64,000 nucleotides of DNA. Source: Macrolepiota albuminosa (Eukaryota; Basidiomycota; Agaricomycetes; Agaricales; Agaricaceae). The notes beneath the pieces are model-generated. The model ran no database searches, was not told the origin of the DNA, and was given only the letters and a program-made list of their open reading frames with translations. This document shows positions 1 to 64,000 of this stretch, piece after piece. Each line of letters starts with the position of its first letter. Position 1 is the first letter of the stretch. Position numbers and translations under genes: made by a program. Location: positions 62,001 to 126,000 of the forward strand of contig JAMWFC010000054.1 of NCBI GenBank assembly GCA_027475525.1, written 5' to 3'.

Positions 1-2
1 CG

Positions 3-668
3 GTAGTCGATGGCAACAGTAGGACCATTGCTAATGATGGAGCCGCTGATGGCGGATCCGCTTTAGTCACCGGATCTGCAGCCAACTTGGAGTGGCAACG
101 GGGGCCTACACTTCCCCTGTCACCTAGCGTACCACACACACCACTGCCTGACTTACAGGAGGAACCTCCTGTCTTGCGCTCACCGCACACTCCCCAGCCT
201 CAGCGCCACAACAGATCCACGGTTCACAACAAATCCCGACCAAATGTATCAGCTTCCGCTCACAACGAGTCCGCTCTCGACAAATCCGTTCATGACGGAT
301 GTGTTGATGATACAGCAGTGGTAGATGCCACTACCATCCACCTCTTACAACAAAGAGGATGGAGCCATCCAGACCCTCCAATTAATGGCCCTAGTGATGG
401 TTCCCCTAGATATAGAGTGTCAAGAAGGGTGCTCGACATTCTTCAAGATGAGGACAATGACCAATTTGAAGGTGAGGGAAGGCCGGCATTACAAAACCAA
501 AAGAAGCGCAAGGCATTGCCTAACCAATTGTCAACAAATTCCAAGCGACCCCGCAAGTCTCAAGCACAAATGTTACAGGAGGATGCAGCTCGATACATTG
601 ATATGTCTACACCAGCAAAAAGGAGTAGCAGCCGCACTAAGGTCATTCGACCAGTCCACTGTCATTGA
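3..668 (+). CDS. 3' end of an unrecognised polar protein (5' truncated by window)
   Basis: The frame is open from the first bases and ends at a TGA at 666-668, giving about 221 residues with no start inside the window. The protein is polar, rich in Ser, Pro, His and Asn, with a basic stretch near the C-terminus (KKRKALPNQ, KRPRK) that could be a nuclear localisation signal. I recognise no domain. A purine-rich tract (GGGGAAGGGGGGAATG) follows the stop directly and resembles the polypurine tract and first bases of a 3' LTR, so this may be the tail of a retroelement polyprotein; that is inference. The frame contains CpG and looks undecayed compared with the 50-62 kb region. Confidence 0.4.
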   Translation, partial: VVDGNSRTIANDGAADGGSALVTGSAANLEWQRGPTLPLSPSVPHTPLPDLQEEPPVLRSPHTPQPQRHNRSTVHNKSRPNVSASAHNESALDKSVHDGCVDDTAVVDATTIHLLQQRGWSHPDPPINGPSDGSPRYRVSRRVLDILQDEDNDQFEGEGRPALQNQKKRKALPNQLSTNSKRPRKSQAQMLQEDAARYIDMSTPAKRSSSRTKVIRPVHCH

Positions 669-833
669 TGTGGGGAAGGGGGGAATGTTATATTACATTT
701 TGTAAACTATAGGGTTACAAAAATGTACGAATGTGTGTCATAATGAAAAAAAAATATGTGATTGTCCATCTTCACTTCTCTTCTGTTGCCTTCCGTCTCT
801 CAGTAAGCTGACTGGATGATCAGGTCCATTGCA
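669..833 (+). other. Possible polypurine tract and start of an LTR
   Basis: GGGGAAGGGGGGAA is followed by TGTTATATTACATTTTG, the layout of a polypurine tract and a TG-starting LTR. No second copy in the window confirms the LTR and no CA end could be fixed, so this rests on layout alone. Confidence 0.2.
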
Positions 834-2805
834 TCAGCAGCCAACTACTTTGGGAGTTGCTGCGAGCCCGTCCCCTTGGGCCAGGGAGAGGGTCCTCGGC
901 AGGGACTGGTGGAGGGACGGAAGATGGTTGAGGGGGTGACGGAGATGTTTGTGCAGAAGATGTCCCTGAGGATCTTTGTTGAAGTGGGAACAGAGCGACA
1001 GTGAGAGTGGATAAGTCAGCGGCATGATGGGATTGGTCAGTGGCGAGGGCAGAGGTGTCACCAGTGGCAGGGGATTGGTCAGCGATGGGGTCAGGAGTGG
1101 TTTCTTCCTCTTCAACGATGGGTCCAAGTCCACTGTGCCCTGTTCAGGGGATTGGTCAGCGATGGGGTCAGGAGTGGTTTCTTCCTCTTCAACGATGGGT
1201 CCAAGTCCACTGTGCCCTGTTGATGCACTGCCACATCATCCTGAGCTGACGGACTGGAGGGACGGGTAGAGATGTGAAGTTGATTCTGCAAAGTGTCAAC
1301 CACACCCCAAATATTGCGGATCTGCTCTTCCATCTGACGGATACAGAGATGTGAAGTTGATTCTGCAAAGTGTCAACCACACCCCAAATATTGCGGATCT
1401 GCTCTTCCATCTGACGGATACGTCCGGCGTGGTCTTCAAGTGTCTCACCCGCAAGAGAAACATTTGTTTGCAGGGTTTCTATGCGGCCACCGAGCGTGTC
1501 GACCTGAGTCTGGTAGCGACGGAAGAAGTCCTCAATACGCGGTAACCAGCTCGCCTCAGCCGTGACAAACCTGTCCCGCACCTGCTCCCCAACATTCCGC
1601 AATGCTTCCTGGAACCCATTCTCCATCCTGTCCAAACGGCTCTCCACCCCTGCCATTACACCAGCCACAATGTCCTCACTGTGACTAGACTCCATTGCCC
1701 GCTCCTTGCCCTTTCCCTTGACCGGAAGAGGGTCTGCTGGGCGGTTGGAGGTCGACGGTTGGGATGGACGGATGGACGGTTTTGATGGTCCCGCGATTGG
1801 ACTGGTTGGTTCATCTGCTAACTATTGGTTAGCTATTTGAGCAGGAAAAGAGTTTCGTACCGTCATCACTCTCAATAATCGTCACTGACTTCTTTCTCAG
1901 TGGTTTTTCCCCCTTTCCCTTGTTGCTGGGCTTGATGGTTTTCTTGACAATCGTCAGGCTGCATGTTTGTTTGTGAATGAGCTGGCAGGGATCGCATGCA
2001 GTGCCGCCCTTTGTCCTGACACACTGTAGCTGCTTACTTGCACAATATTGGCAAGGGGGGTTGATGTGCTGACCCTCGCGACAAGGTGCTGTCCTCAGAT
2101 ACCTGCCCAACAGCATCCCTCCAGTAATTTCCCCCTTCAGTATTCTGCCCTCTTGTTCTTCCTCTTCCTCTTCCTCTTCATCCTCGTCCTCATCCTTGTC
2201 CTCCTGCTCCTTCTGTCGACGATAGGTACCAGGAGGAGGTTGACCAATATAGGTCACCCGTTTTGGCTTCTTGGGATTTGGCAACGGACCAGACAAATCT
2301 CCTGCCGCTGGAGGACTCGGTCGTTTTCTCTTCTTCGGAATCGGTGACGGACCAGACAAATCTCCTGCTGCTGGCCTATGACCTATCCGGTCTTCTCGTG
2401 CCGGTGCCGTCGACGGACCGGCCTCGGTCGACGGATCAGGTCGTTCTTCGCCCCCACTTGGTTCCTCCCCCCTTCCGCTCCTCTGGGTCCATTTCTTCAC
2501 AGCGTCCTTCAACCGCCTGGTCATATCCTCGTCAGAAAGCTTGCTCTGGAGTAGCGGGATAACTTTGTTGATGAAACTTCTCCTGGCATCAAGGAGGAGT
2601 TTCTTGTCATCCTTGACGTCCCTAACCTTGAACCACATGTCAATCTACAGGACGACTATTAGTGCATGTCTATTAGGCAGGAGTGCTTGTATCTTACCAG
2701 GTCCTTCTGCTGTGCTTTGAGTTGTCGCAGGTCTCCTCTGAGAGCAAGGTATAATACTCAAACATCCGCGTCAACGACCCGTTGGTGGAGTTCTTTGTTA
2801 GACAT
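834..2805 (-). CDS. Cysteine-cluster plus coiled-coil protein, multi-exon (TE-like family)
   Basis: Start ATG probably at 2805 (MSNKELHQRVVD). A GT-AG intron sits at about 2644-2692, and a clear 46-nt intron at 1815-1860 has donor GTACGA, branch CTAAC and acceptor TTAGCAG. Joining across it links ESDD to EPTSPIAG and on to the second exon. Domains in order: a charged helical N-terminus, a Pro/Ser-rich linker, a long acidic Glu/Asp run, then a cysteine cluster (CQYC-X4-CVRTK... CDPC-X6-C) of a kind common in Agaricomycete hypothetical proteins, and finally a coiled coil (MESSHSEDIVAGV onward). Two exact 77-bp duplications (1068-1221 and 1268-1421) break the last exon and are probably assembly errors. 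A decayed copy lies at 59.7-61.3 kb, so the gene is repeated and may belong to a transposable element. Function unknown. Confidence 0.6.
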
Positions 2806-2864
2806 GGCGGATGGAGGATTAAAGAAACGGACGAGAACTTTACACGAAGCAAGTTCTGAAAATA

Positions 2865-3780
2865 GATATCATGTGACCCTGTTTAAATTACAAAAGAAGT
2901 TTGATTTATTGCTTGACAAAACCTTACTTTGTTTATCTTACAGTTTAGTAAATAACAATTAGCTAAGCAGGCCAAAAAAGGCAAACGTCTTAATGTTCAT
3001 TGCACTAAGCAGGAGTCGAACCCACCTACTGCAACACACAATAAACACCAATAGATAATATTCCACTAGACCATCAATGCTTACTGTATACTGCTATAGT
3101 CTAAATAGATATCATGTCACTCTGTTTAAATTAGGACCTTACTTTGTTTATTATACTGTGTAGTAAATAACAATTAGCTAAGCAGGTCAAAAATTGCAAA
3201 CATTTTAATGTTCATTGCACCAAGCAGGAGTCGAACCCACCTACTGCAACACACAATGAAGACCAATGGATAATATTCCACTAGATTATTGATGCTTACT
3301 GTACACTGCTATAGTCTAAATAGATATCATGTCACTATGTTTAAATTAGGACCTTACTTTGTTTATCATACTGTGTAGTAAATAACAATTAGCTAAAAAC
3401 AGTGAGATGAAAATGCACTAGTAGGAATCAAACCCGTCTACTGCAAGACATAATAAAGACCAATGGATAATATTCCACTAGACCACCGATGCTTACTTTA
3501 CATTGCTATGATGTAAATAAACATCAGTCTATTCTTCTGTGTGTGGTCAAAAATATTTGAGTTCGATCTCAATGCACTAGGGGGAGTCGAACCCACCTAA
3601 TGCAAGATACAAGGAATACCAATAGGAAATATTCCACTACACCACAGACGCTTCACATATAATGCTATGGTGTAAATTAATATCAGTCCAATATTCTGCT
3701 ACAAACCATGGTTTTCCTCTTTCCTGTATACTTCTATGGTGTAAATAAATATCAGTCTAATATTGTCAATTCAATACAGA
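2865..3780 (-). repeat. Tandem array of four tRNA-derived SINE-like units
   Basis: On the minus strand each unit carries an A-box-like TGGTCTAGTGG and a B box GGGTTCGACTCC about 60-70 nt apart, as in tRNA-derived RNA polymerase III promoters. B boxes sit near 3011, 3226, 3422 and 3582. The first two units are nearly identical over about 215 bp; the later ones are diverged and shorter. No tRNA cloverleaf forms and there is no anticodon arm, so these are SINE-like repeats rather than tRNA genes. Confidence 0.55.
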
Positions 3781-3869
3781 TGCACCAGTTGCAGTAAAAT
3801 CTCTATCCGTTCAAATTCTGTATGGGTCCGTTTGTGCACTACATGAACACCGTCCTGACTTGTAGCAAG

Positions 3870-3955
3870 CGCCTGTGGTACAATGGAATATTCATCAATT
3901 GATATTTCATATTGTGCACAAGAAGTGGGTTCGACTCCCACTAGTTCACATTATA
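3870..3955 (+). repeat. tRNA-derived SINE-like unit
   Basis: A box TGGTACAATGG (near 3876) and B box GGGTTCGACTCC (near 3927), followed by CACTAGTTCACA. Same family as the array just upstream but on the opposite strand. Confidence 0.5.
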
Positions 3956-4332
3956 TAATAGCAGCAGGCCGCTGACGTCCGCTAGCATCATGAATTTGAT
4001 CCGTTGAAAACTCCAGAGATTTCTGCAGCGGCATAAGATGGACGAGTTGACGCATGTGGTCATTCCAGTGCTCATGACCAGTTGATAATACACTGTGGCG
4101 GGCTACCTTTGTGCTGGTCTTTGTAAAAAAGGTAGTCAGCCCTAGTGTATCGTCACTTGTCATGTGAACTGGAATGATTTCATGTGTCAACTCCTCCATC
4201 CTATCTTGCTTCAGTAATTCCTAGAGTTTTGGTCAGATCCACTACCACAGGCGCATACTCCAGGTCAGTACGATGTATATGTAGAGCAAAAATGCACCCA
4301 TATAAAAACACAGCATTAGTCCCTGTTAAGGT

Positions 4333-4410
4333 GAAGTAGGAGTAGAACCCACCACTGTACACAATATTGAATATCAATAAATGAATATTCCACTGAACCA
4401 CTGGGACTGG
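4333..4410 (-). repeat. Degenerate tRNA-derived SINE-like unit
   Basis: Minus-strand A-box-like TGGTTCAGTGG and a decayed B box (GGGTTCTACTCC). The unit is partly repeated by an exact 77-bp duplication starting at 4383. Confidence 0.4.
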
Positions 4411-4959
4411 TTGCACCGCTGATGTCAGCTGGCTCACATGCCGACATCAGCTACCGTCTGAATATTCCACTGAACCACTGGGACTGGTTGCACCGCTGAT
4501 GTCAGCTGGCTCACATGCCGACGTCAGCTACCGTCTGCTACCGTCCGCTGGCATGCCAGCGGACAGCGGACACTCACGCACCCTCTTCCGCCCTTCCCCC
4601 TCTTTCTCCCCAGTGCCATCCTCTCCACTCCCCACACTACCTCACACGCCACCCCCATCCACCACATGCACCCTGCTTCCCTCCTCCCCCCTGACCTGAC
4701 GTCCGACGTCTGCTACGTCTGCTGGGGTACCAGCGGACACCCACGCTCCTCGCTTCCCTCCTCCCCCCTGACCTGACGTCCGACGTCTGCTACGTCTGCT
4801 GGGGTACCAGCGGACACCCACGCTCCTCCCCTTCCCCCTTCCTCCTCTCCCCACCCCCATCCCTCTTCCGCCACCCCCCACGCTCTCCGAGACGCCACCC
4901 CATGCGGCGGACACCCACGCACCCTGTTTCCTTCTCTCCCGCCCTGATGCCGGACGATG

Positions 4960-5115
4960 CCGGGGGTTGCCGACGGATTCCCGTGGATTCCGATGGATAC
5001 CAGCGGATATCCGGCGGATGCCGACGGATGCACGACGGATGCCGATGGATGCCGACGGATGCCAGTGGGTCACAACGGCTGCCGACGAACTCCGACGGAT
5101 GCCAGCTGATGGCTG
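4960..5115 (+). repeat. Short minisatellite, GATGCCGACG-type steps
   Basis: Irregular 9-10 bp steps such as GGATGCCGACGGATGCC and GGATTCCGATGGATACC repeat about a dozen times inside the composite repeat. The long apparent frames over it are by-products of the repeat. Confidence 0.5.
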
Positions 5116-5270
5116 CTGATGCCAACGCCCCTTTCAGGCCACGAAAACTCTTTTGGGAGGTATGCCACCCCCCTTCCACCTCAAAAAATCCATATGGGAA
5201 CCTGCGGAAACGTAGGTGGGCGTCCGTTCATTGTGTTATCCGACCTTTGAATCTATCCGTTAGTAACGGA

Positions 5271-5348
5271 CCTGTGGTGCAACGGTTAAATGTGCGTTCC
5301 GTTGCTGGAGGCTTTCCCAAGGCCGGGGGTTCGATTTCCCCCCACAGG
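5271..5348 (+). repeat. tRNA-like element (class II-like), core of the composite repeat
   Basis: The ends CCTGTGG and CCACAGG form a perfect 7-bp acceptor stem. There is an A box TGGTGCAACGG, a long variable region (GCTTTCCCAAGGCC) and a T arm GGGGG-TTCGATT-TCCCC with a good B box. The anticodon stem cannot be made to pair well, so a functional tRNA is unlikely. A CpG-depleted inverted copy at 24421-24500 travels with the same flanks, so it belongs to the repeat. Confidence 0.5.
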
Positions 5349-6142
5349 CATATGGCGGGCAAGACAAAGTTACTTTTTTCCTTGGTCCAACCAGACTCCG
5401 TGGACCTGCGTAGGCCTCTGTGGATGTCCGCTGGTGTCCTGCGCAGGCCTGGGAGGGCCCGCGTAGGTTTGAGTCCGTCAACGTACGTCTGCGTGGATGT
5501 CCGCTGGTGGCTTGTGTAGGCCTGCGTAGATTTTCAGGGCCCTTTCATGGACGTACGCTGGCGTCGGGGGTGGGAAAAGGATGGAAGGGGAGATGCGCAG
5601 CCTCGAGTCATTGCGGGGAGGAATGGAGAGGGGAGGGAAGTGGGGAACCTCAAGGAGGGTTGATTCATGCCATGACGTCCGCCACTGGAGGAGGCTTTCA
5701 GTCGTGGGCTGATGCCTGCTGGCAGCCGCTGACGCACATTGACGTCCGTTAGCGTCCGCTGGCATCCACCAGGCCTGCGTGTGCATGTGTGTGCCCACCT
5801 TTTATCGATCCACTGGACCGTGTCATACAGCACATTGTGACACGTCCACGGCTCTGTATTCTACGGCACTGTGGGGACTGCTCCGCTCCAGTGTAGCGGA
5901 CTCCGCTGGACATGTATGGTATGGCACAAAGCGGGCTCCCGTACAACGTATGACACGTACCGTTGTGATGCCCTACCCTGATGGATGATGTCCATTGTAT
6001 GGCCTGGTAGTAAATCAGGGGAGAGATCTGTGGTCTCAGGAGTGTTGCTATTAGCAAGCCAAATGCCTTCACTGATGTACCTAGTAGGCCTACTCTAATT
6101 TACTCTAATTTTCATATCTAGTACTTGGTATGGCCTCCATTT

Positions 6143-8049
6143 TGGTCCAACTAATACTGAAGATAATATTTTCAGCAAGTTGTAATATTTATCTACACTG
6201 GCTCAAAAAACTGCCCTAATGTTTGGCCTTTTTGGAAAGATTCACATGATGTCCAACAATTACCTAGATAAAAAATCATAGAAAATCACATGACATACAA
6301 CTGCATCCTGGCTTTATAATGATGTATAGATCATGTGATTTGAACAAGAACCGGCTTATTAATAAATCAAACAAAATATTCAATCATTGGGGCAGTTTTT
6401 TGACTCACTTTAATTTTCATATTTTCTCAATACTTTTCAGCAGTAGAAAATGGAAACATCTTGTGGGAAGTATAAACAATGCCACGTGACCTTGCTTGTC
6501 CTAATTTGACATGTTCAACTTCAATCAATCACCTTGACATTCTACCACCATCATGTGACTTATTTCTGCTGCCAATTACTTTTCTGTTGCTTTTCTTCTC
6601 AATAAGGGGTATTCTCAGCATCAAATCCAAGCAAAAACTGGCCTGGAAAAGGGCACTGTGGAGAGGATCAGCAAGAACTGGAAAGCAACAAAGAGAATCA
6701 TCCTGGAGGTCATCTTTCCAAGCTTACAGCATGTGACAAACAGTTTATTATTTGTCAAATTACTACTGAGAAGCTGAATAATGCTGTTCAAGCCACACAG
6801 TTCATTAATTCTGTTATCTCCAGTTCTGTTAATCCTCAGACTGTCAGAAATGCATGAAAGGAGGCAGGTTTTTGCTCAGCAATAAAGAAGAAAGTTCCCA
6901 TGCTCAAGTTTGCTCAGTATCATGAAAACTGGACAGTAGAGGAGAAAACAATTTAATAGTATGAGGCTGCATGGGTTGGAATGGAGTTGGGAAGCTCATA
7001 GAAGTTCAGGGAAAGATGGATGCTGCATAGTATTGTGAGATTTTGGATGAGGAAGTGGTAGAAAGCTTTGAGAAGTTGGAAATGAAGGAGGAAGGACAAT
7101 ATTTTCAGCAAGACAATGACCCAAAACACACCTCCAAACAGGCAACAACCTAGTTTTCTAATAACAACATCATTGTGATATCCTGGCCTGCCCAATCCCC
7201 TGACCTCAATCCCATTGAACACCTCTGGGTTTACATTAAGCACAAACTTTTGAAGTATGAGGTATCCCCTAAAGGAGTGCATGAGTTGTGGGAGAGAGTG
7301 GTCAAGGAGTGGAATGAAATACCACCAAAAAGTATGAGGTATCCCCTAAAGGAGTGCATGAGTTGTGGGAGAGAGTGGTCAAGGAGTGGAATGAAATACC
7401 ACCAAAAGTATGTAAAAGCCTCAGAGAGAGCATGCCTAGAAGGATCAAAGCAGTTATAAAGGCAAATGGAGGCCATACCAAGTACTAGATATAAAAATTA
7501 GAGTAAATTAGAGTGGGTCAAAAAACTGCCCCGATGATTGAATATTTTGTTTGATTTATTAATAGGTGAGTTCTTGTCCAAATCACATGATCTATACAAA
7601 GTATGAGGTATCCCCTAAAGGAGTGCATGAGTTGTGGGAGAGAGTGGTCAAGGAGTGGAATGAAATACCACCAAAAGTATGTAAAAGCCTCATAGAGAGC
7701 ATGCCTAGAAGGATCAAAGCAGTTACAAAGGCAAATGGAGGCCATACCAAGTACTAGATATGAAAATTAGAGTAAATTAGAGTGGGTCAAAAAACTGCCC
7801 CGATGATTGAATATTTTGTTTGATTTATTAATAGGTGAGTTCTTGTCCAAATCACATGATCTATACAGTAATTATGAAGCCTGGATGCAGTTGTTATGTC
7901 ATGTGATTTTCTACAATTTTTTGCTTAGGTAGTTGTTGTACATCATGTGAACCTTTCCAAAAAGGCCAAACATTGGGGCAGTTTTTTGAGCCAGTGTAGA
8001 TAAATATTACAACTTGCTGAAAATATTATCTTCAGTATTAGTTGGACCA
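6143..8049 (+). mobile_element. Tc1/mariner-like DNA transposon with long inverted repeats, decayed
   Basis: Bases 6143-~6415 reappear inverted at ~7775-8049: about 270 bp, starting TGGTCCAACTAATACTGAAG. Inside each arm the motif CACTGGCTCAAAAAACTGCCC is echoed inverted at the inner end (GGGGCAGTTTTTTGACTCACT), so each terminal repeat carries two outward/inward binding-site-like boxes, as in IR/DR-type Tc1 elements. The inner box is preceded by TA (6194-6195; 7997-7998), the Tc1 target. The right part is locally duplicated: a 77-bp repeat at 7254, and a ~269-bp segment with the transposase 3' end plus inner repeat occurs twice (7331 and 7600). Transposase remnant inside. Confidence 0.8.
6590..7482 (+). 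pseudogene. Tc1/mariner transposase remnant (DDE, first Asp lost)
   Basis: Reading across frames shows a helix-turn-helix-like N-terminal part (QHQIQAKTGL-type, GTVERISK) and, after about 6930, the catalytic C-terminal half. That half includes QQDNDPKHTSKQ (second Asp) and WPAQSPDLNPIEHLW (third acidic residue), the Tc1 signature. Between 'HENWTVE' (~6940) and the QDND motif the frame is broken several times and the segment that should carry the first catalytic Asp is missing. The C-terminal end (VTKANGGHTKY, stop) is intact in the duplicated copy at 7600-7757. The element cannot encode an active transposase. Confidence 0.8.
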
Positions 8050-8061
8050 GACTGCTTCCTC

Positions 8062-8542
8062 TGGCAAGATTACTGATGTTTGATAATATCAATTCAGAAG
8101 TTCTACAGAGATTTTCAGAAGAAGAAAACATCCTACATAGTGCAAACTCTATCCAATCTGATAATGGATATACTAATGGCCTTGCTTTATATTTTATAGA
8201 ATTGTAATGTTTTGCCTAAAATAGAACATGTTAGAATTGCATTCAATGAACCAGTTGGACTACCTATCCCATTAGAACAAATATCATTACTATACTGTGA
8301 CCTGTTATGCAGAGTGGAAGAGGCTCTGGTACTGCCAGTCATTTCCATAGCAGGAACCCAAACAAGGATATCTCAACTTTTTGAAAGCTGGTATTTTGTC
8401 TTTGGCCAATTTAGCTATGAAGATTGAGTTTTGTTATATTCTTCAGAAACCTCATTTCAACTAAAGGGCTTTGCAATAGAACAAGAATAATTATCACTTA
8501 TATAAGCACCAGAGTGCTTAGATGTTGCTTCATAAGTAGATA
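8062..8542 (+). pseudogene. Old Helitron PIF1-like helicase, 5' part, interrupted by a younger Helitron
   Basis: Plus-strand translation gives EVLQRFSEEENILHSANS and DNGYTNGLALYF near 8080-8200, then STKGLCNRTRIIITYIS and RVLRCCFIS at 8447-8535. These match the middle part of fungal Helitron helicases (LNAEVLQRFPGEE..HSADS; KGLCNGTR...). The intervening 8206-8440 is open in another frame and not recognised. The gene stops at 8542, where the Helitron array begins, and resumes at 17678. Confidence 0.65.
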
Positions 8543-8543
8543 T

Positions 8544-8600
8544 GAGCTACGATTCGTGCCTTCGGCACGAATTTTGTAGCTTGTTGGGGGCTTTGCCCCC
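8544..8600 (-). other. Helitron 3' hairpin (unit 3)
   Basis: GCTACGATTCGTGCC-TTC-GGCACGAAT followed by TTGTAGCT forms a stem of about 17 bp with a bulge, flush against the element's 3' end. A second hairpin (GGGGGCTTTGCCCCC) lies just inside. Confidence 0.7.
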
Positions 8601-8751
8601 AAACCCCCCCCCAACTAAGCCTCCACCCTAACCTCACTTTGTTCGGTTAGGGCTCCAAGTATGTATAGAAAACTCAATGCTCCCCCCCCAACTAAGCCTC
8701 CACCCTAACCTCACTTTGTTCGGTTAGGGCTCCAAGTATGTATAGAAAACT

Positions 8752-9370
8752 CAATGCTTATTCCCAGCCTCAACCTCACTTCGTTTGGTTAAGGCCTCGG
8801 TTTTCACAACTCAATGCTTAATCCCAGCCTCAACCTCACTTCGTTTGGTTAAGGCCTCGGTTTTCACAACTCAATGCTTAATCCCAGCCTCAACCTCACT
8901 TCGTTTGGTTAAGGCCTCGGTTTTCACAACTCAATGCTTAATCCCAGCCTCAACCTCACTTCGTTTGGTTAAGGCCTCGGTTTTCACAACTCAATGCTTA
9001 ATCCCAGCCTCAACCTCACTTTGTTTGGTTAAGGCCTCGGTTTTCACAACTCAATGCTTAATCCCAGCCTCAACCTCACTTTGTTTGGTTAAGGCCTCGG
9101 TTTTCACAACTCAATGCTTAATCCCAGCCTCAACCTCACTTTGTTTGGTTAAGGCCTCGGTTTTCACAACTCAATGCTTAATCCCAGCCTCAACCTCACT
9201 TCGTTTGGTTAAGGCCTCGGTTTTCACAACTCAATGCTTAATCCCAGCCTCAACCTCACTTCGTTTGGTTAAGGCCTCGGTTTTCACAACTCAATGCTTA
9301 ATCCTAGCCTCAACCTCACTTCGTTCGGTTAAGGCCTCGGTCTTCCACCACTCAGTGCTCAATCCCAGTT
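8752..9370 (+). repeat. 60-bp minisatellite, about 10 units, inside Helitron unit 3
   Basis: Units of exactly 60 bp, core CAACCTCACTTCGTTTGGTT, repeat about ten times with only TTCG/TTTG and a few end-unit changes. Each contains a short inverted repeat (CCTCAACC...GGTTAAGG). The degenerate single-unit motif recurs at 9850-9900 and 10190-10240, so the array expanded from a Helitron-internal sequence. The open frame across it exists only because 60 is a multiple of 3. Confidence 0.9.
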
Positions 9371-9720
9371 TGCCTCAACTCTCAGAGCATTATTGTAAGC
9401 TAAATTGAATTTTTCTTGAATTTTTCAGATTTCTTTAAGCATTTATAAATCTCAGAAAAACTCAAGTCAGTGTATCAGTAGGCCCCAAATTTTTTCTGAT
9501 TTTTCAGTGATTTTATCTGAATTTTCTAAGCATTTCTAATGCTGAAATGAGCCAACTCTTATGTTATTACCCTAAAAGGAAGGTTCTTGGTCAGCCTTGG
9601 TAATCACATTTTTTTCCCAGGCCTTGTCGCATTCTTTATGGTATTACCCTAAAAGGAAGGTTCTTGGTCAGCCTTGGTAATCACATTTTTTTCCCAGGCC
9701 TTGTCGCATTCTATATAGAC

Positions 9721-9782
9721 GAGCTACGATTCGTGCCTTCGGCATGAATTTCATAGCTCATTGGGGGCTTCACCCCCAAACC
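9721..9782 (-). other. Helitron 3' hairpin (unit 2)
   Basis: Same structure as at 8544: ATTCGTGCC-TTC-GGCATGAAT core, GAGCTAC/GTAGCTC-like outer arms, then the inner hairpin GGGGGCTTCACCCCC. It abuts the 5' TCTATATAG of the next unit. Confidence 0.7.
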
Positions 9783-10583
9783 CCCCCCAACTAAGCCTCC
9801 ATCCTAACCTCACTTTGTTTGGTTAGGGCTCCAAGTATGTATAGAAAACTCAGTGCTCATTCCCAGCCTCAACCTCACTTCGTTCGGTTAAGGCCTCCAC
9901 ATTCCACAACTCAGTCCCTTCCACAACTCTCAAACCATTATTGTAAGCTAAATTGAATTTTTCTTGAATTTTTTGGATTTTATTAAGCATTTATAAATCT
10001 CCAAAAAACTAAAATCAGTGTATCATTAGCCTTTGAATTTTTCCTGATTTTCTGGTGATTTTCCTGGAATTATTTGAGCATTTTCCACTAACATTCTCCT
10101 GAAAAACAGAGCAATTGAATTTTTCTTGAAATTTTCAGATTTCTTTAAGCATTTATAAACCTCAAAACCGCATTTCACAACTCAGTGCTCATTCCCAGCC
10201 TCAACCTCACTTCGTTCGGTTAAGGCCTCCACATTTCACAACTCTCAGAGCATTATTGTAAGCTAAATTGAATTTTTCTTGACTTTTTCAGATTTCTTTA
10301 AGCATTTATAAATCTCAGAAAAATTCAAGTCAGTGTATCAGTAGACCTCGAATTTTTTCTGATTTTTCAGTGATTTTATCTGAATTTTCTAAGCATTTCT
10401 AATGCTGAAATGAGCCAACTCTTATGTTATTACCCTAAAAGGAAGGTTCTTGGTCAGCCTTGGTCAGCATTAGTTTTTCCCAGGCGTCGTCCCATATATT
10501 ATAGACGAGCTACAAAAGGAAGGTTCTTGGTCAGCCTTGGTCAGCATTAGTTTTTCCCAGGCGTCGTCCCATATATTATAGAC

Positions 10584-10645
10584 GAGCTACGATTCGTGCC
10601 TTTGGCACGAATTTCGTAGCTCGTTGGGGGCTTCGCCCCCAAACC
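10584..10645 (-). other. Helitron 3' hairpin (unit 1)
   Basis: CGAGCTACGATTCGTGCC and GGCACGAATTTCGTAGCTCG pair over 18 bp with a two-base bulge; the inner hairpin is GGGGGCTTCGCCCCC. Part is repeated at 10672 by a 77-bp duplication. Confidence 0.75.
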
Positions 10646-10745
10646 CCCCCCAACTAAGCCTCCACCCTAACCGTGCCTTTGGCACGAATTTCGTAGCTCG
10701 TTGGGGGCTTCGCCCCCAAACCCCCCCCAACTAAGCCTCCACCCT

Positions 10746-11223
10746 AACCTCACTTCATTTGGTTAGGGCTCCAAGTATGTATAAGTAACTTAGCCTCCAC
10801 CCCAACCTCACTTCGTTTGGTTAGGGCTCCAAATATGTATATAAGTAACTCAGCCTTCACCCCAACCTCACTTCGTTCGGTTAGGGGTTCCAAATATGTA
10901 TATTCATAACTCAACTTCTATCATGACTTACTTTCATTATGTCTTACTGGTTCAAGCATATGTTGTTAAAGAATAGAAAGTTCACATTTATCAAGAAATG
11001 ATGTTACAATTCCAAGTTATATATATTCTATTAGTACAGTATCAACAAATATCAAGTTAGATGCTAAAATATAAAAGTTAGTAATAAGTAGGTAATTAAC
11101 AATCATACTCACATTTGTAAACCCAAAAAATAATGCTACAATTCCAAGTTATATGTACAGTATCAAGTTAGATGCTAAAATATAAAGTTAGTAATAAGTA
11201 TATAATTAACAATCACACTTACA
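10746..11223 (-). other. Non-coding 3' region of the Helitron RepHel unit
   Basis: AT-rich, with an internal diverged direct repeat of about 130 bp (TACAATTCCAAGTTATAT..., near 11005 and 11136). No gene seen. Confidence 0.5.
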
Positions 11224-11234
11224 TTTGTAAACCA

Positions 11235-14200
11235 TTAAGAACTTCTTGATACACAATATTTGCAGTCGCTCTTGATGTATTTTCTTCTGACAAAATCACC
11301 TTTGTAAACCATTAAGAACTTCTTGATACACAATATTTGCAGTCGCTCTTGATGTATTTTCTTCTGACAAAATCACCTTGATACAATCTCCTGATGTGCA
11401 TCGAGAAAGTGCAACATAGAGTTGGCCATGTGTAAAAACCAGTGATCAAAGGTCTAATCCAACATGCTTGACTGATTGCCCTTGAGACTTGTTGATAGTC
11501 ATAGCAAAGTCCGGTCCAGGTAATACTGATCATTTTGAGGATGACCAATATCAGGATATGTGGAAGAAATCAATCCAGTGATAGAATTGTCATCACAGAT
11601 TACTGATCATTTTGAGGATGACCAATATCAGGATATGTGGAAGAAATCAATCCAGTGATAGAATTGTCATCACAGATTATCCTTTCAGGCAGTTTGACTG
11701 TTTCTCCAGGTCCTAGATTTTTCCCTGCACCAACATCCAACAACCAAGCTGCATGAGCAATATTGTCTACAGTCTGCTCCAACCACATATTTTGGACCAA
11801 GTAATGGACTTGAATATTATCCCAAAGTCGGCCCCTTTTGAGTGAAGCAGCAATCATCTGCTGTCTGAGTCCATGTGGAACCACTGGAAGAGTTTGCCTA
11901 AAGTCCCCTCCAAAAACCACAGTGACTCCACCAAAGGAAATGTCATTATTGAAGATGTCTCTGAAGCCACAATTAACAGAGTCAATGGCATTTTTGTGTT
12001 GCATTGGAACTTCATCCCAAATGACAACTTTGGTGCGAAGTATGAGCTGTGATAACTGAGTTCCTCTCTTGATATTGGCAATGGATGTGTCAAGAGCAGG
12101 AATGGGAATTTTGAATCTTGAATGAGCTGTCCTACCCCCTTCCAACAATAAGGCAGCAATGCCAGATGATGCTATACATAATGCCACATCTCTATTGGAA
12201 CGAACTGCAGCAGCCAGAGTATTGCAGACAAAGGTTTTGCCACATCCTCCAGCACTGTGAATGAATAGCATCCTGCCCAAATTGTTGTTCACTGAGTTTA
12301 TGACAGCATTGAAAGTCTCCAGTTGTTCCACATTGAACTTGGCCTTGTTACTCTCCACTCTTTGCTTGAGCTCCTCAACATCATAATTGGTTTCATCTTC
12401 TAAAAGCCTGTTGCCTAGAAGAATGATCAGTGTTCAAGTCAATCTTTTATGCAAATGCCAATTACCTGGAACTATGTTCCAATTCTGTTGAGCCTCTGGC
12501 ATGTTGGGAAAGTCTTTCAGAGTTTTTCCAAAATTCATCAAAGTGTCATTGATGAGATAAAGGCCATAGTCATAGACATCCTCATTGGTAAAGACTCGGT
12601 CCCTGTATTGCCTAGTATGTTCCAATCTGTGTCGAAGATCATCACAGATAGAATGTTTGAATTCGTCCCATAGAGCCTCAGGAGTGGCAGGAGCACAGTG
12701 GAATAGAATAGTGCAAAACAGCTGCCTGAGAGCTGATCCTAGTTGGATTGGAGCAGCTTCAGTGAGACACTGCCTCCATTCTGCATCATCCTCCAAAAGA
12801 CCTAGAGCTTTGCATGCTTCTTGATAAGTGGGATAGATATGGCCATTGACTGTCCTGAGATCAGCCCATGAAGTTGCATTGGTTACAACAGTCAAGAGCA
12901 TCCTGAGATAGAACCTTTCTCCCTGTCTTGGTGAAGCAAAATACATCCTTCCAATTGCTGTCCCTCTCTGCCTCTCCTTCCAACTCTGTTTAGATGCTTC
13001 ATAAACAAACTTGGTTGGAAAGTTCTGATAAGTGGTGTTATTATTGGAAAACCTGGTATTGGCTTCAAACCAAGCTGTGAGTGCAGTCTTGTCTGCATTA
13101 GGTCTAGCAGCCACCACCTGTATTGGTTCATCATCTGGGAAATAGACTTCATGCTGGTTTTCCAAGTGCACAGGCAATCTGTACACTGAAGGATATTCAG
13201 CATGCATGTTGAATTCAAAGATGTGCCAGCAAGCCTCAGGAGCAGAAATGTATCTGGCATCCAAGTGTTCCTTGATTTCATCCCTCTCCTCCCTAGCAAT
13301 CTCCAAAGTTGTCCTATCATGGCCCTTGTAGATGTACTTGTGAATGTATTTGATTGCATCCACTGAAGCACAGACTTCCACATTGATATGACATTGGAAT
13401 TTGGCTGAGAGATATGGATTGTATGAGACAACATTACGATTGTCATAACGACGACCATGCTTTTCAAAAAAGCGGCCATTGTTAGGTCTGGCATATTGGG
13501 GATAGCCATCATCACCATACTGTGTAGCTTCCTGAAATTCCTTGAGATATCTCTTGGAACATTTGCCATCTACCATGCACTTGGCATTGGGAAAATCTGC
13601 TCCACATGGACCATGAACCATATTGGTAGTAACAACCTAATAACAAAGGTCAGTTACTGCATTGATAATTCAAGCAAAGCCAATACCTGATACAATTGAG
13701 GCTGAGTCACTGGATCAGGAATTTGAGCAGAAACAATAGTGTCCACATGAGCTGCATCTTTGATCTTGTCATGATGATGGAAAAAGATCAAGATATGTAT
13801 ATGTGGAAGTCCCCTCTTTTGAAATTCAATGGTATGGACAGATGCCACACATTTTCCAAATAGACCATCTTTTATGTCCTTCAAAAGAGCATTCTTCTTG
13901 AGTTCAAATACTCTGGCAACAATATCTGGATGGTCAGAAGCTGTTTGCCTCTTTCCATTAACCATAGGTTCTTTCAACAGAGCCTCTTCAATTTCTGGCC
14001 ACTTTGGATTGGCAGTCATGGTGATGAAGAGATCTGGTTTATGGAAATGCCTGCAAATAGCCATAGAGTCCTGGAATAATTGCTGCATGTGTCGTTCACT
14101 TCCAACATGAGAAGAGGGAAGGACTACCCGTCGGCTTTGCCTGCGTAAGTCTTCATCTCCAGCAGCCGCATCGACCACCCCTTGATACACTTCAGCCCTA

Positions 14201-16757
14201 ATCTTCTTTTGATTGTGCCGGACCCAATTGAGCTTGTTCTGCTCAGTTGATGCCCATGCATCCACAACATATTGCTGGAACAGTCTGCCACTCCAAAGCA
14301 ATGCAGCATTAGCTTCCAAAGCTCTTTGCTGCAGCCTATATGCATAATATGCAGTTTGGCTAACTTTTTTGGCTCTTTGTTCTCCTGCTGGTCCAAATTG
14401 AGATTGAATATCGGTGTGAAATCCAGGTTCTCCAGTTGGAAATATGATAGTGTAATGCAGAGGAGTGTAATAGGGGTGTAGATGGCTGATTCGCTTCAAT
14501 TGACCTCCATGCAGATGCAGGACTATGTCACGGTGATCTGATCGTTCTTCAGAACCATCTCCTGGTATAATTGCAGCAACTCCTTCCTGTTCATTAGGGT
14601 TGTTATAGCGTCAATGGTCTCCAAAGTCAGCTCTAAGTTGAACAGAAAGCCTTTGTGGTTGGCCTTCAGAAACTTCTGTCATAATCTGCTTTGCAAGCTT
14701 GTATAAGCCAATAAAGGGATTGACTCTATGAAGCATATCCTGCAAAGAGGCCATTATCTGAGGATCCAATCTAGGATTGCTTTCCTGACGAAAAGCCAAT
14801 TGTTGATTGTGATCGTAGAAGTAGAGTTGTGCATACACAGGATGATCACCTTCAGTTGGAAGCAAAGCACCTGTCAGATGATGGAGCTCTCCATTAATCC
14901 TAAAGCTGTATGGTCCTGGAGCATTCGTAATCGCATGGTCAATTTTGACTCCCAGAGATGTAAATGCAAAGGCTGCATTGTATTGGCGAATAGATGCTTT
15001 AAAAGCATCAGAAAGAGGATGGTGACCTTGGAGTAAGCCAAGCAGTTCTGGTGGAGCGTCTGCAAGTCTGGGCAAATCAATCTGGCCTTGTAGACAGCAC
15101 ATGCCAAATTTTGTATGATGTCTAGTAGAACTGGTGAGCTTTTCAGCATCCCAGTGTAGAGCCTGACAGTGTGGACATATGACATCCATAAGACCAAGAT
15201 AATGTGCTGAGAGTTCATCTATATAAGGCTGTCTTCCTCTTGGAAGAGCATTGATGCCTTGAATATGATCAACCCTTTGTAGGATGGGAGGTGCTGGTAG
15301 ATTTTGCACAGGTGGATCCACATATTCTAAGTCCTCCTCTATATTCTCAGCAGGATTATTATTAGGCTGTCTTCCTCTTGAAAGAGCATTTATAGGTTGT
15401 TGTAGAATGGGAGGATGAAGAGGAGGTTCCAGTTGCTCTGCTGCTAGATTTGGCTGTCTCCTATTGTCAACAGGATCATCCAGATCTTGAGCATCTAGAT
15501 TGTCAAAGTCCTCCTCCAAATCAGCTGCATGTTCTTGTTCCCAGCCTTCTAAGATCCTTTGAGCCCTAGCCTCATTCAAAGGCCTATATTCAGGATTGAG
15601 ATCTACATCCTGTTAATCTTTCTTAGTCAATGCAACATCTGAAAGTTATCTTTCTCTCACCTCTGGCTGGTGTAATATCTGTAGTTGTCTTCCTTGCTCT
15701 CTGAGCTGTTGTTGCTCATGCAATACTGCTAATGCCTGTTGTTGCCTCTGTTGCTCTTGCAATACTGCTAGTGCCTGCTGTTGTCTATCCTGCTCCTCAG
15801 CTGCAGCAATATGCCTCAACCTTTGTTGGTCTTGCAATGCTGCTAATGATTGTGCTTGTATAGGAGCAACCTGCTGTCCCTCTCTATTCCTAAGTGCAGG
15901 TGGCAGTGGCAGTGGCATTGTGAAGTTTGGCAAAGCAGCTCTATGCAAAGCAGGCATTCTAGGTATAGGATTCTGTAAAGGAGCATCCCAACCTTCAGGC
16001 AAATGAGTTTCAGGTATACTCATAGCAGTCCCACCAACTACAGGCTGATTGACTGATCCCACTCTATGATCTCTTCCATGCACAGCAGCTGGTAGAGGTG
16101 CTACTATTGAAGGCACATAAGGAGCTCTATGTGCAGGAAGAGGTAGAGGTGGTATCATTCTAGGAATAGGATTTTGCAAAGGGGCATTCCATCCTTCAGG
16201 TAAATGAGTTTCAGGAATAGCCCTAGCAAATAGATCCTCAGCAACAGTTGGTGGTCTAACAGGCCTCCTCAAAGAGCTAGAAGTATTTCCTCCAGAGCTT
16301 GAACCAATCTGATTATTTCCCCCAGTTCTCATATCCCCCAATCCTGTAGTTCCAAGTTGTACATCCTCAGATGCAAATAAGTTCATAGCAACAGTTGGTC
16401 CAATAGGCCTTCCCAAAGAGCTAGAGGCAATCTGATCATTTCTTCCAATTCTCATATCCCCAGTTCCCATATCCCTCCAATAGGCCTTCCCAAAGAGCTA
16501 GAGGCAATCTGATCATTTCTTCCAATTCTCATATCCCCAGTTCCCATATCCTAGTTCCCATATCCCCAGTTCCCATATCCCCAGTTCCATAATGAAGTGG
16601 TATAACCACTGAAGTAGATCTTCTACTTCTATTTGCACGGCGCTCATCAGGATCAGTCATTTGTAACTGTTGTAGCCTGCTTTGAATCCTAGCCTGCTGT
16701 CTTTGACCTTCAGGAGTACTGGGTCCATTATTAGAATGAGTAGTTGAAGATTGCCTG
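11235..16757 (-). pseudogene. Helitron RepHel protein (HUH Rep plus PIF1-like helicase), nearly complete
   Basis: Read 16757 to 11235 with GT-AG introns at 15610-15660 (GTGAGA...AACAG), about 13640-13687 and about 12420-12466. N-terminus: Pro/Gln-rich with two copies of PETHLPEGW and a coiled coil. Next a zinc-binding region (CPHC... CCLQGQ). The Rep domain has the two-His motif GLPHIHILIFF and the paired tyrosines KYIHKYIYKG. The helicase has Walker A (AGGCGKTF), Walker B (VIWDEVPM) and GGDFRQTLP. Defects: TGA at 14611-14613 and in [13 protein letters not shown], both where Arg (CGA) is expected, and loss of the helicase middle between ~11600 and 11548. The last gap coincides with a 77-bp duplication (11524-11677), so it may be an assembly misjoin. 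Rep cleaves and rejoins single strands; the helicase unwinds DNA during rolling-circle transposition. Confidence 0.85.
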
Positions 16758-17676
16758 AAAGAATAATTTTTTAAGCATTTTCATAGCTTAAAACCATTGA
16801 AAGACACTTACATGATGAGTGTATCAATAGCCCAAAGTTGTCAAAGTGTTACTGTAAGCTGAATAGAATTTTTCTGAATTTTTTTGAATTTTTTAAGCAT
16901 TTATCAAGCTCAAAAACAATAAAAATCACTTACTACAATAGCCCAATGTTTCACTATAAGCTGAATTGAATTTTTTCTGAATTTTCTGTGATTTTTTCGG
17001 ATTTTTTAAGCATTTTCTAAGCTCAAATACATTAAAAATCACTTACAATGATCAATCAATAGCTGAATGTTGTCGAGCTATTGAATGTTTGTTAAGAATC
17101 ATCAATCAATCAATCATTACTTACTTTGTAGTTGAGTGTGAAAATTTCGCTATAAAAATGTTTGTTAATGGTCATCAATCAATCAATCAGTCAATCCTTA
17201 CTTTGTAATCAAATTTCGAAGTTGTAGCTAGATCAATCATTTATTAATATCTATCAATCAATCAATCAATCAATACTTACTTTGTAATCGAGTTTCGAAG
17301 TTGTGCTAGAAGAATGGTTATTTCAATCAATCAATCAACACTTACTTTGTAGTGTAGTTTACTCACTACAACGTTGAAACCATGGAAAAATTGGTGCTGT
17401 TTGGTTTAAGAACATGCGAGGCGTGAAAACTGGTGTCCACTAAATTGCGTTTGGGCCTCGGCCACATCCACAGACTCCGGACACCTTCCACATGTGTCCG
17501 AGAGATAGCATACATTGAAACATTGAATTTTTATTAAATTATATTTAATATACACCTTTTTTTTTCTTATCTACTGAAAAACAGACCGAAAAACAAACAA
17601 AAAAGGCAATTCTTTGTCAGCCTTAGTCAGAACTGACTAATCAGATCAATTCCCAGGCGTTGTCGCATATACTATA
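16758..17676 (-). other. 5' non-coding region of the RepHel Helitron
   Basis: AT-rich, with several ATCAATCAATCA tetranucleotide runs (17090-17340) and repeated GAATTTTTCTGAATTTT blocks also present at 9400-10400 in the short units. It presumably holds the RepHel promoter; no specific site can be assigned. Confidence 0.4.
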
Positions 17677-17677
17677 G

Positions 17678-17996
17678 ATTCCAAGTTTTCAGAATTGACT
17701 GATTTGATTCCAAAGATAACCTGGATGCTTCTGAAAAGGATTTGCCTATTCCATTTTGCAGGAGATATTTTCCAGTCTGATGAGCTTTTGCCATAACTAT
17801 TAACAAATCTCAAATGCAATCAGCAAATATGTTGGATTGGATTTTCAGTTATTTATTTTTGGACATGGACAACTTGATGTTGCATTTTCTAGATGCACAT
17901 CTGGCAATTGTATCAAGGTGATTTTTTCACCAGAAAATACGTCACAAAGAACTGCAAATATTGTAGATCAAGAAATTCTTCATGGTTTATAAATGT
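17678..17996 (+). pseudogene. Old Helitron PIF1-like helicase, 3' part
   Basis: Continuation of the helicase remnant at 8062-8542. Plus-strand frames give LIPKIT, then (frameshifted) ASEKDLPIPFCRRYFPV, AFAITINKSQ, and HGQLDVAFSRCTSGNC followed by ENTSQRTANIV and a stop. These are the conserved PIF1/RecD-like helicase C-terminal motifs (the usual form is [22 protein letters not shown]). Several frameshifts make it non-functional. Removing 8543-17677 rejoins AGATA to TTCCAAG in the frame that reads through to LIPKIT. Confidence 0.75.
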
Positions 17997-18592
17997 GATT
18001 TCTTATAAAGTTACTTTTTATGACTAATCTTTATTAATTTCAATCAATTTCTAGAAAAACACCTGTTGAAAACAGATTATTGTATCACTTATGACAAGTG
18101 TTTCTTCAAATTTCCATGAAAACTTCCCAAACAATTTTTTAGAAGATTTCAAGAAATACTAGTGAGGCCCACATGGCCTCTTTCAGAATTCTCTACAATT
18201 TCCTGAAATGAATGTATATTGTAATACCTTTTGATTAATTTAAGTATTTTGTAATAAGCTTGATTGAAAATCCAGTGACTGACCATTAGTTCGAACTGGG
18301 ATATCAAGTCCTTTGGCCAAACCGATAATATTGCACTCTACTCACATAACATGTACAGATAGCCCAGATGCCTTTGAATAATATTCCTTACACGTTCAAT
18401 ATGCTGGTATATCTATCATCCGTCTCTGTATATACATCCGTTCAAATGGCAAACGTTTAAGCACTGAACGCGAAGATTTAATGGGAAAAGTACATAACTA
18501 CACCAGGATTTGAATTGTGCTGTTTGTTTTGTGACTGTTATAGGGGACAAGGGGAGATAGAGGGAGCGCGACCTGGAAGAGCTTGAGTGATC
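17997..18592. other. Intergenic, nothing recognised
   Basis: AT-rich near the Helitron remnant and more CpG-rich towards the DUF6534 gene stop; no gene or repeat recognised. Confidence 0.4.
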
Positions 18593-20440
18593 TCAAATGA
18601 GGAATCTAAGGTTTAAGAACAAGCTCACGTGTCCCTGTACCTGATGAGGCGTAGCCACCTCCTCATTACGAACGGCGTACAACGATGTGGTCATTGAGAT
18701 ATTCAAGCTTCGGGAAGCATTGACAGTGCCTATGGCTGTATTCATTTGACGGATGGTTTTGCGGGCGTTAAGCCTGAAGGACGTCTTTCAGTGATGGAGT
18801 GCCATCAGAAGTAAGAGCAACATACATCGCAAGGAAACTGTTGATATACACTAGAAACCATCACCAACAAGGACCCTTTCAATATGTACTTGGCGCCTCA
18901 CATCTGGTCAGGATAAAATTTCCCCCAAGAAACACAAGAGTATTTGGCATTGCCACGTACTAACAGAGGTGGATAAGATTCCACAATAATCTTTGTGGTT
19001 CCATCTTCTTACAGTAATCAGAGCTGTCAAAGAGCACGCACTTCGGAAGACGAAGTTGTAAAAGTGTATCAATGGAATCCTGAAGGAAAAGGAACTCACC
19101 TGGTCAGAAACCCAGATATCAATATCATTCGGACGATCATGACGATTTTAGAATCCGTGCTTCACGGCGTCAATGAGGGGAAACATTGATTATCAGCTTT
19201 ACTCACGCAGAGAATCCAGATTTACTGCGGATAAGATAGAAGCACATGGCAGTTTCAATGGCGACATCGATACTTGTGGTCCATACAAAGGCCGTGTAAA
19301 TAGCCCACTACAAGAACAGAAAATAAAACATCAAAATCAATGTCGTCGAGAAGATTGACTGAACTTGAATTGAAGCTCACAGATATGGCCGATAGGTCAG
19401 CAAAAGTGGCAGTGTCGTAGCTAGAACAAGAGTGAACAAGTTGAGGTTGTAAAGGGACTCAGACTTACGTTTTGACAGCGAGCGCTATGCAAGGAACTCA
19501 TCAGACGAAACAATCTACTAGTGTCAGCAATACATTGGTCGTACCTATCCCGATGGCTAAGAATGACCCAAGTCAAATTTCATGCTTGATCCAAATCTCC
19601 ATGTGAACTCGGTCACATACCATATCCGCTGGCAACAAATGTTACCTTTAATGTCTCCGTTGAGACCACGGTACGTCACCGACACTCAATTACTCACCAC
19701 AACGATTGGCCATGTGCGATGATACTAACATCCAACTAAACATAGTTTCAGTGATCAGAATCATCTACATAATTGAAGAAGGGACCCACGCTTCCACACA
19801 CAAAACGAGCTGAATCATTATGATTGTAATGCAAAGAAACAGCGGCACAAGCATACAGACACAGCTACGCCGAGCTACACCAAGAATAGAGGTTAACATC
19901 GATGAAGGGACATATATACATGTGGAGTCCCATCTTGAAACTCCTACAAAGATGCGAATCATCCGATCAGTCAATGAGATGCGGTTGTGAATCTATAGAC
20001 GCGCCAAACAATGAGTTGAATAGTCTGCAGAGACCCAAAATCAGTGACCAAGTAGTGATAAATAGCAGCGGTTGTTAGCGATATATGTAACGTGTCTAGC
20101 ACCCTGAATAAAGCTCGCCATGAGAGGTGGAGGATGACAATTCAAGAGACACCCACAACATACCAGAGAAAAGCGACCTACTCGCCACCGTGCGTTAGCT
20201 TCGATATTCTTGGCTTCCAGAGGCCCTAAGAATACATACAGAGTACTTGTTTATTGGCGAGTCGTTCCTATAGGTCTGGTAGTAAAGGTAGACCTGGAGA
20301 TTGGTTATTCCATAGAGGCTTTCATGTCGGACATAAGTCCTACACATACAGACGGAGGCAGAAAAGAGCTGGGCGTACATGGCAGCTATCGTCGAGCCAA
20401 CAAAGGCCACACCCATTGTGTTGCCCAATGTGACCTCCAT
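18593..20440 (-). CDS. DUF6534-type multi-pass membrane protein, multi-exon, apparently intact
   Basis: Start ATG at 20440 (MEVTLGNTMGVAFVGSTIAA); first donor at 20378, after which exon 2 reads ILYGITNLQVYLYYQTYRND. Further exons read RVLDTLHISLTTAAIYHYLV and VTDFGSLQTIQLIVW, then LGSFLAIG, WAIYTAFVWTTSIDVA, MCFYLIRSKSGFS, TDSKIVMIVRMILISGFLT, SACSLTALIT, YVAMPNTLVF, and NFILTRLYINSFLAM joined to LNARKTIRQMN. The stop is the TGA at 18593-18595. This order and the LNARK end are typical of the basidiomycete DUF6534 family, about 300 residues with seven hydrophobic helices. Introns are about 45-60 nt GT-AG; those around 19650-20000 could not be placed with certainty. CpG is normal and no stop is forced, so this looks like a living host gene. 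Biochemical role unknown. Confidence 0.8.
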
Positions 20441-20621
20441 CGGGAAGGAGAGTTCTTGCTTAACGCGTAAAGGGAAGGGAATACATGAGTCTCGATGCTT
20501 CTGAGTCTTAAAAATGTAGTGGAGCGTGTAAGGCTGTGGAGTCCAAATCTGTACCTCGACATCACAATTTGATTCATGTCCAAACTTGGCATATTACCCC
20601 CAGTTGTAAGCTTAGAATATG
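20441..20621 (-). promoter_or_regulatory. Presumed promoter region of the DUF6534 gene
   Basis: Upstream of the start at 20440; CpG-containing and without an ORF of its own. No TATA box or named site stands out. Confidence 0.25.
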
Positions 20622-20893
20622 TTACAGCTCGTTTCATAACGATAGACCCCTTCGACCTACTGTGTTTAGTTGTTTGTCTGATTGCCACTGTCACTTGGGA
20701 ATTGCTGAGATTCGAGATGCAGCAAAAATGTTCAACATTCATCATTACAAATACATCACTCTCTTTCATCATGAGATGGCATTTGTTGATAGGGCTGAAA
20801 AGGCTAATCTTGCAGTTAAATAATCTTACAGATCAGACAAACAACTGAACATGGGTAAGTCGAAGGGGTCTATTATTATGAAATGAGCTGTAA
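20622..20893. mobile_element. MITE-like element with ~62-bp inverted repeats
   Basis: TTACAGCTCGTTTCATAACG at 20622 returns inverted at 20893 (TTACAGCTCATTTCATAATA), and pairing continues through GACCCCTTCGAC and GTTGTTTGTCTGAT, about 62 bp per arm with a few transitions. The ~150-bp interior has no coding capacity. A target duplication is not obvious. It lies just upstream of the DUF6534 gene and could affect its promoter. Confidence 0.6.
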
Positions 20894-21318
20894 ACCTCAC
20901 ACACTGCCAATAAAGATTGAGCAAAAACTGAGTGGTTTGGAGACATTGGGCCCAGGCCTGTGCATGTGGTTTGTTGATGTCATGCATCATTGGCATTGCC
21001 TGTAATCACCGGTAACTGCTGTTCATTACAGCAATCAATACTCCCGCTCATCATCTCCATGCCCCTGGTAACCACTGTCCATCACAGTGATCAATATCCC
21101 CCACCTATCAGCCTATCCCACCCCATCATATGATCTCTCCTTCACCATCAAATTTTTCATCAGCCATATGCCAACTCCACTATCATTTTCTCATGATCCC
21201 TTGTTCATTGTTTTGCTTGCTATCTTCATAACTATTGAGATAGGTCAACACTTATATTGATAACTCAAATATGTTAGCTCACTGTCAACATTCATTTATA
21301 GATTATATACAGAACAAG
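20894..21318. other. Intergenic, nothing recognised
   Basis: CpG-poor sequence with no gene or named repeat. Confidence 0.4.
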
Positions 21319-21840
21319 TGTAAGGGCAACCTCTGAAGGCTATGGCTCAGTTACATAGCTGGAAGAGGGAGATCCAAAGTGTATTAGAGTATATACTAAC
21401 AATATCATAATAACTACTCACCTGGCAGAGGAAGATCCAAAGAAAACAAGTCTAAGGACTCTCTATGCCAGGTTGGACACTTCTGAGGCCTCTAAAGTGT
21501 GAGAAACAACTGTACAGTACAACAAAACCTTAAAAACTCAAAAATTGCCTAAACAAACAAGTGCACAAATAAGGCAGGAAAACTCCAGACTTTGGAAGTC
21601 AGAAAGGCAAACTCTGGCTTATATAAGCAGTCTGAAAGTGGTACTGAAGAGCCCACACTTGTCTGAATGATAGCTAAGGAACTAGAGCACTTCAAGAGCT
21701 GAGAATAGTACCAATAGATAATGTTGAAAAAGTAGAAGCAGTAAGGTAAAAAAAAAATAACAGCAGAAATAAGAGAATAAATAAGGAGAGAATGAAGGAA
21801 TGAAGAGTAAAAGCAAGAAGAAATGAGAAGTCTCCTGACA
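21319..21840 (+). mobile_element. Solo LTR, family A, with TSD ACAAG
   Basis: Begins TGTAAGGGCAACC and ends TCTCCTGACA, with ACAAG on both sides (21314-21318 and 21841-21845). It contains a TATATAAG box near 21619. Two other members lie at 23301-23798 and 51785-52457 (both -). No internal region is attached, so it is a recombination-derived solo LTR. Confidence 0.85.
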
Positions 21841-21927
21841 ACAAGCCAATTAAAAGTATTGCCTGTCCAGAATGGTCTCTGAACTAGTAGGCTTTTTACA
21901 CTTGACTCCTTAATCTTTCCTCACCTT

Positions 21928-22269
21928 CTATGGCTTCTTTGTAACAAAATCCACAGCATCATCTCCTCTAAAAATTGTATTGATGATGATTCTGCATAGC
22001 AGTTTTAGTGTCACATCATTAGCATTGATGTTGGAACCCATAATTGTGACAAGGACTCTAGAGGCATCTGTGGACAATGAAATAGCTGATGTTGAGATTG
22101 ATGGATCTTTAACAGGTACCAACAGTATACTGCTACTGTCAACATTGTCAGTGAGAGCTTCTACCCCTTTGAACTCATCATGTGTCATTTTATAGAACTG
22201 GGGAGTGCCAGTCTTCCAGGCACTGAGTAAAATGTTTAGTTCTACCCAGAAGCTGATTTTACTAGGCAC
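21928..22269 (-). pseudogene. Unrecognised ORF fragment
   Basis: 113-codon frame (SKISFWVELNILLSAWKTG, then FKGVEALTDNVDSS, ending DDAVDFVTKKP). The composition is protein-like, but no family is recognised. CpG is nearly absent. Probably part of the same decayed gene as 22566-22966. Confidence 0.35.
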
Positions 22270-22565
22270 ACAGAATGTTTTAAAGGGCTAGTTTTTAATG
22301 ATCACACTATATTTGACAGTAATATGCAAGTTGAAGTTATGATAGTACATTTGGCTAATTTATGTATTTGTTATTTCTTCTATTCAGTTATATATAAGAT
22401 ATTGTCTGGTAGAAGTCAATGAGTATAAAACATACTTAGCTTATACAATATTAGTGATGATATTTCTGAGCAAAGATATATATTTTCTTCTATATAGTTT
22501 TGGATGACACTTTTAATGCAACATTGAAGATGATCAAAATTACATTGGATCAATTTGTACTTTGA

Positions 22566-22966
22566 ACATCTGAAAGCACATATGCTTCTATCTTCATACC
22601 AATATCAAATAAATTCTTCTTCATTGTCAATTTAAAAAATGTCTCAACTTTTTCACTTGTAGTCAAAATATGTGGCAAAGTATAGTGTTCCTTGTTTGAT
22701 CACACAGCAAGCATCAGAGCTTCAATGCCAGTCTGTGCATAAGGATGGCATATATGGTAAACAATAGTATAACTATAAGTGAGTAAACTTGTCTTTTTAT
22801 CTAAATTGTTAAAAGTGGCATGTGTATGATGAAATGTAGAAATTGACACATTATGGGAAGCCAGATCATGTAATTTATGAGTGTTGCATAAAACAGTAAC
22901 TTTCTCTTCTGTGAGCTGTATTTTCTTCTTATTCAAAAGTAACTTCCATTTGGCTGCAATTTCCAA
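22566..22966 (-). pseudogene. Unrecognised decayed gene fragment
   Basis: Frame from 22966 (MEIAAKWKLLLNKKK) runs through YAQTGIEALMLAV, a TGA, then SNKEHYTLPHILTTSEKVE and FDIGMKIEAYVLSDVQ. The coding character continues past the TGA, which may be a former CGA. Function unknown. Confidence 0.4.
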
Positions 22967-23300
22967 ATGAAGCTATAAACCTTCTTTTTAAGAACATCAG
23001 ATAGAAGCTCTGTCAGATGTAGGCTGAAATATTGAAGATAGTAAGTATATAAATGCATTAGCATGCCAGTGTTCCACTTACCAGCATTCATTCACTGAGT
23101 TTCCATGCTTAATAAAAGCATTTTATAAACCTGCTTTTTTGTGCTTTTTTTGTATACATAACATTTGGACTATCTCCTTATAATAATATTGGACAGAGTG
23201 CTTCTGGAATCGTGCTTGAAGACTCTCTGCAAGGGTTCATACTTGATTTTGTGCTTCTCAAAGAGCCTGCTAATATATTATCTTAGCTTTAATATGCTCC
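22967..23300. other. AT-rich spacer, nothing recognised
   Basis: Low-complexity T-rich stretches; no supported gene. Confidence 0.35.
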
Positions 23301-23798
23301 TGTCAGGTTTCACTCCTTATCTCTTCACTCTCCTTTCATTCATTCTCTTATTTCTTCTGTCATTCTCTCATTTTACGATTTCTATTCTTTCAACATTATC
23401 TGTTAGTATTATTTTCAGTCTTTGAGATGCTTTGATTCTTTAGCTACTATTTAGACAAGTGTGGGCTCTTCAGCACCACTTTCAGAATGATTATATAAGC
23501 TGGAGTTTGCCTTTCTGACTTTCAAAGTCCAGAGTTTTCCTGCCTTATTTGTACAGTTGTTTATTTAGGCAATTTTCAAGTTTTTAAGGTTTTGTTGTAC
23601 TGTATAGTTGTTTTCCATGCTTCAGAGGCCCCAGAAGCATCCAACCTAGCATAGAGAATCTCTAGACTTGTTTTCTTTGAATCTCTCTCTGCCAGGCAAG
23701 TAGTTATCCTGATATTGTCAGTATATATTCTAATACACTTTGGATCTCCCTCTGCTAGCTGTATGACTGAGCCATAGCCTTCAAAAGTTGCTCTTACA
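23301..23798 (-). mobile_element. Solo LTR, family A, diverged
   Basis: Minus-strand copy of the 21319 LTR (TGTAAGAGCAACTTTTGAAG ... CCTGACA). Flanks GCTCC (23296-23300) and GCTTT (23799-23803) differ by two C/T changes and could be a decayed 5-bp duplication. Confidence 0.75.
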
Positions 23799-24049
23799 GC
23801 TTTGGCTTCTGTTAAGCTTTTTGTTGGTCTAAAAAATTTCAAATAACATGTTGAGATCAAGTATGCTATGGTTTATAAAGATGATGTGTTGACTGCTTGT
23901 GAGAGGCACTAGGAAGATATGTGACAATAAGATATATTTTTGCTACAAGTATAAATAATAACAATTGAGCAATAGAGAAGTTGGCTAACATGGTTCAATT
24001 TTTAATGCTTATTTATACACACCAACACAAGCATAGCATATTGTGACAC

Positions 24050-24770
24050 AACTTAGTGAGATAATAGAAGTCACATGACATTACATAGCAAGTGGAGCAG
24101 TTGTCACAGTGCTATAGAATATAGAGCCACGGACATGTCACAATATGCTGTATGATACAGTCCAGTGAATTGATTGCTTCCCCTTTCCTTCTTTTTCCAT
24201 CCCTAATGCCAGTGTATGTCTATAAAAGGGCCCTGCAGTCCTACACAAGCCTATGTATACCACTAGCAAACATCCATGCAGATTTACATTAATCTACTCA
24301 AATCTATGCAAGCCCACACTAGCCTGTGTGAGGCACCAGCAGACAGCTGCACAGGCCTACATAGGCCCACAGAGGCTGGTTGGACCAAAAAAAAGGAATT
24401 CTTTATTTAGTTCTTTATGTCTGTGGAGGAAATCAAACCTCCAGCCTTGAGGAAGTCTCCAGCAACAGAACACACTGACAATTTAATCGTTGCATCACAG
24501 ATCCATTACTAACAAATAAAATCAAAGGTCAGATAACATAATGAACAGTGACCCTCTATGTCTCCACAGATCCCTGCATAGATACTTAGAGGTGAAAAGG
24601 GGAGGCAAAGAGTTTTTGTGGCTTGAAAGAGGTGTTGGCATCAGCTGGCATCAGCTTGCATCTATTGGCAGCTGTTGGGACCTGCTGGCATCTGTTGGCA
24701 TCTGTTGTACATCCATTGGCATCTATTGGCTATCTGCTGACATATATTGATACAACACTGTACCAGCAGT
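24050..24770 (-). repeat. Composite tRNA-core repeat, CpG-depleted copy 2
   Basis: Inverted counterpart of the 4440-5990 repeat: GCCACGGACATGTCACAATA matches the 5820-5850 block, and the tRNA-like core is at 24421-24500. Compared with copy 1, most CpG have become TpG or CpA. Open frames here are incidental. Confidence 0.6.
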
Positions 24771-25260
24771 CAGGGACATAATATTTTCAGAGTTGTGCAG
24801 CAACATGTCCTATGAGCAAGCTAGTGGTAAGATAGTTTGAAATCAAAAATTTTAAGAAAAGACAGGGAGGAAAGAAAGAGACATGTGTAGTATGTATGAT
24901 CATTCTATATATACAATACAATAATAATAAGAATAAAATCATTATGTAATGTATTATGTATAATGATGATTATTATATATGATAATAATAATAAAATCAT
25001 TATATAATCATTTGTGGGAACAAACACTTATGTAATGATTTGAGAATGAGAACAGTCAAGAGGACAACCATATATCATGATGCACTGCAGGAGAGTCAAA
25101 CCCGCCACTAGTGCACAATATCAATTTATAAATATATTTCATTGAACTACAGCAGGGGCTTACTACAAGGGTGTGGTGTACAGAGTGAATATCAAATTTA
25201 GAACTTTCAACTTTAAATTTATACGTATAATTTATAACTATATATTATATCATTGCACTA
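24771..25260. repeat. Inverted-repeat partner of 45.5-45.94 kb, with a SINE-like unit
   Basis: CAGAGTTGTGCAGCAACATG (24797) is found inverted at about 45.92 kb and the similarity continues through the AGGGAGGAAAGAAAGAGACA block and AT-rich runs to a tRNA-like unit (25081-25160, minus strand; B box GGGTTTGACTC). Confidence 0.5.
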
Positions 25261-28194
25261 TACTCGAGACTCCCGGACAACACCAAGGTTCTTGTTGACT
25301 TTATTCTCAGCAGCTACAATTGTACACATGTAAGCATGAGAACCTCAAGTTTAAGTATACAGTGGTGCGCTGTATTCTCATTTTGTTCATACTGAGCTCA
25401 ACACTATTTTCCACTGAAAAACTTCAGGCAACGATCTTATTCATTTGAAAGCATATGACAATATCAAACTTTGACAGACTTGACCATAGCCCATGCATGT
25501 GCTAATGTACTTTGTATAAATATTAACTAACTTGATTCGCTTGCTCATGCTGCTGTCTGTGTCCTCACTATTGGCTGACACACTTGTGTGTGTGTCTCTA
25601 GGTGCTTTTCCAGCTCCGGCTGTAGGTGCCTCTGTCTCTGTCTCTGTTTCTGGTACAATGAGCAGGATAAACACTGAGAAGAAGACTTGAAAGGAGTGGA
25701 GAAAGGTGCCCATGTCTGTGCCTGTTTTCTTGTTTTTGTCATCAAAGCTAAAGCCAAAGCAAAACTTAACGCATTTATCAAAGTCAAGTCAAGCCTCACT
25801 CTCATGCTCACACTCAAAGTTATGTTTACATCACATGAAGATTGCAAATAAACAGATGGGCAAATAGGCCATATAGATTGTCCCATCCTTTATCACATGG
25901 ATTAGAATATTTGATTATTTCTTAGTAAAGCATAATACATATACATAGCATGTTTTTGTAAGTAATTGTAGATAATTCTCGTCATAAGGATAATTGTTGT
26001 TGTATTCCAGTCTGCTATGCTAATCCTTTGCATCAGAGTCCATATTACAGAAAGAGCAACTTCCATCATGATTAGTTTGTATAGGCATGTTAGACCTTAT
26101 CATTGTCTTTTTTTTTTTTAGAGTAGCATTTGATTTGGTGGTGTAGCCGGCACCATAGGTGTGTTTTTTCCTTTTTCTTTTTTTGCTCTATTTATACTTT
26201 TTTTTTTTTTTTTTTGAAGTAGTGTTTGGTTTGGTGGTGCAGTCTGCACCATAAATATGTTTTTTTTTTTTGCTTTACTTATATACAGGTGTGGATAAAA
26301 TTTCATTTTTGATGTACAATTCAGACTACATATAAGTATACCAGGTAATTGTATATGCATAGAACAAACATGATAGTTTTTATATATGTCAGTATAGTAG
26401 TACCATCATCTATCGTCTCAATTGTCACTTTTTGAAAAGTATGCATCCATTAGATATTTGTTATCATTTATCAATTCTTTGCAGTAGAACTCTAGTGCAA
26501 TCAGCATTAGCTATCATCATTTAGTTTAAATGTGATGTTACTTGCCTATTTTTTGTACTAGAGTCGTCAACTGTTCATTCTTGATTTTTACTTCATTAAT
26601 GGCTGCATCTGATAAGTAAAGCTGTAATGTCAGTATGTCGGTAGAAAATTTAATATTGATAATGATGCTTGCCTGCATTATTGATGGCTTTTTCTGCATG
26701 CATTAAAAAGCTGTACACTATAAACAATCAATCAAGATCATATCCAAAAGAAGCAATAAATAAGATTGTCACATACATCTTTTGTTACTTTTTATCACGG
26801 CATGATACTTTTTTGTCATGGACTTTAGCTCCATCTTTGTATCTCTGTCAATTAAAGATGACAAGTTGGCTGGTGCAGAAGATCAGTTCTGATTTGTGTT
26901 CATGAGAGGTGTGAGTCGCAAATGGAGTGTTGAGATGTGTTTTAATAGTGGTTGCCTTATGTTGATTGAGATATGTTTGCACATTATACCGGTGTATTGT
27001 ATAGTTGCAAAAGATTTCTATGGGAGTCATGAGATTGATGGTAATTTGATGTCAATTAAATTAGGTTACTAGTATACTAAAGGGTATTTTTTAACTTTAT
27101 TTATAAAAATAGCAATTGCAGAAAAGATAATGGACATACTGAATAGTCTGAGAAGTTTAGGTCACTTGGTTAGCCTTGAGCTAGAATATAGGTAGAAGAG
27201 GTAATAGACATACTGAATAATTTGAGAAGGTTATGTCACTTTGTCAGCCTTGAGTTGGGCTATGCAGGTTATGTTGAGAATTGGATGGATCAGACAATGA
27301 CTTTTTAGTCTGAATTTGAAAATGTTGAGAAATAAGCGCCAAGCACTTGGTGTGTTTATTCAAAGGGGTGGTATTGCAAAAGACATTGGTGGATAGAAGA
27401 ACATTGGATTTATGAAGTGGATTGAGTCTTTGTTACATGATTTGTTGAAGATATTTGTAGATTCAAGTTGGTAATTGTTTGCTGGAGATATATCATTAAA
27501 AATAGTAATCACAGAAGAGGTAATTGGACGTACCAATAGTTGGAGAAGCTTATACCACCTGGTCAATCTTGAGATGAGCTGTACAGGTAATATTGAACTA
27601 GGTAATAACTTTTGGTTTGAATCCAAAAATTGTGTTGAGAATGAGTACTTGACCATGTTTATTTTGGTGTTGGCACAGCACTTTCATTAATATCATTAAA
27701 GATCTCTAGTGCTAAGGAAGTGTCATACTTTGCTGCTAGTGTAAATGAGTCAAATTGATTTCAAAATTTATTTTTTGTTAGGTAATTTGTTAAAGAATGC
27801 ATGTACAGTGTGCATATAGCAATGCAGTGGTTGTGAATTTACATTTTATTCTGAATCTATGATGAAGTAGACATGATTGGCAGCTCTGGTAAGGACTGCG
27901 AAATGCCATGATCCTTGTCAGATCCTAGTATGTTTTACTAGTCCTTCTTATTGAATGATGAATATACTTACTGAAAGATAAGTTAATTGATATATTCCTA
28001 TTCCTAATAAGTGATAATGCATAGCACATATCTTAGGTAAAGCTTAAAAAGCTTAAGCTTAAACATTTAAACATGTGGCTTCAAAAATCAAAAATATTTT
28101 CTGATATGCAAGGAATAACCTCGATCTACAATCTATTTATTCTATAATCTTGGAACCATGACCCAACATATCAATGAATAATTTAATGTTTAGC
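25261..28194. other. AT-rich region with short dispersed repeats, no supported gene
   Basis: Contains two ~80-bp direct repeats with poly-T (26107-26180 and 26200-26275: TTTGGTGGTG...GCACCATA) and three diverged ~80-bp repeats near 27113, 27193 and 27510 (AGAGGTAATAGACATACTGA). A stretch at 26030-26370 resembles 47480-47640. Open frames are short and none looks conserved. Confidence 0.4.
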
Positions 28195-28461
28195 TCAATA
28201 TTTCCAAGCTCTTGGGCACAAGCATCTAATGTAGATAAGAGTAGTAGCCAAAGTAATGGATCTCAGCTTTTTTGATGATAAATCATTGCAATGTTTTTGA
28301 AGATTGTCAAATGGAATATAAGATTTTGTGTATGGGTAAATAGCTGAGTGAGAAGAAACAAGTCTTACTTCTAAAATTATAATACTTGACTTTCTTCTCA
28401 TTTGAAAGATTAGACAATGTTGTGATTGTGAGGGTCTTCTGTGCGATCTTAACAGAGGCAT
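28195..28461 (-). CDS. Hypothetical short ORF
   Basis: 88 codons (MPLLRSHRRPSQSQHCLIF start). No family recognised. It lies just downstream of the split gene ending at 28653 and could be an unrelated chance frame. Confidence 0.2.
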   Translation of the reverse strand: MPLLRSHRRPSQSQHCLIFQMRRKSSIIILEVRLVSSHSAIYPYTKSYIPFDNLQKHCNDLSSKKLRSITLATTLIYIRCLCPRAWKY

Positions 28462-28652
28462 TTAAGTGAAGTTTTCAATCCTGTTTTTGCATGTAACTGT
28501 GTTTTTCTCTTATTGCATTCAAAGTTAATATATTCAATTGCATTCAACAATTACATATATTTTATTCAGACTGCAATCCAAAGATTATGTGGAGTTCTCA
28601 GCATATACTTTAGAAAACAACTTATGGTAACATACTAATTCAATTTAATTTG

Positions 28653-29523
28653 TTACTGCGCTTTTCTTTGAAAGTCTTCATCGTCATTGAAATCTGCCTC
28701 ATTAGTCAATTTTGTACACTTTGGAGGTCGAAGTGGAAAATCTTCATTGATATCAATAATGACGCTTCTAAACTCCTCGAGATATTGCAGATTCAAGATT
28801 GCGAGATTGATTAGCTAGCTCATTTTTCAACAACTGATAGTAAGAGTTTTAGTTTATAGCACTTAAACTCTATTTGATGGAGTCTCACCATAGTCCCATG
28901 TTTAGCGACAAGAAGTAATTTATCTAGATGAATTAATAGTGCATTCTTCCACCCAATCTTGATGGTACAAAAACTGATACTTGCTTCAACAAGTTGCCTG
29001 ATGCAAAAAACTCCAGGACAAGCAATCTGCTTGTATGTCTGTCTATAAAGACTGCTTTATTTTTCAAGTAATCGATCAATAAAAGTAAGCTTACCTGCTT
29101 CCATAGTTAGAAACTAGTTTATGAAAGACAATAATATTGTTATCAGTATAATTATATCTACCGTAAAAATGCCATAATCATCTACTGCCTCAAGAAGTAC
29201 TTTTTCAGTGAGTGAATAACTCTGTCCTTTTGGTGTACAAATCCTTGTCTTTGGGCAAATAGCATATGCTTCCAGAAGAACTTGACAAGGTTTATATGCA
29301 TTTATATCACCTTCAGCAAACATTCCATCAAAATAAAAAAAAATAAGATCTAGTGCTGCTAAATCATCATTAAAGTAATTGCAATTGTTTGGTGCAATAA
29401 TAGTAACAAAGTAATATAATGAATTGGATTTGTTTCGGTGAACACTAAATTATAGCTTGAATAAGTTAAAAACAGCAATATGGCAACAAACCAATAATTG
29501 TTTGGAAAAGGAGGAAGTCTGAG
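28653..29523 (-). pseudogene. Unknown multi-exon gene, 3' half, split by the gypsy insertion
   Basis: Exons with GT-AG borders: the part next to the element (RLPPFPNNYW), 29358-29162 (ALDLIFFYFDGMFAEGD, YKPCQVLLEAYAICPKTRI, EAVDDYGIF), a 19-nt exon 29113-29095, about 29042-28889 (TYKQIACPGVFCIRQLVEAS, KIGWKNALLIHLDKLLLVAK), and 28814-28653 (LINLAILNLQYLEEFRSVI, EDFPLRPPKCTKL, stop TAA). Removing the element and one CTGAG joins GFILEL to RLPPFPNNYW in frame. No domain recognised. Splice choices are my own reading. Confidence 0.5.
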
Positions 29524-29757
29524 TGTAGCATAGTCCGCTATGTGGCATTGGCCACATAGCTTTACTTACTGTATAGTAGTCACTATTATATTATATTTAT
29601 TATAATATAATATTAATTTACATTATTATATAAATAGTTTACCAGCTGCTTACAAAGCAGCTTATCTTTTGTTTGTACTACATAGTCAATAGACCGGACT
29701 GGTCTGGTTCTGTGCAGTGTGAACATTAAGCTCACAAATTCCTGTAACTTCATTACA
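29524..29757 (+). repeat. 5' LTR of the gypsy element
   Basis: TGTAGCATAGTCC ... TTCATTACA, 234 bp, TG/CA ends. It carries an AT-rich inverted repeat (TATTATATTATATTTATTATA) and TATATAAA. 97% identical to the 3' LTR. Confidence 0.93.
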
Positions 29758-29888
29758 TTTTTTTGAATCTGCCAGCTAGGATCTATTGCCTAGCATCTGA
29801 CGTCAGTCGCTGAGTTCGTTGACAGAACTCTATCAGCTTCTCGAGCTTCTTGCACAGCCACACTGTGCAAATTTCAAACAGAGGATCG

Positions 29889-32580
29889 ATGAGTAATCCC
29901 ATACCTGCAGTGCCCACTGATGGCAGGCGAAATGCCCACGACCTACGGGGAGACCCAGCAGACACCCAGGATGCGTCAGCGTCCAATGCGGGTCAGGCAA
30001 GACCCAAGGCGCGAGACCGAGGTCAGAGCACCGACCTGACCGGAAATGAAGGCGAGGCCCGGAGAGCTGAAAGCTCACAGCAGGACGGTTAGCAACGTCT
30101 CCAGGACAAGATGCCAGGGGGATTAACTCCCCCAGTTACGCAGCTGCCAGGAGGACTGCGACGGTCTAGCTGATTGGCTTCCAAAGGACCCCCTGAGGAC
30201 AGCCAACAGTCAACAGGTGCCTATGGTGCCCCAGGAGACGCCAAGTCATCAGTAAGGACTGGGAGAGCCCTCCCTCCGAGCCGGAGTAGTGGGACCAGGC
30301 GGTCCACTGCGGGCTCAATGCCTTTTAAAATAGCAGAAGCCCGCATAGAGGAGGTACTGGAGGAGGCTGCAAGGCCTGAAGTATCCTGCACGGAAAACCA
30401 ATTCCCATGCACACCAGCAGTGGAGGAAGCTCCGGAGGTTGTAGAGCTTCCAGAGGAGGTGATGGAGTCGTCAAGTGATGACAACGCTGGAGCAGAGGAG
30501 CAGCGGCTGAAAACCGCGTACACCGTGCGCTTGCGGGTGTTCTGGGACTTGCACCCAGAGGTGATGAAATACACCACCCAAGCGTGACTCAAGCGCTACG
30601 TGTCAGCTTGCGGGTGTTCTGGGACTTGCACCCAGAGGTGATGAAATACACCACCCAAGCGTGACTCAAGCGCTACGTGTCAGCGCATATAGTAGCACTT
30701 AGGTGACAAGGGCACGAAGTGCCCAATGTATTCAGTACAAAATATACTGATTTAATGGTGAGAGTGCTCACGATGGAGCTGCAAATGTATGTGCAGCGGA
30801 AGGCCACACGGCAATCGGATATACTGATTTAATGGTGAGAGTGCTCACGATGGAGCTGCAAATGTATGTGCAGCGGAAGGCCACACGGCAATCGGGGGTC
30901 TCAACCTCCTGGAGCCACACGTCCAAGGAATGCTCGGCACAACACAATCAAAATGTCAGAATCGAGCTAGTGGAGGCACTAGCACGGGTGCAAGAAGTGT
31001 CCAAAGTAAGACCGGTGAGTACTTTTTATACTCCAGCAGGACAAGGGTGGCGTGAGGAGCCCCCACACATGCGTAACCACAACCATAGGACAGATATGTC
31101 AGGTCCGGATGGGCACAATAGTACCGTGCTCAAGGTGGAGAGCGAGGCATCTGTGATGCCGCGTGTGCCCATGGCCGAAACGTTGAGCGACAGAGTCACG
31201 TATCAACGTATGCATAATGGTGACCTCAGGACTAAGGGACAGTCCCTTATCGACAATCAGGGCATTGTATTTGAGGGCACTAAGCCCATTGACGAGATGC
31301 GTCGTCAATTCGTCACACAGGGTCAGGAGAATCAAGCTTCTCCAGTTCCAGGGCGGCGCAACGATCATGATCAAGGAGACTTCCTCAATTGAGATGGCGC
31401 CACGAGACATGATGTCCCTGGTAGCGGCCGGGATGACGGCCCTAGGTCGACTCCTCAAGACAAGGGCAATTATGCCCACAGTCAAGGAGGCTCGGGACGT
31501 CCTCTGCAGGGTGAACGAGGGAAGTCACTTCCCCATGCCGCTGATTTGGCGACTAGATCCCCGGGTCAGCGGGAGGCCATTTCAATGCATCGTGAAGCCA
31601 TGCACGATCACCTGCATCAAGTAGTCGATGATCCCCTGGGTGTAACCTTACGGTTACCAGACAGAGTGAAGCTGCGTAAAGCAGACAGTAGGCACATTCG
31701 CGCCTATACAGGCGCGTCCAAGTTCAGCGACCTGGAAGATTGGGCGATGGATGTATGCACCCATCTTGCCATGTGCTTATATGGAGGCGACCATATGGAA
31801 CGAGAACAAATCTTTGTTCTTCCTAAGTTCTTGGCCGGAGAGGCCATGGGGTGGTTTCGACGGGCAGTACTGCACGTCAACCGTGTCCAATATGACTGGA
31901 CGTTCAAAGGAGTCCTTACAGGACTGTACGATCGATTTGTACACCCCTCAACGCTCCAGGGTGCAAGGCAGGACTTCCAGTCCGCCAAGTACACCGAGAA
32001 GTTGGGAGTGCAAGGGTTCTATGATACCCTTAATGGCCATCCCCAGAACATGGCAGCATACCCGGACGGGTATACAATGCTCGAAACGTTCTTGGATGGC
32101 ATTCCAGTGGACATGCGCCACTATTTGATACGTGAGGACGGACTGTCCCCAGAAGTCAATGATGTGGAAGAGTTTGTGGCATATGCCATCAGGTATGAGC
32201 AGTCTCTGAAGACTGCTAACCACTACGAGCATTGGAGTGGACACAAAGGGGGACCCAGGTGACTACCGCCTGGTGGGACACCCTCACGGGGTCAGCATGT
32301 GGGGACCTTCCTGGCCAAAAAGACCGATTTGGACCGTGACCACAACATGCGGTTTGTTGTACGCAGAACCCCTGCTGCGAACCGAGGGCGGAGCTGCCCA
32401 CGCCCAGATTGGGTGCCGGACGGAGAACGTCCTAAACCAAGGCCGTACTTCAAACTGGCCAACCCACCAGGTCAGACGGGGACTTGTTTCGCGTGTGGCC
32501 AACCAGGCCACTACGCTACCAACTGCCCCGCAAAGCCGGGAGCCCTGAGGAAGGGGTATACACCCCGCGCCCACCTTTGA
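29889..32580 (+). pseudogene. gag: Gypsy gag (capsid and zinc knuckle)
   Basis: Start ATG at 29889 (MSNPIPAVPTDGRR). The N-terminal part is polar. The capsid-like region is at about 31620-32240 (KFSDLEDWAMDVCTHLAM, FLAGEAMGWFRR, YDRFVHPSTL). A CCHC zinc knuckle CFACGQPGHYATNC lies at about 32488-32530. Stops: TAG 30090; TGA 30171, 30585, ~30702, 31390, 32260 and 32578, where the reading continues as gag in the same frame. Two 77-bp duplications (30529, 30742) shift the frame by two bases each and together explain the apparent frame change. Gag would form the particle and bind element RNA. Confidence 0.8.
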
Positions 32581-32700
32581 GCTGCACATACTGCAGCCGC
32601 GAGTGGGAGTGACGGAGACATATCTGCCGAGTCTGAGGCAGAGCACCCCACAAATGACCAGGAGCCACCAGAGGAGGCATCAGGTGCCGAGCCCAAGAGT

Positions 32701-33429
32701 GTGGTCATGGAGGGGGAGGAGTATGTCACAGTCGACATATATGACGACGTCTACGACAACAAGTACTACAGTCGTGACAGCGACTCCGAGTGCCTAGCGG
32801 CGATGACAGATTGGCCGTCCACAAATGATCCCGAAAGGAATAACGTGGTTTGGATGAAGAAGGTGACTCTTTGTCATGCAGAGGGCACTTTGCAGTGCCC
32901 TACATTGAAACGAGCAGACAAGGAGTGCCTGGTCTCGTATGTGGACGTAGACGGCCACAAGGCATGGACCCTATGGGACTCTGGGAGTACTACATCGGGC
33001 ATAACGCCCCAGTTTGCCCATGTGTACGGAATATCTGTGCAGGAGTTGGATACGCCATTGGCATTACAGCTGGGCACCGTAGGGAGCCGAGCCATGGTGC
33101 AGTACGGGACAAATGTGAATGTCCAAACGCCGGGCTCACGTAGCCGTGAATACATGGATGTAGCGAACTTCGATCGCTACGATATGATACTGGGAACGCC
33201 ATTCATGCGGCGTAACAAAGTCATATTAGACTTTGACCATTGTCAGGTGCTAGTGAATGGGAAAGTGATCCCAGCCAAGCGAGCTACAGCAAAAGTCATA
33301 TTAGACTTTGACCATTTTCAGGTGCTAGTGAATGGGAAAGTGATCCCAGCCAAGCGAGCTACAGCAGACGACACTGATAATCGTCTGCAACGTCATCGCA
33401 CTATGGAGAAACGCAAGGACTCTCCATGA
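32701..33429 (+). pseudogene. Gypsy aspartic protease region
   Basis: Same frame as gag and RT. The active-site motif is WDSGSTTSG (about 32975) and the flap-side motif YDMILGTPFM (about 33180). A 75-bp imperfect tandem duplication (33217-33366, 25 codons, one mismatch) repeats KVILDFDHCQVLVNGKV in frame; unlike the 77-bp repeats it looks genuine. The frame ends in a TGA at 33427 and continues in the same frame. The protease would cut the Gag-Pol precursor. Confidence 0.8.
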
Positions 33430-34137
33430 CTTGGCCGGCGCAGAGTGCCGGCCGTGGAGGATGTGGAGGAGGAAGTGCAGGCTATGCCTGGACTGAGCAC
33501 AGACCACAACGTGGTAATAATGAGCGAGGAGGAGTATCAAGCCTCCAAGAGGAGCAACGAGCGAATAATCGCCCCTGAGATTCGAGGCGCAAAGCCTCCA
33601 GACAAATGCCATCGAAAGGTGAGACAACAGGAGGACTCAGTGGATGTATGTCTACCTACGTCCTCACGAGTCAAGTTGGAAGACTTGAGAGACAGCATCC
33701 GAGAGGCGGAAGCCTCAGGAGAGGGGGACACATGGTCCCTATAGAAGCGACCAGCCCCCCTGCCGGAGTATGACTGGGCATATGACCCCTGAATGCCGCA
33801 AGAGTGGAACAAGCTGGTGGCAGCCACATGTGCGTGAAATGCACACCAGAGACGGATGACCGTCAAATCAGCGTCTCGCCAGCCAGCATCGGACGAGGTG
33901 TCTGTAGCGTACTCACTTGTATGTGAGGGGAAAAGCCTCGTGGCTTATAAGGCAGCGGCAGCGGATGCTCTGCTGAGACTACATATACCCAATGACAGTG
34001 TCACTTGGGTGCTCGCAATGTGCGAGCAGTATGCACCGCCGCCTTGGCTGCCCTCAGAGACGGTGGAAGTACTTCCCCTGGTGCGTATAAAGGGGAAGCA
34101 GAAGGCGACAAGCCTTCGTGAGGAAGATATACCTTGA
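33430..34137 (+). pseudogene. Gypsy pol linker between protease and RT
   Basis: Continuation of the gag-pro frame, interrupted by TAG (33742) and TGA (about 33790, 33835, 34135). Contains SEEEYQASKRSNERI and NDSVTWVLAMCEQYAPPPW, the spacer before RT seen in related Agaricomycete gypsy elements. In the CpG-stripped relative the codon matching the last TGA reads Gln, in line with a former CGN. Confidence 0.65.
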
Positions 34138-35235
34138 TTGCATCAGCAATGGCAAGAAGAATTTGCCGACATGGTCAACGGGACCAAGGAGGAGCTTCCG
34201 CCATGGTGGGAGGTGAACCATGAGATCAATCTCATAGATGAGAGCAAGCAGTATAAGTACCACTTGCCGCGCTGCCCGCGCACCCTCCAGGAGCAACTAC
34301 GCAATAAGACTAATCGCTATTTGAACGCTCAATGGTGGTCCCCATGCACCACCGCTCAAGCTGCACCATTATTGTGCATCCCGAAGAAGGATGGAACCCT
34401 TTGAACAGCTCTTGATGCATGTAAGCGCAATGACAACACCATAAAGGATGTAACTCCTTTACCAGATCAGGAGGTGATCCGGGAAGATGTGGCTCGGGCG
34501 AAGTATCGCTTGAAGATTGACCTTACTGACGCTTACGAGCAGGTGCACATTTGCACCAAAGACGTACCCAAGACCATATTTGCATCGATCATGGGCACGT
34601 TCACGAGCAACATAATGCGGATTGGAGACTGCAATGCTCCAGCAACTTTCCAGAGGCTAATGACCTCTATCTTCCGAGACGTAATAGGACGTTTTATGCA
34701 CGTCTACTTAGATGACATATTCATCTACTCGGATTCTATGGAGGAGCATGAGCAGCACCTCAGAGTCGTATTCGAACGACTGCGCAAGTACAAGTTGTAC
34801 TTGAAGTGGAAGAAATGTGAGCTCTACGCTCAGAGTATAGACTGCCTAGGGCATGTCATAGATGAGCGGGGTATCCACCCCGATCAGGACAAGCTCGATC
34901 GCATTTGGGAGTGGCGCACACCTCAAAACTACAATGACATCCAACGATTCATTGGCCTTGTCAACTACATATCGAGCTTCTTGCCCGATGTCACAGCCTA
35001 TACTGGGCCACTTATGGCCATGACACAGAACAGGTCACCAACTACATATCGAGCTTCTTGCCCGATGTCACAGCCTATACTGGGCCACTTATGGCCATGA
35101 CACAGAACAGGTCACCATTCAATTGGAGGCCGTTGCACCAGCGGTGCTTTGAGATGGTCAAACGGATCTGTACAAAGACTCTGGTGATTCGACCAATCGA
35201 CCCTAGACAGGACAAGCTGATATGGCTCATTTGCG
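34138..35235 (+). pseudogene. Gypsy reverse transcriptase
   Basis: RT blocks in order: LNAQWWSPCTTAQAAPLLCI, PKKDG, KIDLTDAYEQVHI, GDCNAPATFQRLM, the catalytic VYLDDIFIYS (about 34710) and SIDCLGHVIDERGIHPD. TGA at 34402 interrupts 'TL*TALDA'; the relative at 54.2 kb has Cys (TGT) there, so the ancestor was CGN (Arg). A 77-bp duplication (from 34962) repeats YISSFLPDVTAYTGPLMAM and shifts the frame; discounting it restores the frame into TQNRSPFNWRPLHQRC. RT copies element RNA into DNA. Confidence 0.88.
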
Positions 35236-35580
35236 ACATGTCAGAACCATGTATGGCCAGGGAAGCAGCTGGCAGACATGCCACCCAGCAGGGTTCATGT
35301 CGAAGAAGTTCATGACGGCCCAGCAAAACTATGCGGTGCACAAGCTGGAGACTCTCGCCATACTCGAGGCCCTCCTCAAGTGGGAGGATAAGCTGATGGG
35401 ATATCCCATCCACATCATAACGGACCACAAGGCCCTTGAGTTCTTCAAAACTCAGGTGAACTTGTCGCCGTGTCAGCGACGGTGGATAGACTACATGTTG
35501 AGATATCAGTTCAACATCACCTATGTTAAAGGTGAACTCAACAAAGTGGCAGACTGCTTGTCACGCTACTTTGAGAGTGA
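35236..35580 (+). pseudogene. Gypsy RNase H domain
   Basis: Reads YGQGSSWQTCHPAGFMSKKF, NYAVHKLETLAILEAL, HIITDHKALEFF and YVKGELNKVADCLSRY. The start of the domain is damaged: 'LIWLICDMSEP' leads into a frame change near 35235, where the first catalytic Asp should be followed by a few Gly/Ala residues. A short deletion is likely. RNase H removes the RNA strand during reverse transcription. Confidence 0.8.
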
Positions 35581-37120
35581 TGTAGTCGGGGAGGCTCACG
35601 AGCCTCATGAGTATGTGCAGGCAGACTGCTGCATAGACCCAGATGGAGAGGACTTACCTCTCCACCGATACCAGGAGCTCAGGGAGCATGTCCTGGAAGT
35701 ACGCGCTATGCGTGACGATGAACGGAGGCAAAGCACTCGCCTCAGAGAGCAGCGTGAAGAGCAGGACATAGCCGCCCAGTTGCTCAAGGAGCATGAAGCC
35801 GTGGACCCAGCATCCACTGGGGAGCACAAGCACCCCGATATACCCGTTACGCTTGCGGAGATGCTCGAAGGCGAATTGCCTTCATCCCAGCCCCCTAGCC
35901 TGGTCAATGACGACTTCCGGAAGGAAGTGGTACAGGACTATGGCAATGATTCTCTCTTCGCCAAAATACTCACCAATCCTGATGACCATCCTCAGTTTAG
36001 GCATGAGCCTGGTGGACTCATCACGACGGAGAACCGTCAAGGGGTGGCAGTGGTATGCCTCCCCCATACGCGAACCATTGTTACGCGGGTCTTGGACCAG
36101 GCCCATGCACTGGTGGGGCACTTTGGTGCCGCCCAGACGTTGGGCTACATCCGAAGATGGTATTGGTGGCCATGTATGGCCCAAGAAGTGACTCAGTTCT
36201 GCGCTTCATGCGCAGCGTGTCAGAGGGCAAAGTTGCCCCCTGGATTCCCTCCCAGGAAGCTACACCAGCTACCCGTACCGGTGAAACCTTGGGACTCCAT
36301 TGGAATGGACTTCATAGGTCCCTTTCCCGAGTCCAGAGGGTTTGATTATCTCTGGGTGGTCATCTGCCACATGACGAGTATGGTGCACCTCATACCGGTG
36401 CGAACTACGCTGACGGCTAAGAAGCTGTCATGGATCTACCTGAGAGAGATCGTTAGGCTGCATGGGCTGCCTAGCACCATTGTGAGCAACCGTGACTCGA
36501 AGTTCACGTCTCAATGGTGGAGGGAACTCCACAAACTGCTAGGAGCGTGACTCCTCATGTCGACGTCCTTCCATCCTCAAACGGATGGGCAGACAGAGCG
36601 GGCTAACCGCAGTATAGGTCAGATTTTGAGGGCAGTTGTTCGCCCTGACCAACGGGACTGGGTGGACTGGTGTCCACTCACTGAGTTTGCGATTAACGCG
36701 AGTATCTCAGATACCACAGGGTATGCGCCCTTTGAGCTCAACGGAGGGTACTTGCCCTCCATGCTGCACGAAGTTCGTGCTGATACGGTGGCTCACCGAG
36801 GAGTTGTCGAGTTTGCCAGGCAGGCCCTGGAGAACATTGCAGCGGCGCATGACGCCATCATAGAGGCGCAAGTCTTTCAGGCAAAAAACACCAATCACTG
36901 TAGGCGAGCAGAACTGCCAATAGCAGTAGGAGCATTGGTGTACCTATCAACGCGTAATCTGAGGCTCCCAAAGGGACAGGTGAGTAAACTCTGCCCGAAA
37001 TGGGTAGGCCCATACCGCGTCCTAGACACAGAGCCAAGTACCTCCAACTACATGTTGGAGCTGCCTCTGGCATTACAGGAACGACGCATCATTCCTAAGT
37101 TTCATGTGTCGCTGTTGTGA
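35581..37120 (+). pseudogene. Gypsy integrase
   Basis: Zinc-binding HHCC region (HALVGHFGAAQTL ... CASCAACQ, about 36105-36220). Catalytic core: MDFIGPFP (first Asp), VSNRDSKFTS, where the usual SDRD reads SNRD (GAC to AAC at a former CpG), so the second catalytic Asp appears lost, and HPQTDGQTERANR carrying the Glu. TGA 36548-36550 sits just before LLMSTSFHPQTDG, where Arg is usual. The C-terminal part (VGALVYLSTRNLRL, PKWVGPYRVLD) is the GPY/F-type tail. TGA 37118 leads into the chromodomain in the same frame. Confidence 0.85.
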
Positions 37121-37426
37121 CCTTACAGCGCGTCTGACGATGCGCTATTCCCTAACAGGGCAACCCCGGGCCCCTATGATTTTGGGGCTCAAAACAATGA
37201 CAAATGGTTTGTTGAGTGCATCATTGGGCACCAGTGGACTGAGCATAACACGCTTGAGTTTGAGGTACGATGGTCCCTCGGGAACACAACATGGGAGCCA
37301 CACTCCCATTGCTCCAAGTTGGCGGCACTTGACCGTTATTTGGAGTTTGGTCCCTCGGGAACACAACATGGGAGCCACACTCCCATTGCTCCAAGTTGGC
37401 GGCACTTGACCGTTATTTGGAGTTGA
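37121..37426 (+). pseudogene. Gypsy chromodomain
   Basis: WFVECIIGHQWTEHNTLEFE and VRWSLGNTTWEPHSHC follow the integrase tail in frame and match the chromodomain core (WEP motif), placing the element among chromoviruses. A 77-bp duplication (from about 37270) repeats the second half. Such domains target integration to marked chromatin. Confidence 0.75.
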
Positions 37427-37576
37427 AGGGCGTTAAGCGCCCACATCAATTAAGTAAGTGTGCCGGCGCTTAATTTGATTGGCAGTGCCGATTGCGGCTT
37501 GGCTGAGTTGGTCAGCAGCTGTGGCTAAAACACGTCTTAAAAGGCAAAATTTCTTTTTCGCCTTTTTCCCTCAATC

Positions 37577-40500
37577 ATGGACAACATGCCCGTGGATCAG
37601 TCTGAGCAGCAGCAACAGCAGCATCACATTGAGTTTGCGCCGTCGGTCTTACCGTCAGCTGAAGGGGGGGGCAGATGGCTCCCCCGCTGACCCAAAATGC
37701 GCCCCAGTGGGGACAATCGCAACAAGCTGTGGGCTTCCCACAGCAGCAGCAACCACCAGCGGCGGGCTACCTGCCGCAGCAGCTGGTGATCAGTGGCTAT
37801 CCGCCACTTCAACCCATGCAGGGCAACTTCATGCCCCAGAACGCACCTGTGGGCGGCTATCAGCCCCAACAACCAGTATCGGGCGCTTATGCGCCACATC
37901 ACGCAGAGGGCCAATCCCAACAACAGGCCTACGGGGGGCTAGTCAGCCCCCAAGCAGCGCCAGGATGGGGGCAGTTTGCCCCCGCTATGGCGAGAGGGGC
38001 TATGGGTGCACATCCTTTGCCCCAGTTTACTGCCCCGGCGCACTACCCTGGGATGGGTGGTGTGCCCGTAATGATGCCGTACCCTCTGGCTTGGATGGGG
38101 GCTTGGGGCGCAATGCCCCAGTACAGCAACTCGCTGTCGAGCCCAGTCACAACCAGGACTTAGTCCTGGCTACCCTTCTCCAACGTCTGGGAGATAACGG
38201 GTACGATGTACTTGCAGAGTCATCATTCCTCTGCGATGCGGAGGCGGTCGTCCTCATCAGCCGGATGATGGATGACATGGATCATATGCGTGCCCAGCGC
38301 AAAACTGATCTCCTTGCCCTATCGGCCACTCGTAAGTGGCAGACTACACCCCCGAGTCGGGACACCGACTCCAGCAAAAGGGCACGTTGGCAAGGAGTGG
38401 AGGACGTGCCCTCCCGCTCGATTAAGTCGAGCGTTGCTGCCCCCAGCCAGGAGGCCGGCCTAGGACGGGACATCCTTCTCTATGAAGATGTCCCTGCTCC
38501 AGCCGCCCCCTGGCTTATCCAGCGCCTTGCCAGTGGCACGTCTGAGATCGCGTCTTCGCGACCAGTATCCGTGGTCTCCACCACGTACTCTGGAGAGCAG
38601 AGTTCCAGGGGCGTGAGCACACGCCCCACTGAGGCTAAGGCCTCACAACCCCAAAAGGATCGTCAGGGTAAGCAACTGGAAGGGCACACCTATGTCAACG
38701 TGCACTTCCCCGAGGATGCCCCGAAAGGGGCCCCAGGGGCTAACATCCCCTTTTTACCCGCAATACTGGTAGAGGGCCCGCCAGCCCGACTCCCGCGGTA
38801 TGTGTGGGCAATGGACCCACGGTCTGAGAAGTCGGAAACGGAGAGGCTGCCATCTCCGCCCTCCGATGATGATTGGTATGAGGAGCCTGAAGAGGCTCGT
38901 ATGGAATCCCCTGTGCCACACGAGACGGCAGCACAACGTATGGCACGCAAACGGTGCAACAGCAATTGACGGGCCAAGATGGAACGTTGGGCGCAGGATA
39001 GCGCCAAGCGAGGAGCTGCCCTCCTTGAGGACCAAACTGGGCGCATTCCTGATGCACTCAGTGTTGTGATCTATTGTGATCACACTATTGAGCGCCAGAA
39101 CTCATTCTTTGGCGCGGGGTTGGCTCCCCAATTCTATTGGTCGCCAGTGACCAATACCATCTTTGTCAGGCAAGAAGCCCGTGCAGCCAGGTCTTTTGAG
39201 ACCGATAAAGAGGGCAACGCCGCGGCAACGCCCCACAACAGTAAGGTGTACCAAGTGGCACCTCGCAGGTTTCCCCGCAGTCCTCGAGAAGTCCGCAGAC
39301 TTCATGCACTGGTTAACAACCAGTTTACGCTGATTTGTCAGCATCAGTTGGGCTACCTCTTGCTCAACGAATTCAAGTGGGTGGCGCTCAACTGCCACCC
39401 TACTGCCCGAGACAGAGCTATGTCTCATTTACTCGACAAGGTCGAGTATAGGACCATCGCGGTACCCTTTGCGAGTTCAGAGGAGCGGGAGAACGTCCCA
39501 CAAATAATTGTGCCAACGCGGCTCTATTGCCGCAAAGAGGGAGGGAAAATTGCCTTCATCGGCCTTACCCCCTCTGATCCAAAGCAACCATTTGCTTTGG
39601 ACTACCTGGGCTCATACGCCCTCCTCTATGGACGTCCTGGGACGTCCAACGTATGGACTGGTCTGGCCATGCTTTGGACTACCTGGGCTCATACGCCCTC
39701 CTCTATGGACGTCCTGGGACGTCCAACGTATGGACTGGTCTGGCCATGAACCGTGCCATGCACATTCATTGGCGCAGCCTCTTTGGGTTTGCGCTTGTAT
39801 GCACCCTCAGCGCCAGCTGCACCTCCAAGTCCACGGTACACAAGTATCTGGCCTATGTCTTTGCAAGGCCAGGCCTCTACAAAGAGGCCGTGGCTGAGTA
39901 CGAGGCGGCCACGGGGCAAGTCTTTGTGCCCCTCCACGCTGACAACCCTAACTTCGAGGCTCGGGCTGTGGACATCCCAGAAGCGTCAGCTTCCGTGTTC
40001 ACCACTTCGGACGCGTTACGCGTCCTTCTTCACAATCAAATTCCGGTCAGCTGGGCTGACCATGCATATACTTATGGGGTCACCTATTTGGCCCATTTAT
40101 TCTTCAGCGACAGCCGGCTCTACAACGAGGCGGCCGCTATCGACGACGAGAGGCTGCACCACCTCAACCATTATGATACACCCCAGTCCATCACTCAGTG
40201 AGATGGGTGGCGCGAGGCCACCATTGGCGATTGACAGCGCCTGATGCTCCAGCAGCAGGACAGTCATTGTGCTTACGACGACGTGCTCACCAAGGGGATG
40301 TACCTCCTCATCAGGCAAGACATTTATGCCCGCAAGATCTGGACGTGCCAGTACCCGTCCGACACTGGGGATCTTCCTGATCCCCAACCACCTGTCCTGG
40401 GGTCGACCATCGACCCCAATCTCACACTGTCCCCCCTCTGGGACTATGACGATTTCCTGCCAGTAGCAGGGCCTTTGGACACTTCCTACGCGCCTGCATC

Positions 40501-40606
40501 CAAGGATGAACTCCTCAACTATGACATGGACGACGCAACTGCCGATCCATTCCGGGAGCCTGGAGACTCTCTCATTGCCCCTGTCTCTGACTTGCCGACG
40601 GCCTGA
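37577..40606 (+). pseudogene. Extra ORF3 of the gypsy element, function unknown (~970 codons)
   Basis: ATG at 37577 (MDNMPVDQSEQQQQQHHIEF). Between 37675 and 38163 two frames are open: a Gln/Gly/Pro-rich one (GFPQQQQPPAAGYLPQQL) and the frame that continues downstream; an 8-G run at 37663 may hold an indel. From 38160 one frame runs on (QDLVLATLLQRLGDNGYDVL, VNNQFTLICQHQLGYLLL, YGVTYLAHLFFSDSRLYNE) to TAA-free TGA 40604. Its only internal stops are TGA at 38967, 40199 and 40235, where CGA fits, and the 77-bp duplication at 39593. It has one weak hydrophobic segment (LFGFALVCTLSASC), no signal peptide and no known domain. The 52.46-52.8 kb relative keeps its start. Position is that of env, but nothing supports an envelope protein. 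Confidence 0.7.
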
Positions 40607-40639
40607 CCGTTGTATTATCTCAAGACCGTAGCTCGGTCT

Positions 40640-40651
40640 GATTGGGGGGTG
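40640..40651 (+). promoter_or_regulatory. Polypurine tract before the 3' LTR
   Basis: GATTGGGGGGTG directly precedes the LTR start TGTAGC. Short and purine-rich, in the place where plus-strand synthesis is primed. Confidence 0.5.
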
Positions 40652-40885
40652 TGTAGCGTAGTCTGCTATGTGGCGTTGGCCACATAGCTTTACTTACTGT
40701 ATAGTAGTCACTATTATATTATATTTATTATAATATAATATCAATTTACATTATTATATAAATAGTTTACCAGCTGCTTACAAAGCAGCTTATCTTTTGT
40801 TTGTACTACATAGTCAATAGACCAGACTGGTCTGATTCTGTGCAGTGTGAACATTAAGCTCACAAATTCCTGTAACTTCGTTACA
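40652..40885 (+). repeat. 3' LTR of the gypsy element
   Basis: TGTAGCGTAGTCT ... TTCGTTACA, 234 bp, followed by the duplicated CTGAG. It keeps CpG at four sites where the 5' LTR has lost it; at one other site the reverse holds. Confidence 0.93.
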
Positions 40886-41239
40886 CTGAGCTCCAGAATA
40901 AAGCCAGAGAAATCAAGCAAAACTTCAGAATCAGTTCCACAATAAACAAGATACTTAAAGCTACCGGTAACAGGTTTGACTTCAAATGCTTCTTCAATTT
41001 TCTGCATTGTATCATAGTATGCAAGTTGGCAACAAAGAGAGGCACCTGCAAGTCGCAAGTTTGCAAATGAAGTTGCTTGATTGACCATAATAAGATACTA
41101 TTGATGATCCTGTGATGCTACTTCTAATTCTAATTTGATATTCAACAGGTAAAATGACATTGCAAACACCACTAAAGATACTTTTGATGATCTTCTGATG
41201 CTGCTTCTGACAGAAATAGGTCTCATTGCTTGCTAACAT
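40886..41239 (-). pseudogene. Unknown multi-exon gene, 5' half, split by the gypsy insertion
   Basis: The exon from 41088 reads VNQATSFANLRLAGASLCCQ, LAYYDTMQKIEEAFEVKPV and SEVLLDFSGFILEL, then meets the 3' LTR of the gypsy element at 40886. The same gene resumes at 29523. Another open stretch in a different frame up to 41239 may be an upstream exon. CpG-poor. Function unknown. Confidence 0.5.
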
Positions 41240-41639
41240 AAAACTTGAAACTTGCTAAAAACTACCAGACTGCTTTTGATAGAAATAGGCCACATTGCTT
41301 GCTAACACAATAGTTGAAACTTACTAAAAATCACCTCACCTTAGCAAAACAATGTTGAAAGCAAAATAAACGACTTCTAATCAACATAAGTGTGAAAGTA
41401 ATTTCTAATTCTAGTTAAATTGACATGTTTAAAAATGATCGGTGAGTCTATTGTTTTTGTTATTGCTTCAAATATAGTAAGTTTAAAATGCTTTTTGAGG
41501 ATAATGAATATGCTTTAAAACAATCAAGTTGAAAAGAACCTATCTTTATACCTTTACCTTTAGTTTTTCCTCATAGTATCAACTAAATGGCCCGACTTTC
41601 AGCCAAGTACATTGCTTTATTTTCATTGTTAATATTAGC
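41240..41639. other. AT-rich spacer, nothing recognised
   Basis: Short repeats of TTGATGATCTTCTGATGCTG and GACTGCTTTTGATAGAAATAGG; no supported gene. Confidence 0.35.
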
Positions 41640-42080
41640 GTTTGATTTTAACGAGTAATGGTACAGGAAACGACAAATAAGATCTGAATCAGACACCAAA
41701 ACTACCATGTTAGAGCAGACAACAAAGAAGAAGTACAAACAAATAACTTCCAATGAAGCTAACATGCAAGAAGATATTAATAAGTCGGACTCAAGGTTTG
41801 TTTTTAATCATACTCCTTTTCTTGATATGATAAGGCTTAGTGACATTGTAGGGAAGAAATAGATGAAAGCGGCTTGAGTTATATCCTTGATAAAGGAAAA
41901 AATATTTCTAGTTCCAGCAATCAGTACGTGTTGAATATTTAAATGTCAATGTTCTGCAACCACCACAATTAATTGAACTATAATCTATAGAATGCTACAT
42001 GCTCAAGATGTTGTATTGCAACTACCTTACACTGAATTTATGAACAATTCAACTCCACAAAACATGTAAGTCAAAATACA
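41640..42080 (+). pseudogene. Unknown multi-exon gene, 5' part (before the solo LTR)
   Basis: Probable exons: EQTTKKKYKQITSNEANMQE then EEIDESGLSYILDKGKNISS and MLHAQDVVLQLPYTEFMNNS, separated by GT-AG introns (GTTTGTTTT...GATAAG; GTACGTGTT...CTATAG) and ending at donor GTAAGTC (about 42066). The phases do not all fit, so the model is rough. It continues at 42941. No function recognised. Confidence 0.35.
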
Positions 42081-42118
42081 TATTTAAATCACTTCATCAA
42101 CTGACTTTTTTTATATAT

Positions 42119-42934
42119 TGTCAGGTTCTGCTGAGTCGGGGGCTTTCCAGGAAAGCAATCGCCCTTACAATGCGGACTTGACCCACAGATACTCGGGTGT
42201 CTGGAACTCCGGGGCTAGGACTCCGGGGTTCAAGACGTGGACAGGGAAATCCCGGGAGAGGGGACTTAGTCTGGGGGTTTTGGGTGGTGGGTGACGGGGG
42301 AGTTCGGGTGGGGGTCGAGTCGTGAACCGGAGGTTCTAAGACGAGACCAAGTTAGCAAATTAAAGTCGCAAAGTGCGTACCAATCTTAGAGCACGCGAGT
42401 ATTCAAGCGTGCCAGTCAAAGCGTGCCAGTCAATGCGTACCAGTCAAAAGTGCGTACCAATCTTAGAGCACGCGAGTATTCAAGCGTGCCAGTCAAAGCG
42501 TGCCAGTCAATGCGTACCAGTCAAGCAGAGGGCACGCAACAATTCAAGTAATGCAATGTAATATCAAGACTCGTGAATACAACGGGGAACTATGCTATAA
42601 GTACTATGGGGCCAGGTCTCGGGGTTCCAGAGTGTCTGGGATGGGTTCCGAGAGTCATTGAGTAGTGGGCAGGGACTGGACTGTATACTTGGATCGCACG
42701 TGTGGGGCATGCAATCAATTGGCGCAGAGGGAGCTGTGATGCGTGATGGCCGGGAGTGAGTCACGTGATCCAATTGTTGATCGGGGCTGGTGGTGGCTGA
42801 TGGCGGTCCTGATGCGCGTGATGATGGTGTCGGTAGTTGTGATGGCGGGGCGTGTCCTGTGGGGTCGGAGGGAGGGTCCCGGGTGGTGTTCCGGAGGTGT
42901 CCTGGGGTGGATCCGGAGGGGAGGGGTCGTGACA
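42119..42934 (+). mobile_element. Solo LTR, family B (816 bp), TSD TATAT
   Basis: Begins TGTCAGGTTCTGCTGAG and ends GGGTCGTGACA, with TATAT on both sides (42114-42118, 42935-42939). A second family member starts at 63138. GC- and CpG-rich against an AT-rich background. It contains AGCGTGCCAGTCAA-type short repeats and a 77-bp duplication from about 42371. It appears to sit within an intron of the surrounding gene. Confidence 0.88.
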
Positions 42935-42940
42935 TATATT

Positions 42941-43985
42941 ACTCTAAGCAAGACATTAAGTCTGATAATACACAACCTATCATTCTAGAAACTATCAATT
43001 ATACATGCTATGACACCAAAACTTTCCAAGTATCCAAAGAGGCTGTTGTCAATCTCGAATATTCCTTTTCTGATATAGCAAGTTGTCTTATAGAATTGGA
43101 CATCTGTGTACCTAAATCAAGAAATGTTCAAGTGGTCAATCCCGCTGCTGCTAACCCTCAAGACTTCTAACAAGGATTTGTCTTCCAATGAAAAAAATCT
43201 TTTATAGCCAAGCAAAACTTTTCCATCTTTTATCTCGTTGGAATGATCATGTTTAGCCATCTGCTTGATAAAAGAGACCCACATTATATATCAGTTGCTT
43301 TTTCAGATCGTACTTTTCCTCATGCAATGGCCTTTATTGAAGCGGTTTCTAACAAGGAGAATTTATTGGTAATCACACAACAGGATGGCATGTCCCTTAC
43401 AACAATGCTCACAAGAAAGAATACAAATTGTTCAGGTTCAGGTATACAGTATAATTAATGATTATTACTTAATATAGAAAGCCAATAACTCTTCAGAAAA
43501 ACTGGGTTCATCTATGAGACTAGCTTCTGCTTCTCCAACAAAGAAGAATAATTGCAGCCACACCAAGTTATCTTGGTTTAATGCAGTAAGACCATACAGA
43601 AATTCAGGTAAGCCATAAAATTCACTCACTTTTTTCTATTATTGCTTATTATAATTGAATAACAATTTTAGTACCAGTTTATGATGGCCTACACTAAAAA
43701 TTCAACCTTAAAAAATATCAGTCATTGCTTCATGCATACGTTAAGGTGGCAAACTGGTCAGCTGTTATTGTCATATTCACAGTTAGCATCTACAAGGGCC
43801 GCTTTGGAGACACAACTTCATTCAACATCCAAGATGTTATTTTGCTTGCTAACCCTGAAGAAGCTGATCGTTGTGCTGCTATAGTACGTTCGCTGCTGAT
43901 GTGGGTTAAAGACAAGGTCAATCTGCCAATAGATAATGAATATATTGAAATTGAAAAAGTAAAAGACAAAGAAGACTTGGTATAA
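42941..43985 (+). pseudogene. Unknown multi-exon gene, 3' part (after the solo LTR)
   Basis: After acceptor CTCTAAG the frame reads QDIKSDNTQPIILETINYTC, EYSFSDIASCLIELDICVPK and, past TAA and TGA at 43168 and 43189, MFSHLLDKRDPHYISVAFSD and FIEAVSNKENLLVITQQDG, all in one frame. Further exons: KLGSSMRLASASPTKKNNCS, then PVYDGLH and VANWSAVIVIFTVSIYKGRF, FNIQDVILLANPEEADRC. The last part resembles Agaricomycete hypothetical proteins that carry a PVYDGR motif. Function unknown; at least two premature stops. Confidence 0.45.
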
Positions 43986-46142
43986 TTGTCATTTGTCAAA
44001 GTACTATTCCACTATTTAGCATAGAGTTTCTTTTTGCCCAACCAATACGATTTTTTTACTGCAACCAGCTATTCTATTACTTCAAACAAGACATAAAACG
44101 AATGTAACATAACATATCTAATGTGTTTTTAACTTAGTCCAGGGTTGAGATGAAGTCTCTCTTGTTGCTGAGTCCCTTGGTAGCAAAAGATCAAACCAGT
44201 TATCATGCCTGCTAATTAATTCAAAGTAGAGTCTCTCACATCTCAGTCTTGTTGACTAGTTTTTTACAGAGTAGCGGAATGTGAATTCATCTTCCTAAGT
44301 GTGAACTTAATGACATCCAATTTAGAGGGGACTTCTCCTAGCTAAAGAGGTGAAATAATATAAGTGTGGAGTTGTCAAAGAATCAGAAATCAGAATAATT
44401 TGTTAATATATAATATATACAAACTATAATATAAGTAAAATAGGGTAAGGTTCTCACCTGAAGTCAAGAAATCAAGAATAGTTTGACTCCAGGTAGCTAG
44501 CGATATTTTTAACTAATTGTACTAATGAAACAATTGAAGCTCAATGAAGAGCTTTGAATGGGAGGATTGCAGTACACATATGTCATGCAGGCAACCAAAT
44601 TGAGTAGTTGTCGCAAGGGAGATGGGGTGGGGATTTTACAAATACCTAATATAGATGACTAGATAAAAAAAGATACTACAATACCCACTAAAAAACAGCA
44701 TCAGTAGAAGAAAGCAAAATTAAAGAAAAAAAAAAGCAGACAAAATACACATAGCTAAAACTTGAAAAGCAATACTATACAAAATATAAATGACACAAAA
44801 AATAACAATAGACAAACAGCACAGACAAGTGAAATTACAATGGACAAGTAAAACAGGAAAGTAGCAAACACACAACATTGTTGGAACAGAAATGAGCAGA
44901 TGACGTGCACCAGTGGCAGACAAGCAATTACAAAACAGCAACCAAACAGGTATCACAAAATAACAACAGACAAACAACAACACTGCAATGCAAGAAATAC
45001 GGTGTAGAATAGTAGTCAAACAAGCAGCAAGCAAGGAACAGCAGCGAACAGGCAGCACAAATCCAACAGAAAACAAGCACTATAGCAGATAAAGATTACA
45101 ATAGACAGATGTGAAATGAATAAAGACGACACCTATAACAGGCTTGCAGATAGCACTGTGGCAGGAAATGATTACATTATGAAGGATTAAAGCACCAGTA
45201 GTAAGAAAAACATACCAATATGACAAAATAGTTTCTGAATAGCAGTAGCAGATAATGGTAACAAAGACAAGTTTGAAGTTGTGAATATTACTAATAATTG
45301 AAAAAAGTAAATGAGACAGACAATACAAGCACTAATAAGGAACCTTATAGAAACTTTTAAAACATCATATGATCTGGGGTAAATTTAGGGGAACTTGAAA
45401 CAGACCTTGTAAAAGATTATTAATTATTATTAATTTTATTTATTTATATATTTTTTTATTTTGTTATTTTTTTAATTTTCTTATTCTCTTATTCTCTCAC
45501 TCTTATATATAATGTTATTAAATCACACATATGAAGTTGAAAGTCCAAAATTTGATATTCTGACCTAATGATGTGTGATGTTGTCTTTTGACCAATCTCT
45601 CTATACATGTTTATAAATTGATATTCTATATTGTGTACAAGTGGCAGGTTCGACTCCTCTATAGTGCATCATAGTATACGGTTGTCCTTTTAACCTCGTT
45701 TTCAAACCATTATATAAGTGTTTGAATGATTACATAAGTGTTCATTCACACAAATGATTACATAATGATTTTATTATTATTATTATTGTATATAGTGATT
45801 ATCATTATTTATAATACATATGTCTCTTTCTTTCCTCCCTGTCTTTTCTTAAAATTTTTAATTTCAAACTATTTTACCGCTAGCTTGCTCATAGGACATG
45901 TTGCTGCACAACTCTGAAAATGTTATATCCTCATCGCTTCTTCTGCTATAACAAACTGGTACCATCAGTCTATATTGTTGTGTACTTACTCAACAGACAC
46001 CTACTAGAGGCAAACACTGTCACTGTAGTTCAACTTGATACTTATTACTATTCATTGCGAGCTAGAATGCTTTGATAGGTAAAATTCTGGCAATTAGTAC
46101 AATGTAAGTACAACTTCATCAGCCTATTCAATCTATAAATCT
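43986..46142. other. AT-rich repeats, no supported gene
   Basis: 44700-45080 is low-complexity ACAAACAGCA-rich sequence. 45230-45670 is a diverged direct repeat of 47740-48050, and 45500-45940 is the inverted partner of 24771-25260. A SINE-like unit with B box AGGTTCGACTCC lies at about 45600-45672. 45410-45500 is almost pure A/T. Confidence 0.45.
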
Positions 46143-46730
46143 ATGTGGCTTGAAACGAAAATTTTCTGCAACTGCGACCATGGAAAAACCATTGTATTAC
46201 TTAAACAACTATGCAATAAAGCCTTATATATTACTCTGCTAAAACAACCAAGATGTTCAGTTGACATTGTGAAATATGACTTTAATGAACACTCACTCAC
46301 TTATACAAAAATAACCATACATGATTGTTATTTCTCATCAACATCACTTCATATACATTTACTTTTTTTTGGTGTATAAACGTTGAACAACGTCTTTACT
46401 CACATAACATCTATGTCTGGACTTTCACACGTTGATGATATACAGTGTTGGCGCCCGTGCACGTCTACCTACTCCTTTCACAAAAGACAAATGAGAGAAA
46501 TTGTGGATATTGGTTTTACCATTGTCACTAGACGGTACTTCGATGTTTTAACTCATTATAACATCAAAAATCTAGTATTTTGGTGAGTTTTTCTGCACAT
46601 TTTACTTTATATTAGTGCTTTTTTTTTACATGTTGGTCTTTTTAATGTTAGCTCTTATACTCATTGCGACCCACACATGCGACACCTCATCCTCAAAGGA
46701 TTTGATCTGAACCAACAATTTCTACATGGA
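46143..46730 (+). pseudogene. Unknown gene fragment with one intron
   Basis: One frame from 46143 (MWLETKIFCNCDHGKTIVLL) with a single TAA near 46378, then NNVFTHITSMSGLSHVDDIQ, YSFHKRQMREIVDIGFTIVT and YFDVLTHYNIKNLVF. A donor GTGAGTTTTT and an acceptor TGTTAG follow, then SYTHCDPHMRHLILKGFDLN. No family recognised. It may extend to about 47040 in damaged form (DTVAKLQDAHFESSNRYSDS). Confidence 0.35.
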
Positions 46731-49277
46731 GTGATAAAAAATTTAAAAGAAAACTAGCCTTGAAAGTTATAAAAATGCAATAAATTTTTTGGAGGTATTA
46801 TTATGTACTTAGTCTAGATTTCAAGAGGAAAGAAGATTCAAAAATTGAGAGAGCCTTTTGCACATTAAAATGTGCAAAAAAAGTTGCTAATCTCAACAGA
46901 CAAAAGTTCAGAGTTATACACAAAGAAAAAGCACAGATTCAGATCAGGTTCTATTGATACTGTAGCCAAATTGCAAGATGCTCATTTTGAATCAAGTAAC
47001 AGATACTCAGACTCTGACTAGGAGAATGAACTTCAAGATTATTGGGGTATACCTTGTAAGGGTGTGTCAATACACCTTAGTTAAAGCCCAGGATTATGTC
47101 TAAGCCTCTATTGACTGGAGCTAGAATGGTACTAGTTGACAAGAAAAAGTAAGTAGTAACACAGGACTATGGTGTAATAGTAACATGCGATGCAGGTTCA
47201 AGTCCTGCTAGTTCCAGTTTTCCTGAGGTTGTTAGTTCAATCATCTGGAAGTGTTACAAACCTATACACTGTTTGTTGCAGTCAGCAAGTCTGTGAATGA
47301 AGAGGAGACACATACAATGAGAAATTCCTAAGCTTGGATAAGGAAATTTTAGGCTTAGCCATAACACTTTTTTGCATTGGATCAGAGAGTCTATATTATA
47401 AAAACTGAGCTTGGATAAGGAAATTTTAGGCTTAGCCATAACACTTTTTTGCATTGGATCAGAGAGTCTATATTATAAAAAGAGCGGCTTCCATCACAAT
47501 CAGTCTATGTTATAGGCATATTAGACCTTGTAGTTTAATACATTTTTTGCTCTATTTACACACAGGTGTGGGTGAAATTTCATTTGGTATTTTACATATA
47601 GTATACCGGATAATAACTGTATATATGCATAGGAAGAAGAGAGAGAGAAAACTTATATAGAAAATGAACTTGATACTTCCTATACATCTGTTGGTATAGT
47701 ATTATTATTATTTATGAACAAATAGCTGCTGAATATTAGCAGTAAGACAAATGGTAACAAAACAGACAAGTTTAAAGTCTTGTTAATAAAGTCGTTGATG
47801 AGTTGAGTATGAGTGAATAATGATTTGAAAAAAGTAAGCGAGATAAAAATACTAATAAGAAATTTAATAGAAACTTCTAGAGCATTCTAGAACATCACAT
47901 GATCTGCAACAAACTTGTGAGGAACTGAAGACATTCGGGCTTGTAAGAACTCTTTCTCTTACTTATGTAAGAGAGTCGGGAATAAATTAATATTTTATAT
48001 CATGCACAAGAGGCAAATTTCAACTCCCTCTATTGCATATATAGCAGTTAGAACCTCTTCTGCTCTGCTTTTGACTCAATGATATATAATATTATCTTTT
48101 GACCTGCTGAACTAATTGATATTTAAATCAGTCTATAATAAAGCGCTATGGCTTAGTGCATAATACTAGAGTAATATTTATATATAATCCTCACTATGTT
48201 TTGTGATCTAGCAGAATATTGTCAATTTATGTTCCTTCTAATGCACAATAGAAGAGTTTGACTACCTCCTTGTGTATTCATCAACTAGTATGTGGTTTTT
48301 TTTGCTAATGTTGTAGGATGTAGTACTTGGTTGCAAGTAGTACTAATAGTTTTGGGGCTTTCTTGAAGTCTTATAAAGTTGCCTCTAATCTACACTGATG
48401 CTTGATAATAAACTTAAGGTGTTGATAAGGATTACTTCCCACAATATGTATAATACTCTGAAATGTAGAGGTGTCTTAACAAACTCCAGCCTAAGTAATT
48501 TACTCCCTGGGAACCACCAAGCCTTTGCCTATCAATTCTCTGGTTATTCTCTACTCTACTTGGACTATTTATACTAATTTTTCAGTGCACAGACCACCAG
48601 ATCACATGACTTTTGCTCTTGACCTCCCAGCATTCCTAACTTAATTTGTTGTTCCATTTTCCATTTTGATGATGCATGTTTTAGTGCCACCATTCCATTT
48701 ATCTCTTCCTTTCTCCATTCAATGCATGTTTTAGTGCCACCATTTCATTCATTTCTTCCTCCCTCTATTCAATGCATGTGCTACCATTCTATTCATTTCT
48801 TTTGACATCCCTCCATGCTTCTTTCCCTTTTCTCTTTTAGTCATGTCAAATCAGGCATTGTCAGATCAAATCTTGATCTAGATCATTACAATTTGATGCT
48901 ATTTCATCACCTCTGCCAGCATCCATGCTTTTTCTTCCCATGACAATGGTTGGACTATTGTTGAGTTGATAGCTTGAGCTGGTCCCTGCTCTTTGTTCTG
49001 TACTATCTGTGTATTTATTGAGGTGTTTTTGGAGATATAATTTGTTGAGACTGCTACCAGGAGGCTTACAGTTTTCAGCCTTATAATTAAATGTTTATTT
49101 TGACTCCTGGTACATGTTGTGTTTCTGACTGCTAGTACAGCATTGTATCAATGTGTCCTATCTCCCATCCATAAGAGTGGCATAATAAATAGATTTGTTA
49201 TCAGCAAAATAGGACAGTTAATCTTAACAACAAGTAATTAATGAAAAAGCCATGAATTGTTGTAACTAATGATTAAA
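46731..49277. other. AT-rich repeats, no supported gene
   Basis: Includes a tRNA-like SINE unit at 47160-47217 (GGTGTAATAGT, B box AGGTTCAAGTCC), a 77-bp duplication from 47331, a degenerate SINE-like unit near 47975-48045, and a ~50-bp tandem repeat (AATGCATGTTTTAGTGCCACC) at 48660-48790. Confidence 0.45.
47160..47217 (+). repeat. tRNA-like SINE unit, shortened
   Basis: A-box-like TGGTGTAATAG and B box AGGTTCAAGTCC only about 30 nt apart; too short for a tRNA (about 55 nt, no anticodon arm). Confidence 0.4.
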
Positions 49278-51440
49278 TTACTTGTTTGATATGTATTCCT
49301 CCTCTTCATTAGATTTATGTAATATGTCTAAATAGAAGAAATTCTCATCAACTAGGTAGTCTTCTGTCAAGAATACAAAGTTGTCCAATATATATGGCCC
49401 CTGAGGTCTAGTATGTATGCTGTTTTCATAATTTGCTATCAAGCATGACAAAGAAGATAGTGAGAGTGACTCTGACATATCACTAGACATATCATTAGTA
49501 CAATCAGCTGGATTGAAAGGGCTAATGGGCTTACATCAATCATGTTGTGCTCTAAAGTGAAATTCTTGTTTTGTTGACATAAATGAACTCTGTTTACCAG
49601 TGCTAAATTATAACTTACATTGTTGATACAATTCATTACTTCTTCTCTTATCCTTATGTCAAGTCATATATGTCTCATATTCCTCCTACTCCCAGACATT
49701 GTTACCAGTAGGTAGGCTTGAAGAACAGAACTGTTGAAAAGGGAAAGACTGAGATTAAAAAGCTGTTACATCAAATAGTGGTGGAAGGTTTTCTTTATTA
49801 TTGGCTGCTATGCCTTTATCTGTCTCTTCTGCTGTCACAACAAATAGTGGTGGAAGATTTTCTCCATCATCAGCCACCATATATTTACCGCTACTGATTG
49901 CCATGTGTCTGCTGTCACTAGCTGCTACAGTCTCAATTGCTGTCAGTTGTTCTGCTCCTTTACTAATAATAATTAGAGGTGGCATCAAATTGTCTTCTGT
50001 CTTCTGTTCTGCAGGAATGAACAATTAAGGCTAAAAATCATTTTCCTTCTTCCTTTTTGCAGGAATAAACAGAGGAGACAAAGAATTGTCATTCATCTCC
50101 TCTTCTGTAAGAATAAACAATGGAGGCAACAATTCATCTTCCATGTTCTCAACAATGAACAAAGGAGGGATGTCTTTACTTCTACTCATGACCTCCAAGT
50201 CTATATCATGAATGGGAATATCCACCTGGTCATCATCAGATGCTTCTAGCTCCATGAATATCCAGCAGATATGAGCAGAAAGAAGTTGAGATGCTGCTTG
50301 AACCACAATGCAAGAGTGTTTCATTGTGGAGCCATACACCAGTCCAGGTTTACTTTTACTGTAGAGGTGGTAGAATGGATGTTGTGGGTTTGAGTGTTCA
50401 ATATGCGTTAAGAATGGCCATTGGGGAGAGTTGACATCAGAGAGAGTAGTAGGATGGGCTATAGAGAGGCAGTCTTGAAGATCAGGTTGCTTACCATCAA
50501 TACTGTTGGTATGGGACTCGATGCCTGTCAATTGGCCTGTCCGAGCAGGATCTGTGGACCTGGCAACAGAACTGACAGCAGAACTAGCAACAGACTTGTT
50601 GCCAGCAAACAAGTGGATCATATCATTGGCTGTTGGCATATGTTCTGTCCTATCTAGCAACTGCCACTTGTCTAAGGCTAGAAGCATCTGCTGGTGGCTC
50701 CTGGTAGATCTGCTACCTGCAAACACATGGCACAAATCGTCTGGTGGTGGAATAGACATTATTCCATCTGCAAATGGCAATGTCATGGTAGCTAGTGGTT
50801 GCATGCCAAGAAGCTTTCAAGAGAGTGGAAGCCTTGCTGATGTACAAGAAGGCAATGCTCCAGTGTTTCATTGCTTAAAATCTGAACATCCTCTTGGCCA
50901 ATGTGGTTCCACCAATCACAGCCATACAAATTCCTGATTAGACCTTGACGGCCATCAATAAACTCCAGGATCTCTGTGGGCAAGGTTTGCTGATTTTGGA
51001 GAGGGAAAAATTGGCTCATGCTTTTGATAATGTCTGAGACATTGCAGACCACATTATTTAGTGATGCAGCCCCCATATATGACAATACAAAGTTCTATAG
51101 CATACATTCAGATCTTAATATATTTATACATTCTGAAGTTATCTTACCAACTCCTTGTCTAGATGCTGGATAATTCATGCCTCTTCCGCTTCAAAACTTG
51201 GCACAAGATTGCCAAATATGGAAAGTGCTGCAATGAGGCGCAATGCAATGTAGTCAACAACCTCTTGCAAATTTTCTAATACAGTAGCTTGAGACAGGAC
51301 ATTGTGTAGTACAACCGCAATGCAATGTAGTCAACAACCTCTTGCAAATTTTCTAATACAGTAGCTTGAGACAGGACATTGTGTAGTACAAAGGTAGATG
51401 CCATTGCACTGTTGCCAGTAGAAGCAGATACTGCTATGTA
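49278..51440 (-). pseudogene. Unknown multi-exon gene with repeated PPLF motifs
   Basis: Minus-strand exons: FVLHNVLSQATVLENLQEVV (near 51400), an intron at about 51153-51098 (GTAAGAT...TATAG), FVLSYMGAASLNNVVCNVS, LYGCDWWNHIGQEDVQIL, then a frame from 50804 to 49755 with TAG and TAA close together at about 50031 and 50025. Here two similar segments occur, DLCHVFAGSRST and DMIHLFAGNKSVAS. They are followed by about seven PPLF-type motifs (PPLFIV, PPLFIL, SPLFIP, LFIP, PPLIII, PPLFVV, PPLFDV) each in an acidic setting. A last exon ends SDMSESLSLSSL ... NEEEEYISNK at 49278. No family recognised. A 77-bp duplication (from 51241) breaks the first exon. Confidence 0.4.
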
Positions 51441-51784
51441 TCAGATTTTTGTGCCTTTTTAAACAAAAGTGATTTTCAACAATTTTATTGCACATGACTG
51501 TCACAAATCCATTCTAATCTTCCACTGATAGAAGCAAGCTATAATAATGTTCTGCATCTGTCAGTTCAATCTGTCTCTGCATCTGTCACATCAATCTGTC
51601 ACTGATAGAAGCAAGCTATAATAATGTTCTGCATCTGTCAGTTCAATCTGTCTCTGCATCTGTCACATCAATCTGTCTCTGCATCCACCATTTTCACAGC
51701 AGATCTCTTGCAGTTTGGGGGAAAATAAAATTAGGAAGCACCCGCTTAAATTTATCAATTGCCATTGAGGCCAATTCTTGCCAC
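51441..51784. other. Spacer with a duplicated segment
   Basis: A 77-bp tandem duplication from 51523 (ACTGATAGAAGCAAGCTATA). No gene recognised. Confidence 0.4.
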
Positions 51785-52457
51785 TGTCAGAGGACTCCTC
51801 ATTTCTTCTTTTTCTCACTCCTTATCTCTTCACTCTCCCTTCATTTATTCTCTTATTTCTTCTGACATTATTTCATTTTACTGTTTCTATTCTTTCAACA
51901 CTATCTGTTAGTACTACTCTCAGCCCTTGAGATGCTCTGGTTCTTTAGCTACCATTCAGACAAGTGTGGGCCCTTCAGCACCGCTTCCAGACTGCTTATA
52001 TAAGCCAGAGTTTGCCTTTCTGACTTTTAAAGTCCGGAGTTTTCCTGCCTTGTTTCACTGCTTCCAGACTGCTTATATAAGCCAGAGTTTGCCTTTCTGA
52101 CTTTTAAAGTCCGGAGTTTTCCTGCCTTGTTTGCACAGTTGTTTGGTTAGTCAATTTTCGAGTTTTTAAGGTTTTGTTGTACTGTACAGTTGTTTCCCAT
52201 GCTTCAGAAGCCCCAGAAGTGTCCAACCTGGCATAGGGAATTTTAAGGTTTTGTTGTACTGTACAGTTGTTTCCCATGCTTCAGAGGCCCCAGAAGTGTC
52301 CAACCTGGCATAGGGAATCTCTAGACTTGTTCTCTTTGGATCTCCCTCTGCCAGGTGAGTAGTTATTATGATATTGTTAGTACATACTCTAATACATTTT
52401 GGATCTCCCTCTGCCAGCTGTGTGACTGAGCCACAGCCTCTAGAGGTTGCTCTTACA
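51785..52457 (-). mobile_element. LTR, family A (third copy)
   Basis: Minus-strand TGTAAGAGCAACCTCTAGAG ... CTGACA, like 21319-21840. It is lengthened by two 77-bp duplications (from about 51983 and 52164; the latter has one mismatch). The flanks GCCAC and GGTTG do not match. It lies against the end of the decayed gypsy relative. Confidence 0.75.
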
Positions 52458-53629
52458 GGTTGGCTCTCAGCATGATAGGGTGCATAAGTATCTGCTGCTG
52501 TCTGTCAAGGCAGAAAACTGCCAATAGGTATGTTTTGAGGCAAAAGGTTGCCCTGCATGAATTGTTGTGGCTGATAGCCACTAATCATCAGCTGCTGTGG
52601 CAGGTAGCCTGCTACCACTTGTTGCTGCTGCTGTGGAAAGCCTGCAGCCTGCTGCAATTGTCTCCACTAGGGCACATTTTGGGTTAGTGAAGGAGCCATC
52701 TGCTCCCCCTTCAGCCAATAGTATGGCCAATAGTGAAAACTCAAATGATTGCTGCTGCTGCTGCTGCTGATTGTCCTGTTCCATGGATGATGTGTCTATG
52801 GTTAAGGAAAGAAAGGAAAAAAGAAATTTCAAATTTCATAAAGTGTCTTAGCCACAGTTGCTGACCAACTCAGCCAAGCCAAAGTCAGCACTGCTGATTA
52901 AATTAGGCACCAGCACACTTATCTAACTGATGTTGGTGCTTAATGCCCTTCAACTCCAAATAGTGGTCAAGTGCTGCTAGCTTGAAGCAATGAGAGTATG
53001 GCTCCCATGTTGTGTTCCTGAAGGCTAATGTACCTCAAACTCAAGCATATTCTGCTCAACATGGTATGGGCCTACCAATTTTAGGCAGAGTTTACTTGCC
53101 TATTCCTTGGGCAGCCTCAAGTTATGTGTTGACAAATAGACTAATGCTCCTACTGCTATAGGCAGATCCCTCTGCCTATGATGATTGGTATTTTTTTGTC
53201 AGAAAGACTTGCATTTTGATGATAGCATCATGCACAAATGCAATATTTTCCAGGGCCTGCCTGGCAAACTCAACTATGACAAGTTCACCTGAGTTTTAAA
53301 GAACTCAAATGCCTTGTAGTCGGTGATGATATGAATGGGATATCCTATTAGCTTATTTTCCCACTTGAGAGAGCCTCAAGTATTGCTAGGGTCTCTACCT
53401 TATGCACAGCATAGTTTTGCTGGATGGTTATAAATTTCTTTGATATAAACCCTGCTAGGTGGCAGGTCTGCTAGCTGCTTCCTTAGTCATACATTGCCCC
53501 AACGCCTGTTTTTGACATATCACATATGAGCCAGATTGGCCCATGTCATTTTGGATCAATTGGTCAAATGACTAGAGTCTTAGTGCAGATCTACTTAACC
53601 ATCTCAAAGCACTACTAGGGAATCAGCTG

Positions 53630-54466
53630 CTAACTGAACAGTGACCCATTCTGTGTCATGGCTATGAGTGGCCCAGTATAGGCTGTGATATTGGGCAGAA
53701 AGCTTGATATATAATTGACAAGGCCAATGAAGCATGGGATATCATTATAATTTTGTGGCATGCACCACTTCCATATGCAATCAAGCTTGTCTTGATCTGG
53801 GTAAATACCCTGTTCATCAATGACATGTCCAAGACAGTCAATACTGTGAGCATAGAGCTTGCACTTCTTCCATTTCAAGTACAGCTTGTACTTGCATAGT
53901 TATTCAAACATGACTCTGAGGTGCTGTTTATGCTCTCCAATAGAATCAGAATAGATGAATATGTCATCCAAGTAGACATGTATAAAGCATCTTATCACGT
54001 CTCAGAAGATAGAAGTCATCAATCTCTGAAAGGTAACTGAGGCATTACAGTTTCCAATTTGCATAATATTGCTGGTAAACATGCTCATGATTGTTGCAAA
54101 CATGGTCTTGGATATGTCTTTGGTGCAGATGTGCACCTGCTTGTAAGCATTGGTAAAGTTGATTTTCAAGCAAATCTTCACTCGAGCCATGTCTTCTCAG
54201 ATCACCTCTTGATCTGATAAAGGAGTTATGTCCTTTCTGGTGTTGTCATTATGCTGGCACACATCTAGAGCAGTACAAAGAATTCCATCCTTCTTTGGAA
54301 TGCACAGTAACAGTACAGCCTGAGCAGTGGTACATGGTGACCACCATTGAGCATTTAGATAGCAATTAGTTTTATTGTATAGTTGCTCCTGAAGTGTGCA
54401 TGGACAATGCAGCAAGTGGTACTTGTACTGCTTGCTCTTGTCTATAAGATTAATCTCATAGTTCAC
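53630..54466 (-). pseudogene. Decayed gypsy RT fragments
   Basis: INLIDKSKQYKYHLLHCPCT, LLLCIPKKDG, KINFTNAYKQVHICTKDI, GNCNASVTFQRLM, and then the DNA for the YLDD region (about 53960) and IDCLGHVIDEQGIYPDQDK in shifted frames. Useful as an outgroup for the other copy: TGA 34402 corresponds to TGT here. Confidence 0.8.
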
Positions 54467-55233
54467 TTTCTGTCATAGCAGGAGCTTCTTCTTGGTCCCA
54501 TTGATCATATCAGCAAGTTCCTCTTGCCATTGCTGATGCAACTGAGGAATGTTATCCTCACAAAGGCTTGTCACTGTCTGTTTTCTCTTTTGACATATTA
54601 GAAGAAGTACTTCAACCATGTCCAATAGGAGACAAGACTGCTGTTTGTATTGCTTATGCATAGCAAGCACTCAATCAACACTGCTATCAGATATGTGCAG
54701 CCTTAGCAAGGGTTCTGCTCTTGCTGCCTTGCAGGCCATGAGAGTCTTTCCCACATGTCTAATTGAATATGCCATGGATACTTCATCTATAGCTAACAAT
54801 ACTCTGATATGACAATTGTCTGTTGATGTGCATTTTGTGCACAAGTGGCTGCCACCAGCTTGTTCCACTCCTGTGGCATTCAAGAATCATAAGCCTAGTC
54901 ATATACAAGTAGGGGAGCTGGCTGCTCCTATAAGGACCACATGTCCTCATATTTTGAGGCTTCTGCCTCTTAGCTGCTATCCTTCAATTCTTCTAACTTG
55001 ACTCATGAGGACACAGGTGGACACACATCCACTGAGTTCTCAAGCATCTTTGTCTTTTGCTGGTGTTTCTCTGGAGACCTTGTGCCTCAAACATCTGGAC
55101 CAACTATTCACTCATTATTCTTCTTGGAGGCTTGATATTCCTCCTCAATCATCATAACTATCTGGTGGTCCAAGCTGAGCCCAGGCATGGCCTGTGCCTC
55201 CTCGATCACATCCTCCACCATTGGCACTTTCCA

Positions 55234-56889
55234 CTAACCAAGGCATGAAGAGCCCTTACACTTTTCTGTAGTATGGTAACACTGGAGATAATTATTAGTA
55301 TTGTCTGCCATAGCACATTCTGCTGGAATAACTTTCCCATTTACCAGCACTTGACAGTGTTCAAAGTCTAGCATGACTTTGTTATGCTGTATGAATGGTG
55401 TTCTCAATATCATATTTGTATGTACCAAAGTAGGCTGAAATATGCCTACTGTCTACTTTATGCAGCTTCATTCCATCTGGTAACCATAAGGTTACTCCCA
55501 AGGCATCATTGACTACTCAATGAAGGTGGTTGTGCATAGCTTTATGATGCATGCATATGCCTCTTGCTGGCTCAGGGATCTAGTCACTAGATCAGCAGCT
55601 TGAGAAAGCAATTTCTCTCATCCACCCTGTAGTGGCTGTTCTAAGCCTCCATGACTGAGAGCATAACTGCCTTCTTCTCAGAGAGTTAATCTAGGGCATT
55701 TGTTCTGGCATCTATTAGGGACATCACATCTCATGGCACCATCTTGATTGAAAAAGTCTCCTTGATTATGATTGTTGTGCCACCCTGGTTGTATTTTTCT
55801 GGCTCTGCATTACAAATTGATGACACATTTTGTCTAGGCTTAGTGTCCTCAAATACAATACTCTGATTGTTAATAAGGGATTGTCTCTTAGTCCTGAGAT
55901 CACCATTGCACATCCATTGATATGCAACTCAGCCACTCAACATTTCTGCCATTGGCATGTGCAGCATCATAAATGCCTTGCTCTCCACCTTGCAGGCCAT
56001 ACTGGCTTGCTCATCCAGACCTGAAGTATCTGTTTTAGGGTCTTGGTTATGCATGTGAGGGGGCTCCTCATGCCACTCTTGTTCTGCTGAAATATGAAAT
56101 ATACTCACTGGGTTTGCCTTGGGCACTTCCTGTGCCTGGGCTAGTGCCTCCATTAGCTTGACCCCAACATCTTGATTATAACATGCCAAGCATTTCTCAG
56201 ACATATGGCTCTAGGGGATTGATACACTCAATTGCCTTGTAGCCTTATGCTGCAAATACATCTGGAGTTCCAATGAAAGAACTCTCATCATTAAATCAGT
56301 TTGTTTAGTACTGAATACAGTGGGCACTTCATGCCCTTGCCATCTAAGTGCTACTATATGCACTGAAGCATAACACTCAAGTCATGCCTCGGTAGTGTAT
56401 TTCATCACCTCTGAGTATAAGTCCCAGAACACCTGCAAGTGCATGGTATAAGCAGTTTTTAACTGCTGTTCCTCTGCTCTGGTGTCATTATCTGTAGAGG
56501 ACTCAGGGGCCTGCTCTAGGAGGTCATCATCCTCTTTGTCCTCCTCAAAGGCAGGAGTGCATGAGAAGCAATCTTCCACCATTTCTGCTTCATGGTTTAC
56601 AGCCTCCTCCAGAACCTTCTTTATGGGTAGCCATTGAGCTTGCTGCAGCCCATCTGGCTCCAATATTCCAGTTTGGAGGCATATATCCTCCAGCCCATAC
56701 TGATGAGTCAGTGACTCCTGAGGAGCTCAGAGCACTTGTTGACTGCCTGGCCTTGTCAGGAGGCCTTTTGGAAGCTAGCCAGCTGAACCATTGAGGTCCT
56801 CCTGGCAGTTGCATAACTGGGGGAGTTAGTCTCCCAGACTCAGTCTCATCCAAGTAGTATTCTTCATAATTGAAGGGTACTTGTTCCAT
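55234..56889 (-). pseudogene. Decayed gypsy gag/protease fragments
   Basis: Protease side: NMILRTPFIQHNKVMLDFEH (GTPFM has become RTPFI). Gag side: NGDLRTKRQSLINNQSIVFE, EALAQAQEVPKANPVSIFH and KKVLEEAVNHEAEM, each matching a segment of the CpG-rich gag at 30.3-31.4 kb. The capsid region is mostly deleted. Confidence 0.75.
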
Positions 56890-57779
56890 ACTAACAACAC
56901 CTGCACCTATAAGGTGGACCCTTGGTGTTCACTTTCCTCATCATCTGACCTCTCTTAATCCTCCCAGTGTCCCCTGGCATCTCTTGTCCAGAGCTCGCTT
57001 GCCTCTGAGCCATAGAAGTCAATTCAGTCAGCACTCACCAACTACCCAACTGTAGCTCAGGCACCCTACTTGTGAACTGTGAAGGTCCTCAACCTTCCAA
57101 TATATTATGATTAGTCATGGATTGACTGGGCCCTGCAGGTAGGCATCCACCCCCAGCACTATGCTCTGAGGTGTTCCATTCTGCGCCCTCATGGCTGCCT
57201 GCTGCTTGCACTGGCCATTGCTCAGTCCACTGGATACCACCTGGCATCCCTTGCAGCTGCAGTGGAGTACTTTCTGCTGCTACTGCCACCAAGGGCTCTG
57301 AAGGCTGCACAGGGTCTGCTGGCATAGCCATCAGATATATAAAGGACTGTGCAAGAGTTTCATCTTTGCAGTCAGATTTGGCATGCTGGTTGGTTGACAT
57401 TCTTGTCAATGTATCAGATGCATGTTAACAAAGTTTGATGCTTGAACTAGTTGTGTTCTAGACTCTAAGTCTAGCATCACAGTTTTCTTTTCTCATAGAA
57501 CAGAATTGAACCTGAAAAGTTCAAAAAAGTGAAACAATGTTGAGAGCTTACCATTACACAATAGAACCAGATCAAAATACAATTCTAGCCCTACAAGGTA
57601 TGTAACAAAAAGCTACCTTATTACATAAGAAGATCATGGGTATTATGTACATATTATGTATACTATGGTGACTAATTACTATGAATCAGTCTGTACATAA
57701 TACAGAGCATATAGTATAGTACTTCTTCTGAGTACTTTACATGCTAGGATAAGCATAGTGTTTTAACCTAGAGCTATGG
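56890..57779 (-). other. Upstream part of the decayed gypsy relative and AT-rich spacer
   Basis: 57089-57409 is open on the minus strand (PADPVQPSEPLVAVAAES, IQWTEQWPVQAAGSHEG), probably a gag N-terminal region not shared with the other copy. From 57430 on, AT-rich sequence with no gene. Confidence 0.35.
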
Positions 57780-58380
57780 CTCTAGGTTGGCTGGTTACAG
57801 TGGCACACCCTCCAAAAGAGTTTTTGTGGCTTCAAAGAGGTGTTGGCATCAGCTGCCATTAGCTGGCCATTAGCCAGCATCTGTTGGAGTTTGTCAGCAT
57901 TCATTGGCTATCTGCTGGCATATATCAGCATCTACAGACATTTGTTGGCAACCTCTAGCAACCCCCAGCATCTGCTGGCATCAGGGTGGGAAAGAAGGAA
58001 AGGGGGTACATGGGCATCTGCCACATAGAGTGGCATCTGGTGAAGAGTGGCAGATGGCAGAAGAGAGATAAGGGTGGGGTGAGGAGAAAGAGAGGAAAAA
58101 GGGAAGGAGAAGAATGTGGGTGTCTCCTGGCATGCCTGCAGACATAGCAGACATTGGACAACAGGTTAGGGGGAAGGAGGAAAGCGGGGTGCATGTGATG
58201 GACAGAGGTGGTGTGTGAGGTAGCATGAAGAGTGGAAAAGATAGCACTGGGGAGAAAGAGGTGGAAGGGTGGAAGGAAGGTGCATAAGTGTCCACTGTCT
58301 GCTGGCATGCCAGCAGATGGTAGCATACATCAGCATGTGAGCCAGCTGACATCAGTGGTCAGTAGCTGATGTCCAAAGAA
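57780..58380 (-). repeat. Composite GC-rich repeat, CpG-depleted copy 3
   Basis: Inverted copy of about 4440-5170 (TTTTGTGGCTTCAAAGAGGT; ATGTGAGCCAGCTGACATCA). It lacks the tRNA-like core. Open frames here are shadows. Confidence 0.6.
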
Positions 58381-58549
58381 ATCTTCCTGTGTAAAAATGA
58401 CAAATATTTTAGTAGAGACAGTGCTGGGTTGAAAAAAGAAAAACAAGTCTGGTGGACCTGTGTCCCATCTATGAGCAGATGAATGGATCAAATGAATTTA
58501 CTGAAATGGTGTCTTTTGACCAACCTATGTGTATACTATAAAGTTGCAA

Positions 58550-59395
58550 TAAGTTACAGTGGTTCAGTGGAATATTTGTCAATTGATATTCCATATTGTG
58601 TACAGTAGCAAGTTCAACTCCCCCTAGTCCACATATAGCAGTCAGGCCCTCTTCTGCTCTGCTTTTGCCTTAATGATATATAATGGTGTCTTTTTATACA
58701 GGTTCATTTTTGCACTACATGTACATACACCATACTGATTTGTAGTAAGTACCTGTGGTCCAATGAAATATTGATAAATTGATATTTCATATTGTGCATA
58801 GGAGGTGGGTCCAACTCCCTCTAGTGCACATTATAGCAGCATGTTGCTGATGTCTGCTAGTGTCTTTAATTTGATCTGTTTAAAACTTCAGAGATTTCTG
58901 TAGAGAGATAGGATGGGCAAATTTGTACATGTGTTTAATCCAGTGCATGTGATAAGTTGATGATACACTCTGTCTGGCTATCTTTGTGCATCTTTAGTGA
59001 CAAAGATAGCTAGCTGAGGTGTATTGTCACTTGTCACATGTGCTGCAATAAATACAGGTGCAAATTCCTCCATTCTATCTTTCTTCAGTAATCTCTGGAG
59101 TTTTGAACAAATAGAATTAATAATGCTAGCAGACGTTAGCAGATGCTAGTAGACAGCAAGAGATGTTAGATTCTGTGTAAAAATGACAAATATTTTAGTA
59201 GGGCTGATACTAGGCTGAAAGAGGGGAAAACAAGTCTGGTGGATCTGTCCATGAGCAGATGAACAGATCAAATAAATTTAGCCTAACCATACTGACTTGT
59301 AGTAAGCCCTTGTGGTCCAGTGGAATATTGATAAAATAATATTTCAGATTGTGCACAAGACATGGGTTTGACTCCTCTTAGTGTACATGATAGCA
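58550..59395 (+). repeat. Three dispersed tRNA-derived SINE-like units
   Basis: Units at about 58553-58640, 58742-58832 and 59302-59392. Each has TGGTCCAGTGG-like A boxes and GGTTCGACTCC-like B boxes, CpG-decayed (AGTTCAACTCC, GGTCCAACTCC, GGTTTGACTCC). Between them AAACTCCAGAGATTTCTGCA-type sequence, also seen at 4000-4030, is repeated. Confidence 0.5.
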
Positions 59396-59699
59396 GAGGC
59401 CACTGACATCTCCTAGCGTCATTTATTTGATCCATTCAAAACTCCAAAGATTAGTCAAGAAGTTCAGGATGGATAGGCTTGTGCCTGTATTTAGTACAGT
59501 ACATGTGGCAAGCTCCTCCAGTCCAAACCTTTCTAGTAATCTCTGGAGTTTTGAATGGATCAAATGAATGACAATAGTGGACATTAGCAGATGTTAGTTT
59601 CCAGCAGCAGATGTCAGTGCCATCTAAAGAAATCTTCCTAATTTTATACTTATAGTAAGCCCTTGTAGTCTAGTAGACTATATATACAAGCAGGTTGTT

Positions 59700-61281
59700 G
59701 ACACTAATGTTCAAGTATTATACCTTGCTTGCAGAGGAGACCTTGAGAAACTCAAAGGACAGCTGAAGGACCTGGTAAGATGCAAGCACTCCTTCCTAAT
59801 AGACATGCACTAACAGTTGTCCTGTAGACTAACATATGGCTGACAGTCAGCCAGGTAAAGGATGACAAGAAACTCCTTCTTGATGCCAGGAGAAGTTTCA
59901 TCAACAAAGTCATCCTGCTACTCCAAAGCAAGCTTTCTGATGAGGATATGACCAGGGGGTTGAAGGACAGTGCAAATAAATAGGCCCAGAGGAGCAGAAG
60001 GGAGAGAGAACAAAGTGGGGGCAAAGAATGACCTGATCTATTGATCATGGCCAGTCTGTTGATGGCACCAGCACAAGAAAAGCAGATAGGTCTTCCCAAG
60101 AAGAGAAAACTACTGAGTCCTCCAGTAGCAAGAGATTCATCTGGTCTGTCACTAACTTCCAAGAAATGAAAACAGGTGATTTACATTGGTAACTGTCCAC
60201 CTTTCAGTAGCCATCAGAAACTGAAGGAGCGGAGGACAAGAACAAGAACAAGGAAAAGGATGAAGAGGAAGAGGAAGAACAAGAGGGCAGGATACTGAAG
60301 GGGGAAATTACTGGAGGGATGCTGTTGGGCAAGTATCTGAGGACAGCACCTTATTGTGAGGGTCAGCACATCAACCCCCCTTGCCAATATTGTGCAAGTA
60401 AGCAGCTACAGTGTGTCAGAACAAAGAGCAGCACCACATGTGATCTTTGCCAGCTTATTCATAAAAGAACATGCAGCCTGACAATTGTTGAGAAGAAAGA
60501 CCACCAAGCCCAGCAAGAAGGGAAAGGGGAGAAAACCACTGACAAAGAAGTCAGTGTCAATTGTTGAGAGTGATGACAGTAGAAAACTCTTTTCCTGCTC
60601 AAATAGCTAACCAATAGTTAGCAGATGAACTAGCCAGTCCAATCATAGGACTATCAAAACTATCTATCCCTCCATCACAACCATTGACCTCCAACTGCCC
60701 AGCAGATCCTCTTCTGGTCAAGGGAAAAGGCAAGGAGTGGATGATGAAGTCTAGTCATAGTGAGGACATTGTGGCTGGTGTGATGGCAGGGGTAGAGAGC
60801 CGTTTGGACAGGATGGAGAATAGGTTTCAGGAAGCATTGCAGGTTTATCATAGCTGAGGAGAGCTGGTTACTGTGTATTGAGGACTTCTTCAATCACTAC
60901 TAGACTCAAGTTGACATGCTCAGTGGCCACATAAATAAGCTGCAAACCAATGTTTCTCTCACAGGTGACATGCTTGCAAACCATGACAGATGGATCCATC
61001 AAATGAAAGAGGAGATCCACAATATTTGGGATGTGGTTGATACTTTGCAGAGTCAACTTCACATCTCCACCTATCCTTCCAGTTCATCAGCTCAGGATAA
61101 TGTGGCAGTGCATCCAACAGGGCACAGTGGACTTAGATCCATCTTCCTCACAAACTTCTCTGTCACTCCCAAAATCTCTCTCACCTCCTCAACCATTTTT
61201 CATCCCTCCCCAGTCCCTGCTGAGGACCCTCTCCCTGGCCCAAGAGGATAGGCTTGCAGCAACTTCCAAAGTAGTCAGCTT
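59700..61281 (+). pseudogene. Decayed copy of the cysteine-cluster/coiled-coil gene
   Basis: Matches the 834-2805 gene, inverted. Exon ...AGGAGACCTTGAGAAACTCA, donor GTAAGATGC and acceptor CTGTAG are kept, followed by helical-region remnants (59860-59950), YLRTAPYCEGQHINPPCQYC and KRTCSLTIVEKK at 60319-60490, and the coiled coil (MKEEIHNIWDVVDTLQSQLH) at about 61010. The similarity ends at AAAGTAGTCAGC (61281), the same point as AAAGTAGTTGGC (about 843) in the first copy, so the repeat boundary is shared. It is CpG-depleted with several stops. The intron is kept, which argues against retrocopying of spliced mRNA. Confidence 0.75.
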
Positions 61282-61509
61282 GTAACTGTTAGTTATGAGC
61301 CAGAACTATCTTGTGTGGATCACACAGTGCTAAATCAGACTGCATTATTGGATTTGACTAGTACTAGAGTGAATACAAGATGTTGTCTTACATAATACTC
61401 TACTGTATGCAGATAGCATTGTTGATGCTAGTAACACATGTGATGCTCCATTACATACTCTCCAATGAGACCAAATACTCAGTCTTAGGAGAGGAGTTGA
61501 AATAGGAAT
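61282..61509. other. Short spacer, nothing recognised
   Basis: AT-rich, no gene. The sequence just before 61510 may be the upstream RT part of the next element, too decayed to read. Confidence 0.3.
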
Positions 61510-63137
61510 GATATGCATGATAGTGCAAACATGTTCATTCAAGACTATGCCAGGATCTCAGAGCCTATTAATAGACTCACTAAAGATGTGGCTTTTGTCT
61601 GGGAGGAAGAACAGAAGGAGGCCATGAAGGAGATGAAGAGGAGGTTAGCAAGTTGTGCAGCTCTAAGACCTATAGACTATGAGTCTGAAGGAGCTGTCAT
61701 CTTGGCAGTAGACACTTCTTGGATGGCTGTTGGGTTTGGGATCTTCCAAGAAGACAGTACAAATCCAAAACAGAGGACTTGTGCTAGACTGGGGTCCATT
61801 ACCTTGAATGAGAGGGAGGCTAGGTTTTCACAACCTAAGAGAGAGCTGTATGGTCTTATGAGGGCATTACAAGTTAGCAACTATTAGTTACTAGGGTGCA
61901 GAAAGCTTATTATTGAGAGTGATGCTAAATACCTCCAGGGCATGCTGAGCAATTCAGGGATTATACCTAATGCTACTATAATGCACTGGGTGGAAGCTGT
62001 ACTTATACATTACTTCACCTTGAGGCATGTGCCAGGAAAGACTTTCAGTATAGATGGTCTATCTCACAGAGAAAAGTAACTAGGAGATGAAGAGTATCCT
62101 CCTGTGGACCCAGCTTTACTAGATGATCCAAAGCCAATGTCCTTTGAGTATCCAGATGAGATCAACAAAGTACCTGGCTGGGAAAAACATGTGCCCCTCA
62201 AGTTAGAAGACTTCATGGATCAGATTGATACAAAAGGAGGCTAATTGTTAGCAGTCACTCCAGAGGATGTACAGGAGGAAGTGGAATTGGGTAGAGACAG
62301 GGAGCAAGGGATAGCCTTGGGCTTACAAGAGCAGAGTACTAAAGCAGGGACTACACTGAATCCAGTAGCAGTCTTAACTTTATCTACATTCTTGCTGCCA
62401 GAAGGATCCCCTTCCTCTACTGTAGAAGAGTACCAAAAAGAAAGGAGGACTGAGAAAGGGAAATCCTTAAATAATCTCTTACCACTAGTACAGGATTGGC
62501 TTAGGCATCCTGGAAAGGTACCAAGAAAGGTGAAAGAGGAACAATTTCTTAGATTCACAAGACAGTTCTTCTTTGACCTCAAGGGAAGGTTTTACAAGAG
62601 AGAAGAAGAGGGGAAGCATAAGCTAGTCATAGAGAAGGACAGGAGGATGTACATGTTAAAGTCAGCTCATGATGCACTTGGTTACAGAGGGACCTTTGCA
62701 ACTAAGGCTTTACTGGAGGAGAGGTTTTGGTGGCCAGAAATAGAAGCTGATGTAAAGTGGTATATAGACACTTGTCATGCTTGCCAAGTTAGGCAGAAAG
62801 TTGCAGTATACAGGCAACCAGTGGTAGCCTATACTCCTAGTATAGTTGAAACCATACACTTGGATACCATGCATATGATGCCAAGTTCAAATGAATACAA
62901 ATATATTGTACATGGGAGGTGTGCTTTAACCTCATGGATGGAGGATAGACCTTTGAAGAAAGATAACCACAAGTTGATTAGGCAGTGGTTGTTTAAGGAA
63001 GTGGTCTGCAGATGGGGCTGTGTAAGCACCATTGTAACAGACAATGCTGGGCAGTTCACAAAGGTGGTACATTGGCTATCTAAGAAATATAGGATACAGG
63101 GCATAACTATTGCTCCCTATAATTCTAGAGCTAATGG
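61510..63137 (+). pseudogene. Second gypsy lineage: RNase H and integrase fragment, truncated
   Basis: FIQDYARISEPINRLTKDVA opens after the RT thumb. RNase H: ILAVDTSWMAVGFGIFQED, FSQPKRELYGLMRAL, then after a stop VPGKTFSIDGLSHREK. Integrase frame 62245-63137: HDALGYRGTFATKALLEERF and CHACQVRQ (zinc region, with Tyr in place of the second His), IHLDTMHMM (first Asp), IVTDNAGQFTK (second Asp), then YNSRANG, where an LTR inserts just before the expected catalytic Glu. This is the common Agaricomycete gypsy type, distinct from the 29.5 kb element. CpG-poor, so older than the LTR that cuts it. Confidence 0.85.
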
Positions 63138-63993
63138 TGTCAGGTTCCGCTGAATCGGGGGCTTTCCGGGAAAGCGACGCCCTTACGATGCGGACTTGAT
63201 CTACGGATACTCGGGTGTCTGGAACTCCAGGGCTAGGACTCCGGGGTTCAAGACGAGGACAGGGGTAATCCCGGGATAGGGGACTAGAGTCCGGGGGTTT
63301 TGGGTTGGAGGTAACTGGGGTTAGAGGGGGTCGAGTCGTGAACCGGAGGTTCTAAGACGAGACCAAGTTAGTAACTTAAGAGTCGTGAAGTGCGTACCAA
63401 ACTTATAGCACGCGAATACTAAAGCGTGCCAGTCGAAGCGTACCAAACGAGGCGTACCAGTCAAACAAGAGGGCACGCAATATCCAAGTAACAGTTATGC
63501 AATATCAAGACTAGCGAATACAGCGGAGAACTACACTATAAGTACTACGGGTCGTGTCTCGGGCTTCCCAGTTATGCAATATCAAGACTAGCGAATACAG
63601 CGGAGAACTACACTATAAGTACTACGGGTCGTGTCTCGGGCTTCCGGGGTGTCTGGGATGAGTTCCGGGGATCATTGAGTAGCGGCCAGGGACTGTATAC
63701 CGGGATCGCGCGTGTGGGGACGCGCGATCAATTGGCACGGAGGGAGTCGTGATGCGTGGGGCGTGATGCGTGATGGTCGGATGCGAGCCGCGTGATCCGA
63801 TCGTTGATGGCGGTTGATCCCGGGGTCCGTGATGCAGGGGTCCCGGGGGGCTGGCTGATGGCGATCATTGATGCGTGTGATGGCGGCGTCGGTAGCTGTG
63901 GGGGCGGGGTGCGCTATGGGATTGACGGAAGGGGTTCCCGGGCGGGGCTCCGGGGATGCCCCGGGGAGGTTCCGGGGGGGAGGGGTCGTGACA
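63138..63993 (+). mobile_element. LTR, family B, probably 5' LTR of an element beyond the window
   Basis: TGTCAGGTTCCGCTGAATCG ... GGTCGTGACA, homologous to the solo LTR at 42119 and richer in CpG. It contains an exact 77-bp duplication (from about 63492). The 5 bases before (AATGG) are not repeated after it (TCACC), so it is unlikely to be a solo LTR; an internal region probably follows past 64000. Confidence 0.75.
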
Positions 63994-64000
63994 TCACCCC

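Follow-up and report, generated by a model that had tools for sequence, protein, structure and literature searches.

The doublings of a 77-base unit that recur throughout the window (the whole stretch of DNA analysed here, 64,000 nucleotides from Macrolepiota albuminosa) are almost certainly a genome-assembly artefact, in which the overlap shared by neighbouring pieces was left uncollapsed. The initial annotation had reported about 24 tandem duplications with this one period, and all 24 were found, each being a head-to-tail doubling of a 77-base unit. Twenty-two of the 24 starts given there were right within 4 bases, but two had to be moved (8611 to 8605 and 9566 to 9559). The match at 1068-1221 does comprise exactly 77 bases and ends on both sides. 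Mismatches had been ascribed to two sites only, which is too few: seven of the 24 units match at 76 of 77 positions, and 17 match at all 77. In the following list, each line is a 77-bp unit present twice (coordinates in the window, no strand assigned).

1068..1221, exact; unit at 29 further places, never as an adjacent pair
1268..1421, exact
4382..4535, one mismatch (position 65)
4675..4828, exact
7253..7406, exact; left unit edge is a divergence point
8605..8758, exact; the second copy reaches with its final 11 bases into a 60-bp tandem array
9559..9712, one mismatch (position 6)
10437..10590, exact
10595..10748, exact
11224..11377, exact
11524..11677, exact; overlaps the end of a Helitron-like PIF1-helicase frame (11600-12433)
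16398..16551, one terminal mismatch (alternatively, a unit of 76 bases)
30529..30682, exact; single in at least 28 other places; left edge is the divergence from the copy in L042
30742..30895, exact; single in at least 35 other places
34962..35115, exact; Gypsy-type pol region; single in at least 32 other places; frame shift of 2
37271..37424, exact; left edge is where the other exact copy (L046) diverges
39593..39746, exact; one peptide read in two frames
42370..42523, exact
47328..47481, one mismatch (position 3)
51238..51391, one terminal mismatch (alternatively, a unit of 76 bases)
51523..51676, exact
51979..52132, one mismatch (position 4)
52164..52317, one mismatch (position 46)
63492..63645, exact; unit at 8 other places, several pairs ~10 kb apart

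A further copy of the 7253 unit is found at 7599 as part of a 269-bp repeat (98% alike). The pairs ~10 kb apart suggest that the 63492 unit is perhaps LTR sequence.

The doublings extend well beyond the window. A scan of further sequence for period 77, as the initial annotation had proposed, revealed 46 more of them in 31 stretches of the same assembly (242,497 called bases; the assembly comprises 100.1 Mb in 129 contigs). This comparison sample consisted of 20 stretches of 10 kb (two of which hold ~5.4 kb of N each), ten mid-contig stretches of 5 kb, and one of 3.4 kb (L001) that is nested within L015 and whose bases are included in the called-base total. Among the two-copy tandem duplications detected in the window and the 31 stretches together (period 30-300, 96% identity; 306,497 called bases), 70 of 75 have the period 77, the remaining ones having periods of 37, 75, 76, 269 and 300, one each; the sole array with more than two copies has a period of 60 (and multiples). 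First-order Markov sequences as long as the window (20 of them) had a longest same-lag run of 14 bases over all lags from 30 to 300. A single dominant overlap length across the sampled assembly is what uncollapsed overlaps of a de Bruijn graph are expected to leave behind.

The density of doublings is 24 per 64 kb in the window, 10 per 20 kb in the adjoining sequence, 31 in 159 kb at contig starts (17 stretches) and 5 in 50 kb in the mid-contig stretches; no doublings were detected in L015 (10 kb) and likewise none in the nested L001. The densest stretch, L009, has 13 doublings within its first 5.6 kb, and it also contains two weaker period-77 pairs (exact runs of 65 and 61) and one period-76 pair, all three being outside the count of 70. 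Long N runs open contigs 40 and 115 (L010:1-5463 and L019:1-5418), and in L010 a 77-base doubling begins at the first base past the N run. The G+C content of L003, L012 and L021 is 61-63%, that of the other stretches 39-55%; two of these three high-G+C stretches also have many doublings (5 and 6 per 10 kb).

In a de Bruijn graph, pieces end at forks, and neighbouring pieces share the vertex. The doublings most probably arose in two steps: a short-read assembly of this type yielded graph edges that have exactly 77 bases, the branching vertex, in common with their neighbours, and a later step ordered these pieces head to tail into megabase sequences with the shared 77 bases kept. The assembler was presumably SPAdes-like with k = 77, and the joining was probably done with long reads or by another ordering step. 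Each doubling would then correspond to a graph fork, e.g. the edge of sequence common to several transposon copies, and would add 77 bases that are absent from the organism's DNA. A fixed k-mer overlap accounts for the single length, the indifference to composition and the single unit seen in other copies; furthermore, it accounts for the recurrence of each searched unit and for unit edges that coincide with points of divergence. The window contains no N letters, so the assembly pieces abut directly. The proposal of the initial annotation that a k-mer overlap was left uncollapsed at joins is supported by single-unit copies, recurring units and edges at divergence points; we infer the same origin for the sites beyond those tested individually.

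Exact searches of the genome with five units (30529, 34962, 1068, 37271 and 63492) showed that every one of them recurs elsewhere, at 1, 1, 29, 1 and 8 further places, respectively; none of these other places holds an adjacent pair. The position of the unit edges was compared at five sites for which another exact copy with both flanks readable was available (30529, 34962, 7253, 37271 and L029:4726). At all five, the unit touches the first diverging base within its register freedom. The product of the null fractions is 0.0009, to which 34962 adds nothing, because four of its four possible positions touch an edge. This comparison leaves out 1068 (29 other copies) and 63492, whose other copy in L003 runs off the end of the stretch (the 40 left bases compared agree). 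At a fork, a unit is expected to recur with a different neighbour at its edge: all five searched units recur, and all five edges lie as expected, one of them being uninformative. The coincidence of unit edges with the points where copies diverge is what a fork in a de Bruijn graph with a 77-base overlap leaves as its signature.

Single-unit copies were found by BLAST of the organism's own genome at all three junctions studied in this way. Both flanks with one unit are present at at least 32 other places for 34962, at least 28 for 30529 and at least 35 for 30742. These copies match as two pieces (left flank plus unit, unit plus right flank) that overlap by ~77 bases, and therefore the flanks neighbour each other there with one unit between them. 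The counts are lower bounds, since only 40 candidates were scored per search, of 714 (34962) and 487 (30529/30742) first-look candidates. For 34962, the 32 pairs were drawn from 33 left and 33 right pieces with an overlap of 78 or 79 bases, leaving out six junction-spanning matches (the window itself included) and six short pieces. For 30529, there were 28 pairs from 29 left and 30 right pieces (overlaps of 72-84), and for 30742, 35 pairs from 35 and 35 pieces (overlaps of 75-78), the window itself being excluded in both cases. Among the scored candidates, the junction was also matched straight across in other copies, in 8 cases for 30529, 4 for 30742 and 5 for 34962. Six such copies were read as DNA (L033-L035 and L037-L039), and they have their own 77-base doublings at this position or close to it. 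Such shared locations may reflect polymorphic positions common to the copies, an assumption that has to be added to the graph model; note that a duplication hotspot would look alike.

The junction at 34962 can also be compared at the protein level. Among 120 listed proteins homologous to the downstream frame, 22 align on both sides of it, and in all 22 cases 25-39 residues are repeated, with a frame change of +2 (77 equals 2 modulo 3). The proteins outside these 22 do not provide two pieces that meet the position criteria (e.g., P0001, whose upstream piece begins at the junction). At the 39593 doubling, two long open reading frames overlap, and the same peptide is encoded in both frames. Open reading frames of the window match a Gypsy-type retrotransposon (aspartic protease, reverse transcriptase, RNase H and integrase zinc finger), and the sequence at several junctions belongs to repeated elements. 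A Helitron-like element with PIF1 helicase and Helitron_like_N domains is present on the minus strand at 11600-14610.

As the flanks of the three tested junctions (of 24) are adjacent in other copies, and for 34962 also in 22 proteins, the pieces joined there belong side by side in kind. The initial annotation had regarded every doubling as a contig end at which the order is doubtful. At these three junctions, the error supported by the comparisons consists of 77 additional bases per site, whereas a wrong order is not supported by them. Nevertheless, the left part of one repeat copy may have been joined to the right part of another, as each searched unit is common to 2 to 30 places in the genome. 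It has to be considered, therefore, whether many of the joins are in addition wrong, connecting separate copies of a repeat, or even unrelated places, through 77 bases that they have in common, which would be compatible with the artefact. The five searched units are each common to other places, and the partner across a join is ambiguous for this reason. On the other hand, the flanks are adjacent in 28-35 other copies at the three tested junctions (of 24), and in 22 proteins at 34962. Unrelated pieces are excluded at these three junctions by this adjacency, but a swap between copies of one element may have occurred. We regard widespread wrong joining as unlikely.

The length of the units is consistent with an uncollapsed overlap as well. 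Sixty sites in the window and the other stretches are perfect, with exact runs of 77 (26 sites), 78 (23), 79 (9) or 80 bases (2); the mean excess over 77 is 0.78 base, close to the 0.67-0.74 expected from chance extension. The two units are identical at 60 of 70 sites, and the other ten have one or two mismatches (11 mismatches in total), which speaks against a shared vertex. Nine of the 11 mismatches are located within six bases of a unit end. Three of these nine affect the terminal base; the register is not unique in these cases, and a unit of 76 bases would do equally well. A later edit of the piece ends must be assumed here, because an exact vertex would show no mismatches; the near-end mismatches could have been introduced by subsequent correction or polishing of the piece ends. 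Such clustering near unit ends, as after local editing, would also be in line with a different technical cause, in which the 77 bases were added at joins by gap filling, by read-end duplication or during polishing, without any de Bruijn vertex being involved. However, a cause of this kind does not itself predict that the units recur elsewhere (five of five), nor does it predict that their edges fall on divergence points, and we consider it highly improbable.

The other tandem repeats of the window differ from the doublings, with periods of 60, 75, 215 and 269 and copies that are 92-98% alike. At 8748-9368, a 60-bp unit is repeated ten times (98% alike), the array starting in the last bases of the 8605-8758 doubling. 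A 75-bp tandem duplication at 33217-33366 (25 codons, in frame, 98% alike) lies within a Gypsy-type aspartic protease open reading frame; this one is probably natural, located beside artefacts. The repeat at 2921-3396 (215-bp unit, 2.2 copies) holds a stretch that, by eye, resembles a tRNA T-arm in complementary form; no match in this repeat was obtained with Rfam at gathering thresholds. The window's single Rfam match is a tRNA at 47163-47216 (36 bits), which is short (54 bases for 71 model positions). A 5.8S rRNA was sought in the organism's own genome, with no match. One frame for ribosomal protein L4 is nearest to a protein of Termitomyces sp. Mn162 (90% identity, 83% of the query covered), which places the organism close to this genus of the Lyophyllaceae; the published T. 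cryptogamus assembly (PMC10021994; 70 Mb, 64 contigs, CANU) is distinct from the one analysed here.

This comparison bears on the possibility that the doublings are genuine 77-bp tandem duplications created by replication slippage, a repair pathway or staggered transposase cuts. The units are adjacent in the given sequence, and doublings recur at identical or neighbouring positions in some copies of one element, as such a process could produce. Yet biological duplications vary in length, and they would be expected to yield various lengths and copies diverging with age; what is found is a length of 77 in 70 of 75 cases and identical units at 60 of 70 sites. The contrast to the other repeats of the window, with their different periods and imperfect copies, argues in the same direction. 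Furthermore, there is no evident reason why a biological process should place unit edges at the points of divergence between distant genomic copies, and the reading frame of the homologous proteins is broken at 34962. A biological origin of this kind is in our view scarcely credible. Target-site duplication by a mobile element, which would leave an inserted element between the two copies, was rejected, since the units of all 24 doublings in the window abut with nothing between them. Head-to-tail copying of exactly 77 bases by a fungal process acting where repeat copies diverge, e.g. fixed-step template switching, is more improbable still, to a degree that makes it barely worth considering.

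The uncollapsed k-mer (vertex) overlap between neighbouring de Bruijn-graph contigs, to which we attribute the doublings, is a known assembler phenomenon. The doublings share with it the one fixed length, the common letters and the location at forks caused by repeats. In contrast to it, the overlaps are found here inside megabase sequences, where they therefore pass as tandem duplications, and at about 10,000 places (a rough estimate). False duplications in assemblies have been described before (Genome Biol 2022, PMC9516828). They resemble the present case in that the assembly itself doubles sequence and thereby distorts genes, whereas our unit is fixed at 77 bp and its cause is read as a graph vertex rather than as unmerged haplotypes. 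The accessible parts of the literature searched contained no description of a 77-base overlap left in an assembly.

Extrapolated from 5 doublings in 50 kb of mid-contig sequence, and with a wide error, the ~10,000 sites would amount to ~0.8 Mb of false sequence genome-wide. A scan of the period spectrum, in which one sharp peak appears at the overlap length of the assembler, is a cheap test that can be applied to any deposited genome. For the fungus itself, the doublings are very probably not a real biological feature, judged from the sequence comparisons presented here. As 77 is not a multiple of three, every doubling within a coding exon introduces a spurious frameshift, and genes and transposons would be falsely broken in this way. 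For users of the assembly, this means that the ages and intactness of transposons as well as the numbers of pseudogenes and of tandem repeats would be misjudged.
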